Shown here one piece after another: positions 1-64,000 of a stretch of 64,000 nucleotides of DNA (within the stretch, counting starts at the first letter, position 1; each line of letters starts with the position of its first letter). The DNA lies in contig CP126205.1 in NCBI GenBank assembly GCA_030272155.1, positions 3,460,501-3,524,500 of the forward strand, given 5' to 3'. A program made the position numbers and the translations under genes. The notes under the pieces were generated by a model, which was not told the origin of the DNA, ran no database searches, and was given only the letters and a program-made list of their open reading frames with translations. The DNA comes from Tetradesmus obliquus (taxonomy: Eukaryota; Chlorophyta; Chlorophyceae; Sphaeropleales; Scenedesmaceae).

Positions 1-2292
1 CCACGGCCAGGGCACGGCCAGAGGGGATGCCAGGCGTGCCCGGCTGCTGCTGCTGCTGCTGCTGTCGCGCCATGCTGCTGCTGTGCAGCTGCGCCACTGC
101 TGCATTGCTGTGGCCCAGGCTGCGGTGCACACTGCGGCCGTACTGGCCCGCAGGCACCCCGGTGGTGGCAGAGATGGTGGGGTCGGAGGGGGCACGCGTG
201 GCAGTGAAAAGCGGGTGGCCCGCCGCCCACTGCGTATAGCATACAACAACAGAGCAGCACAAGCAGAACACAGAGGCGGTGGTCAGCGCATGGGGATGAA
301 GATAGGCGTGTAGCTGCATAATGCTTCTTCTTCCGGTGGTACAACTCGACACAACAGTCACGCTGAAGAAGCCACAGCGCGCGCAACTGGCTGCATATGC
401 ACCACGTGCTGCCAGTGGTGGATGAGATGGTGGGGTCAGAGGGGGCAGGCGTCGCCGTGAACAGCGGGCGACCTGCCGCCCACTGCGCATAGCATACAAC
501 AACATAACAGCATAAGTAGAACGCAGAGGCAGTGGTCAGCGCATGGGGATGAAGATTAGCATGTGTAACTGCATCGCACATCTGCCACCGGCAGTTTCCA
601 ATCGGCACAACCACCATGAAGAAGCCACAGCGCATGGCAACTGGCTGCATGTGCACCACGTGCTGCCGGTGGTGGCGCAGATGGTGGGGTCGGAGGGGGC
701 ACGGGTGGCAGTAAAGAGCGGGTGGCCCGCCGCCCACTGCGCACAGCATACAATAAACAAGAGCACAAGCGGAACACAGAGATGGTGCTCAGCGCATGTG
801 GCTGAAGATTAGCAGGTAACTGCATCCCACGTCTGCTGCCAGCAGCTACAAATCGACAAAACATTCAAACTGAAGAAACCACAGCACGCAACTGGCTGCA
901 TATGCACCATGTGCTATCAGTGGTGGATGAGATGGTGGGGTCTGAAGGGGCACGCGTGGCCGTGAACAGCGGGTGGCCCGCCGCCCACTGCATGCACATG
1001 GGGATGGTGTTTAAAACCCGCCTGCACTGGCGCGGGTGGCGCCAAACAGCCAGTGGCCCGCCTGCCGCTGCATCCACATAGGACAAGACGGCAAAGTAAG
1101 ATAAGAGCACAATGAAGGGTGCTGAAGCTTCAGGTGCCTACATTCGCACGGGTAGTGCTGAACAGCGGGTGGCCCGCAGCCCACTGCAGGCACATGTAGC
1201 AAAAAGACAGCAGAGTTGGAACAAGAGCACAGGGGTGGGTGTTGTAACAGTGGAGCAAATGGAGCCACCTACACTGGAGCTTGCGGCTGTGAACAGCGGG
1301 TGCCTCGCCTGCCACTGCGCACAGAGAACACAGAATGCATGGGCACAAGCAGACAGCAGAGATGACGGCAAGAGCACACGGGATGTGAACCAGCGCACAA
1401 CTGCGTTGTGTTTCTGCTGCTGCAAAGCAGGCAAAAAGTACCCGGCGACAAAAGGCGTCCGCCCTGCCTCACCTGTGTCACCATGTCCTGCGCCTCCTCC
1501 TGCTGCACCTCGCTCAGGTGCGCCGCCAGCTGCTGATGTTGCCCCTCCCCCTGTCTCACCTGCTGCGTTGTGCCCTGTCACTGCTGCGCCACTCAACCCA
1601 CCCTCATTTCCCTTTCCTTTTCTTGTCTGTGTCTGGCCCCCTCACCCGCTGCTTCACATCCTGCCGCAACCCCACCCCCTGCCCCAACCCCTTCTTCCTC
1701 CTCTGACTCTAACTCCCACCCCACACACACCTGCTGGACCATGTCCTGCGCCTCCTCCTGCTGCACCTCGCTCAAATGTGCCGCCAGCTGGCTGTACACG
1801 CCCCGCGTGCTGCCCACCACAGCAGCAGCAGCGCAGCAGCCCAGCAGGCACAGCACCCCCTCAGCCACAAACGTGGCCGCGTAGCAGTCGGTGCCGATGC
1901 AGGGCTCGCCCACACCATGGGCTGCCACAGCTTGGCTGTAGAAGTAGCCTGTGGGCAGCGGCAGCAATGACGGCGGCAGCAGCAGCAGCTCGGTTTGTGC
2001 GTAGGCCAGTGCCTCAGGGGCTAGGGTGTGATGCCACATGTCTGTAACTGACGGGCCAATGCAGGGCTCGCCCGCGCTGTGCGCCGCCACTGCCTGGCTG
2101 TAGAAGTAGCCCGGGATGACGGCAGCAGCAGCAGCAGCACTAAAGACGCACGCATGTGTGGGCTGGTGGCTTGGGGGTCAAGGAATGCGGCCACATGCCT
2201 GCAAACGCCTGGCAGCAAGCACAGCCAGCTGCTCCGCTGCCACTCACCAGCCAGCTGCGTTGGGAAGACGTAGCAGCCAATTGCACACACAG

Positions 2293-2324
<32 letters not shown>

Positions 2325-5300
2325 ACAAGACAACAGGCATGGCTGAGCACCCCCTCTCACCAGCCAGCTGCGTGGGAAAGACGTAGCAGCCGATCGCGCA
2401 CGCCGTCTGCAGCCCCGAGTACGTCGCAGCAAAGTGCCGCAGCCCAAACACATCTGCTGCAATCGCTGGTATCAGCGAAAATATCCCCCCGTAGCACAGC
2501 CCCAGCGCCAGTGACAGCAGGTACAGGTGCCCCGGGTGTGCTGCTGCTGCTGCCGCCAGCGTTGAGGCGCTGAGTGCGGCGAATGTGGCCAGCAGCCAGT
2601 GCGTGCGGGGCGTGCCTGCTGTGTGCAGGTAGTGCTCCGGCAGCATGCCCATCAGCAGACGGCCTGGTGGGCGGGGGACAGCAACAGGGGGAGCAGGGTT
2701 GCAGAGGACAATCAAAGCAGCGATCAGCACAATGATTGTCATCACCATGACATTGTGTGCAGGTAGTGCTCCGGCAGCATGCCCATCAGCAGACGGCCTG
2801 CAGCAGGGGGCAACAGGTGGAGCAGGGTCGCAGAGGGCAGGACGAGCAGCAAGCAGCACGATGACCGTGCTGGTGACCACAATGATGAGTGCAGGTAGTG
2901 CTCCTGCAGCATGCCCATCAGCAGACGGCTTGATGAGCAGAGGGCAGTAGGGGGAGCAGCGTCGCAGAGGGCAGGATGAGCAGCAAGCAGCACGATGACT
3001 ATGATCACCATGACAATGTGTGCAGGTAGTGCTCAGGCAGCATGCGGTCCACATGCCCATCAGCAGACGGCCTGCATCAGGGGGCAAAATGGGGAGCAGG
3101 GTCGCGGAGGGCAGGAAGAGCAGCAAGCAGCACGATGACCATGGTGGTGACCATGATGATGAGTCCAGATGGTGCTCAGGCAGCATGCCCGTCAGCAGAT
3201 GGCCTTGGGGGAGGCAGGCAGCACAAAACAGCAGGGGATGGCAGCAGGGGACAGAAGCAGCGCACAGCGTCAGGTGACAGCCGCAGCAAGACAGGCAGGC
3301 AGGCAGGCGGAGCGACATGTCAGGAGGGCAGGTTGGACTTGTTGGCCGGCACATGAGAAGCCACTGAAACTGCTGCTGCTGCTGCTGCCGCTGTGAGATG
3401 CTGTGAGGGACACACCAGGCATGTCTTGGAATCAACAAAAAGGAACGTGGCTGCAAGCGCGTCCCACCTGCTGCGTTGCCGACCGCAAAGATGGACACAA
3501 ACACGACTTGGTCCCCGGGGGCACCCCCCAGCGCCACCACGATCTGGCCCAGGTTGTTCAGGAAGGTCAGGCAGGCCCCCACACCCGCCAGGAACAGGAA
3601 GAACAGCAGCCAGAACTGGCCCGTCTGCACGGCCTGGCTGAGGGACAGGTTGGTGAAGCGGTGGCGGCAGTCGATGGCGGGGGAGGGGGAGCGGGGGCTG
3701 CCGGGTGCAGCGGCAGCGTCTGTGGTAGTGAGCGGCAGGCAGAATACGATGACGGTGGCGATGTTTTCAGGCAAGCAGTTGATCGCCCACAGGTAGGGGG
3801 TGTCGGCCGACATGCCTTTTGTCACAATGATCACAGGCAAATCCTAATCTGGGCCTGTCTGCCCCACAGCAACGCTCCACCAGCATACAACAGCAGTGTG
3901 ATTGCCGGTGTGCAGTGTGTGCATCAAACTAATGACGAACAGCACAGCAGCCAACAGCTTGTGCATGATAGCAGACAGAAGTGAAAGGGCAGCTCCTGCA
4001 GAACATTGAGCCAAGTGACCGCACCTGGCAGTGACACACGGCGTGCCATGGAGGGCACCTTGCCAAGCTGGCTGCCCGCCTCAGCACGGTGCTGCTGATG
4101 CTGCTGCTGCTGCTGCAGCAGTGGCTCTGTGAGTGTTGTGGAGCTGTCAGCAGCAGCAGCAGCTGCCTCATCGGCTGGCAGCATGATCTCCACAGAGCCG
4201 CGGCCTACAGGGCAGTTGGGGCGTGTAAGAGACGAAGCAGCGCACACCGCAGGCTGCATTGGAGAAACATCTGAGCATGGGTAGCCGCTGTCCCACCAGG
4301 GTTGGAGGCACCATACACACACTGCTGATGTTATTTGCTCGATGTGAAGGTACTATGGGCATGCCTGCAGCAGCATTACGGCAACCCACCTGCTGGCGAC
4401 ATGACAGCAGCGCTCTGCACCGCACGCATCGGCGATCCCGCAACATCCACCCCGCAGCAGTGCCCCCTCATACCACCCACTGGCCGCGGGCTGCTGCCTG
4501 CTGCACCCCTTCTGCTGGGCGAGGATGCTGTTGCTGCTGCTGCTGCTGCGGCTGCAGGGCTGCTGCTGTTGCTGGGTGGTGGCGCCAGCGCTGCTTGTAT
4601 GCTGTCCAGGCGTGCGCGGATGGTGGCGCTGGGCAGCTGGCGCGTGTGCGTCAGCTGCTTGATCCATTGGGGGATGGTGTCTGCCTTTTCTTCAGGGTCG
4701 GCCAGGTGGTCGTGCACATAGCTGCAGCAGGGAGGGGCAAAGGGCGAGGCGCTGTTAGAGAGCAGGCCATGTAGATCAGCCAGCTTGTCAAAGCAACATC
4801 AGCACATGGTCAGGCTGAAGAGCCACTGCCGATGTTCATGCGACTGCAGCGCCGCCGAAGTTTGAGTACGTCAACAGCATGCACAGGAAAGGACAAGCTG
4901 CTTGATCCACTGCGGGATGGTGCCTGCCTTTTCTTCAGGGTCGGCCAGGTGGTCGTGCACATAGCTGCAGCAGCAGCGGCAGACCGCCAAACATTGTCTA
5001 AGAGCAGAGAGTGGCGAGCAAATCGTACATGGTACAACATGGTTGACAACATCTCTACAGACAAGCATGATGAGCCTCTGATGCCGTTGCGCTGACCACA
5101 GCGCAGCCAGGCTGTGAGGACACCAGATGCAGCCACACAGCCGCCGCATGCCGCTCACATGCTGCGCAGGCCCCCCGAGTCCCATGGCACCAGCAGCACC
5201 ACCGCCAGCAGCCCAAACATGCCCGCACTGTTCAGGTCCAGCAGGTCCAGGCCTGCTGCTCCTGTAGAAGGGACGCCGCCCAGGCCCTGCAGGCAGGCAG

Positions 5301-5898
5301 GGCAAGCTACTTATTAACAACGAGTGTCCCATGTACATACACAGTACAATCACAAAGTGTACACTTTCACACACATTGCTGTCCAAGTCCAGCAGGTTCA
5401 GGCCTGTGAAGGGCAGCCAGCCTAGGCCCTGCAGGCAGGCAGGGCAGAAGATGAGGAAACAGCCATTCACAAAACTTGTGGAAGGCGCGATTGCCACCGG
5501 AACCTGCTGTCAAGCAAAGTCAGACACGAAACAAACGAGTACTCGAACAGAGCTAGCCGCACAGGAAAACTACAGGTGCCTCAACGCTACACCAAGAGGT
5601 GTCAGCAGATGCTCAACAACAATGCCGTACAGCAATCATTGGCGCTGCTGGTGTGGCACAGCCCCTGCCGCCCACCTCCAGCAGTGCTGAGGTCATCTGG
5701 TACAGCACCAGTCAGGGGTACACCAAACAACAAGCACATTTGCTTCAGCTCTGTTTTGCTGTCTGACCAGGTACTGCCTCAGCCCCCGCCGCCCACCTCC
5801 AGCAGTGCGGAGGTCATCTGGTACAGTGCCAGCGCCGCCACAGTCACGTACGCCAGCAGGAAGCGCGTCTCAGGGTTGAACCTGACAGCAGCAGCCAC

Positions 5899-5929
<31 letters not shown>

Positions 5930-7982
5930 ATAAGACAAAACAAGTATTGCATGCGCATGCAGCCCCACTCATGCATCAGCTATCAATCTGCACAACCAGC
6001 ACATGCATGCTTTAGGAACCCCTCCATGTTTGGCAGCAGCAAGGACACTGCCTGCCTCAAGAAACATGATGCCCTCATGTTTGCGCCACAATACAACTGC
6101 AGCGAGTTCTTGACAGCAGAATAGCATCCCACTGTGCATTGACTGTATGTTATGTGCAGAAAAAAACACTGTGATCTCGGCAGCCCGCGCTGACGCAGCG
6201 AACTCCCTAGTTGGCATACAAAGCGCACCAGCTGGTCAGTGAGTGCAGCTCAGCCGCCTCCACGTAGGGCACGTGGTTCACGCCCGCGCTCAGCAGCAGC
6301 GGCAGCAGCGGCACCGCCACCGCCAGCAGCAGCAGGTAGGAGGGCGCATCGGGGCTGAGTGCGCTGGTGTACACGCTGCTGTAGATGCTGCCCGACAGGC
6401 CCACAAAGCTCTTGAGCAGGCCCACCACTGCATGTGTGTGTGGAGAGGGAGGGGGGTGTGAAGAGATGAGATGTGAAGAGATGAGAAGGAGGATTGCATC
6501 CATGTGTTCAAGCAGGACAACAGTGGGGAGGGCAGGCAGAAGGTCCTACAGGTAGTACATATACAGGTTGCCTGGTAGCTAGGCAGTGCTGCAGGAGTTG
6601 GCATTGCAAGGGTAGCAGCACAGACTGACACCATGGACCGCCTGCTTGCCACGACAGTCGAGCTTGCAACTGCCTCAAACCAGAACGTCGCCGCTGAGTC
6701 ACACACGCCTGCAGCACCAGCAGCGCATTGCCGGGTCTGCCTGCCCCCACCTGCGCCCCTGTTGTTGGGGAAGTTGCGCACGTTGGTCACAATGGTGGCG
6801 GTGTCGTACCAGCTGCTGGCGTTGCCTGCAGCATCAACAGCAGCGAGGAGTGAAAGTGCAACTGCGGGGTTTGGTGATGGTGAGAATGATTGTAAGCACC
6901 ACCTGCAGCATTGCCGGCAGCATCAGGCCTGGGAACGCAGCATCTGCTGCCGACCCTGTTAGTCACCTGTCTTGGCAGCTGAGGCGGGAATGCTTAGCTG
7001 GCTGGGTCCTTGCGAGCATGATGCGCAGTAGCCGCACGAGCAGCATGCACTGCACCAAAGGCAGTGCACACGCCAGCATCAACCCTGCCACACACATGCA
7101 GTCGCACCACTTGATAAAGCCACACCAGCAGCCACCCTCACCTGCCACGAAGGCGAAGCCCAGCAGCCCCAAGTAGCTCAGCTGCAGCACGCCCGACGCG
7201 GCCAGGTACAGCCCACCTGCAGCAGCAGCAGCAGCAGCAGGAGCAGCCGGTGACGTGAGTATACTGCGCGGCACATCGACTCGGTAGGTTGCTACTGCTG
7301 CTGCTGCCACTGCCGTGCAAGGGACTGCAGCAACCGGCTGCATTCTGACGCAACGTAGCTAAGGCAATGAAAGCGCACACTGCATAGCTGCATAATAGCT
7401 GGCAACCTGTGCCTGTGCAGCTGGTGGGGCAGCCCCTCACCAACCAGCTGCACTGTGACGCCATGTACCTGAGATGGCGAGGGGGAGTACACTACATAGT
7501 TGAAGACCAACTGGATGTGTGCGCCTGTACGTGTGCCAGTCGGCCAGCACTATGTAGCTGAGGTGAAGCAGTGAGAGTGAATGCGTAGAAGCAAAACACC
7601 CAGGAACCTGTGCCTGTGCAGCTGCTGGGCCAGCCCCCTCACCGTAGCCCACCGCGCCCAGCACCACGCCCACCCAAATCGTGATCCTGCACACAGCAGC
7701 ATGCACACAGAAGCAGTGCAGCCAGTTGAGGGTCAAATACCGCAGAGAAGCGCTGCCTACAGCGTCCTTGATGTGGGTGAACCCTCGCCATCCAGTACGG
7801 CTGCCGCGGTTGGCAATGCTGCTGCTGGCTTTGCTGGCCGAGCAGTGTCGGTACACCGTAGTGACACCAGTGATCCATTGCAGGACAGCACCCACCGTTG
7901 ACCAAGCTCTGCCCCCAATTGCGGCGCGCTGCTGCTAGTCGTTCAGCACGATGAGGCAACCCCACTCCCTCAAACACGTACA

Positions 7983-8016
<34 letters not shown>

Positions 8017-8552
8017 CACCTCGGCCCCATCCTGTTGTGCCGTTCCATGAGCTCGTAGCAGCTGCCCGACAGCAGTGCCAGGAAGTTGCCAAAGGCCAGC
8101 ATGCTGCCCAGGCCCTCCAGCTGGACCTGCAGCAGGCAGCAGCAGCAGCGGGCAGCAGCAGCGCTGCATAAAGCTGAGGTGCATGTGTGCCGCCATAGCA
8201 TGGCAGCGACGCATACACGCTGCCATGAAGGAACCAGCTTGTGAACTGCCAAGCCAACACAGCATCACCGCTGCTGCTGGTGAAACCCATGCTGCAGCAG
8301 TGCTGCACCATGTTTGAGCACCTATGGTTCTGGTATGCAGCAAGCAGCTGCAGCCAGGTGTTGCTGCTGGTCTGTCCCCGTATGCCGCCTCACATGGTCC
8401 AGGCCGAGGCTGCTGCCAAGCGCAGCGGCATAGATGCTGAACGTGTACACCGGCGACCCAGCAACCTGCAGTGCAGGCGGATATAATATGGCAGTTCTTG
8501 AACGAACGATAACCCTGCTGGTGTAGTCTGCATAGATGCGTGCGGTCAACAT
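1..8552 (-). CDS. Nodulin-like / NFD4-type major facilitator transporter, multi-exon, 3' end outside window
   Basis: Membrane transporter of the nodulin-like (NFD4-like) MFS group; substrate unknown. Exons read on the minus strand, with phases that join exactly: 8394-8552, 8020-8126, 7643-7686, 7142-7216, 6751-6825, 6229-6427, 5797-5881, 5159-5286, about 4507-4721, 4025-4204, 3468-3719, 2361-2663, 1731-1948, 1-229 (about 756 codons visible). Family hallmarks appear in order: SPVYTFSIYAAALG near the N terminus; GPR then WVGVVLGAVGYG; VRNFPNNRGAVVGLLKSF; GLSGSIYSSVYT; a cytosolic linker with polyQ; FWLLFFLFLAGVGACLTF and LNNLGQIV opening the second half; VGNAAGRLLMGMLPEHY; GLCYGGIFSLIPAIAADVFG; CIGTDCYAATF. 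The last visible exon is open to the window edge. The start is uncertain: ATG at 8552 is in frame with no intron, but an acceptor at 8466 could instead join an undetected upstream exon. The left end of the 4507 exon has two possible donors (4507 or 4477). Many junctions have duplicated copies nearby, so alternative splicing is possible. Confidence 0.82.
150..1320 (-). repeat. Tandem repeat, ~250 bp unit, carrying copies of the transporter's last visible exon edge
   Basis: The acceptor and start of the exon that encodes WAAGHPLFTATRAPSDPTI recur with the exon edge at 229, 482, 736 and 987 (spacing 251-254 bp), and as shorter or more diverged copies at 1183 and 1314. Only the copy at 229 stays open to the window edge, so it is taken as the working exon. 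The others look like duplicated exon-intron units inside the intron. Confidence 0.75.
1481..1790 (-). repeat. Duplicated exon edge (HLSEVQQEEAQDMV)
   Basis: The end of the 1731-1948 exon and its donor (1731-1790) are repeated at about 1471-1532, offset 258 bp, inside the following intron. Both copies encode LAAHLSEVQQEEAQDMV and are followed by a GT. Confidence 0.75.
1886..2140 (-). repeat. Duplicated exon edge (YFYSQAVAAH...GEPCIG)
   Basis: The acceptor side of the 1731-1948 exon is repeated at about 2050-2112 (offset about 159 bp). In the outer copy the acceptor AG is replaced by GG, so this copy should not be spliced in. Confidence 0.75.
2236..2416 (-). repeat. Duplicated exon edge and donor (CAIGCYVFPTQLAG)
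   Basis: The donor end of the 2361-2663 exon is repeated at 2236-2303, offset about 115 bp, inside the next intron. The copy keeps the GT donor and a CAG run. Confidence 0.75.
2619..3214 (-). repeat. Five tandem copies (~135 bp) of an acceptor plus exon start (GRLLMGMLPEHYLH)
   Basis: Copies lie at about 2619-2664, 2756-2802, 2889-2931, 3018-3072 and 3168-3213. Each holds the acceptor region and the first 40 or so bases of the 2361-2663 exon, followed by the same intronic GA/CA-rich stretch. The copy at 2663 continues into the full exon and is the one whose phase fits the upstream donor at 3468. Confidence 0.8.
4651..4973 (-). repeat. Duplicated exon start (YVHDHLADPEEKA.TIPQWIKQ)
   Basis: Two near-identical copies, 4651-4730 and 4895-4973, offset about 243 bp. 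Each has a good acceptor (CTGCTGCAG) in the phase required by the donor at 5159. Either could be spliced in; the 4721 copy has the longer continuing exon. Confidence 0.78.
5236..5446 (-). repeat. Duplicated exon start (GLGG..STG...LDLLDL)
   Basis: The acceptor and start of the 5159-5286 exon are repeated at about 5385-5446, offset about 148 bp, with the shared acceptor tract and the LDLLDL-coding segment preserved. Confidence 0.72.
5657..5830 (-). repeat. Duplicated exon end and donor (YQMTSALLE)
   Basis: The donor end of the 5797-5881 exon (5777-5830) is repeated at 5657-5710, offset about 120 bp, in the downstream intron, including the GTGGGC donor. Confidence 0.75.
7405..7643 (-). repeat. 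Duplicated donor region
   Basis: About 39 bp at 7605-7643, covering the donor of the 7643-7686 exon and adjacent intron, recurs at 7406-7445, offset about 199 bp. Confidence 0.65.
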
Positions 8553-9456
8553 CCCTGCACTTCCTTGTTGGTGATATGCATGAGTGGCGCAGCGTCAGCA
8601 GCTGGTTGGGCCGGTCTCCCCTATTGCATAAGTAGACGCTGAGGCGGTGACACTTGCCTGGATCAGTGCTGATGCAGTGAAGGTGTAGAACCTGCGGCAT
8701 GCATTTGTCATGCGTACGATAAATTCAGCACACCAGGTTGCACCAACAACAGTTCAAACTGTTGTGGGCATTGATAGCACGTGTTCACTGATGCATGCCA
8801 CCCATGCCCGCAGCTGCTGCAAGCATATCGCACTTGTTCACGCGTACACGTAGCTTGAGCGACCGTCTGAAACTGCTGCTCCTCAGACCCCGCGTGCCAC
8901 CACCCATGTTGAGTACAGCAGCAGCAGCAGTTAGCTGGTGCAGCTAACTGCTGCTGCCGTGTGTGAACGCCGCACTGGTGTAAAGCATCACGGTGGATGT
9001 CAGACAAAGGTTTGATTTACTTGACTGAGAGCCACGGCGTGTATGTGCAGGGACAACGTTGCTGACGCAGGATGGTACCAACGGGTAGCGAGGAGTGGGT
9101 TCTCTGCAAACTGGATGTAACGTTAGCGTAACCCTTGAGCATGGTAACTTCCAATTTCAGCATACTTCATCTTGTATCCAGCTCTAAACGAGCCAGTGAT
9201 CAGCAAGTGGATTGCTAGGGCTTTCTGACAACGTGTCAGTCATCTACGTATAGCTAACGCTGCTACTGAACAGCTAAGGTTGCTTATGAGTGTTCTTCAT
9301 TGCATTTTGTACCGTAAATACCTCTCAACACTAATTCAGGCCGCAACAGACAGCAGTGTCGGAACCTGTACGCCGAAACTTGACAATCAACTGCAGTGAA
9401 AGAGTGCATGGGCCAACAGCGACCTTGAACCACTCACCCTGATTGTCAAAATTCCT
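8553..9456. other. Spacer between divergent genes
   Basis: No convincing coding exon was found on either strand. It should contain the two divergent promoters and perhaps a first exon of the transporter on the minus strand. No TATA box or other defined regulatory site could be assigned. Confidence 0.5.
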
Positions 9457-12400
9457 ATGAGCACCTGCATATACGACATCACCGCCTCCTGGGCGGACAA
9501 CGTCGCGAGAGGCCCACAGTTTGACAGTCCCGTGCCTCAACGGCCTCAAACGCACAGCGATCAGTGGATAGACTTTCTTGGTTACAAGGTATGTCGCAGC
9601 ACAGCGGCTGATGTGTTGCCTAGCTGACCTGCCGGCTCAGCCCGCCAAAAGTGCAGCAGCACCAGCAGCAGGGGATGCTGCCATGATTCACCACCAGCAC
9701 CAGGCACAGCTTGCTTTCTACTGACGCCGCAAGAGTTGCAGAATCCAACCAGTTTAGGTTACCACCACACGTTGTTCAAGGTTATTGCATGCATGCTGCA
9801 GCAGCGACTGCTGGGAATCGAATGGACGCTTGACCCGTGTTGGGGCTGTGTCGCACTGTCACATGCAGGTAGCATCGCGCATAGGCGTGCCTGCAGGCCC
9901 GCTGCTGGACAGCAGGTGGATCAGCCTGGCCGCCAGCCTGGGCTACGACATCGTCACCTACAAGACCATCCGCACAGCCGCCAGCACAGGCCATGCGCCA
10001 CCCAACGTGCTGTACCTGCAGGCGGACGGCAAGCAGCTGCCAGCAGCAGGCGACACCACACCGCTGCAGGTGAGGGTGGTGAAGTCATTTGTGCGGTGGC
10101 AGCGCTATGCTGCATGCAGCAGCCGCCTCAACAATTTGTGTCATGCAATTGACGTTGTTTGCAGGGAGCAAGCAGACCTGCCACACTTCAAGCAGTACGC
10201 TGCTGTTCACCATCAAAGCAACCTCGCAACAAGCAGTTGGGCGCTGTACGCTATTTGATCATTTGCTCTTTTATGTGTTGGTAGTATGCAGGCTGTTATG
10301 TGCGGTTACCTGTGGCCCTGGTATGCTTGCCTCTTTGGTGAAGTACATGCATGTTGCTTCTGTTCATCTGCTGCTGCACATATCGCTGCTGTTGCTGCTG
10401 CAGGCAGCAGGCGTGGAGCAGCCTGACGAGGCTGCTGCTACTGCTGTGGCCATCACCAACAGCTTTGGCATGCCCAGCATGGATGCAGCTTTCCTTATGG
10501 CAGACATACCGGCAGCACAGGCGGCGCTGCGGCCAGGCCAGGTGCGGCGTATGCGGCAGAAGGCGTGCCAGGGCAGCCCGCAGCAGCAGCAGCAGCAGTG
10601 TGGCGGCAGCAGCACCAACAGTAGCAGTAGCGGCGGTGGCAGCAGCAGCAGCATGTCATGGCATTCCTTCACGCTGCTGTGAAAAACGATTGCTTGGTGC
10701 TGTTGTGATGGGTGCTGGCTAGCATCATGCCACAAAGCTGCTCATGTCAAGCGCAGAAGGACCTGCAACTGTCAGCTCATTCAGCCACAAACGCTACCTG
10801 GCTGTTGCCGTTTTGCTTTGTTTAACATGTAAGCGCTATCAGTGTGTACCTGCCTGTGTCTGTTTCTGTCTGCAGCTGCTGGTGGTGTCAGTGACTGGCA
10901 CGCCAAACAGGCCGAATGGTGTGGGCTTTGCAGAGGACTTTGTGCAGGCAGCGCTGCTGGCAAAGCAAGCAGGTCAGTACAGGCTGTGGTGTTCAGCATG
11001 GCTTGATGTGCACACACACAGTGCATCATCCACTGTTCCTTTGTGCAAATAGCCGGTTGCCAGGATATCTTGCCAGCCTGTTGTGCTTTGCGTGTCTGCC
11101 ATCTTGCTGCAGAATGTGTAGCAGTACTGTGCATGGCCTTTTAATCACATGTGAATCGTAGACTAGCCGTCTGCAGCTCATTGCATACACTTCCTGCCCT
11201 GCAGGGGCCAAGGTAATTGAGGCCAACCTGTCCTGCCCAAACGTGGGCAAGGGCCAGGGAGCGCTGTACGCTGATGCACAGCAGGTGGCAGCACTCACAG
11301 CAGCACTGGTGCAGGTGAGCGACGAGGCACAGCTCAGGCGCAGCAGTGGGCACGTAGTTTGACATGCATAGGAGATTGCTGCCGTCACTTGCTCTGACCC
11401 GAACTGGTGCAGGTCAGCCATGTGGCCAGCCCAGGCAGCAGCAGTGGGGCCAGGCTCTGAGGCACAACAGAGTCGTCTGACAGCCAGCACTGGACATGGC
11501 TGCTGAGGCTTGCTGGCGCCCCTGTAGCAGCTGTTGTCAGCTTGCGCTGGATGCACTGCAGTTGAACCACGCTGCTACTTGCAACGTGTGCAGGACACGC
11601 GGCGCGCTGCATACACACGCGCAATGCACACATATGCAACACACCGAGACATGACATTTCCAATGCTGCCTGCCTAAACAAATGCCTGCCTGCCTGCCGC
11701 GCACGCACCTGCAGGCGCTGGGCCCCGCCGTGCCGCTGCTGCTCAAGGTGGGCGCCTTCCCTGATAAGGCGGCGCTGGAGGCGGTGCTGGGCGCAGCAGC
11801 AGCGGCTGGGGCACGCGGCGTGGCTGGCATCAACGGGCTCAGCAGGTGCGGCTGCTGCTTGGGCCCGGCATATGTGTGCATGGGTGCAGGAAGGGATGGT
11901 GATGTCCATTTTTTACGTAACTGTTGTCCGTGTTTTTTGTGAGGTTTTTTTCCCAATGTGCTTGTTGGCTACAGGGAAGCAACATCACAGCAAACATGCA
12001 TCAAAGGGCTCAGCAGGTGCGGCAGCGCCAGTGCTGCATGGTAGACATGTCCTGCAGGCATTGATGGTGCTTTTTTTTCAAGCGAGTCAGCTACAAGGGC
12101 TGGACTTAGCAAATATGGACTCACTCCTTCAAAAGACCCATTGAGGGGATGAGGCAACCTGTGCCGCCATCACCCCATAGATGGGCTCTAATGTCGCCTT
12201 GGGAGGCATGAGCATTGGCACCTTACAAAGCAACATGCACTTTACAAGCCACTCACTACAGTGTGTTGTGCTGCAGCAAAGCTAGTGGTGTTTTCTTCAA
12301 GGCAATCACACCCAACCATGCTTACATGTCTCAGTGAGGACACTGCTTGCAGCAATTATGTTCTTGCTGGTGGCAAGCTTTCTCTTTTTTTTTTGAAGCA

Positions 12401-12951
12401 AGAAAGTTACAAGGGCTGACATAAATAACTGTGCACTTGCTCCTCAAAAAGATCCATTGAGAGAGTGAGGCAACCTGTTCCGCACTCACCCCACAGGTCT
12501 CTTGCACCAAGAGACACTGTCACACGACCATGCAGACAGCCCCCTGAGGGGCAGCCCCGAAAGGCATCCAGGACCTGACCGAGTGCCCAGACTCGGAAGC
12601 TTTCTCAGGCAAGAACCTTATTCACTAATTGCTGTCTGCCGCTGCCGTCCCTGCAGGTCCATCATCACCGCAGATGGTGAGCCAGCCCTCGGCCCCGACC
12701 GGCCTACCAGCGGCGTGTGCGGCGCGCCCATACGGCACGCAGCGCTGCAGTTTGTGCGGGCGGCCAGGCGCATCATAGACAGGCGGCAGCTGGGGCTGGC
12801 GCTGGTTGGGGTGGGCGGCGTGATGTGTGCGCAGCATGCGGTGGATATGTTGGAGGCTGGCGCTGATGTTGTGCAGAGTGCCACTGGAATGATGTGGCAC
12901 CCGTTGCTGGCACATGAGTACCACCAGCTAGTGCAGCAGCAAAGCAGGTGA
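9457..12951 (+). CDS. Class-1-like dihydroorotate dehydrogenase family flavoprotein, 367 aa, seven exons
   Basis: FMN-dependent TIM-barrel oxidoreductase of the DHOD family; the substrate is not proven (dihydroorotate, or a dihydropyrimidine-like compound). Exons 9457-9588, 9869-10069, 10404-10541, 10876-10972, 11205-11314, 11715-11845 and 12657-12951 join in phase on GT-AG borders and total 368 codons including TGA. The ATG at 9457 is the first Met after an in-frame stop at 9397. Visible motifs: WIDFLGYKVASRIGVPAGPL (about 38-57), YKTIRT, NSFGMPS (130-136), EANLSCPN (195-202), LLLKVGAF with Lys about 237, SGVCG, and GVGGV (321-325). The Cys in NLSCPN sits where class 1 enzymes carry their catalytic base; class 2 enzymes use Ser. 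No targeting peptide or membrane segment is evident. The last intron (11846-12656) contains two LINE tails. Start and exon structure are well supported; biochemical role is inferred. Confidence 0.88.
11301..12038 (+). repeat. Duplicated exon ends in the DHOD-family gene
   Basis: The donor end of exon 5 (ACTGGTGCAG/GT, 11305-11317) recurs at about 11403-11416. The donor end of exon 6 (GGGCTCAGCAG/GTGCGG, about 11829-11852) recurs at about 12000-12022. Both echoes lie in the downstream intron and keep the splice donor, as in the neighbouring transporter gene. Confidence 0.65.
12071..12178 (-). mobile_element. Degenerate LINE 3' tail in the last intron
   Basis: A T-run at 12071-12078 is followed by a diverged copy of the LINE 3' terminus (CTACAAGGGCTGGAC..., then a match to the ATTGAG..GAGGCAACCTGT region). 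It is more diverged than the array copies, hence older. No clear target-site duplication was seen. Confidence 0.6.
12385..12596 (-). mobile_element. 5'-truncated LINE tail in the last intron, with target-site duplication
   Basis: A T-run then about 200 bp of the LINE 3' UTR in minus orientation, matching the array copies with some divergence. It is flanked by a 10-bp duplication AAGCTTTCTC at 12375-12384 and 12597-12606, which marks it as an independent retrotransposition into the intron. Confidence 0.85.
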
Positions 12952-12965
12952 CCATCGCACCCCCT

Positions 12966-13187
12966 CACCCCACAGTTTTCTTGTACCAAGAGACGCTCTC
13001 ACCGGGCCCTGCAGACAGCCCCGTGAGGGGCAGCCCGGAAAGGCATCCAGGACTTGATCGAGTACCCAAACAGCGTCTCTGGGTACAAGAGAACTGAGGT
13101 TTGAGCGCGGAACAGGTTGCTTCATCCTCTCAATGGATCTGTTTGTGGAGCAAGTGCACAGTTATGTAGGTCAGCCCTTGTAACTTG
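12966..13187. mobile_element. Head-to-head pair of LINE 3' UTR fragments after the gene's stop codon
   Basis: A minus-oriented LINE fragment (about 12966-13070) abuts a plus-oriented one (about 13071-13187). The two form an inverted repeat whose arms around 12972-12997 and 13074-13098 can pair. The plus part ends near CCCTTGTAAC without a poly-A run and runs straight into the first satellite monomer. Confidence 0.65.
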
Positions 13188-15199
13188 CTTGACATGCAAA
13201 GGTAAGCGGAGCGGCCTTCGAATTGTCGCTGCGGTCGAATTTTCGGTCCAGCGCGCGCACCGGCCCATTTTGGAAAGGTGCTTGGTGGACATCGTGAAAG
13301 TATAATTATTGTTATAACTCTTTGTAAAATGTTGATATCTCAAAATTCAAGCCATACGAAAGTCCTGGCTGAAGGATGCGGGTTGGCAAGGGTGCCGGTG
13401 CACCGCCACTGGAAAGTCACTGGTCGGCTAAAAAAAAAAAGGTAAGCGGAGCGGCCTTCAAATTGTCGCTGCGGTCGAATTTTCGGTCCGGCGCGCGCAC
13501 CGGTACATTTTGGAAAGGTGCTTGGTGGACATCGTGAAAGTATAATTATTGTTATAACTCTTTGTAAAATGTTGATTACTCAAAATTCAAGCCATACGAA
13601 AGTCCTAGCTTTTTTTTATTGTTCGAAAGTCCTGGCTGAAGGATGCGGGTTGGCAAGGGTGCCGGTGCACCGCCACTGGAAGGTGCCGGTGCACCGCCAC
13701 TGGAAAGTCACTGGTCGGCTAAAAATCCTACTGGTCGCTTTTCTCCCGTACGTTCCGTCACCAAGCATGTGCGGCCTTCACCTGCCTAGGACCGACATGC
13801 AAAGGTAAGCGGAGCGGCCTTCAAATTGTCGCTGCGGTCGAATTTTCGGTCCAGTCACGGTCTGTCACACATCACAGGACGTCATTGCGCGACTGTGATT
13901 TTTTTTTGTTTGAAGCAAGAACGTTACAAGGGCTAACCAAAATAACTGTGCACTGGCTGAAGGATGCGGGTTGGCAAGGGTGCCGGTGCACCGCCACAGG
14001 AAAGTCACTGGTCGGCTAAAATTCCTACTGGTCGTTTTTCTCCCGTACGTTCCATCACCAAGCATGTGAGGCCTTCAATTGCTTAGGACCGACATGCAAA
14101 GGTAAGTGGAACGGCCTTCGAATTGTCGCTGCGGTCGAATTTGTGGTCCGGCGCGCGCACCGGCCCATTTTGGAAAGGTGCTTGGTGGACATCGCAAGTG
14201 CACAGTTATTTAGGTCAACCCTTGTAACGTTCTTGCTTCAAAAAAAAAAAAGTATAATTATTGTTATAACTCTTTGTAAAATGTTGATTTCTCAAAATTC
14301 AAGCCATACGAAAGTCCTGGCTGAAGGATGCGGGATGGCAAGGGTGCCGGTGCACCGCCACTGGAAAGTCACTGGTCGGCTAAAAATCCTACTGGTCGCT
14401 TTTCTCCCGTGCGTTCCGTCACCAAGCATGTGCGGCCTTCACCTGCCTAGGACCGACATGCAAAGGTAAGCGGAGCGGCCTTCGAATTGTTGCTGCGGTC
14501 GAATTTTCGGTCCGGCGCGCGCACCGGCCCATTTTGGAAAGGTGCTTGGTGGACATCGTGAAAGTATAAAGATTGTTATTACTCTTTGTAAAATGTTGAT
14601 TTCTCAAAATTCAAGCCATACGAAAGTCCTGGCTGAAGGATGCGGGTTGGCAAGGGTGCCGGTGCACCGCCACTGGAAAGTCACTGGTCGGCTAAAATTC
14701 CTACTGGTCGCTTTTCTCCCGTACGTTCCGTCACCAAGCATGTGCGGCCTTCACCTGCCTAGGACCGACATGCAAAGGTAAGCGGAGCGGCCTTCGAATT
14801 GTCGCTGCGGTCGAATTTTCGGTCCGGCGCGCGCACCGGCCCATTTTGGAAAGGTGCTTGGTGGACATCGTGAAAGTATAATTATTGTTATTACTCTTTG
14901 TAAAATGTTGATATCTCAAAATTCAAGCCATACGAAAGTCCTGGCTGAAGGATGCGGGTTGGCAAGGGTGCCGGTGCACCGCCACTGGAAAGTCACTGGT
15001 CGGCTAAAATTCCTACTGGTCGCTTTTCTCCCGTACATTCCGTCACCAAGCATGTGCGGCCTTCACCTGCCTAGGACCGACATGCAAAGGTAAGCGGAGC
15101 GGCCTTCGAATTGTCGCTGCGGTCGAATTTTCGGTCCGGCGCGCGCACCGGCCCATTTTGGAAAGGTGCTTGCTGGACATCGTGAAAGTATAATTATTG

Positions 15200-15298
15200 T
15201 TTTTTTTTTTTTTTTTTTTTTTTTTTGAAGCAAGAACGTTACAAGGGCGGACCTAAATAACCGTGCACTTGCTCCATAAAAAGATCCATTGAGAAAAA
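15200..15298 (-). mobile_element. Short LINE tail in a satellite monomer
   Basis: T-run (15200-15226) and about 70 bp of LINE 3' end, flanked by a duplication ATAATTATTGTT at 15190-15201 and 15299-15310. The same insertion recurs at about 30942-31040 through duplication of the surrounding array. Confidence 0.85.
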
Positions 15299-15679
15299 AT
15301 AATTATTGTTATTACTCTTTGTAAAATGTTGATTTCTCAAAATTCAAGCCATACGAAAGTCCTGGCTGAAGGATGCGGGTTGGCAAGGGTGCCGGTGCAC
15401 CGCCACTGGAAAGTCACTGGTCGGCTAAAATTCCTACTGGTCGCTTTTCTCCCGTACGTTCCGTCACCAAGCATGTGCGGCCTTCACCTGCCTAGGACCG
15501 ACATGCAAAGGTAAGCGGAGCGGCCTTCGAATTGTCGCTGCGGTCGAATTTTCGGTCCGGCGCGCGCACCGGCCCATTTTGGAAAGGTGCTTGGTGGACA
15601 TCGTGAAAGTAAAATTATTGTTATAACTCTTTGTAAAATGTTGATATCTCAAAATTTAAGCCATACGAAAGTCCTGGCT

Positions 15680-15727
15680 TTTTTTTTTTTGAAGCAAGAA
15701 CGTTACTGCTTTCTTTATTTTATTGTT
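15680..15727 (-). mobile_element. Very short LINE tail in a satellite monomer
   Basis: T-run, 16 bp of LINE terminus (GAAGCAAGAACGTTAC), and about 20 bp of unrelated T-rich sequence, flanked by a 14-bp duplication CGAAAGTCCTGGCT at 15666-15679 and 15728-15741. The same event recurs near 31430, 34000, 36935, 39970, 48040, 51570, 55100, 56145, 60892 and 63723. Confidence 0.82.
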
Positions 15728-17940
15728 CGAAAGTCCTGGCTGAAGGATGCGGGTTGGCAAGGGTGCCGGTGCACCGCCACTGGAAAGTCACTGGTCGGCT
15801 AAAATTCCTACTGGTCGCTTTTCTCCCGTACGTTCCGTCACCAAGCATGTGCGGCCTTCACCTGCCTAGGACCGACATGCAAAGGTAAGCGGAGCGGCCT
15901 TCGAATTGTCGCTGCGGTCGAATTTTCGGTCCGGCGCGCGCACCGGCCCATTTTGGAAAGGTGCTTGGAGGACATCGTGAAAATATAATTATTGTTATTA
16001 CTCTTTGTAAAATGTTGATTACTCAAAATTCAAGCCATACGAAAGTCCTGGCTGAAGGATGCGGGTTGGCAAGGGTGCCGGGGCACCGCCACTGGAAAGT
16101 CACTGGTCGGCTAAAAATCCTACTGGTCGCTTTTCTCCCGTGCGTTCCGTCACCAAGCATGTGCGGCCTTCACCTGCCTAGGACCGACATGCAAAGGTAA
16201 GCGGAGCGGCCTTCGAATTGTCGCTGCGGTCGAATTTTCGGTCCGGCGCGCGCACCGGCCCATTTTGGAAAGGTGCTTGGTGGACATCGTGAAAGTATAA
16301 TTATTGTTATTACTCTTTGTAAAATGTTGATTACTCAAAATTCAAGCCATACGAAAGTCCTGGCTGAAGGATGCGGGTTGGCAAGGGTGCCGGTGCACCG
16401 CCACTGGAAAGTCACTGGTCGGCTAAAAATCCTACTGGTCGCTTTTCTCCCGTACGTTCCGTCACCAAGCATGTGCGGCCTTCACCTGCCTAGGACCGAC
16501 ATGCAAAGGTAAGCGGAGCGGCCTTCGAATTGTCGCTGCGGCCGAATTTTCGGTCCGGCGCGCGCACCGGCCCATTTTGGACAGGTGCTTGGTGGACATC
16601 GTGAAAGTATAATTATTGTTATAACTCTTTGTAAAATGTTGATTACTCAAAATTCAAGCCATACGAAAGTCCTAGCTTTTTTTTATTGTTCGAAAGTCCT
16701 GGCTGAAGGATGCGGGTTGGCAAGGGTGCCGGTGCACCGCCACTGGAAGGTGCCGGTGCACCGCCACTGGAAAGTCACTGGTCGGCTAAAATTCCTACTG
16801 GTCGCTTTTCTCCCGTACGTTCCGTCACCAAGCATGTGCGGCCTTCACCTGCCTAGGACCGACATGCAAAGGTAAGCGGAGCGGCCTTCAAATTGTCGCT
16901 GCGGTCGAATTTTCGGTCCAGTCACGGTCTGTCACACATCACAGGACGTCATTGCGCGACTGTGATTTTTTTTTGTTTGAAGCAAGAACGTTACAAGGGC
17001 TAACCAAAATAACTGTGCACTGGCTGAAGGATGCGGGTTGGCAAGGGTGCCGGTGCACCGCCACAGGAAAGTCACTGGTCGGCTAAAATTCCTACTGGTC
17101 GTTTTTCTCCCGTACGTTCCATCACCAAGCATGTGAGGCCTTCACCTGCCTAGGACCGACATGCAAAGGTAAGCGGAGCGGCCTTCGAATTGTTGCTGCG
17201 GTCGAATTTTCGGTCCGGCGCGCGCACCGGCCCATTTTGGAAAGGTGCTTGGTGGACATCGTGAAAGTATAAAGATTGTTATTACTCTTTGTAAAATGTT
17301 GATTTCTCAAAATTCAAGCCATACGAAAGTCCTGGCTGAAGGATGCGGGTTGGCAAGGGTGCCGGTGCACCGCCACTGGAAAGTCACTGGTCGGCTAAAA
17401 TTCCTACTGGTCGCTTTTCTCCCGTACGTTCCGTCACCAAGCATGTGCGGCCTTCACCTGCCTAGGACCGACATGCAAAGGTAAGCGGAGCGGCCTTCGA
17501 ATTGTCGCTGCGGTCGAATTTTCGGTCCGGCGCGCGCACCGGCCCATTTTGGAAAGGTGCTTGGTGGACATCGTGAAAGTATAATTATTGTTATAACTCT
17601 TTGTAAAATGTTGATTACTCAAAATTCAAGCCATACGAAAGTCCTAGCTTTTTTTTATTGTTCGAAAGTCCTGGCTGAAGGATGCGGGTTGGCAAGGGTG
17701 CCGGTGCACCGCCACTGGAAAGTCACTGGTCGGCTAAAATTCCTACTGGTCGCTTTTCTCCCGTACGTTCCGTCACCAAGCATGTGAGGCCTTCATTTGC
17801 TTAGGACCGACATGCAAAGGTAAGCGGAGCGGCCTTCGAATTGTCGCTGCGGTCGAATTTTCGGTCCAGTCACGGTCTGTCACACATCACAGGACGTCAT
17901 TGCGCGACTGTGATTTTTTTTGTTTGAAGCAAGAACGTTA

Positions 17941-18736
17941 TTTTTTTTTTTTTTTTTTTTGAAGCAAGCACGTTACAAGGGCGGACCTAAATAACTGTGC
18001 ACTTGCTCCATAAAAAGATCCATTGAGAGAATGAGGCAACCTGTTCCGCACTCACTCCACAGGTCTCTTGTACCAAGAGACGCTGTCACACGATCATGCA
18101 GACAGCCCCTTGCGGAGCAGCCCCGAAAGGCATCCAGGACCTGACCGAGTGCCCAGACTCCACTAAACTCACAGTCGCGCAATGACGTCCTGTGATGTGT
18201 GACAGACCGTGACTGGCCATTGAATCAAAATCCGTCCATGGCGCAACTGTCAGCTATCACTCCATGGCGACTTGCACACCTCTAAAAGCTGCACTTTACA
18301 GGCAGCATTACGACACCTACACAAGACGCCTATTAATAGGTGACGGATTGTCGACACAGACAATCCCCACCTGACTATTCATGGACTCTCCACTTCATGC
18401 AAAGCACATCCTGCTACTGACCGAACACACCCCTATGAGATATGTGGCATCCTGTAGGAAATGACACCACCTCAGGCACACAAAGCCACACACACACAAA
18501 CTTATCCACACATGCTGCACACATCCTCGTACTCTGCTACCCACACGCACGCATACATAACGTACTCTGCTACCCACTCACATGCATACATAACGTATCC
18601 CGGCCATCAACTTAGCCTTTGCCATACTATTTTGCAACACATCACAACGAGGAACGACGGCCACTACTCCAACGAATGCATTGTACACCCTGCCCGAACC
18701 GTCAAAACAGACCACCACGCCTCGTAGACCCGTGCG
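17941..18736 (-). mobile_element. 5'-truncated LINE copy (3' UTR only)
   Basis: A T-run (17941-17960) followed by about 775 bp of LINE 3' UTR, ending at the GACCCGTGC just short of the ORF2 stop region. The flanks share TTGAAGCAAGAACGTTA (left, ending 17940; right, about 18756-18773), so the element landed inside an earlier LINE tail. It differs from the 19.4-kb copy at several positions and belongs to another sub-lineage. Confidence 0.82.
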
Positions 18737-18773
18737 TTTTTTTTTTTTTTTTTTTTGAAGCAAGAACGTTACA

Positions 18774-19343
18774 AGGGCTAACCAAAATAACTGTGCACTG
18801 GCTGAAGGATGCGGGTTGGCAAGGGTGCCGGTGCACCGCCACTGGAAAGTCACTGGTCGGCTAAAATTCCTACTGGTCGTTTTTCTCCCGTACGTTCCAT
18901 CACCAAGCATGTGAGGCCTTCAATTGCTTAGGACCGACATGCAAAGGTAAGCGGAGCGGCCTTCGAATTGTCGCTGCGGTCGAATTTTCGGTCCGGCGCG
19001 CGCACCGGCCCATTTTGGAAAGGTGCTTGGTGGACATCGTGAAAGTATAATTATTGTTATTACTCTTTGTAAAATGTTGATATCTCAAAATTCAAGCCAT
19101 ACGAAAGTCCTGGCTGAAGGATGCGGGTTGGCAAGGGTGCCGGTGCACCGCCACTGGAAAGTCACTGGTCGGCTAAAATTCCTACTGGTCGCTTTTCTCC
19201 CGTACGTTCCGTCACCAAGCATGTGCGGCCTTCACCTGCCTAGGACCGACATGCAAAGGTAAGCGGAGCGGCCTTCAAATTGTCGCTGCGGTCGAATTTT
19301 CGGTCCAGTCACGGTCTGTCACACATCACAGGACGTCATTGCG
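18774..19343 (+). repeat. Satellite block 2
   Basis: Remainder of a short LINE tail (to about 18797), then nearly two 312-bp monomers, ending in a LINE 3' UTR fragment (about 19304-19351) where the large LINE copy begins. Confidence 0.85.
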
Positions 19344-19392
19344 CGACTGTGATTTTTTTTTTTTTTTTTTTTTTTTTGTTTGAAGCAAGAAC

Positions 19393-19425
<33 letters not shown>

Positions 19426-19526
19426 AAGCAAGAACGTTACAAGGGCTGACCTAAATAACTGTGCACTTGCTCCATAAAAAGATCCATTGAGAGAGTGAGG
19501 CAACCTGTTCCGCACTCACTCCACAG

Positions 19527-19545
19527 GTCTCTTGTACCAAGAGAC
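19527..19545 (-). other. Conserved hairpin near the LINE 3' end
   Basis: GTCTCTTGTACCAAGAGAC: 8-bp perfect stem, 3-base loop, about 100 nt before the poly-A start on the LINE sense strand. It is kept in nearly every copy long enough to include it. A role in recognition by the reverse transcriptase is possible but is inference. Confidence 0.6.
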
Positions 19546-19793
19546 GCTGTCACACGATCATGCAGACAGCCCCTTGCGGAGCAGCCCCGAAAGGCATCCA
19601 GGACCTGACCGAGTGCCCAGACTCCACTAAAATCACAGTCGCGCAATGACGTCCTGTGATGTGTGACATACCGTGACTGGCCCTTGAAACAAAATCTGTC
19701 CATGGCGTAACTGTCAGCTATCACTGCATGGTGACTTGTACACCTCTACAAGCTGCACTTTACATGGCAGCATTACGACACCTACACAAGACG

Positions 19794-19831
19794 CCTATTA
19801 ATAGGTGACGGATTGTCGACACAGACAATCC
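19794..19831 (-). other. Palindrome and stem-loop in LINE 3' UTR
   Basis: A 12-bp palindrome CCTATTAATAGG (19794-19805) is followed by a stem-loop with arms GGATTGTC (19810-19817) and GACAATCC (19824-19831). Both are conserved in the copies at about 18.3, 28.5, 45.2, 58.3 and 63.1 kb. Confidence 0.55.
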
Positions 19832-20212
19832 CCACCTGACTATTCATTGACTCTCCACTTCATGCAAAGCACATCCTGCTACTGACCGAACATACACCTA
19901 TGAGATATGTGGCATTCTGTAGGAAATGACACCACCTCAGGCACACAAAGCCACACACACACAAACTAATCCACACATGCTGCACACATCCTCGTACACT
20001 GCTACCCACACGCACGCATACATAACGTACTCTGCTACCCACTCACATGCATACATAACGTATCCCGGCCATCAACTTAGCCTTTGCCATACTATTTTGC
20101 AACACATCACAACGAGGAACGACGGCCACTACTCCAACGAATGCATTGTACCCCCCGCCCGAACCGTCAAAACAGACCACCACGCCTCTTAGACCCGTGC
20201 CCAATCCATCCC

Positions 20213-21635
20213 TCACATGCCAGCCGCGCTGGCCCGAACCTTGATGCGCCCATTTGCGCCCATCCTATACAGTGCTCCCCACTTCTGCTCAAAGTCAACA
20301 AGTTTGATCTCAGGCGACCTTCCCTGCAGCCATGCAAACGGTATCCCACAACCTATCCTAACATCTACTTCCACCCTATCCCACTCCCTCTGAATTTGCT
20401 GCCGCAGCTCTGCCAGAAACCTACACGCCACAGCCTTAGCAGCGTATGATGAGCTGCCCGGCTCGCCAGTTGTACCCCGTTGACTGCCCATGCTGCTGCT
20501 GTTGCTGCTGCTGTCCTCTGCATCGCTGATGCCGTGGCTCTGAGATTGAGAATTGCTGCCTGCATTGCGGCTGCCGCTGCCATCGCTGCCATCTGCACTG
20601 GCCACAATCACGCCAGCCCTGATGCTGCTGCAGCGCACCACCCAAATGGACTCCAGCAGCAGCAGACGCAGCTGCGTCCACATCTGCTGCTGCCCTGCTG
20701 GCGGGGCCCACACACTGAAGTCATCCAGCAGCAGCAGACGGCTGTTATTAACAGGGACCACTGCTCCGGGCTGCACACGCTGCCACACCTGTTGCGCGTA
20801 CCACTGCCACGCTGCTGCAGCTACAGGGCACTCCACTAACAAGTGGGTGAGGGTCTCCAGTTGCTGCGGCTGCTGGCACTGCTGTGCTGGGCAGGTAAAG
20901 TGAGCCGGCGCGTGTCTGCTGGATGCCAGCATGCGCCGTGCGCCTACCTTCACTCCTGCATGCAGAAGCCGCCAGCCAAACACTCGCAGCCGCCTCGGCA
21001 GCTGGGTGTCTTTTAGCCGCTGATAACTCGCCACCCAGCGGTGCTGCATGGCATTGGCAGCACCCATGGAGTGAGTGATCGGGTCCAGTAGATCATTGTG
21101 TGCTGGGCAGCTGATGCGCTGCTGTTGCTGCTCCTGTTGCTGCCGTTGAGCCGTGACTACTGCTGCTGCTGTTGCCGCGCGCTGTCTTGGCAGCTCCCGC
21201 TCCCTGGACGGATCCATCCAGGACGCATGGTAAGCCGCCATCATAGCTGCGTCGCTAAACCGCTGGCTGCCACTGCTGCTGCTGCTACGATTGCCAGGCG
21301 CCTCGCTATTTTGCTGCATTTGCTGGAAGGACCGTTTCTGAGCTGCCTCCATCTCCTGCAAGCCGTCCTGTGGCGCCTCAGCACCCAGGCGGTTGCGCCA
21401 CAGGCGCGGGCGCATGCCGACACCTGATAGCCATCCCTCTTTGCACTGCCGACTGCATTGCTCCTGCAGCAGCCTGCATGTTGCCACCTTTGGCGTGAAC
21501 TGCAGCAAGCTGACAGCAAACCCCATCCCCCATACACTAGGATCTACGCGAATGTCTGCCCAAGCCCCCACCAGGTACCATGACGGCGTGCTTCGCGATT
21601 GCTGCTGCTGCTGCTGTTGCTGGTGCTGTCCTTGG

Positions 21636-21686
<51 letters not shown>

Positions 21687-24600
21687 CCCTGGTGGTGCTG
21701 CTGCTGCTGCTGCTGCTGCTGCCGTTCCTGTTGTTGCTGCTGTCGCGGCTGCTGCTGTTGCCATGCAGCTGGCTGCTGCAGCTGCTGCTGCTGACGTTCC
21801 TGTTGTTGCTGCTGTCGTGGCTGCCGCTGTTGCCGTGCTGCTGGCTGCTGCCGCTGTTGCTGCTGCTGCTGCCGCTGCTGCCGCTGCTGTTGTTGCCGCT
21901 GAAATGCAGGGTGCGGCACTGCTGTTACATCTACCACACAACATGGCGCCCATTGGAGGGCTGCTGTGTCCATTAGGACAGCTGTTGTGGCCTTCAAGCT
22001 GCCATCCTGCTGCACCTTGTAGCACTTGGTGGTGCCGTCGTGCTGCAACTGTTGTGCCCATTGTTGCTGCGTGTCGGTCTGCCATGCACCTGTGCTGCCC
22101 TCCCGCAGAGTGTGCAGCCATGCCGGCGGCAGCACAATGCCATCTTGCTGCGGCTGTCCAGTTAGCTGCTGCTGCACCTGCCCCAGTGTGGTGCCTGCGC
22201 CGTGGCGCAGCTGAGCAGGGAGGGCACCGGCTGCTGCCAACATCTGCCCATCTGAGCTGCTGCCCACGCTGTGGTTCCCCACCAGCAGCTCAAGCTGGAT
22301 CTGCTGGCTGGTCATGGCGCTGTGCTCGACGTGCCTGTGAATGCCCACGCTTTGCAGCGCCTCTATGTATGCTGATAGGCGCAGCGGCAGCCTGCCGCCC
22401 CTGGCGGCAGCCTGCAGCGGCGCCTTTGATCGCTGCACCAACGCTGCCTCCCCTAGTCCTGGCAGTGCGTGGCGCAGGTTGGCCCGCATGAAGGCCTTCC
22501 ATGGGGCTCGCCGCGGCGACAGCAATGCTGCTGCTGTACGTGCCTGCATTGCTGTGGCGTGCGCCCTGACATCAACCTGCCTCATTCCGCCCATGCTGAA
22601 AGGCAGGCTGGCCACTGCTGCCGGAGGGCTTTCATTCCACTGCCGGATGTTGGCTTCTCGAGCGCAGCCCTGCTCTGTCACAAACCCTAAGAGGCGGCGG
22701 TGCATCCTGGCCATGATATCTACTGGGACTGGCACGAACTGCGCATGATAGGTGATGCAAGATGCCATCATCTGCTGCGCAACTGCGCAGCGCCCCAAAT
22801 AGCTGAGATTCTGCCGTGCCCACTGCCGCGCCCGGTATGTGATGGTTTGCAGGCGCTGCGTGTACAGCGCTGCTGCATGCGGCTCTGCGCCTGCTGCTGA
22901 CAGCAGCAGACCCAGGTGCCTGATCGGGTGTAGTGCTGTATCATGGAACGGTATCTGCGTGGCTGGATCTACCCCTACAAACGGCTGCTGCGTGCCCACT
23001 TCCATGCCCTGGCACTTGCTGACTCCCAGCTTGGCGCCACTCGCTGCACAAAACGGCTGTACTGCTTTCCTCACCAGCACAGCAACGCCTTGCCTGCTGG
23101 CGGCGTGCAGGGTGGTGTCGTCTGCATGCTGCATGCTGCAGGGTGCTGCTGAGCCATCGGGCATGCTGATGCTGTCCACTTCCCCTGCTGCTTGCAGCGC
23201 TCTGCATTTGGCCGCCAGCGGCTGCGCTGCTAGCACATACAGCAGCGGGCTGAGTGGGCTGCCCTGCGCGCAGCCAGAGGGGATGTCAAACACCCTGCTG
23301 AGGTGGCCGCCGTTGAACACGATGCGGCCCTGTGTGCCTGCCAGCAGCAGCTGTACCCACCTACGCATGCCTGGCGGGAACTGCATTGCTGCCATGCACT
23401 TCATCAGCCATTCCCTGTCTAGCCTGTCATAGGCCTTCTCAAAATCCAGAAACAAAATGCAGCCGGGCTGCTGCTGCGTCCTGAGGAAGTCAACTTCCTC
23501 CAGGTGCAGCAGCACATTGTCTGCAATGTCCCTGCCTGGAACAAACGCTGTCTGAGTGCTGTCCACGACGCTGTCCAGCACTGGCGCCGCCCGCAGCACC
23601 ACCACCTTCGCCAGAATTTTCACATCACAGTTCATCAGCGTGATGGGGCGGTAGCTGGCAGCCTGGTCCCTTGGCTTACCGCCACCCTTGAACAGTAAGG
23701 TGATGAGCCCAAGGCGCTGCTGCGGAGACAGCAGCGCCCCCTCCAGACCAAACCGGAAGTTGCATGCTGCCACAAAAGCTGGTCCTAGCTGCTCCCAGAA
23801 TGCGCTATAGAACTCATACGTGAGCCCATCGCTGCCTGGCACCTTCCCTCTAGGCATGCTGTTGAGTGCCGCTGTCGCCTCCTCCAAGGTGATGGTGCCG
23901 TCGCCTGCAGGGCCCAGGCATTGCTGTTGCTGCTCCGAAGAAAGCTGCTTATCCACACACGCAAGCAGCTCCTGCTGCTGCTGTGGGTCGGTGGGGCGTC
24001 GCGAGAACAGCCCGTCTTCTGCAGGGTCATAAAAGTCTGCAAGCAGGCTGCCTGCTGCTGCCGCGCCCTCGCTGCTGCCAGTGGACACTGTGGTGCCATC
24101 TGCTGCAGCCACAGCGCTGATATACTGCGGCTCCGGCACGGCCTGCCCTAGCCTCGCTCCCCAAAAGCTAGACGGGCCATCAGCGTACAGCTCGTACATC
24201 GCATCAGTCTTCTCCTGCTGCTGCTGGCGTTGCTGCACTTCATAATCCAGCAACTGCTGTTCTGCATGCTGAAGGTTGGTTTGCGTCTGCCCATTGCTGT
24301 GCTGGCGCTGCTGCCAGCCGGCTGTTGCCACCGCCCTGCGCAGCCGCCTAAGTTCTGCCTGCTGCTGCAGCCTCTGTCGCTGCATTATGACTGCAGTGGC
24401 AGTCACAGCATGCTGCTTAAGGTGCTCAAACTCAGCTGCTGGGTTGTTGCGCGGCCGCTGCTGCTGCTGCTGCTCCACCGCTGCTGACAGGCTCTCCTGC
24501 ATAGCTGAGACAAAAGCTGCGCCACCCAGAGCAGAGGTGGGGAAGCACCACCTGCGCTGTCCAAGGAGCGGCATGCCAGGCGGCCGCAGCTTGACAACCA

Positions 24601-24822
24601 CAGGGCGGTGATCTGAAGGCTGCCTCATGTGCTGTGTGGCCTTCTGCAGCCAGCCCTCCTCAACCAGGTCTGCTGACAAGAAGACATAGTCAATCCTGCC
24701 GGCTGACGTGGCTTGATTTGCTGCTGCTGGCTGGCCCTGATCTCGCCTGCTGCCTGCTGCTGCTGCAGCCGCTACTGCAGCCGCCGCGGCTGCAGCATGA
24801 GCTGTGGCTGTAGCGTCTGTTA

Positions 24823-24871
<49 letters not shown>

Positions 24872-25594
24872 GGCGGCTGCCGCGTTGCTGCTGCCAGCTG
24901 CGCTGCCATGGTAGCTGTAATGCGTAGGCTGCCTGGCGTGCGGGTTGCAGTGTCGCCACGCATCCACCAGGCCCGAGCGCACAGTGACGCGCTGCAGCTG
25001 CGCTGCCCCCACCATGCGGCGCGAGTGTCGCGCCCGCGTGCCAGCCACTGGCTGCACGTCGATTTCCTGCAAGGCACAGTTGAAGTCCCCGCCCACAATC
25101 AGGCTGGACCCCTGCGCGCCTGCCTCCAGTGCCTCCTGATAAGGCCCCTGAAGCCAGGCTGGGCGCCCCGTGGGTTCGTGCGGCGCATACACCGCCACCG
25201 CTGCCAGCTGCTGGCCCCACGGCGTTGTCCAGGCTACCCTGAGTAACCTGCCCTGCCCGTCTGTAAACTCAATCACAGGTTCTGTGTCCTGTTGAACTAT
25301 TCTCTGACTTAGCAGTACTGCCACCCCAACTGAAGCTTGTACGCCAACTTCCAAGGGCTTGCTATTTGCATAGCAGTACCCTTGCCACGGCCTGCCGTGC
25401 CCTGCTCCCTGCTGCGCCCACTGCTGCATCTGCTGGTCGGACCTGCTGTGGGTTTCTGAAAGCAACACAACATCAGACGCCTGCTTCTGCAGCCAAGCAA
25501 AGAAATCCCTTCGCTTGCCTGCAGCAGCCAAGCCGTTGACATTTACAGCTGCCACGCAGAGGGGCCGCAGTCCGTGCGCTCCTGTTGGCGGCAT
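20213..25594 (-). CDS. LINE ORF2 protein: APE endonuclease, reverse transcriptase, zinc-finger tail (1793 aa)
   Basis: Retrotransposon enzyme that nicks target DNA and reverse transcribes its own RNA. Endonuclease, about 10-345: AAVNVNGL, LLSETH, GGDFNCAL (about 166), RIDYVFLS, SDHRPVVV (about 327), i.e. the full set of catalytic Asn, Glu, Asp and His. Reverse transcriptase, about 570-880: YRPITLMNCD, FLDFEKAYDRLD (about 718), GCAQGSPLSPLLY, and HADDTT (about 825), a variant of the usual YADD. A long polyQ linker lies at about 1230-1330. The C terminus has CPAQQC...THLLVECP (about 1567-1590), a CCHC-type zinc motif as in the zf-RVT domain of plant L1 elements. No RNase H domain was recognised. 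The ATG overlaps the ORF1 stop as TAATG, so reinitiation after ORF1 is likely. The frame is intact. Confidence 0.93.
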
Positions 25595-26366
25595 TAAGAT
25601 CCGCGCCCGCCGCGAAGGCGGGACTGCTGTGCTGGAGTGGCAGGCTGCGTGGCTGGCTGTGTCGCTGTTACTATTGTGTTGTGGTGCTGCTGCTGCGGCA
25701 GTGACGCTAGTACTGCAAAGTTGTTGACGTTGTGGCCAAAGACAGGGTTTGGCTCCTTGCGCTGCCGGCTGGGGTAGCGCCCTACGGGTGGTGACGATGC
25801 TGCACCTGCTGCTGCTGGTGTTGCTGTCCTGGTCGACTTCGCCGCTGCTGCTGCTGCTGCAGCTGCTGCTGCAGCTGCTGTTGCAGCAGACTGCCGCGCC
25901 GTCCTACCCTTAGCCCCCTGGCCCCTGCCCTGAGCTGTGTTGCTGTCTGCTGCTGCCGTTGCTCCAGCCGCAACTGTGCTCATCCCTCCCCTACCATACT
26001 CAGCATCCTCGTATGAGGCTGCTGCAACAGCAGGGAAGTGCTGCTGCAGCCACTGCTGCACAAACAGCGCCTCTTCTGCTTTAGACACTAAGGCTGCACC
26101 ATGCTGCATGTAGAACGCACTCAGCATATCTCCCTTCACCTGCTCAGTGAACTGGCCACTGTCCAGTTTGCCCTGCAGGGTATCGCTGAGGGACTCCTCC
26201 ATCTCCGTGTGGCATTGGCCTGGCCGGGCTATCTCTGCTGCTGCTGCTGCTGCTGCGGCGGCTGCTCCTGCTGGCGTGGCTGTGGCGGCAGCTGCATCCG
26301 GCTGCTGGGCAAACGGGTCCAGAGGGAATGCTGCATCCATGCAGGCAGCAGCAGTCTGCGCTGTGG

Positions 26367-26419
<53 letters not shown>

Positions 26420-26549
26420 ATTTGCAGCAGGTGTTGTTGCTGCTGCGGCAACGGCAGCTGTCGAGGTATGGCTGCTCCTGACTGCACATGCGCGTCCTCC
26501 ATCTCTGCATCATCAACAGTCTGCTGCTGCTGTTGCAGCTGCTGGGGCG

Positions 26550-26584
<35 letters not shown>

Positions 26585-26999
26585 GTTGATGCATGGGCCA
26601 GGGCCGCCGCGTCTTCCATAGCAACATCATCTGCGTTGTGCTGCTGCTGCTGCTGCTCATGGTGCTGCTGCCGCTGCTGCTGCTGCTGTTGTTGTTGTTG
26701 CTGCTGCTGCTGCTGCTGCTGTGCTGTCTCCAGCAGCAGTTCCTGCTGTAGTTCACGGCCCAGCTGCCGTATCTCCAGTTGTACCAGCTGCTCCTCTTCC
26801 CATCGCTGCGGCTGCTGCGCCGTGCGGCCGTCCACGAAGATGGTGGTAGGCAGCCCGGGCCTGCCGGGCACCTCAAAAGCGTCCGGCAGTTTGCGCAGGA
26901 TGAGGTCCGCGTCCTCTGCAGCCACAAAGGCTACAATGCTGTCAGCGCATGGGACGCGCGCTGCTGCATTTCCAGTCTGCCGGCTGCACCCCAGCTGCT
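25594..26999 (-). CDS. LINE ORF1 protein, 5'-truncated, glutamine-rich
   Basis: About 467 codons remain. The frame is open to the 5' break with no ATG, so the N terminus is missing (a GTG at 26925 is not a credible start). The retained N-terminal part (ADSIVAFVAAEDADLILRKL, then GRPGLPTTIFVDGR) could be the end of an RNA-binding fold but no standard motif is certain. The middle is long polyQ broken by acidic patches (DAEMEDAHV). The C terminus is basic and Ala/Thr/Gln-rich (PPVGRYPSRQRKEP). No zinc knuckle was found. By position it should be the nucleic-acid-binding ORF1 protein. It ends in TAA overlapping the ORF2 ATG. Confidence 0.8.
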
Positions 27000-27012
27000 C
27001 GACTGTGATTTT

Positions 27013-28168
27013 GGGCTAACCAAAATAACTGTGCACTGGCTGAAGGATGCGGGTTGGCAAGGGTGCCGGTGCACCGCCACAGGAAAGTCACTGGTCGGCT
27101 AAAATTCCTACTGGTCGTTTTTCTCCCGTACGTTCCATCACCAAGCATGTGAGGCCTTCAATTGCTTAGGACCGACATGCAAAGGTAAGTGGAACGGCCT
27201 TCGAATTGTCGCTGCGGTCGAATTTGTGGTCCGGCGCGCGCACCGGCCCATTTTGGAAAGGTGCTTGGTGGACATCGCAAGTGCACAGTTATTTAGGTCA
27301 ACCCTTGTAACGTTCTTGCTTCAAAAAAAAAAAAGTATAATTATTGTTATTACTCTTTGTAAAATGTTGATTTCTCAAAATTCAAGCCATACGAAAGTCC
27401 TGGCTGAAGGATGCGGGATGGCAAGGGTGCCGGTGCACCGCCACTGGAAAGTCACTGGTCGGCTAAAAATCCTACTGGTCGCTTTTCTCCCGTGCGTTCC
27501 GTCACCAAGCATGTGCGGCCTTCACCTGCCTAGGACCGACATGCAAAGGTAAGCGGAGCGGCCTTCGAATTGTTGCTGCGGTTGAATTTTCGGTCCGGCG
27601 CGCGCACCGGCCCATTTTGGAAAGGTGCTTGGTGGACATCGTGAAAGTATAAAGATTGTTATTACTCTTTGTAAAATGTTGATTTCTCAAAATTCAAGCC
27701 ATACGAAAGTCCTGGCTGAAGGATGCGGGTTGGCAAGGGTGCCGGTGCACCGCCACTGGAAAGTCACTGGTCGGCTAAAATTCCTACTGGTCGCTTTTCT
27801 CCCGTACGTTCCGTCACCAAGCATGTGCGGCCTTCACCTGCCTAGGACCGACATGCAAAGGTAAGCGGAGCGGCCTTCGAATTGTCGCTGCGGTCGAATT
27901 TTCGGTCCGGCGCGCGCACCGGCCCATTTTGGAAAGGTGCTTGGTGGACATCGTGAAAGTATAATTATTGTTATAACTCTTTGTAAAATGTTGATTACTC
28001 AAAATTCAAGCCATACGAAAGTCCTAGCTTTTTTTTATTGTTCGAAAGTCCTGGCTGAAGGATGCGGGTTGGCAAGGGTGCCGGTGCACCGCCACTGGAA
28101 AGTCACTGGTCGGCTAAAATTCCTACTGGTCGCTTTTCTCCCGTACGTTCCGTCACCAAGCATGTGAG

Positions 28169-28203
<35 letters not shown>

Positions 28204-28368
28204 AAGCAAGAACGTTACAAGGGCGGACCTAAATAACCGTGCACTTGCTCCATGTGAGGCCTTCATTTGCTTAGGACCGACATGCAAAGGTAAGCGGAGC
28301 GGCCTTCGAATTGTCGCTGCGGTCGAATTTTCGGTCCAGTCACGGTCTGTCACACATCACAGGACGTC
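27013..28368 (+). repeat. Satellite block 3
   Basis: 312-bp monomers resuming right after the big LINE, first within a short LINE tail (GGGCTAACC, 27013-27036). It contains a plus-oriented tail around 27277-27333 and another insertion at 28174-28250. Monomers 27.50-28.16 kb match 17.12-17.78 kb. Confidence 0.88.
28174..28250 (-). mobile_element. Short LINE tail in satellite
   Basis: T-run then about 48 bp of LINE terminus, flanked by a 13-bp duplication CATGTGAGGCCTT at 28161-28173 and 28251-28263. Confidence 0.85.
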
Positions 28369-28386
28369 ATTGCGCGACTGTGATTT

Positions 28387-28923
28387 GTGTGTGTGTGGCT
28401 TTGTGTGCCTGAGGTGGTGTCATTTCCTACAGAATGCCACATATCTCATAGGTGTATGTTCGGTCAGTAGCAGGATGTGCTTTGCATGAAGTGGAGAGTC
28501 AATGAATAGTCAGGTGGGGATTGTCTGTGTCGACAATCCGTCACCTATTAATAGGCGTCTTGTGTAGGTGTCGTAATGCTGCCATGTAAAGTGCAGCTTG
28601 TAGAGGTGTACAAGTCACCATGCAGTGATAGCTGACAGTTACGCCATGGACAGATTTTGTTTCAAGGGCCAGTCACGGTATGTCACACATCACAGGACGT
28701 CATTGCGCGACTGTGATTTTAGTGGAGTCTGGGCACTCGGTCAGGTCCTGGATGCCTTTCGGGGCTGCTCCGCAAGGGGCTGTCTGCATGATCGTGTGAC
28801 AGCGTCTCTTGGTACAAGAGACCTGTGGAGTGAGTGCGGAACAGGTTGCCTCACTCTCTCAATGGATCTTTTTATGGAGCAAGTGCACAGTTATTTAGGT
28901 CAGCCCTTGTAACGTTCTTGCTT

Positions 28924-28954
<31 letters not shown>
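28387..28954 (+). mobile_element. 5'-truncated LINE copy, plus orientation
   Basis: About 537 bp of LINE 3' UTR and a poly-A run (28925-28954). It is flanked by an 18-bp duplication ATTGCGCGACTGTGATTT at 28369-28386 and 28955-28972. The target is itself LINE 3' UTR. It carries the same sub-lineage variants as the large minus-strand copy (for example the GCCATGTAAAG form). Confidence 0.88.
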
Positions 28955-28958
<4 letters not shown>

Positions 28959-29157
28959 CGCGACTGTGATTTTTTTTTTTTTTTTTTTTTTTTTTTGAAG
29001 CAAGAACGTTACAAGGGCTAACCAAAATAACTGTGCACTGGCTGAAGGATGCGGGTTGGCAAGGGTGCCGGTGCACCGCCACTGGAAAGTCACTGGTCGG
29101 CTAAAATTCCTACTGGTCGTTTTTCTCCCGTACGTTCCATCACCAAGCATGTGAGGC

Positions 29158-29196
29158 GTTCTTGCTTCAAAAAAAAAAAAAAAAAAAAAAAAAAAA
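29158..29196 (+). mobile_element. Minimal LINE insertion: 11 nt plus poly-A
   Basis: Only GTTCTTGCTTC and 28 A residues were inserted, flanked by GCATGTGAGGC at 29147-29157 and 29197-29207. Confidence 0.8.
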
Positions 29197-32100
29197 GCAT
29201 GTGAGGCCTTCAATTGCTTAGGACCGACATGCAAAGGTAAGCGGAGCGGCCTTCGAATTGTCGCTGCGGTCGAATTTTCGGTCCGGCGCGCGCACCGGCC
29301 CATTTTGGAAAGGTGCTTGGTGGACATCGTGAAAGTATAATTATTGTTATTACTCTTTGTAAAATGTTGATATCTCAAAATTCAAGCCATACGAAAGTCC
29401 TGGCTGAAGGATGCGGGTTGGCAAGGGTGCCGGTGCACCGCCACTGGAAAGTCACTGGTCGGCTAAAATTCCTACTGGTCGCTTTTCTCCCGTACGTTCC
29501 GTCACCAAGCATGTGCGGCCTTCACCTGCCTAGGACCGACATGCAAAGGTAAGCGGAGCGGCCTTCAAATTGTCGCTGCGGTCGAATTTTCGGTCCAGTC
29601 ACGGTCTGTCACACATCACAGGACGTCATTGCGCGACTGTGATTTTTTTTTGTTTGAAGCAAGAACGTTACAAGGGCTAACCAAAATAACTGTGCACTGG
29701 CTGAAGGATGCGGGTTGGCAAGGGTGCCGGTGCACCGCCACAGGAAAGTCACTGGTCGGCTAAAATTCCTACTGGTCGTTTTTCTCCCGTACGTTCCATC
29801 ACCAAGCATGTGAGGCCTTCAATTGCTTAGGACCGACATGCAAAGGTAAGTGGAACGGCCTTCGAATTGTCGCTGCGGTCGAATTTGTGACCGGCGCGCG
29901 CACCGGCCCATTTTGGAAAGGTGCTTGGTGGACATCGCAAGTGCACAGTTATTTAGGTCAACCCTTGTAACGTTCTTGCTTCAAAAAAAAAAAGTATAAT
30001 TATTGTTATAACTCTTTGTAAAATGTTGATTTCTCAAAATTCAAGCCATACGAAAGTCCTGGCTGAAGGATGCGGGATGGCAAGGGTGCCGGTGCACCGC
30101 CACTGGAAAGTCACTGGTCGGCTAAAAATCCTACTGGTCGCTTTTCTCCCGTGCGTTCCGTCACCAAGCATGTGCGGCCTTCACCTGCCTAGGACCGACA
30201 TGCAAAGGTAAGCGGAGCGGCCTTCGAATTGTTGCTGCGGTCGAATTTTCGGTCCGGCGCGCGCACCGGCCCATTTTGGAAAGGTGCTTGGTGGACATCG
30301 TGAAAGTATAAAGATTGTTATTACTCTTTGTAAAATGTTGATTTCTCAAAATTCAAGCCATACGAAAGTCCTGGCTGAAGGATGCGGGTTGGCAAGGGTG
30401 CCGGTGCACCGCCACTGGAAAGTCACTGGTCGGCTAAAATTCCTACTGGTCGCTTTTCTCCCGTACGTTCCGTCACCAAGCATGTGCGGCCTTCACCTGC
30501 CTAGGACCGACATGCAAAGGTAAGCGGAGCGGCCTTCGAATTGTCGCTGCGGTCGAATTTTCGGTCCGGCGCGCGCACCGGCCCATTTTGGAAAGGTGCT
30601 TGGTGGACATCGTGAAAGTATAATTATTGTTATTACTCTTTGTAAAATGTTGATATCTCAAAATTCAAGCCATACGAAAGTCCTGGCTGAAGGATGCGGG
30701 TTGGCAAGGGTGCCGGTGCACCGCCACTGGAAAGTCACTGGTCGGCTAAAATTCCTACTGGTCGCTTTTCTCCCGTACATTCCGTCACCAAGCATGTGCG
30801 GCCTTCACCTGCCTAGGACCGACATGCAAAGGTAAGCGGAGCGGCCTTCGAATTGTCGCTGCGGTCGAATTTTCGGTCCGGCGCGCGCACCGGCCCATTT
30901 TGGAAAGGTGCTTGCTGGACATCGTGAAAGTATAATTATTGTTTTTTTTTTTTTTTTTTTTTTTTTTGAAGCAAGAACGTTACAAGGGCGGACCTAAATA
31001 ACCGTGCACTTGCTCCATAAAAAGATCCATTGAGAAAAAATAATTATTGTTATTACTCTTTGTAAAATGTTGATTTCTCAAAATTCAAGCCATACGAAAG
31101 TCCTGGCTGAAGGATGCGGGTTGGCAAGGGTGCCGGTGCACCGCCACTGGAAAGTCACTGGTCGGCTAAAATTCCTACTGGTCGCTTTTCTCCCGTACGT
31201 TCCGTCACCAAGCATGTGCGGCCTTCACCTGCCTAGGACCGACATGCAAAGGTAAGCGGAGCGGCCTTCGAATTGTCGCTGCGGTCGAATTTTCGGTCCG
31301 GCGCGCGCACCGGCCCATTTTGGAAAGGTGCTTGGTGGACATCGTGAAAGTAAAATTATTGTTATAACTCTTTGTAAAATGTTGATATCTAAAAATTTAA
31401 GCCATACGAAAGTCCTGGCTTTTTTTTTTTGAAGCAAGAACGTTACTGCTTTCTTTATTTTATTGTTCGAAAGTCCTGGCTGAAGGATGCGGGTTGGCAA
31501 GGGTGCCGGTGCACCGCCACTGGAAAGTCACTGGTCGGCTAAAATTCCTACTGGTCGCTTTTCTCCCGTACGTTCCGTCACCAAGCATGTGCGGCCTTCA
31601 CCTGCCTAGGACCGACATGCAAAGGTAAGCGGAGCGGCCTTCGAATTGTCGCTGCGGTCGAATTTTCGGTCCGGCGCGCGCACCGGCCCATTTTGGAAAG
31701 GTGCTTGGAGGACATCGTGAAAATATAATTATTGTTATAACTCTTTGTAAAATGTTGATTACTCAAAATTCAAGCCATACGAAAGTCCTGGCTGAAGGAT
31801 GCGGGTTGGCAAGGGTGCCGGGGCACCGCCACTGGAAAGTCACTGGTCGGCTAAAAATCCTACTGGTCGCTTTTCTCCCGTGCGTTCCGTCACCAAGCAT
31901 GTGCGGCCTTCACCTGCCTAGGACCGACATGCAAAGGTAAGCGGAGCGGCCTTCGAATTGTCGCTGCGGTCGAATTTTCGGTCCGGCGCGCGCACCGGCC
32001 CATTTTGGAAAGGTGCTTGGTGGACATCGTGAAAGTATAATTATTGTTATTACTCTTTGTAAAATGTTGATTACTCAAAATTCAAGCCATACGAAAGTCC

Positions 32101-32702
32101 TGGCTGAAGGATGCGGGTTGGCAAGGGTGCCGGTGCACCGCCACTGGAAAGTCACTGGTCGGCTAAAATTCCTACTGGTCGCTTTTCTCCCGTACGTTCC
32201 GTCACCAAGCATGTGCGGCCTTCACCTGCCTAGGACCGACATGCAAAGGTAAGCGGAGCGGCCTTCGAATTGTCGCTGCGGTCGAATTTTCGGTCCGGCG
32301 CGCGCACCGGCCCATTTTGGACAGGTGCTTGGTGGACATCGTGAAAGTATAATTATTGTTATAACTCTTTGTAAAATGTTGATTACTCAAAATTCAAGCC
32401 ATACGAAAGTCCTAGCTTTTTTTTATTGTTCGAAAGTCCTGGCTGAAGGATGCGGGTTGGCAAGGGTGCCGGTGCACCGCCACTGGAAGGTGCCGGTGCA
32501 CCGCCACTGGAAAGTCACTGGTCGGCTAAAATTCCTACTGGTCGCTTTTCTCCCGTACGTTCCGTCACCAAGCATGTGCGGCCTTCACCTGCCTAGGACC
32601 GACATGCAAAGGTAAGCGGAGCGGCCTTCAAATTGTCGCTGCGGTCGAATTTTCGGTCCAGTCACGGTCTGTCACACATCACAGGACGTCATTGCGCGAC
32701 TG

Positions 32703-33246
32703 CGGAACAGGTTGCCTCACTCTCTCAATGGATCTTTTTATGGAGCAAGTGCACAGTTATTTAGGTCAGCCCTTGTAACGTTCTTGCTTCAAAAAAAAAA
32801 AAAAAAAAAAACAATTGCGCGACTGCGATTTTTTTTTTTTTTTTTTTTTTTTGAAGCAAGAACGTTACAAGGGCTGACCTAAATAACTGTGCACTTGCTC
32901 CATAAAAAGATCCATTGAGAGAGTGAGGCAACCTGTTCCGCACTCACTCCACAGGTCTCTTGTACCAAGAGACGCTGTCACACGATCATGCAGACAGCCC
33001 CTTGCGACTGCGATTTTAGTGGAGTCTGGGCACTCGGTCAGGTCCTGGATGCCTTTCGGGGCTGCTCCGCAAGGGGCTGTCTGCATGATCGTGTGACAGC
33101 GTCTCTTGGTACAAGAGACCTGTGGAGTGAGTGCGGAACAGGTTGCCTCACTCTCTCAATGGATCTTTTTATGGAGCAAGTGCACAGTTATTTAGGTCAG
33201 CCCTTGTAACGTTCTTGCTTCCAAAAAAAAAAAAAAAAAAAAAAAA
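32703..33246. mobile_element. Nested LINE tails in a LINE target, forming a head-to-head inverted repeat
   Basis: First, a plus-oriented tail (32703-32813) inserted in LINE 3' UTR sequence, with duplication ATTGCGCGACTG at 32691-32702 and 32814-32825. Second, a minus-oriented tail (32833-33003) inserted at GATTTT/A, with duplication GCGACTGCGATTTT at 32819-32832 and 33004-33017. The target LINE then continues in plus orientation to its poly-A (33222-33246). The minus arm (32853-33003) and plus arm (about 33069-33221) form inverted arms of about 150 bp around a spacer of about 65 bp. The unit recurs near 35319, 38345, 41089, 49451, 52979 and 58806. Confidence 0.88.
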
Positions 33247-34068
33247 TTGCGCGACTGTGATTTTTTTTTGTTTGAAGCAAGAACGTTACAAGGGCTAACC
33301 AAAATAACTGTGCACTGGCTGAAGGATGCGGGTTGGCAAGGGTGCCGGTGCACCGCCACAGGAAAGTCACTGGTCGGCTAAAATTCCTACTGGTCGTTTT
33401 TCTCCCGTACGTTCCATCACCAAGCATGTGAGGCCTTCAATTGCTTAGGACCGACATGCAAAGGTAAGTGGAACGGCCTTCGAATTGTCGCTGCGGTCGA
33501 ATTTGTGGTCCGGCGCGCGCACCGGCCCATTTTGGAAAGGTGCTTGGTGGACATCGCAAGTGCACAGTTATTTAGGTCAACCCTTGTAACGTTCTTGCTT
33601 CAAAAAAAAAAAAAGTATAATTATTGTTATTACTCTTTGTACAATGTTGATTTCTCAAAATTCAAGCCATACGAAAGTCCTGGCTGAAGGATGCGGGTTG
33701 GCAAGGGTGCCGGTGCACCGCCACTGGAAAGTCACTGGTCGGCTAAAATTCCTACTGGTCGCTTTTCTCCCGTACGTTCCGTCACCAAGCATGTGCGGCC
33801 TTCACCTGCCTAGGACCGACATGCAAAGGTAAGCGGAGCGGCCTTCGAATTGTCGCTGCGGTCGAATTTTCGGTCCGGCGCGCGCACCGGCCCATTTTGG
33901 AAAGGTGCTTGGTGGACATCGTGAAAGTAAAATTATTGTTATAACTCTTTGTAAAATGTTGATATCTCAAAATTTAAGCCATACGAAAGTCCTGGCTTTT
34001 TTTTTTTGAAGCAAGAACGTTACTGCTTTCTTTATTTTATTGTTCGAAAGTCCTGGCTGAAGGATGCG

Positions 34069-34072
<4 letters not shown>

Positions 34073-34109
<37 letters not shown>

Positions 34110-34283
34110 AAGCAAGAACGTTACAAGGGCTGACCTAAATAACTGTGCACTTGCTCCATAAAAAGATCCATTGAGAGAGTGAGGCAACCTGTTCCGCACT
34201 CACTCCACAGGTCTCTTGTACCAAGAGACGCTGTCACACGATCATGCAGACAGCCCCTTGCGGAGCAGCCCCGAAAGGCATCC
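34073..34283 (-). mobile_element. LINE tail in satellite
   Basis: T-run and about 175 bp of LINE 3' UTR, flanked by a 12-bp duplication AGGATGCGGGTT at 34061-34072 and 34284-34295. It is a single copy in the window, so it is younger than the amplified insertions around it. Confidence 0.85.
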
Positions 34284-36391
34284 AGGATGCGGGTTGGCAA
34301 GGGTGCCGGTGCACCGCCACTGGAAAGTCACTGGTCGGCTAAAATTCCTACTGGTCGCTTTTCTCCCGTACGTTCCGTCACCAAGCATGTGCGGCCTTCA
34401 CCTGCCTAGGACCGACATGCAAAGGTAAGCTGAGCGGCCTTCGAATTGTCGCTGCGGTCGAATTTTCGGTCCGGCGCGCGCACCGGCCCATTTTGGAAAG
34501 GTGCTTGGAGGACATCGTGAAAATATAATTATTGTTATAACTCTTTGTAAAATGTTGATTACTCAAAATTCAAGCCATACGAAAGTCCTGGCTGAAGGAT
34601 GCGGGTTGGCAAGGGTGCCGGGGCACCGCCACTGGAAAGTCACTGGTCGGCTAAAAATCCTACTGGTCGCTTTTCTCCCGTGCGTTCCGTCACCAAGCAT
34701 GTGCGGCCTTCACCTGCCTAGGACCGACATGCAAAGGTAAGCGGAGCGGCCTTCGAATTGTCGCTGCGGTCGAATTTTCGGTCCGGCGCGCGCACCAGCC
34801 CATTTTGGACAGGTGCTTGGTGGACATCGTGAAAGTATAATTATTGTTATAACTCTTTGTAAAATGTTGATTACTCAAAATTCAAGCCATACGAAAGTCC
34901 TAGCTTTTTTTTATTGTTCGAAAGTCCTGGCTGAAGGATGCGGGTTGGCAAGGGTGCCGGTGCACCGCCACTGGAAGGTGCCGGTGCACCGCCACTGGAA
35001 AGTCACTGGTCGGCTAAAATTCCTACTGGTCGCTTTTCTCCCGTACGTTCCGTCACCAAGCATGTGCGGCCTTCACCTGCCTAGGACCGACATGCAAAGG
35101 TAAGCGGAGCGGCCTTCAAATTGTCGCTGCGGTCGAATTTTCGGTCCAGTCACGGTCTGTCACACATCACAGGACGTCATTGCGCGACTGCGGAACAGGT
35201 TGCCTCACTCTCTCAATGGATCTTTTTATGGAGCAAGTGCACAGTTATTTAGGTCAGCCCTTGTAACGTTCTTGCTTCAAAAAAAAAAAAAAAAAAAAAT
35301 TGCGCGACTGCGATTTTTTTTTTTTTTTTTTTTTTTGAAGCAAGAACGTTACAAGGGCTGACCTAAATAACTGTGCACTTGCTCCATAAAAAGATCCATT
35401 GAGAGAGTGAGGCAACCTGTTCCGCACTCACTCCACAGGTCTCTTGTACCAAGAGACGCTGTCACACGATCATGCAGACAGCCCCTTGCGACTGCGATTT
35501 TAGTGGAGTCTGGGCACTCGGTCAGGTCCTGGATGCCTTTCGGGGCTGCTCCGCAAGGGGCTGTCTGCATGATCGTGTGACAGCGTCTCTTGGTACAAGA
35601 GACCTGTGGAGTGAGTGCGGAACAGGTTGCCTCACTCTCTCAATGGATCTTTTTATGGAGCAAGTGCACAGTTATTTAGGTCAGCCCTTGTAACGTTCTT
35701 GCTTCCAAAAAAAAAAAAAAAAAAAAAAAATTGCGCGACTGTGATTTTTTTTTGTTTGAAGCAAGAACGTTACAAGGGCTAACCAAAATAACTGTGCACT
35801 GGCTGAAGGATGCGGGTTGGCAAGGGTGCCGGTGCACCGCCACAGGAAAGTCACTGGTCGGCTAAAATTCCTACTGGTCGTTTTTCTCCCGTACGTTCCA
35901 TCACCAAGCATGTGAGGCCTTCAATTGCTTAGGACCGACATGCAAAGGTAAGTGGAACGGCCTTCGAATTGTCGCTGCGGTCGAATTTGTGGTCCGGCGC
36001 GCGCACCGGCCCATTTTGGAAAGGTGCTTGGTGGACATCGCAAGTGCACAGTTATTTAGGTCAACCCTTGTAACGTTCTTGCTTCAAAAAAAAAAGTATA
36101 ATTATTGTTATAACTCTTTGTAAAATGTTGATTTCTCAAAATTCAAGCCATACGAAAGTCCTGGCTGAAGGATGCGGGATGGCAAGGGTGCCGGTGCACC
36201 GCCACTGGAAAGTCACTGGTCGGCTAAAAATCCTACTGGTCGCTTTTCTCCCGTGCGTTCCGTCACCAAGCATGTGCGGCCTTCACCTGCCTAGGACCGA
36301 CATGCAAAGGTAAGCGGAGCGGCCTTCGAATTGTTGCTGCGGTCGAATTTTCGGTCCGGCGCGCGCACCGGCCCATTTTGGAAAGGTGCTT

Positions 36392-36526
36392 TTTTTTTTT
36401 TTTTTATTTTGAAGCAAGAACGTTACAAGGGCGGACCTAAATAACTGTGCACTTGCTCCATAAAAAGATCCATTGAGAGAATGAGGCAACCTGTTCCGCA
36501 CTCACTCCACAGGTCTCTTGTACCAA
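36392..36526 (-). mobile_element. LINE tail that became part of a composite satellite unit
   Basis: T-run interrupted by a single A (ATTTT), then about 118 bp of LINE terminus, flanked by GAAAGGTGCTT at 36381-36391 and 36527-36537. The identical event, with the same A in the T-run and the same breakpoint, recurs with T-runs near 39426, 42163, 44521, 50555, 51017, 54085, 54547, 59881, 60342, 61489 and 61948. Confidence 0.88.
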
Positions 36527-39500
36527 GAAAGGTGCTTGGTGGACATCGTGAAAGTATAAAGATTGTTATTACTCTTTGTAAAATGTTGATTTCTCAAAAT
36601 TCAAGCCATACGAAAGTCCTGGCTGAAGGATGCGGGTTGGCAAGGGTGCCGGTGCACCGCCACTGGAAAGTCACTGGTCGGCTAAAATTCCTACTGGTCG
36701 CTTTTCTCCCGTACGTTCCGTCACCAAGCATGTGCGGCCTTCACCTGCCTAGGACCGACATGCAAAGGTAAGCGGAGCGGCCTTCGAATTGTCGCTGCGG
36801 TCGAATTTTCGGTCCGGCGCGCGCACCGGCCCATTTTGGAAAGGTGCTTGGTGGACATCGTGAAAGTAAAATTATTGTTATAACTCTTTGTAAAATGTTG
36901 ATATCTCAAAATTTAAGCCATACGAAAGTCCTGGCTTTTTTTTTTTTGAAGCAAGAACGTTACTGCTTTCTTTATTTTATTGTTCGAAAGTCCTGGCTGA
37001 AGGATGCGGGTTGGCAAGGGTGCCGGTGCACCGCCACTGGAAAGTCACTGGTCGGCTAAAATTCCTACTGGTCGCTTTTCTCCCGTACGTTCCGTCACCA
37101 AGCATGTGCGGCCTTCACCTGCCTAGGACCGACATGCAAAGGTAAGCTGAGCGGCCTTCGAATTGTCGCTGCGGTCGAATTTTCGGTCCGGCGCGCGCAC
37201 CGGCCCATTTTGGAAAGGTGCTTGGAGGACATCGTGAAAATATAATTATTGTTATAACTCTTTGTAAAATGTTGATTACTCAAAATTCAAGCCATACGAA
37301 AGTCCTGGCTGAAGGATGCGGGTTGGCAAGGGTGCCGGGGCACCGCCACTGGAAAGTCACTGGTCGGCTAAAAATCCTACTGGTCGCTTTTCTCCCGTGC
37401 GTTCCGTCACCAAGCATGTGCGGCCTTCACCTGCCTAGGACCGACATGCAAAGGTAAGCGGAGCGGCCTTCGAATTGTCGCTGCGGTCGAATTTTCGGTC
37501 CGGCGCGCGCACCGGCCCATTTTGGAAAGGTGCTTGGTGGACATCGTGAAAGTATAATTATTGTTATTACTCTTTGTAAAATGTTGATTACTCAAAATTC
37601 AAGCCATACGAAAGTCCTGGCTGAAGGATGCGGGTTGGCAAGGGTGCCGGTGCACCGCCACTGGAAAGTCACTGGTCGGCTAAAAATCCTACTGGTCGCT
37701 TTTCTCCCGTACGTTCCGTCACCAAGCATGTGCGGCCTTCACCTGCCTAGGACCGACATGCAAAGGTAAGCGGAGCGGCCTTCGAATTGTCGCTGCGGTC
37801 GAATTTTCGGTCCGGCGCGCGCACCGGCCCATTTTGGACAGGTGCTTGGTGGACATCGTGAAAGTATAATTATTGTTATAACTCTTTGTAAAATGTTGAT
37901 TACTCAAAATTCAAGCCATACGAAAGTCCTAGCTTTTTTTTATTGTTCGAAAGTCCTGGCTGAAGGATGCGGGTTGGCAAGGGTGCCGGTGCACCGCCAC
38001 TGGAAGGTGCCGGTGCACCGCCACTGGAAAGTCACTGGTCGGCTAAAATTCCTACTGGTCGCTTTTCTCCCGTACGTTCCGTCACCAAGCATGTGCGGCC
38101 TTCACCTGCCTAGGACCGACATGCAAAGGTAAGCGGAGCGGCCTTCAAATTGTCGCTGCGGTCGAATTTTCGGTCCAGTCACGGTCTGTCACACATCACA
38201 GGACGTCATTGCGCGACTGCGGAACAGGTTGCCTCACTCTCTCAATGGATCTTTTTATGGAGCAAGTGCACAGTTATTTAGGTCAGCCCTTGTAACGTTC
38301 TTGCTTCAAAAAAAAAAAAAAAAAAAAAATTGCGCGACTGCGATTTTTTTTTTTTTTTTTTTTTTTTGGAGCAAGAACGTTACAAGGGCTGACCTAAATA
38401 ACTGTGCACTTGCTCCATAAAAAGATCCATTGAGAGAGTGAGGCAACCTGTTCCGCACTCACTCCACAGGTCTCTTGTACCAAGAGACGCTGTCACACGA
38501 TCATGCAGACAGCCCCTTGCGACTGCGATTTTAGTGGAGTCTGGGCACTCGGTCAGGTCCTGGATGCCTTTCGGGGCTGCTCCGCAAGGGGCTGTCTGCA
38601 TGATCGTGTGACAGCGTCTCTTGGTACAAGAGACCTGTGGAGTGAGTGCGGAACAGGTTGCCTCACTCTCTCAATGGATCTTTTTATGGAGCAAGTGCAC
38701 AGTTATTTAGGTCAGCCCTTGTAACGTTCTTGCTTCCAAAAAAAAAAAAAAAAAAAAAAAAAATTGCGCGACTGTGATTTTTTTTTGTTTGAAGCAAGAA
38801 CGTTACAAGGGCTAACCAAAATAACTGTGCACTGGCTGAAGGATGCGGGTTGGCAAGGGTGCCGGTGCACCGCCACAGGAAAGTCACTGGTCGGCTAAAA
38901 TTCCTACTGGTCGTTTTTCTCCCGTACGTTCCATCACCAAGCATGTGAGGCCTTCAATTGCTTAGGACCGACATGCAAAGGTAAGTGGAACGGCCTTCGA
39001 ATTGTCGCTGCGGTCGAATTTGTGGTCCGGCGCGCGCACCGGCCCATTTTGGAAAGGTGCTTGGTGGACATCGCAAGTGCACAGTTATTTAGGTCAACCC
39101 TTGTAACGTTCTTGCTTCAAAAAAAAAAAAGTATAATTATTGTTATAACTCTTTGTAAAATGTTGATTTCTCAAAATTCAAGCCATACGAAAGTCCTGGC
39201 TGAAGGATGCGGGATGGCAAGGGTGCCGGTGCACCGCCACTGGAAAGTCACTGGTCGGCTAAAAATCCTACTGGTCGCTTTTCTCCCGTGCGTTCCGTCA
39301 CCAAGCATGTGCGGCCTTCACCTGCCTAGGACCGACATGCAAAGGTAAGCGGAGCGGCCTTCGAATTGTTGCTGCGGTCGAATTTTCGGTCCGGCGCGCG
39401 CACCGGCCCATTTTGGAAAGGTGCTTTTTTTTTTTTTTTTATTTTGAAGCAAGAACGTTACAAGGGCGGACCTAAATAACTGTGCACTTGCTCCATAAAA

Positions 39501-42500
39501 AGATCCATTGAGAGAATGAGGCAACCTGTTCCGCACTCACTCCACAGGTCTCTTGTACCAAGAAAGGTGCTTGGTGGACATCGTGAAAGTATAAAGATTG
39601 TTATTACTCTTTGTAAAATGTTGATTTCTCAAAATTCAAGCCATACGAAAGTCCTGGCTGAAGGATGCGGGTTGGCAAGGGTGCCGGTGCACCGCCACTG
39701 GAAAGTCACTGGTCGGCTAAAATTCCTACTGGTCGCTTTTCTCCCGTACGTTCCGTCACCAAGCATGTGCGGCCTTCACCTGCCTAGGACCGACATGCAA
39801 AGGTAAGCGGAGCGGCCTTCGAATTGTCGCTGCGGTCGAATTTTCGGTCCGGCGCGCGCACCGGCCCATTTTGGAAAGGTGCTTGGTGGACATCGTGAAA
39901 GTAAAATTATTGTTATAACTCTTTGTAAAATGTTGATATCTCAAAATTTAAGCCATACGAAAGTCCTGGCTTTTTTTTTTTGAAGCAAGAACGTTACTGC
40001 TTTCTTTATTTTATTGTTCGAAAGTCCTGGCTGAAGGATGCGGGTTGGCAAGGGTGCCGGTGCACCGCCACTGGAAAGTCACTGGTCGGCTAAAATTCCT
40101 ACTGGTCGCTTTTCTCCCGTACGTTCCGTCACCAAGCATGTGCGGCCTTCACCTGCCTAGGACCGACATGCAAAGGTAAGCTGAGCGGCCTTCGAATTGT
40201 CGCTGCGGTCGAATTTTCGGTCCGGCGCGCGCACCGGCCCATTTTGGAAAGGTGCTTGGAGGACATCGTGAAAATATAATTATTGTTATAACTCTTTGTA
40301 AAATGTTGATTACTCAAAATTCAAGCCATACGAAAGTCCTGGCTGAAGGATGCGGGTTGGCAAGGGTGCCGGGGCACCGCCACTGGAAAGTCACTGGTCG
40401 GCTAAAAATCCTACTGGTCGCTTTTCTCCCGTGCGTTCCGTCACCAAGCATGTGCGGCCTTCACCTGCCTAGGACCGACATGCAAAGGTAAGCGGAGCGG
40501 CCTTCGAATTGTCGCTGCGGTCGAATTTTCGGTCCGGCGCGCGCACCGGCCCATTTTGGAAAGGTGCTTGGTGGACATCGTGAAAGTATAATTATTGTTA
40601 TTACTCTTTGTAAAATGTTGATTACTCAAAATTCAAGCCATACGAAAGTCCTGGCTGAAGGATGCGGGTTGGCAAGGGTGCCGGTGCACCGCCACTGGAA
40701 AGTCACTGGTCGGCTAAAAATCCTACTGGTCGCTTTTCTCCCGTACGTTCCGTCACCAAGCATGTGCGGCCTTCACCTGCCTAGGACCGACATGCAAAGG
40801 TAAGCGGAGCGGCCTTCAAATTGTCGCTGCGGTCGAATTTTCGGTCCAGTCACGGTCTGTCACACATCACAGGACGTCATTGCGCGACTGCAGGTCAGCC
40901 CTTGTAACGTTCTTGCTTCAAAAAAAAAAAAAAAAAAAAAAAAAAATTGCGCGACTGCGGAACAGGTTGCCTCACTCTCTCAATGGATCTTTTTATGGAG
41001 CAAGTGCACAGTTATTTAGGTCAGCCCTTGTAACGTTCTTGCTTCAAAAAAAAAAAAAAAAAAAAAAAAATTGCGCGACTGCGATTTTTTTTTTTTTTTT
41101 TTTTTTTTGAAGCAAGAACGTTACAAGGGCTGACCTAAATAACTGTGCACTTGCTCCATAAAAAGATCCATTGAGAGAGTGAGGCAACCTGTTCCGCACT
41201 CACTCCACAGGTCTCTTGTACCAAGAGACGCTGTCACACGATCATGCAGACAGCCCCTTGCGACTGCGATTTTAGTGGAGTCTGGGCACTCGGTCAGGTC
41301 CTGGATGCCTTTCGGGGCTGCTCCGCAAGGGGCTGTCTGCATGATCGTGTGACAGCGTCTCTTGGTACAAGAGACCTGTGGAGTGAGTGCGGAACAGGTT
41401 GCCTCACTCTCTCAATGGATCTTTTTATGGAGCAAGTGCACAGTTATTTAGGTCAGCCCTTGTAACGTTCTTGCTTCCAAAAAAAAAAAAAAAAAAAAAA
41501 ATTGCGCGACTGTGATTTTTTTTTGTTTGAAGCAAGAACGTTACAAGGGCTAACCAAAATAACTGTGCACTGGCTGAAGGATGCGGGTTGGCAAGGGTGC
41601 CGGTGCACCGCCACAGGAAAGTCACTGGTCGGCTAAAATTCCTACTGGTCGTTTTTCTCCCGTACGTTCCATCACCAAGCATGTGAGGCCTTCAATTGCT
41701 TAGGACCGACATGCAAAGGTAAGTGGAACGGCCTTCGAATTGTCGCTGCGGTCGAATTTGTGGTCCGGCGCGCGCACCGGCCCATTTTGGAAAGGTGCTT
41801 GGTGGACATCGCAAGTGCACAGTTATTTAGGTCAACCCTTGTAACGTTCTTGCTTCAAAAAAAAAAAGTATAATTATTGTTATAACTCTTTGTAAAATGT
41901 TGATTTCTCAAAATTCAAGCCATACGAAAGTCCTGGCTGAAGGATGCGGGTTGGCAAGGGTGCCGGTGCACCGCCACTGGAAAGTCACTGGTCGGCTAAA
42001 AATCCTACTGGTCGCTTTTCTCCCGTGCGTTCCGTCACCAAGCATGTGCGGCCTTCACCTGCCTAGGACCGACATGCAAAGGTAAGCGGAGCGGCCTTCG
42101 AATTGTTGCTGCGGTCGAATTTTCGGTCCGGCGCGCGCACCGGCCCATTTTGGAAAGGTGCTTTTTTTTTTTTTTTTTTATTTTGAAGCAAGAACGTTAC
42201 AAGGGCGGACCTAAATAACTGTGCACTTGCTCCATAAAAAGATCCATTGAGAGAATGAGGCAACCTGTTCCGCACTCACTCCACAGGTCTCTTGTACCAA
42301 GAAAGGTGCTTGGTGGACATCGTGAAAGTATAAAGATTGTTATTACTCTTTGTAAAATGTTGATTTCTCAAAATTCAAGCCATACGAAAGTCCTGGCTGA
42401 AGGATGCGGGTTGGCAAGGGTGCCGGTGCACCGCCACTGGAAAGTCACTGGTCGGCTAAAATTCCTACTGGTCGCTTTTCTCCCGTACGTTCCGTCACCA

Positions 42501-42635
42501 AGCATGTGCGGCCTTCACCTGCCTAGGACCGACATGCAAAGGTAAGCGGAGCGGCCTTCGAATTGTCGCTGCGGTCGAATTTTCGGTCCGGCGCGCGCAC
42601 CGGCCCATTTTGGAAAGGTGCTTGGTGGACATCGT

Positions 42636-42744
42636 TTTTTTTTTTTTTTTTTTTTTTTTTTTGAAGCAAGAACGTTACAAGGGCTGACCTAAATAACTGT
42701 GCACTTGCTCCATAAAAAGATCCATTGAGAGAGTGAGGCAACCT
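42636..42744 (-). mobile_element. LINE tail in satellite
   Basis: T-run and about 80 bp of LINE terminus, flanked by a 15-bp duplication CTTGGTGGACATCGT at 42621-42635 and 42745-42759. Single copy. Confidence 0.85.
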
Positions 42745-42861
42745 CTTGGTGGACATCGTGGAAGTATAATTATTGTTATAACTCTTTGTAAAATGTTGAT
42801 TACTCAAAATTCAAGCCATACGAAAGTCCTAGCTTTTTTTTATTGTTCGAAAGTCCTGGCT

Positions 42862-43048
42862 TTTTTTTTTTTTTTTTTTTTTGGAAGCAAGAACGTTACA
42901 AGGGCTGACCTAAATAACTGTGCACTTGCTCCATAAAAAGATCCATTGAGAGAGTGAGGCAACCTGTTCCGCACTCACTCCACAGGTCTCTTGTACCAAG
43001 AGACGCTGTCACACGATCATGCAGACAGCCCCTTGCGGAGCAGCCCCC
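42862..43048 (-). mobile_element. LINE tail in satellite
   Basis: T-run and about 160 bp of LINE terminus, flanked by CGAAAGTCCTGGCT at 42848-42861 and 43049-43062. This is the same target sequence used by the insertion at 15680, but with a different truncation point. Confidence 0.83.
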
Positions 43049-43117
43049 CGAAAGTCCTGGCTGAAGGATGCGGGTTGGCAAGGGTGCCGGTGCACCGCCA
43101 CTGGAAAGTCACTGGTC

Positions 43118-43343
43118 TTCAAAAAAAAAAAATGATTTTAGTGGAGTCTGGGCACTCGGTCAGGTCCTGGATGCCTTTCGGGGCTGCTCCGCAAGGGGCT
43201 GTCTGCATGATCGTGTGACAGCGTCTCTTGGTACAAGAGACCTGTGGAGTGAGTGCGGAACAGGTTGCCTCATTCTCTCAATGGATCTTTTTATGGAGCA
43301 AGTGCACGGTTATTTAGGTCCGCCCTTGTAACGTTCTTGCTTC

Positions 43344-43370
<27 letters not shown>
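43118..43370 (+). mobile_element. LINE tail, plus orientation, with rearranged 5' end
   Basis: A TTC-poly-A fragment (43118-43131) is followed by LINE 3' UTR from GATTTTAGTGG to a poly-A run (about 43344-43370). Flanking duplication of about 12 bp, AAGTCACTGGTC, at 43106-43117 and 43370-43381. The extra 5' TTC-A run suggests a template jump from one LINE RNA end to another, or a nested event. Confidence 0.7.
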
Positions 43371-43374
<4 letters not shown>

Positions 43375-44823
43375 ACTGGTCGGCTAAAATTCCTACTGGT
43401 CGCTTTTCTCCCGTACGTTCCGTCACAAAGCATGTGAGGCCTTCATTTGCTTAGGACCGACATGCAAAGGTAAGCGGAGCGGCCTTCGAATTGTCGCTGC
43501 GGTCGAATTTTCGGTCCAGTCACGGTCTGTCACACATCACAGGACGTCATTGCGCGACTGTGATTTTTTTTGTTTGAAGCAAGAACGTTACAAGGGCTAA
43601 CCAAAATAACTGTGCACTGGCTGAAGGATGCGGGTTGGCAAGGGTGCCGGTGCACCGCCACTGGAAAGTCACTGGTCGGCTAAAATTCCTACTGGTCGTT
43701 TTTCTCCCGTACGTTCCATCACCAAGCATGTGAGGCCTTCAATTGCTTAGGACCGACATGCAAAGGTAAGCGGAGCGGCCTTCGAATTGTCGCTGCGGTC
43801 GAATTTGTGGTCCGGCGCGCGCACCGGCCCATTTTGGAAAGGTGCTTGGTGGATATCGCAAGTGCAAAGTTATTTAGGTCAGCCCTTGTAACGTTCTTGC
43901 TTCAAAAAAAAAAAGTATAATTATTGTTATAACTCTTTGTAAAATGTTGATATCTCAAAATTCAAGCCATACGAAAGTCCTGGCTGAAGGATGCGGGTTG
44001 GCAAGGGTGCCGGTGCACCGCCACTGGAAAGTCACTGGTCGGCTAAAAATCCTACTGGTCGCTTTTCTCCCGTGCGTTCCGTCACCAAGCATGTGCGGCC
44101 TTCACCTGCCTAGGACCGGCATGCAAAGGTAAGCGGAGCGGCCTTCGAATTGTCGCTGCGGTCGAATTTTCGGTCCGGCGCGCGCACCGGCCCATTTTGG
44201 AAAGGTGCTTGGTGGACATCGTGAAAGTATAATTATTGTTATAACTCTTTGTAAAATGTTGATTTCTCAAAATTCAAGCCATACGAAAGTCCTGGCTGAA
44301 GGATGCGGGATGGCAAGGGTGCCGGTGCACCGCCACTGGAAAGTCACTGGTCGGCTAAAAATCCTACTGGTCGCTTTTCTCCCGTGCGTTCCGTCACCAA
44401 GCATGTGCGGCCTTCACCTGCCTAGGACCGACATGCAAAGGTAAGCGGAGCGGCCTTCGAATTGTTGCTGCGGTCGAATTTTCGGTCCGGCGCGCGCACC
44501 GGCCCATTTTGGAAAGGTGCTTTTTTTTTTTTTTTTTATTTTGAAGCAAGAACGTTACAAGGGCGGACCTAAATAACTGTGCACTTGCTCCATAAAAAGA
44601 TCCATTGAGAGAATGAGGCAACCTGTTCCGCACTCACTCCACAGGTCTCTTGTACCAAGAAAGGTGCTTGGTGGACATCGTGAAAGTATAAAGATTGTTA
44701 TTACTCTTTGTAAAATGTTGATTTCTCAAAATTCAAGCCATACGAAAGTCCTGGCTGAAGGATGCGGGTTGGCAAGGGTGCCGGTGCACCGCCACTGGAA
44801 AGTCACTGGTCGGCTAAAATTCC

Positions 44824-44865
<42 letters not shown>

Positions 44866-45653
44866 AAGCAAGAACGTTACAAGGGCGGACCTAAATAACC
44901 GTGCACTTGCTCCATAAAAAGATCCATTGAGAGAATGAGGCAACCTGTTCCGCACTCACTCCACAGGTCTCTTGTACCAAGAGACGCTGTCACACGATCA
45001 TGCAGACAGCCCCTTGCGGAGCAGCCCCGAAAGGCATCCAGGACCTGACCGAGTGCCCAGACTCCACTAAAATCACAGTCGCGCAATGACGTCTTGTGAT
45101 GCGTGACAGACCGTGACTGGCCCTTGAAACAAAAACTGTCAGCATAGTGTAACTGTTATCTATCGCTGCATGGTGACTTGCACACCTCTAAAAGCTGCAC
45201 TTTACAGGCAGCATTACGACACCTACACAAGACGCCTATTAATAGGTGACGGATTGTCGACACAGACAATCCCCACCTGACTATTCATAGACTCTCCACT
45301 TCATGCAAAGCACATCCTGCTACTGACCGAACACACCCCTATGAGATATGTGGCATTCTGTAGGAAATGACACCACCTCAGGCACACAAAGCCACACACA
45401 CACAAACTTATCCACACATGCTGCACACATCCTCGTACTCTGCTACCCACACGCACGCATACATAACGTACTCTGCTACCCACTCACATGCATACATAAC
45501 GTATCCCGGCCATCAACTTAGCCTTTGCCATACTATTTTGCAACACATCACAACGAGGAACGACGGCCACTACTCCAACGAATGCATTGTACACCCTGCC
45601 CGAACCGTCAAGACAGACCACCACGCCTCGTAGACCCGTGCCCAATCCATCCC

Positions 45654-47076
45654 TCACATGCCCGCCGCGCTGGCCCGAACCTTGACGCGCCCATTTGCGC
45701 CCATCCTATACAGTGCTCCCCACTTCTGCTCAAAGTCAACAAGTTTGATCTCAGGCGACCTTCCCTGCAGCCATGCAAACGGTATCCCACAACCTATCCT
45801 AACATCTACTTCCACCCTATCCCACTCCCTCTGAATTTGCTGCCGCAGCTCTGCCAGAAACCTACACGCCACAGCCTTAGCAGCGTATGATGAGCTGCCC
45901 GGCTCGCCAGTTGTACCCCGTTGACTGCCCATGCTGCTGCTGTTGCTGCTGCTGTCCTCTGCATCGCTGATGCCGTGGCTCTGAGATTGAGAATTGCTGC
46001 CTGCATTGCGGCTGCCGCTGCCATCGCTGCCATCTGCACTGGCCACAATCACGCCAGGCCTGATGCTGCTGCAACGCACCACCCAAATGGACTCCAGCAG
46101 CAGCAGACGCAGCTGCGTCCACATCTGCTGCTGTCCTGCTGGCGGCGCCCACACACTGAAGTCATCCAGCAGCAGCAGACGGCTGTTATTAACAGGGACC
46201 ACTGCTCCGGGCTGCACACGCTGCCACACCTTTTGCGCGTACCACTGCCACGCTGCTGCAGCTACAGGGCACTCCACTAACAAGTGGGTGAGGGTCTCCA
46301 GTTGCTGCGGCTGCTGGCACTGCTGTGCTGGGCAGGTAAAGTGAGCCGGCGCGTGCCTGCTGGATGCCAGCATGCGCCGTGCGCCTACCTTCACTCCTGC
46401 ATGCAGAAGCCGCCAGCCAAACACTCGCAGCCGCCTCGGCAGCTGGGTGTCTTTTAGCCGCTGATAACTCGCCACCCAGCGGTGCTGCCTGGCATTGGCA
46501 GCACCCATGGAGTGAGTGATCGGGTCCAGTAGATCATTGTGTGCTGGGCAGCTGATGCGCTGTTGTTGCTGCTCCTGTTGCTGCCGTTGAGCCGTGACTA
46601 CTGCTGCTGCTGTTGCCGCGCGCTGTCTTGGCAGCTCCCGCTCCCTGGACGGATCCATCTAGGACGCATGGTAAGCCGCCATCATAGCTGCGCCGCTAAA
46701 CCGCTGGCTGCCACTGCTGCTGCTGCTACGATTGCCAGGCGCCTCGCTATTTTGCTGCATTTGCTGGAAGGACCGTTTCTGAGCTGCCTCCATCTCCTGC
46801 AAGCCGTCCTGTGGCGCCTCAGCACCCAGGCGGTTGCGCCAAAGGCGCGGGCGCATGCCGACACCTGATACCCATCCCTCTTTGCACTGCCGACTGCATT
46901 GCTCCTGCAGCAGCCTGCATGTTGCCACCTTTGGCGTGAACTGCAGCAAGCTGACAGCAAACCCCATCCCCCATACACTAGGATCTACACGAATGTCTGC
47001 CCAAGCCCCCACCAGGTACCATGACGGCGTGCTTCGCGATTGCTGCTGCTGCTGCTGTTGCTGGTGTTGTCCTTGG

Positions 47077-47130
<54 letters not shown>

Positions 47131-47139
47131 CCCTGGTGG

Positions 47140-47170
<31 letters not shown>

Positions 47171-47252
47171 GTTCCTGTTGTCGTGGCTGCCGCTGTTGCC
47201 GTGCTGCTGGCTGCTGCCGCTGTTGCTGCTGCTGCTGCCGCTGCTGCCGCTG
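45654..47252 (-). pseudogene. LINE ORF2 C-terminal fragment
   Basis: Matches the last third of the intact ORF2 (end of the polyQ linker, zinc-finger tail, C terminus). One difference replaces the Trp before MDPSRERE with an amber stop (about 46659-46661), so it is broken as well as 5'-truncated. The zinc motif THLLVECP is preserved. Confidence 0.85.
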
Positions 47253-47736
47253 TGAAGCATTCTACTCTCATGTACTGAAAACATCTAACCAGGAATGCTA
47301 TACAGAGCCGGAGAGCGGTGCAGCAAGTGATTGCCTTCCCTGGTGCTGTTGCCGCTGCTGCTGCTGCTGCTGCTGCTGCTGTCACTGGCACGCCCAGCTC
47401 AGCTGCAGGCAAGCTCTCCAGCGCAGCTCACGAACGTAATTCGCCATGCAGAAACAGTAGGTCCAGCTGGTGAAGGGTCCTTGCTGCTCCAGCGTGCCAC
47501 AGAGCTGTTACCGCAAGGGCAGAGCTGTCGAAAGACCGTATGCCCAGCTGCGGCTACTCCAGCGCCTCTATACCATTTCGATGTAACGGATATAGCTTAT
47601 ATAGCTTATATTTTGCGATGAAACGCTTACCTACGGAATTCAGTATCAATCGAAACGGCCTTGTTGACTACGTGTGTGTGTTGCCTATTCAATCGATTCA
47701 TTACTACTATTACTATTACTATTACTATTACTATTT
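47253..47736. other. Orphan segment inside the chimeric LINE insertion
   Basis: About 484 bp matching neither LINE nor satellite. It contains a CTG/CAG run (47345-47380), an AT-rich part with TATAGCTTATATAGCTTATA (about 47591-47610), and a TACTAT-type microsatellite (about 47702-47735). On the LINE sense strand there is a 21-codon ATG frame (starting about 47446) and no convincing gene. It may be the 5' part of another RNA joined by template switching. Confidence 0.6.
47702..47735 (+). repeat. (TACTAT)n microsatellite
   Basis: Runs of TACTAT/TACTAC for about 34 bp at the outer end of the orphan segment, directly before the target-site duplication. Confidence 0.85.
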
Positions 47737-47818
47737 CTAAAATTCCTACTGGTCGCTTTTCTCCCGTACGTTCCGTCACCAAGCATGTGCGGCCTTCACC
47801 TGCCTAGGACCGACATGC

Positions 47819-47851
<33 letters not shown>

Positions 47852-49876
47852 GAAGCAAGAACATGCAAAGGTAAGCGGAGCGGCCTTCGAATTGTCGCTG
47901 CGGTCGAATTTTCGGTCCGGCGCGCGCACCGGCCCATTTTGGAAAGGTGCTTGGTGGACATCGTGAAAGTAAAATTATTGTTATAACTCTTTGTAAAATG
48001 TTGATATCTCAAAATTTAAGCCATACGAAAGTCCTGGCTTTTTTTTTTTTGAAGCAAGAACGTTACTGCTTTCTTTATTTTATTGTTCGAAAGTCCTGGC
48101 TGAAGGATGCGGGTTGGCAAGGGTGCCGGTGCACCGCCACTGGAAAGTCACTGGTCGGCTAAAATTCCTACTGGTCGCTTTTCTCCCGTACGTTCCGTCA
48201 CCAAGCATGTGCGGCCTTCACCTGCCTAGGACCGACATGCAAAGGTAAGCTGAGCGGCCTTCGAATTGTCGCTGCGGTCGAATTTTCGGTCCGGCGCGCG
48301 CACCGGCCCATTTTGGAAAGGTGCTTGGAGGACATCGTGAAAATATAATTATTGTTATAACTCTTTGTAAAATGTTGATTACTCAAAATTCAAGCCATAC
48401 GAAAGTCCTGGCTGAAGGATGCGGGTTGGCAAGGGTGCCGGGGCACCGCCACTGGAAAGTCACTGGTCGGCTAAAAATCCTACTGGTCGCTTTTCTCCCG
48501 TGCGTTCCGTCACCAAGCATGTGCGGCCTTCACCTGCCTAGGACCGACATGCAAAGGTAAGCGGAGCGGCCTTCGAATTGTCGCTGCGGTCGAATTTTCG
48601 GTCCGGCGCGCGCACCGGCCCATTTTGGAAAGGTGCTTGGTGGACATCGTGAAAGTATAATTATTGTTATTACTCTTTGTAAAATGTTGATTACTCAAAA
48701 TTCAAGCCATACGAAAGTCCTGGCTGAAGGATGCGGGTTGGCAAGGGTGCCGGTGCACCGCCACTGGAAAGTCACTGGTCGGCTAAAAATCCTACTGGTC
48801 GCTTTTCTCCCGTACGTTCCGTCACCAAGCATGTGCGGCCTTCACCTGCCTAGGACCGACATGCAAAGGTAAGCGGAGCGGCCTTCGAATTGTCGCTGCG
48901 GTCGAATTTTCGGTCCGGCGCGCGCACCGGCCCATTTTGGACAGGTGCTTGGTGGACATCGTGAAAGTATAATTATTGTTATAACTCTTTGTAAAATGTT
49001 GATTACTCAAAATTCAAGCCATACGAAAGTCCTAGCTTTTTTTTATTGTTCGAAAGTCCTGGCTGAAGGATGCGGGTTGGCAAGGGTGCCGGTGCACCGC
49101 CACTGGAAGGTGCCGGTGCACCGCCACTGGAAAGTCACTGGTCGGCTAAAATTCCTACTGGTCGCTTTTCTCCCGTACGTTCCGTCACCAAGCATGTGCG
49201 GCCTTCACCTGCCTAGGACCGACATGCAAAGGTAAGCGGAGCGGCCTTCAAATTGTCGCTGCGGTCGAATTTTCGGTCCAGTCACGGTCTGTCACACATC
49301 ACAGGACGTCATTGCGCGACTGCGGAACAGGTTGCCTCACTCTCTCAATGGATCTTTTTATGGAGCAAGTGCACAGTTATTTAGGTCAGCCCTTGTAACG
49401 TTCTTGCTTCAAAAAAAAAAAAAAAAAAAAAAAAATTGCGCGACTGCGATTTTTTTTTTTTTTTTTTTTTTGAAGCAAGAACGTTACAAGGGCTGACCTA
49501 AATAACTGTGCACTTGCTCCATAAAACGATCCATTGAGAGAGTGAGGCAACCTGTTCCGCACTCACTCCACAGGTCTCTTGTACCAAGAGACGCTGTCAC
49601 ACGATCATGCAGACAGCCCCTTGCGACTGCGATTTTAGTGGAGTCTGGGCACTCGGTCAGGTCCTGGATGCCTTTCGGGGCTGCTCCGCAAGGGGCTGTC
49701 TGCATGATCGTGTGACAGCGTCTCTTGGTACAAGAGACCTGTGGAGTGAGTGCGGAACAGGTTGCCTCACTCTCTCAATGGATCTTTTTATGGAGCAAGT
49801 GCACAGTTATTTAGGTCAGCCCTTGTAACGTTCTTGCTTCCAAAAAAAAAAAAAAAAAAAAAAAATTGCGCGACTG

Positions 49877-49916
<40 letters not shown>

Positions 49917-52900
49917 TTTGAAGCAAGAACGTTACAAGGGCTAACCAAAATAACTGTGCACTGGCTGAAGGATGCGGGTTGGCAAGGGTGCCGGTGCACC
50001 GCCACAGGAAAGTCACTGGTCGGCTAAAATTCCTACTGGTCGTTTTTCTCCCGTACGTTCCATCACCAAGCATGTGAGGCCTTCAATTGCTTAGGACCGA
50101 CATGCAAAGGTAAGTGGAACGGCCTTCGAATTGTCGCTGCGGTCGAATTTGTGGTCCGGCGCGCGCACCGGCCCATTTTGGAAAGGTGCTTGGTGGACAT
50201 CGCAAGTGCACAGTTATTTAGGTCAACCCTTGTAACGTTCTTGCTTCAAAAAAAAAAAAGTATAATTATTGTTATAACTCTTTGTAAAATGTTGATTTCT
50301 CAAAATTCAAGCCATACGAAAGTCCTGGCTGAAGGATGCGGGATGGCAAGGGTGCCGGTGCACCGCCACTGGAAAGTCACTGGTCGGCTAAAAATCCTAC
50401 TGGTCGCTTTTCTCCCGTGCGTTCCGTCACCAAGCATGTGCGGCCTTCACCTGCCTAGGACCGACATGCAAAGGTAAGCGGAGCGGCCTTCGAATTGTTG
50501 CTGCGGTCGAATTTTCGGTCCGGCGCGCGCACCGGCCCATTTTGGAAAGGTGCTTTTTTTTTTTTTTTTTTTTATTTTGAAGCAAGAACGTTACAAGGGC
50601 GGACCTAAATAACTGTGCACTTGCTCCATAAAAAGATCCATTGAGAGAATGAGGCAACCTGTTCCGCACTCACTCCACAGGTCTCTTGTACCAAGAAAGG
50701 TGCTTGGTGGACATCGTGAAAGTATAAAGATTGTTATAACTCTTTGTAAAATGTTGATTTCTCAAAATTCAAGCCATACGAAAGTCCTGGCTGAAGGATG
50801 CGGGTTGGCAAGGGTGCCGGTGCACCGCCACTGGAAAGTCACTGGTCGGCTAAAATTCCTACTGGTCGCTTTTCTCCCGTACGTTCCGTCACCAAGCATG
50901 TGCGGCCTTCACCTGCCTAGGACCGACATGCAAAGGTAAGCGGAGCGGCCTTCGAATCGTCGCTGCGGTCGAATTTTCGGTCCGGCGCGCGCACCGGCCC
51001 ATTTTGGAAAGGTGCTTTTTTTTTTTTTTTTTTTTTTATTTTGAAGCAAGAACGTTACAAGGGCGGACCTAAATAACTGTGCACTTGCTCCATAAAAAGA
51101 TCCATTGAGAGAATGAGGCAACCTGTTCCGCACTCACTCCACAGGTCTCTTGTACCAAGAAAGGTGCTTGGTGGACATCGTGAAAGTATAAAGATTGTTA
51201 TTACTCTTTGTAAAATGTTGATTTCTCAAAATTCAAGCCATACGAAAGTCCTGGCTGAAGGATGCGGGTTGGCAAGGGTGCCGGTGCACCGCCACTGGAA
51301 AGTCACTGGTCGGCTAAAATTCCTACTGGTCGCTTTTCTCCCGTACGTTCCGTCACCAAGCATGTGCGGCCTTCACCTGCCTAGGACCGACATGCAAAGG
51401 TAAGCGGAGCGGCCTTCGAATTGTCGCTGCGGTCGAATTTTCGGTCCGGCGCGCGCACCGGCCCATTTTGGAAAGGTGCTTGGTGGACATCGTGAAAGTA
51501 AAATTATTGTTATAACTCTTTGTAAAATGTTGATATCTCAAAATTTAAGCCATACGAAAGTCCTGGCTTTTTTTTTTTTGAAGCAAGAACGTTACTGCTT
51601 TCTTTATTTTATTGTTCGAAAGTCCTGGCTGAAGGATGCGGGTTGGCAAGGGTGCCGGTGCACCGCCACTGGAAAGTCACTGGTCGGCTAAAATTCCTAC
51701 TGGTCGCTTTTCTCCCGTACGTTCCGTCACCAAGCATGTGCGGCCTTCACCTGCCTAGGACCGACATGCAAAGGTAAGCTGAGCGGCCTTCGAATTGTCG
51801 CTGCGGTCGAATTTTCGGTCCGGCGCGCGCACCGGCCCATTTTGGAAAGGTGCTTGGAGGACATCGTGAAAATATAATTATTGTTATAACTCTTTGTAAA
51901 ATGTTGATTACTCAAAATTCAAGCCATACGAAAGTCCTGGCTGAAGGATGCGGGTTGGCAAGGGTGCCGGGGCACCGCCACTGGAAAGTCACTGGTCGGC
52001 TAAAAATCCTACTGGTCGCTTTTCTCCCGTGCGTTCCGTCACCAAGCATGTGCGGCCTTCACCTGCCTAGGACCGACATGCAAAGGTAAGCGGAGCGGCC
52101 TTCGAATTGTCGCTGCGGTCGAATTTTCGGTCCGGCGCGCGCACCGGCCCATTTTGGAAAGGTGCTTGGTGGACATCGTGAAAGTATAATTATTGTTATT
52201 ACTCTTTGTAAAATGTTGATTACTCAAAATTCAAGCCATACGAAAGTCCTGGCTGAAGGATGCGGGTTGGCAAGGGTGCCGGTGCACCGCCACTGGAAAG
52301 TCACTGGTCGGCTAAAAATCCTACTGGTCGCTTTTCTCCCGTACGTTCCGTCACCAAGCATGTGCGGCCTTCACCTGCCTAGGACCGACATGCAAAGGTA
52401 AGCGGAGCGGCCTTCGAATTGTCGCTGCGGTCGAATTTTCGGTCCGGCGCGCGCACCGGCCCATTTTGGACAGGTGCTTGGTGGACATCGTGAAAGTATA
52501 ATTATTGTTATAACTCTTTGTAAAATGTTGATTACTCAAAATTCAAGCCATACGAAAGTCCTAGCTTTTTTTTATTGTTCGAAAGTCCTGGCTGAAGGAT
52601 GCGGGTTGGCAAGGGTGCCGGTGCACCGCCACTGGAAGGTGCCGGTGCACCGCCACTGGAAAGTCACTGGTCGGCTAAAATTCCTACTGGTCGCTTTTCT
52701 CCCGTACGTTCCGTCACCAAGCATGTGCGGCCTTCACCTGCCTAGGACCGACATGCAAAGGTAAGCGGAGCGGCCTTCAAATTGTCGCTGCGGTCGAATT
52801 TTCGGTCCAGTCACGGTCTGTCACACATCACAGGACGTCATTGCGCGACTGCGGAACAGGTTGCCTCACTCTCTCAATGGATCTTTTTATGGAGCAAGTG

Positions 52901-53405
52901 CACAGTTATTTAGGTCAGCCCTTGTAACGTTCTTGCTTCAAAAAAAAAAAAAAAAAAAAAAAAAATTGCGCGACTGGGTTTTTTTTTTTTTTTTTTTTTT
53001 GAAGCAAGAACGTTACAAGGGCTGACCTAAATAACTGTGCACTTGCTCCATAAAACGATCCATTGAGAGAGTGAGGCAACCTGTTCCGCACTCACTCCAC
53101 AGGTCTCTTGTACCAAGAGACGCTGTCACACGATCATGCAGACAGCCCCTTGCGACTGCGATTTTAGTGGAGTCTGGGCACTCGGTCAGGTCCTGGATGC
53201 CTTTCGGGGCTGCTCCGCAAGGGGCTGTCTGCATGATCGTGTGACAGCGTCTCTTGGTACAAGAGACCTGTGGAGTGAGTGCGGAACAGGTTGCCTCACT
53301 CTCTCAATGGATCTTTTTATGGAGCAAGTGCACAGTTATTTAGGTCAGCCCTTGTAACGTTCTTGCTTCCAAAAAAAAAAAAAAAAAAAAAAAATTGCGC
53401 GACTG

Positions 53406-53446
<41 letters not shown>

Positions 53447-55923
53447 TTTGAAGCAAGAACGTTACAAGGGCTAACCAAAATAACTGTGCACTGGCTGAAG
53501 GATGCGGGTTGGCAAGGGTGCCGGTGCACCGCCACAGGAAAGTCACTGGTCGGCTAAAATTCCTACTGGTCGTTTTTCTCCCGTACGTTCCATCACCAAG
53601 CATGTGAGGCCTTCAATTGCTTAGGACCGACATGCAAAGGTAAGTGGAACGGCCTTCGAATTGTCGCTGCGGTCGAATTTGTGGTCCGGCGCGCGCACCG
53701 GCCCATTTTGGAAAGGTGCTTGGTGGACATCGCAAGTGCACAGTTATTTAGGTCAACCCTTGTAACGTTCTTGCTTCAAAAAAAAAAAAGTATAATTATT
53801 GTTATAACTCTTTGTAAAATGTTGATTTCTCAAAATTCAAGCCATACGAAAGTCCTGGCTGAAGGATGCGGGATGGCAAGGGTGCCGGTGCACCGCCACT
53901 GGAAAGTCACTGGTCGGCTAAAAATCCTACTGGTCGCTTTTCTCCCGTGCGTTCCGTCACCAAGCATGTGCGGCCTTCACCTGCCTAGGACCGACATGCA
54001 AAGGTAAGCGGAGCGGCCTTCGAATTGTTGCTGCGGTCGAATTTTCGGTCCGGCGCGCGCACCGGCCCATTTTGGAAAGGTGCTTTTTTTTTTTTTTTTT
54101 TTTATTTTGAAGCAAGAACGTTACAAGGGCGGACCTAAATAACTGTGCACTTGCTCCATAAAAAGATCCATTGAGAGAATGAGGCAACCTGTTCCGCACT
54201 CACTCCACAGGTCTCTTGTACCAAGAAAGGTGCTTGGTGGACATCGTGAAAGTATAAAGATTGTTATAACTCTTTGTAAAATGTTGATTTCTCAAAATTC
54301 AAGCCATACGAAAGTCCTGGCTGAAGGATGCGGGTTGGCAAGGGTGCCGGTGCACCGCCACTGGAAAGTCACTGGTCGGCTAAAATTCCTACTGGTCGCT
54401 TTTCTCCCGTACGTTCCGTCACCAAGCATGTGCGGCCTTCACCTGCCTAGGACCGACATGCAAAGGTAAGCGGAGCGGCCTTCGAATTGTCGCTGCGGTC
54501 GAATTTTCGGTCCGGCGCGCGCACCGGCCCATTTTGGAAAGGTGCTTTTTTTTTTTTTTTTTTTTTTATTTTGAAGCAAGAACGTTACAAGGGCGGACCT
54601 AAATAACTGTGCACTTGCTCCATAAAAAGATCCATTGAGAGAATGAGGCAACCTGTTCCGCACTCACTCCACAGGTCTCTTGTACCAAGAAAGGTGCTTG
54701 GTGGACATCGTGAAAGTATAAAGATTGTTATTACTCTTTGTAAAATGTTGATTTCTCAAAATTCAAGCCATACGAAAGTCCTGGCTGAAGGATGCGGGTT
54801 GGCAAGGGTGCCGGTGCACCGCCACTGGAAAGTCACTGGTCGGCTAAAATTCCTACTGGTCGCTTTTCTCCCGTACGTTCCGTCACCAAGCATGTGCGGC
54901 CTTCACCTGCCTAGGACCGACATGCAAAGGTAAGCGGAGCGGCCTTCGAATTGTCGCTGCGGTCGAATTTTCGGTCCGGCGCGCGCACCGGCCCATTTTG
55001 GAAAGGTGCTTGGTGGACATCGTGAAAGTAAAATTATTGTTATAACTCTTTGTAAAATGTTGATATCTCAAAATTTAAGCCATACGAAAGTCCTGGCTTT
55101 TTTTTTTTTGAAGCAAGAACGTTACTGCTTTCTTTATTTTATTGTTCGAAAGTCCTGGCTGAAGGATGCGGGTTGGCAAGGGTGCCGGTGCACCGCCACT
55201 GGAAAGTCACTGGTCGGCTAAAATTCCTACTGGTCGCTTTTCTCCCGTACGTTCCGTCACCAAGCATGTGCGGCCTTCACCTGCCTAGGACCGACATGCA
55301 AAGGTAAGCTGAGCGGCCTTCGAATTGTCGCTGCGGTCGAATTTTCGGTCCGGCGCGCGCACCGGCCCATTTTGGAAAGGTGCTTGGAGGACATCGTGAA
55401 AATATAATTATTGTTATAACTCTTTGTAAAATGTTGATTACTCAAAATTCAAGCCATACGAAAGTCCTGGCTGAAGGATGCGGGTTGGCAAGGGTGCCGG
55501 GGCACCGCCACTGGAAAGTCACTGGTCGGCTAAAAATCCTACTGGTCGCTTTTCTCCCGTGCGTTCCGTCACCAAGCATGTGCGGCCTTCACCTGCCTAG
55601 GACCGACATGCAAAGGTAAGCGGAGCGGCCTTCGAATTGTCGCTGCGGTCGAATTTTCGGTCCGGCGCGCGCACCGGCCCATTTTGGAAAGGTGCTTGGT
55701 GGACATCGTGAAAGTATAATTATTGTTATTACTCTTTGTAAAATGTTGATTACTCAAAATTCAAGCCATACGAAAGTCCTGGCTGAAGGATGCGGGTTGG
55801 CAAGGGTGCCGGTGCACCGCCACTGGAAAGTCACTGGTCGGCTAAAATTCCTACTGGTCGCTTTTCTCCCGTACGTTCCGTCACCAAGCATGTGCGGCCT
55901 TCACCTGCCTAGGACCGACATGC

Positions 55924-55955
<32 letters not shown>

Positions 55956-57390
55956 GAAGCAAGAACATGCAAAGGTAAGCGGAGCGGCCTTCGAATTGTC
56001 GCTGCGGTCGAATTTTCGGTCCGGCGCGCGCACCGGCCCATTTTGGAAAGGTGCTTGGTGGACATCGTGAAAGTAAAATTATTGTTATAACTCTTTGTAA
56101 AATGTTGATATCTCAAAATTTAAGCCATACGAAAGTCCTGGCTTTTTTTTTTTTGAAGCAAGAACGTTACTGCTTTCTTTATTTTATTGTTCGAAAGTCC
56201 TGGCTGAAGGATGCGGGTTGGCAAGGGTGCCGGTGCACCGCCACTGGAAAGTCACTGGTCGGCTAAAATTCCTACTGGTCGCTTTTCTCCCGTACGTTCC
56301 GTCACCAAGCATGTGCGGCCTTCACCTGCCTAGGACCGACATGCAAAGGTAAGCTGAGCGGCCTTCGAATTGTCGCTGCGGTCGAATTTTCGGTCCGGCG
56401 CGCGCACCGGCCCATTTTGGAAAGGTGCTTGGAGGACATCGTGAAAATATAATTATTGTTATAACTCTTTGTAAAATGTTGATTACTCAAAATTCAAGCC
56501 ATACGAAAGTCCTGGCTGAAGGATGCGGGTTGGCAAGGGTGCCGGGGCACCGCCACTGGAAAGTCACTGGTCGGCTAAAAATCCTACTGGTCGCTTTTCT
56601 CCCGTGCGTTCCGTCACCAAGCATGTGCGGCCTTCACCTGCCTAGGACCGACATGCAAAGGTAAGCGGAGCGGCCTTCGAATTGTCGCTGCGGTCGAATT
56701 TTCGGTCCGGCGCGCGCACCGGCCCATTTTGGAAAGGTGCTTGGTGGACATCGTGAAAGTATAATTATTGTTATTACTCTTTGTAAAATGTTGATTACTC
56801 AAAATTCAAGCCATACGAAAGTCCTGGCTGAAGGATGCGGGTTGGCAAGGGTGCCGGTGCACCGCCACTGGAAAGTCACTGGTCGGCTAAAAATCCTACT
56901 GGTCGCTTTTCTCCCGTACGTTCCGTCACCAAGCATGTGCGGCCTTCACCTGCCTAGGACCGACATGCAAAGGTAAGCGGAGCGGCCTTCGAATTGTCGC
57001 TGCGGTCGAATTTTCGGTCCGGCGCGCGCACCGGCCCATTTTGGACAGGTGCTTGGTGGACATCGTGAAAGTATAATTATTGTTATAACTCTTTGTAAAA
57101 TGTTGATTACTCAAAATTCAAGCCATACGAAAGTCCTAGCTTTTTTTTATTGTTCGAAAGTCCTGGCTGAAGGATGCGGGTTGGCAAGGGTGCCGGTGCA
57201 CCGCCACTGGAAGGTGCCGGTGCACCGCCACTGGAAAGTCACTGGTCGGCTAAAATTCCTACTGGTCGCTTTTCTCCCGTACGTTCCGTCACCAAGCATG
57301 TGCGGCCTTCACCTGCCTAGGACCGACATGCAAAGGTAAGCGGAGCGGCCTTCAAATTGTCGCTGCGGTCGAATTTTCGGTCCAGTCACG
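47737..57390 (+). repeat. Satellite block 5 with 3.53-kb higher-order units
   Basis: 312-bp monomers with short LINE tails. Two higher-order copies, about 47.9-51.4 and 51.5-54.9 kb, are offset by 3529-3530 bp, with a third partial copy from 55.0 kb. Shared features include the composite 460-bp units and the head-to-head LINE pair. A minimal LINE tail (GAAGCAAGA, T-run) inserted at 47825-47860 with duplication ACATGCAAAGGT recurs at about 55930-55965. No gene is seen. Confidence 0.9.
50470..51400 (+). repeat. Composite 464-bp repeat (satellite plus LINE tail), tandem pair
   Basis: Two adjacent units in which each 312-bp monomer carries the same LINE tail and 11-bp duplication. Corresponding points are 464 bp apart (for example 50649 and 51113). 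Equivalent pairs are at about 54.0-54.9 kb, and runs at 59.8-60.7 and 61.4-62.3 kb. Confidence 0.85.
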
Positions 57391-57431
57391 GTCTGTCACA
57401 CATCACAGGACGTCATTGCGCGACTGCGGAA

Positions 57432-57513
57432 CAGGTTGCCTCACTCTCTCAATGGATCTTTTTATGGAGCAAGTGCACAGTTATTTAGGTCCGCCCTTGT
57501 AACGTTCTTGCTT

Positions 57514-57548
<35 letters not shown>

Positions 57549-57588
57549 AGGTCAGCCCTTGTAACGTTCTTGCTTCAAAAAAAAAAAA
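57432..57588 (+). mobile_element. Nested short LINE tails
   Basis: Plus-oriented tail in LINE 3' UTR target, interrupted by a second 23-nt tail (CGCCCTTGTAACG... and poly-A, about 57493-57543) with duplication ATTTAGGTC. The outer tail then resumes to its own poly-A at about 57577-57588. Confidence 0.75.
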
Positions 57589-58717
57589 GTTCTCAATCTC
57601 AGAGCCACGGCATCAGCGATGCAGAGGACAGCAGCAGCAACAGCAGCAGCATGGGCAGTCAACGGGGTACAACTGGCGAGCCGGGCAGCTCATCATACGC
57701 TGCTAAGGCTGTGGCGTGTAGGTTTCTGGCAGAGCTGCGGCAGCAAATTCAGAGGGAGTGGGATAGGGTGGAAGTAGATGTTAGGATAGGTTGTGGGATA
57801 CCGTTTGCATGGCTGCAGGGAAGGTCGCCTGAGATCAAACTTGTTGACTTTGAGCAGAAGTGGGGAGCACTGTATAGGATGGGCGCAAATGGGCGCGTCA
57901 AGGTTCGGGCCAGCGCGGCGGGCATGTGAGGGATGGATTGGGCACGGGTCTACGAGGCGTGGTGGTCTGTCTTGACGGTTCGGGCAGGGTGTACAATGCA
58001 TTCGTTGGAGTAGTGGCCGTCGTTCCTCGTTGTGATGTGTTGCAAAATAGTATGGCAAAGGCTAAGTTGATGGCCGGGATACGTTATGTATGCATGTGAG
58101 TGGGTAGCAGAGTACGTTATGTATGCGTGCGTGTGGGTAGCAGAGTACGAGGATGTGTGCAGCATGTGTGGATAAGTTTGTGTGTGTGTGGCTTTGTGTG
58201 CCTGAGGTGGTGTCATTTCCTACAGAATGCCACATATCTCATAGGGGTGTGTTCGGTCAGTAGCAGGATGTGCTTTGCATGAAGTGGAGAGTCTATGAAT
58301 GGTCAGGTGGGGATTGTCTGTGTCGACAATCCGTCACCTATTAATAGGCGTCTTGTGTAGGTGTCGTAATGCTGCCTGTAAAGTGCAGCTTTTAGAGGTG
58401 TGCAAGTCACCATGCAGCGATAGATAACAGTTACACTATGCTGACAGTTTTTGTTTCAAGGGCCAGTCACGGTCTGTCACACATCACAGGACGTCATTGC
58501 GCGACTGTGATTTTAGTGGAGTCTGGGCACTCGGTCAGGTCCTGGATGCCCCTCGGGGCTGCTCCGCAAGGGGCTGTCTGCATGATCGTGTGACAGCGTC
58601 TCTTGGTACAAGAGACCTGTGGAGTGAGTGCGGAACAGGTTGCCTCATTCTCTCAATGGATCTTTTTAAGGAGCAAGTGCACGGTTATTTAGGTCCGCCC
58701 TTGTAACGTTCTTGCTT

Positions 58718-58755
<38 letters not shown>
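57589..58755 (+). mobile_element. 5'-truncated LINE copy, plus orientation
   Basis: Starts inside ORF2 near its end, includes the ORF2 stop (57927-57929) and the full 3' UTR, and ends in poly-A (58719-58755). The right flank repeats ACGTTCTTGCTTC and A's, i.e. it inserted into the poly-A junction of another LINE tail. It shares sub-lineage variants with the 44.8-kb copy (GTTATCTATCGCTGCATGG form). Confidence 0.85.
57590..57929 (+). pseudogene. LINE ORF2 C-terminal fragment
   Basis: About 112 codons matching the end of ORF2, from SQSQSHGISDAEDSS to the terminal ASAAGM. The frame is intact but has no start of its own; it is a truncation product only. Confidence 0.85.
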
Positions 58756-58756
<1 letters not shown>

Positions 58757-59285
58757 GTTCTTGCTTCAAAAAAAAAAAAAAAAAAAAAAATTGCGCGACT
58801 GCGATTTTTTTTTTTTTTTTTTTTGAAGCAAGAACGTTACAAGGGCTGACCTAAATAACTGTGCACTTGCTCCATAAAAAGATCCATTGAGAGAGTGAGG
58901 CAACCTGTTCCGCACTCACTCCACAGGTCTCTTGTACCAAGAGACGCTGTCACACGATCATGCAGACAGCCCCTTGCGACTGCGATTTTAGTGGAGTCTG
59001 GGCACTCGGTCAGGTCCTGGATGCCTTTCGGGGCTGCTCCGCAAGGGGCTGTCTGCATGATCGTGTGACAGCGTCTCTTGGTACAAGAGACCTGTGGAGT
59101 GAGTGCGGAACAGGTTGCCTCACTCTCTCAATGGATCTTTTTATGGAGCAAGTGCACAGTTATTTAGGTCAGCCCTTGTAACGTTCTTGCTTCCAAAAAA
59201 AAAAAAAAAAAAAAAAAATTGCGCGACTGTGATTTTTTTTTGTTTGAAGCAAGAACGTTACAAGGGCTAACCAAAATAACTGTGC
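58756..59285. mobile_element. Head-to-head LINE tails and adjoining short tail
   Basis: Remnant plus tail with poly-A (to about 58790), then the same head-to-head pair described at 32.8-33.2 kb (58806-59217), then a minus-oriented tail (59239-59285) that runs into satellite. Confidence 0.82.
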
Positions 59286-62200
59286 ACTGGCTGAAGGATG
59301 CGGGTTGGCAAGGGTGCCGGTGCACCGCCACAGGAAAGTCACTGGTCGGCTAAAATTCCTACTGGTCGTTTTTCTCCCGTACGTTCCATCACCAAGCATG
59401 TGAGGCCTTCAATTGCTTAGGACCGACATGCAAAGGTAAGTGGAACGGCCTTCGAATTGTCGCTGCGGTCGAATTTGTGGTCCGGCGCGCGCACCGGCCC
59501 ATTTTGGAAAGGTGCTTGGTGGACATCGCAAGTGCACAGTTATTTAGGTCAACCCTTGTAACGTTCTTGCTTCAAAAAAAAAAAAGTATAATTATTGTTA
59601 TAACTCTTTGTAAAATGTTGATTTCTCAAAATTCAAGCCATACGAAAGTCCTGGCTGAAGGATGCGGGATGGCAAGGGTGCCGGTGCACCGCCACTGGAA
59701 AGTCACTGGTCGGCTAAAAATCCTACTGGTCGCTTTTCTCCCGTGCGTTCCGTCACCAAGCATGTGCGGCCTTCACCTGCCTAGGACCGACATGCAAAGG
59801 TAAGCGGAGCGGCCTTCGAATTGTTGCTGCGGTCGAATTTTCGGTCCGGCGCGCGCACCGGCCCATTTTGGAAAGGTGCTTTTTTTTTTTTTTTTTTTAT
59901 TTTGAAGCAAGAACGTTACAAGGGCGGACCTAAATAACTGTGCACTTGCTCCATAAAAAGATCCATTGAGAGAATGAGGCAACCTGTTCCGCACTCACTC
60001 CACAGGTCTCTTGTACCAAGAAAGGTGCTTGGTGGACATCGTGAAAGTATAAAGATTGTTATAACTCTTTGTAAAATGTTGATTTCTCAAAATTCAAGCC
60101 ATACGAAAGTCCTGGCTGAAGGATGCGGGTTGGCAAGGGTGCCGGTGCACCGCCACTGGAAAGTCACTGGTCGGCTAAAATTCCTACTGGTCGCTTTTCT
60201 CCCGTACGTTCCGTCACCAAGCATGTGCGGCCTTCACCTGCCTAGGACCGACATGCAAAGGTAAGCGGAGCGGCCTTCGAATTGTCGCTGCGGTCGAATT
60301 TTCGGTCCGGCGCGCGCACCGGCCCATTTTGGAAAGGTGCTTTTTTTTTTTTTTTTTTTTATTTTGAAGCAAGAACGTTACAAGGGCGGACCTAAATAAC
60401 TGTGCACTTGCTCCATAAAAAGATCCATTGAGAGAATGAGGCAACCTGTTCCGCACTCACTCCACAGGTCTCTTGTACCAAGAAAGGTGCTTGGTGGACA
60501 TCGTGAAAGTATAAAGATTGTTATTACTCTTTGTAAAATGTTGATTTCTCAAAATTCAAGCCATACGAAAGTCCTGGCTGAAGGATGCGGGTTGGCAAGG
60601 GTGCCGGTGCACCGCCACTGGAAAGTCACTGGTCGGCTAAAATTCCTACTGGTCGCTTTTCTCCCGTACGTTCCGTCACCAAGCATGTGCGGCCTTCACC
60701 TGCCTAGGACCGACATGCAAAGGTAAGCGGAGCGGCCTTCGAATTGTCGCTGCGGTCGAATTTTCGGTCCGGCGCGCGCACCGGCCCATTTTGGAAAGGT
60801 GCTTGGTGGACATCGTGAAAGTAAAATTATTGTTATAACTCTTTGTAAAATGTTGATATCTCAAAATTTAAGCCATACGAAAGTCCTGGCTTTTTTTTTT
60901 GAAGCAAGAACGTTACTGCTTTCTTTATTTTATTGTTCGAAAGTCCTGGCTGAAGGATGCGGGTTGGCAAGGGTGCCGGTGCACCGCCACTGGAAAGTCA
61001 CTGGTCGGCTAAAAATCCTACTGGTCGCTTTTCTCCCGTGCGTTCCGTCACCAAGCATGTGCGGCCTTCACCTGCCTAGGACCGACATGCAAAGGTAAGC
61101 GGAGCGGCCTTCGAATTGTCGCTGCGGTCGAATTTTCGGTCCGGCGCGCGCACCGGCCCATTTTGGAAAGGTGCTTGGAGGACATCGTGAAAATATAATT
61201 ATTGTTATAACTCTTTGTAAAATGTTGATTTCTCAAAATTCAAGCCATACGAAAGTCCTGGCTGAAGGATGCGGGATGGCAAGGGTGCCGGTGCACCGCC
61301 ACTGGAAAGTCACTGGTCGGCTAAAAATCCTACTGGTCGCTTTTCTCCCGTGCGTTCCGTCACCAAGCATGTGCGGCCTTCACCTGCCTAGGACCGACAT
61401 GCAAAGGTAAGCGGAGCGGCCTTCGAATTGTTGCTGCGGTCGAATTTTCGGTCCGGCGCGCGCACCGGCCCATTTTGGAAAGGTGCTTTTTTTTTTTTTT
61501 TTTTATTTTGAAGCAAGAACGTTACAAGGGCGGACCTAAATAACTGTGCACTTGCTCCATAAAAAGATCCATTGAGAGAATGAGGCAACCTGTTCCGCAC
61601 TCACTCCACAGGTCTCTTGTACCAAGAAAGGTGCTTGGTGGACATCGTGAAAGTATAAAGATTGTTATAACTCTTTGTAAAATGTTGATTTCTCAAAATT
61701 CAAGCCATACGAAAGTCCTGGCTGAAGGATGCGGGTTGGCAAGGGTGCCGGTGCACCGCCACTGGAAAGTCACTGGTCGGCTAAAATTCCTACTGGTCGC
61801 TTTTCTCCCGTACGTTCCGTCACCAAGCATGTGCGGCCTTCACCTGCCTAGGACCGACATGCAAAGGTAAGCGGAGCGGCCTTCGAATTGTCGCTGCGGT
61901 CGAATTTTCGGTCCGGCGCGCGCACCGGCCCATTTTGGAAAGGTGCTTTTTTTTTTTTTTTTATTTTGAAGCAAGAACGTTACAAGGGCGGACCTAAATA
62001 ACTGTGCACTTGCTCCATAAAAAGATCCATTGAGAGAATGAGGCAACCTGTTCCGCACTCACTCCACAGGTCTCTTGTACCAAGAAAGGTGCTTGGTGGA
62101 CATCGTGAAAGTATAAAGATTGTTATTACTCTTTGTAAAATGTTGATTTCTCAAAATTCAAGCCATACGAAAGTCCTGGCTGAAGGATGCGGGTTGGCAA

Positions 62201-62340
62201 GGGTGCCGGTGCACCGCCACTGGAAAGTCACTGGTCGGCTAAAATTCCTACTGGTCGCTTTTCTCCCGTACGTTCCGTCACCAAGCATGTGCGGCCTTCA
62301 CCTGCCTAGGACCGACATGCAAAGGTAAGCGGAGCGGCCT
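59286..62340 (+). repeat. Satellite block 6 with four composite units
   Basis: 312-bp monomers, with composite LINE-tail units at about 59.8-60.7 kb (period 462) and 61.4-62.3 kb (period 458). It ends inside a monomer where the next LINE inserted. No gene is seen. Confidence 0.9.
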
Positions 62341-63522
62341 GGCGTGATTGTGGCCAGTACAGATGGCAGCGATGGCAGCGGCAGCCGCAATGCAGGCAGC
62401 AATTCTCAATCTCAGAGCCACGGCATCAGCGATGCAGAGGACAGCAGCAGCAGCAGCATGGGCAGTCAACGGGGTACAACTGGCGAGCCGGGCAGCTCAT
62501 CATACGCTGCTAAGGCTGTGGCGTGTAGGTTTCTGGCAGCGCTGCGGCAGCAAATTCAGAGGGAGTGGGATAGGGTGGAAGTAGATGTTAGGATAGGTTG
62601 TGGGATACCGTTTGCATGGCTGCAGGGAAGGTCGCCTGAGATCAAACTTGTTGACTTTGAGCAGAAGTGGGGAGCACTGTATAGGATGGGCGCAAATGGG
62701 CGCATCAAGGTTCGGGCCAGCGCGGCTGGCATGTGAGGGATGGATTGGGCACGGGTCTACGAGGCGTGGTGGTGTGTTTTGACGGTTCGGGCGGGGGGTA
62801 CAATGCATTCGTTGGAGTAGTGGCCGTCGTTCCTCGTTGTGATGTGTTGCAAAATAGTATGGCAAAGGCTAAGCTGATGGCCGGGATACGTTATGTATGC
62901 ATGTGAGTGGGTAGCAGAGTACGTTATGTATGCGTGCGTGTGGGTAGCAGTGTACGAGGATGTGTGCAGCATGTGTGGATTAGTTTGTGTGTGTGTGGCT
63001 TTGTGTGCCTGAGGTGGTGTCATTTCCTACAGAATGCCACGTATCTCATAGGTGTATGTTCGGTCAGTAGCAGGATGTGCTTTGCATGAAGTGGAGAGTC
63101 AATGAATAGTCAGGTGGGGATTGTCTGTGTCGACAATCCGTCACCTATTAATAGGCGTCTTGTGTAGGTGTCGTAATGCTGCCTGTAAAGTGCAGCTTGT
63201 AGAGGTGTACAAGTCACCATGCAGTGATAGCTGACAGTTACGCCATGGACAGATTTTGTTTCAAGGGCCAGTCACGGTATGTCACACATCACAGGACGTC
63301 ATTGCGCGGCTGTGATTTTAGTGGAGTCTGGGCACTCGGTCAGGTCCTGGATGCCTTTCGGGGCTGCTCCGCAAGGGGCTGTCTGCATGATCGTGTGACA
63401 GCGTCTCTTGGTACAAGAGACCTGTGGAGTGAGTGCGGAACAGGTTGCCTCACTCTCTCAATGGATCTTTTTATGGAGCAAGTGCACAGTTATTTAGGTC
63501 CGCCCTTGTAACGTTCTTGCTT

Positions 63523-63557
<35 letters not shown>
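62341..63557 (+). mobile_element. 5'-truncated LINE copy, plus orientation
   Basis: Contains the last 131 codons of ORF2, the full 3' UTR and poly-A (63525-63557). It is flanked by a 13-bp duplication AGCGGAGCGGCCT at 62328-62340 and 63558-63570. Insertion was directly into a satellite monomer. Confidence 0.9.
62344..62736 (+). pseudogene. LINE ORF2 C-terminal fragment
   Basis: Open frame corresponding to the C-terminal end of ORF2. Compared with the intact copy, it has lost part of a short Ser-coding AGC/AAC run and has a few substitutions. No start of its own. Confidence 0.85.
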
Positions 63558-63559
<2 letters not shown>

Positions 63560-64000
63560 CGGAGCGGCCTTCGAATTGTCGCTGCGGTCGAATTTTCGGT
63601 CCGGCGCGCGCACCGGCCCATTTTGGAAAGGTGCTTGGTGGACATCGTGAAAGTAAAATTATTGTTATAACTCTTTGTAAAATGTTGATATCTCAAAATT
63701 TAAGCCATACGAAAGTCCTGGCTTTTTTTTTTTGAAGCAAGAACGTTACTGCTTTCTTTATTTTATTGTTCGAAAGTCCTGGCTGAAGGATGCGGGTTGG
63801 CAAGGGTGCCGGTGCACCGCCACTGGAAAGTCACTGGTCGGCTAAAATTCCTACTGGTCGCTTTTCTCCCGTACGTTCCGTCACCAAGCATGTGCGGCCT
63901 TCACCTGCCTAGGACCGACATGCAAAGGTAAGCTGAGCGGCCTTCGAATTGTCGCTGCGGTCGAATTTTCGGTCCGGCGCGCGCACCGGCCCATTTTGGA
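63558..64000 (+). repeat. Satellite block 7, continues past the window
   Basis: 312-bp monomers, including the short-tail insertion at about 63723-63770, run to the right edge, so the array is longer than the window. Confidence 0.9.

Follow-up and report, generated by a model that had tools for sequence, protein, structure and literature searches.

What role does a stretch of more than 50 kb play in the interior of a green algal chromosome when it is filled almost entirely with a tandem satellite and pieces of one retrotransposon? The locus lies on contig CP126205.1 of Tetradesmus obliquus (C15), and the window, i.e., the whole stretch of DNA analysed, is 64,000 nucleotides long (C15:3460501-3524500). 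An earlier note had attributed to it the character of a centromere or pericentromere. The function is one that we infer, but our data support this assignment, and the window stretch is very probably part of a green algal centromere.

The satellite-LINE block of C15

The earlier note placed the block at 13188..64000. The block itself is real, but its borders lie elsewhere: the first LINE fragment is at 12,379 and the first satellite monomer at 13,191, and the block (unstranded; 12,379-64,000 within the window) continues to the equivalent of 87,636 (C15:3,548,136), 23.6 kb past the window, for a length of 75 kb. Positions 13,188-64,000 consist of 53.4% satellite, 44.3% LINE and 2.4% other sequence, although the LINE share is perhaps slightly high, with low-complexity filtering off and the gene-bearing left flank also scoring 6.6%. 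This composition leaves hardly any room for host genes, in agreement with the claim of more than 50 kb without one. The satellite share over 13,188-88,500 is 49.5%, so that satellite and LINE, which had been described as interwoven, each make up about half of the block. A telomeric or subtelomeric array is ruled out by the position of the block (3.47-3.55 of 4.55 Mb) and by telomere repeats at both C15 ends, and the window gave no Rfam match at gathering score and no tRNA, which argues against a ribosomal or other known RNA array.

The surroundings of the block bear on the possibility that such blocks are pericentromeric heterochromatin, with the CENH3 domain next to them or restricted to a minor portion. 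This would fit with another kind of tandem array (183 bp) that borders the C15 block on the right, and with the satellite-rich DNA that flanks CENP-A islands in Drosophila (PMC6516634). However, satellite is absent from window positions 1-12,378, both satellite and LINE are absent from the 10 kb that precede the window (L021) and from C15:3,554,501-3,564,500 (L020), and these flanks showed no further large array. Moreover, CENH3 peaks in Chlorella and poplar lie on the transposon-rich DNA itself (PMC11005252, PMC11288735). We therefore regard a purely pericentromeric identity as unlikely.

The satellite has a period of 312 bp (TRF on the window, mostly 96-98% matches) and is represented between 13,191 and 64,000 by 120 blast segments covering 27.1 kb, with all monomers in the same (+) orientation; over C15, 152 of 152 hits are on the + strand. 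Three uninterrupted monomers at 14,249-15,184 (+) include the reference copy (14,249-14,560), to which ungapped full-length monomers are 97.4-100% identical and interrupted or gapped ones less so; the earlier description of the monomers as nearly identical thus holds for the ungapped copies. A 60-bp core of the monomer (unit positions 110-169; 14,358-14,417, +, in the reference copy) is more conserved than column shuffles. It was the top result across five window sizes with two scores, 6 to 603 of 5000 shuffles reached the observed value, and the test used one monomer per contig without the partial C11 and C14 monomers. An origin of the satellite from the LINE was rejected, as monomer and LINE gave no match better than E = 0.28.

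As previously proposed, a single LINE family occurs in both orientations, its 84 3' ends within the window being divided between the + strand (31) and the - strand (53). Its pieces are poly(A)-tailed and mostly 5'-truncated, and many have target-site duplications. A long copy of ~7.6 kb (19,394-26,999, -, poly(A) at left) sits inside an older LINE fragment and is bounded by a 13-bp target-site duplication (unstranded) at 19,344-19,356 on its 3' side and 27,000-27,012 on its 5' side. Its ORF2 (20,213-25,903, -; 1,896 aa stop to stop) carries predicted APE endonuclease (Exo_endo_phos, 5e-12), reverse transcriptase (RVT_1, 1.3e-28) and zf-RVT domains, the last scoring under the curated cut-off, and its best PDB match is a LINE-1 ORF2 protein (8uw3, 4.7e-39). 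The element is accordingly of L1 type as judged from its predicted protein, with an APE endonuclease and a reverse transcriptase. An upstream open frame (25,594-27,015, -; 473 aa stop to stop), which overlaps ORF2, is a candidate ORF1 and had no Pfam match. No relatives of the LINE were confirmed in viral_contigs or genome_contigs. Other 5'-truncated copies lie at 44,834-47,253 (-) and, in the opposite orientation, at 57,590-58,790 (+) and 62,336-63,554 (+). A very short insertion in the satellite at 15,666-15,741 (-) has a 14-bp target-site duplication, with monomer positions 61-74 on both sides, and a short insertion at 36,381-36,537 (-), with a duplication of ~11 bp (monomer positions 289-299), is common to many repeated blocks.

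Insertion anatomy was followed at 260 LINE 3' ends in the window and 16 loci on 8 contigs, a sample in which repeated blocks count many times. Satellite or LINE comes at once after 198 of these ends and more than 25 bp on after 54, with neither after the remaining 8; LINE itself follows 130 (86 directly, 44 at a distance of more than 25 bp), i.e., 5'-truncated copies are nested within earlier copies, as in Zepp and ZeppL. A flank repeat of at least 9 bp was found within 400 bp upstream for 123 of 254 ends, compared with 25 of 254 when flank pieces of other insertions were used. The 260 ends comprise up to 120 different junctions, an upper bound because a shifted tail boundary can make one junction count as two, and this diversity speaks against a site-specific LINE; one target, located in the 3' UTR of the LINE itself, is nonetheless found repeatedly on C15.

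Satellite and LINE have also been re-amplified together, as had been suspected. A higher-order block of satellite plus LINE is present in two overlapping copies (47,861-52,399 and 51,390-55,929; together 47,861-55,929, unstranded), which align over 4,541 bp at 99.87% with a spacing of 3,529 bp, and a second pair, at 34,284 and 37,313, aligns over 3,536 bp at 99.46%. Such higher-order blocks thus occur on C15, and a 1.7-kb block was found on C10.

Distribution over seventeen contigs

Telomeric TTTAGGG arrays are present at 31 of the 34 contig ends, and the 17 contigs are near-complete chromosomes; three or more TTTTAGGG variants are also present at 8 of the 34 ends. Among 144 LINE ORF-end sites, 141 lie inside one interstitial interval per contig, on 17/17 contigs, the other three being a nested pair on C5 (4.666 Mb) and one truncated copy on C13 (3.172 Mb). 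This count covers copies within 3 mismatches of the patterns, and old diverged copies elsewhere could therefore be missed. All 33 RT-motif sites, on 13 contigs, fall inside the same intervals. The LINE thus forms a single interstitial cluster per chromosome and is nearly absent elsewhere, both of which characterise Zepp and ZeppL. The earlier note had suggested counting such loci per chromosome and held that arrays at many sites per chromosome, or at chromosome ends only, would speak against a centromere; for the LINE neither was found, and the satellite was followed by samples.

The satellite has relatives inside the interval of all 17 contigs, that on C17 being weak (133 of 700 bp matched, best stretch 73.75%). 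For C5, C7, C12 and C16 this rests on 700-bp samples, plus 158 bp in locus L042 for C16, and for C13 on a 6-kb portion of its interval; sequence that had been sampled for the LINE, 2.1 kb from C17 and 4.4 kb from C12, contained no satellite. Genome-wide, 100 of 771 matches were listed and 10 of 216 candidates scored, and there may be stray satellite elsewhere in the genome. Identity is 96.8-99.7% within a contig (six contigs) and 63-95% between contigs (12 contigs). The satellite therefore exists as chromosome-specific variants that are homologous between chromosomes. An exact 26-mer is apparently private to C15 (101 matches, all on C15 among the 100 listed), but diverged relatives on other contigs rule this out for the satellite as such. 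A related tandem satellite in every chromosome's one interval, homogenised by chromosome and arranged in higher-order blocks, is what is expected of a centromeric satellite.

Two further explanations were weighed against this distribution. The intervals could be a neutral graveyard, in which the LINE was purged elsewhere and the tandem repeats have no role in segregation, since a non-random LINE distribution alone is no proof of function and a neutral hotspot is mentioned by Blanc et al. (PMC3446292). But every one of the 17 near-complete chromosomes has one such interval, which also contains a homologous satellite, and it would be difficult for purging to leave the remaining ~100 Mb of DNA nearly free of the LINE, so that we consider this very improbable. 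Collapsed or misjoined repeats might also be suspected in DNA this repetitive, with copies up to 99.9% identical, and copy numbers in the assembly may be wrong. Nevertheless all seventeen contigs behave alike, no N occurs in the window or in 18 checked 10-kb loci, and the ends are telomeric as described, all of which makes an assembly artefact hardly credible.

An exon for a CENH3-like histone, read by eye from a PF00125 match, was found at C4:2,361,722 and marks the candidate gene for the CENH3 of this alga. Histone matches at C1:917,238 and 919,543 were rejected as CENH3, as they look like ordinary H3 genes with introns. Separately, about half of the aligned columns (39 of 79, by a count made by eye) are identical between a radial spoke exon and the RSP4 chain of PDB entry 7jtk, an entry that we take to be from C. 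reinhardtii.

A probable centromere of satellite and LINE

The C15 block is the one LINE cluster of its chromosome, interspersed with satellite, and very probably its regional centromere, or core plus pericentromere. The directional ~312-bp array would be the older platform, into which, and into its own earlier copies, a centromere-confined L1-type LINE would keep inserting by target-primed reverse transcription, as indicated by poly(A) tails, 5' truncation, target-site duplications, both orientations and many target sequences. Since the target sequences differ and the region is constant, the LINE most likely recognises centromeric chromatin and not a sequence. Unequal exchange or break repair would copy satellite and LINE jointly as higher-order blocks, as the duplications of up to 99.9% identity suggest, and would also keep the satellite homogeneous per chromosome, consistent with its chromosome-specific variants. 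CENH3 nucleosomes and the kinetochore would assemble on these repeats.

A more specific and rather doubtful proposal is that the centromere has two parts, a chromosome-specific satellite with a protein-binding 60-bp core and a chromatin-reading LINE. The core would be bound by a dedicated centromere protein and would thereby correspond, in this green alga, to the CENP-B box. The LINE would insert only in centromeric chromatin, its insertions seeding duplications that yield new higher-order blocks. If so, satellite and LINE would renew the centromere together, which would make it an intermediate between the satellite type of land plants and the LINE-only type of other green algae. More generally, 17 candidate centromeres in which a Zepp-like LINE occurs alongside a homologous satellite specific to the chromosome are a natural case for studying how satellite centromeres originate from or coexist with those built of transposons. 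They also bear on the questions of whether LINEs are able to read centromeric chromatin and whether their insertion gives rise to higher-order repeats; they offer 17 intervals, one monomer and one core motif for testing.

Comparison with known centromeres

Chromosome-specific higher-order alpha satellite is homogeneous within a chromosome and divergent between chromosomes, with higher-order blocks and a possible protein-binding box. The algal satellite resembles it in all these respects but is unrelated in length and setting, with a 312-bp unit and about half of the block made up of LINE.

Green algal centromeres have been described as transposon-based (Zepp, ZeppL, Copia), and the earlier statement that LINE clusters mark them agrees with the pattern published for Coccomyxa and Chlamydomonas. 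There is a close likeness to ZeppL-1_cRei (L1-1_CR) of Chlamydomonas reinhardtii, an L1-type LINE almost confined to one localised cluster per chromosome, a pattern that coincides with mapped centromeres, and to Zepp in its nested, 5'-truncated copies (PMC8226300, PMC10030371); the likeness extends to the ZeppL clusters of C. incerta, C. schloesseri, Edaphochlamys debaryana and Eudorina sp. ZeppL is the main centromere component together with other transposons, and on chromosomes 11 and 15 the centromeres have repeat-rich regions next to them (PMC8226300, PMC10030371). In contrast to ZeppL clusters, the C15 block owes about half of its length to a tandem satellite, whose chromosome-specific variants are homologous to one another; the excerpts of the green algal ZeppL/Zepp literature available to us describe no homologous centromere satellite. 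The block (~75 kb) is also smaller than the 252-480 kb of C. reinhardtii CC-5816, and the telomere repeat is TTTAGGG, as in Edaphochlamys, whereas Chlamydomonas has TTTTAGGG (PMC8226300). A TTTAGGG telomere is at odds with C. reinhardtii, C. incerta, C. schloesseri and Volvox carteri (PMC8226300). Coccomyxa subellipsoidea likewise has one cluster of nested Zepp per chromosome, probably centromeric, but its clusters span 1.5-42.3 kb and the available excerpts of that report mention no satellite (PMC3446292).

Beyond green algae, the L1-like Celine of poplar prefers CENH3 chromatin and some of its copies are self-nested (PMC11288735), although Celine inserts mostly into LTR retrotransposons and the LINE here into satellite and itself; CENH3 binding was shown for Celine and is predicted for the algal case. 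The G2/Jockey-3 islands of Drosophila share a LINE common to all centromeres, plus satellites, but there simple satellites flank the retroelement islands and the LINE also occurs elsewhere (PMC6516634), whereas here LINE and a complex 312-bp satellite alternate at intervals of a few hundred bp and hardly any LINE copies lie outside. Published Zepp-type cases have a pronounced single-element composition (PMC11005252), although this is not a strict criterion, and C15 departs from it with its 49.5% satellite over 13,188-88,500. For this reason the satellite-LINE block is classed as a variant of the Zepp/ZeppL-type LINE centromere and not a plain member, the likeness consisting in the cluster pattern, the nested, 5'-truncated copies and the L1-type enzyme.

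The satellite-LINE block of C15

The 312-bp satellite monomers of C15 (contig CP126205.1, one of 17 contigs, C1 to C17, in an assembly of 104,662,953 bases) lie on the + strand throughout from window position 13,191 on and are broken up by pieces of one L1-type LINE family. In window 13,188-64,000, satellite makes up 53.4%, neither repeat 2.4%, and LINE 44.3%, a share that the lack of low-complexity filtering may have raised slightly. When 40 kb to the right are included, the block extends to the equivalent of window position 87,636 (C15:3,548,136), and since C15 has 4,553,750 bases, it sits about 77% along the contig. Satellite and LINE are both absent from C15:3,450,501-3,460,500 and C15:3,554,501-3,564,500. 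The right border carries a different tandem array of 183/364 bp, about 1 kb long (positions 3,635-4,625 of C15:3,544,501-3,554,500), to which the 312-bp monomer gives no match. The left flank has tandem repeats of 253 bp (window 162-991) and 134/274 bp (window 2623-3205) and two - strand reading frames, one with a Nodulin-like match over the cut-off (window 6290-6922) and one with an NFD4_C match below it (window 2140-3843).

The LINE copy at window 19,394-26,999 is flanked on either side by a 13-bp target-site duplication and carries an open ORF2 that measures 1,896 aa from stop to stop. This frame matches endonuclease (PF03372, 5e-12) and reverse transcriptase (PF00078, 1.3e-28) domains and, below the cut-off, zf-RVT; the closest solved structure is that of a LINE-1 ORF2 protein (4.7e-39). 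Most other window copies are 5'-truncated. Across the window and 16 loci on eight contigs we collected 260 LINE 3' ends, which are not independent events, since each re-amplified copy was counted separately. They are followed directly by satellite in 112 cases and by LINE in 86; satellite (10) or LINE (44) begins more than 25 bp farther on in 54, and neither follows in eight. For 254 of the ends the upstream sequence is long enough to look for a flank repeat (9 bp or longer, no more than 400 bp away); 123 of them show one, against 25 of 254 in a control with flank pieces from other insertions. Told apart by their contig, their class and their first 14 bases, the junctions are of up to 120 kinds, which rules out a site-specific LINE.

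The earlier note had described the satellite as invaded by one LINE family in both orientations and then re-amplified, and both points are borne out, the first by the 84 3' ends in the window (31 on +, 53 on -), the second by duplications within the block. A 4,541-bp stretch recurs at 99.87% identity with a spacing of 3,529 bp, another of 3,536 bp at 99.46% with a spacing of 3,029 bp, and there are further repeats besides. Satellite and LINE pieces occur jointly inside these duplications, so those LINE insertions are older than the duplication. C10 has a tandemly repeated 1.7-kb unit (99%) in loci composed mostly of LINE, with 312-bp satellite.

LINE clusters across the assembly

A 776-bp query from the LINE 3' part matched at least 141 times, always within one interval per contig and on eight contigs, among the 40 of 571 candidates scored; for this reason short patterns, which return complete lists, were used for whole counts, covering the copies within the stated mismatches. 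With up to 3 mismatches allowed, the reverse transcriptase motif occurs at 33 sites on 13 contigs, in each contig inside a single interval. Sites of a 47-mer from the ORF2 end number 82 for subfamily A and 62 for subfamily B; the two subfamilies are 96-98% alike over the compared reverse transcriptase part and 88-90% toward the 3' end. Among these 144 ORF-end sites, 141 lie inside one interval per contig, each up to 170 kb, on all 17 contigs (in Mb: C1 4.42-4.54, C2 4.46-4.53, C3 5.16-5.24, C4 5.42-5.52, C5 2.61-2.71, C6 3.10-3.20, C7 2.48-2.54, C8 4.08-4.25, C9 4.13-4.21, C10 3.18-3.30, C11 3.77-3.85, C12 3.69-3.78, C13 1.97, C14 1.38-1.50, C15 3.47-3.55, C16 3.83-3.86 and C17 1.91-1.98); the limits are the outermost LINE or satellite sites found, and the real ones are possibly wider. 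On C1 and C8, stretches of some 80 kb inside the interval lack any pattern match. TTTAGGG arrays stand at 31 of the 34 contig ends, all of which were read (the exceptions are the C2 start, which reads N, and the C5 and C9 ends), and the contigs are therefore near-complete chromosomes and all intervals interstitial. The count of loci per chromosome proposed in the earlier note thus gives one interstitial interval on each of the 17 contigs.

The three remaining sites are a nested pair at C5 4.666 Mb and one truncated copy at C13 3.172 Mb; no satellite was found in the 6 kb read around either. The nested pair (C5:4,663,501-4,669,500) is of subfamily B, lies some 2 Mb away from the C5 cluster and is possibly the seed of a new one. 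The C13 copy (C13:3,169,501-3,175,500) is a lone 5'-truncated 1.18 kb, 1.2 Mb from the C13 cluster.

Subfamily A prevails on C2, C4, C6, C9, C10, C11, C13, C14 and C15, and B on C1, C3, C5, C7, C8, C12, C16 and C17; C7 and C12 carry both.

The satellite across chromosomes

Relatives of the C15 monomer occur in sampled interval loci of C2, C4, C6, C9, C10, C11 and C14 (few and partial on the last two), as well as of C1, C3, C8 and C13. Those on C5, C7, C12 and C16 are nearest to the C11 type, and on C17 just 133 of 700 bp match (best stretch 73.75%). Stretches of C17 (2.1 kb) and C12 (4.4 kb) taken for LINE held no satellite. All satellite matches fall inside the intervals, among the 100 of 771 matches listed in one search and the 10 of 216 candidates scored in another. 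Judged by similarity, every chromosome carries the satellite, in a form that varies from one chromosome to another, the C17 match being weak. On the six contigs compared, monomers within one contig are 96.8-99.7% alike and the majority sequences of the contigs 74-95%, while single monomers from 12 contigs are 63-95% alike; orientation is uniform within each of the eight contigs tested. The two satellite types match the A/B split only partly, as C1, C3 and C8 are nearer the C15 type but carry B, and C11 has a type of its own with A. C6:3,165,001-3,175,000 holds another tandem repeat, of 447 bp (99-100% identity), in two arrays at positions 1-5,515, whose printed units look oppositely oriented by eye.

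When single monomers of 10 contigs are compared over 291 of 312 columns, the partial ones of C11 and C14 being omitted, invariant columns are concentrated at monomer positions 110-169 (42 of 60), a value reached in 6 of 5000 shuffles of the columns. This excess shrinks at shorter windows and disappears when these are 20 columns wide (479 and 603 of 5000). This core, with its repeated motif CACTGG/TACTGG, suggests a site for a bound protein.

Comparison with known centromeres

We consider it very likely that the C15 block is a centromere, because the pattern of one LINE cluster per chromosome is that of Coccomyxa and Chlamydomonas and because centromeres of the green lineage can lie on transposon-rich DNA, as in Chlorella and poplar. 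The Coccomyxa LINE is nearly restricted to one cluster per chromosome and was proposed as a centromere marker (PMC3446292), in Chlamydomonas such clusters fall on the mapped centromeres (PMC8226300, PMC10030371), and CENH3 ChIP places green-lineage centromeres on transposon-rich DNA in Chlorella and poplar (PMC11005252, PMC11288735). Such a centromere would be built by LINE insertion, truncation, duplication and homogenisation, which have left traces in the arrays, with recognition of chromatin by the LINE and CENH3 loading as presumed further steps. By eye, C4:2,361,401-2,364,700 holds exons of a CENH3-like histone gene, apparently with introns, and, 2.7 kb away, another copy that has diverged; C1:916,601-920,400 has a tandem pair of histone H3 genes, also apparently with introns, which are perhaps replacement H3.

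Green algal centromeres published so far are described, in the parts seen, as transposon-dominated: for Chlamydomonas, ZeppL and other transposons are named, with repeat-rich regions adjoining two CC-5816 centromeres, and for Chlorella the centromeres of both genomes studied are stated to lack tandem satellites (PMC11005252), whereas the Tetradesmus obliquus intervals combine a LINE with a tandem satellite. Titles and abstract openings in partial literature listings, the Chlamydomonas version 6 paper lying outside them, gave no satellite within a green algal LINE centromere, and the combination is new for LINE-type green algal centromeres as far as found. The pairing itself is known from Drosophila, where satellite and LINE occur together at centromeres (PMC6516634), as they do here at proposed ones, and the Tetradesmus obliquus case is therefore a variation on a known theme.
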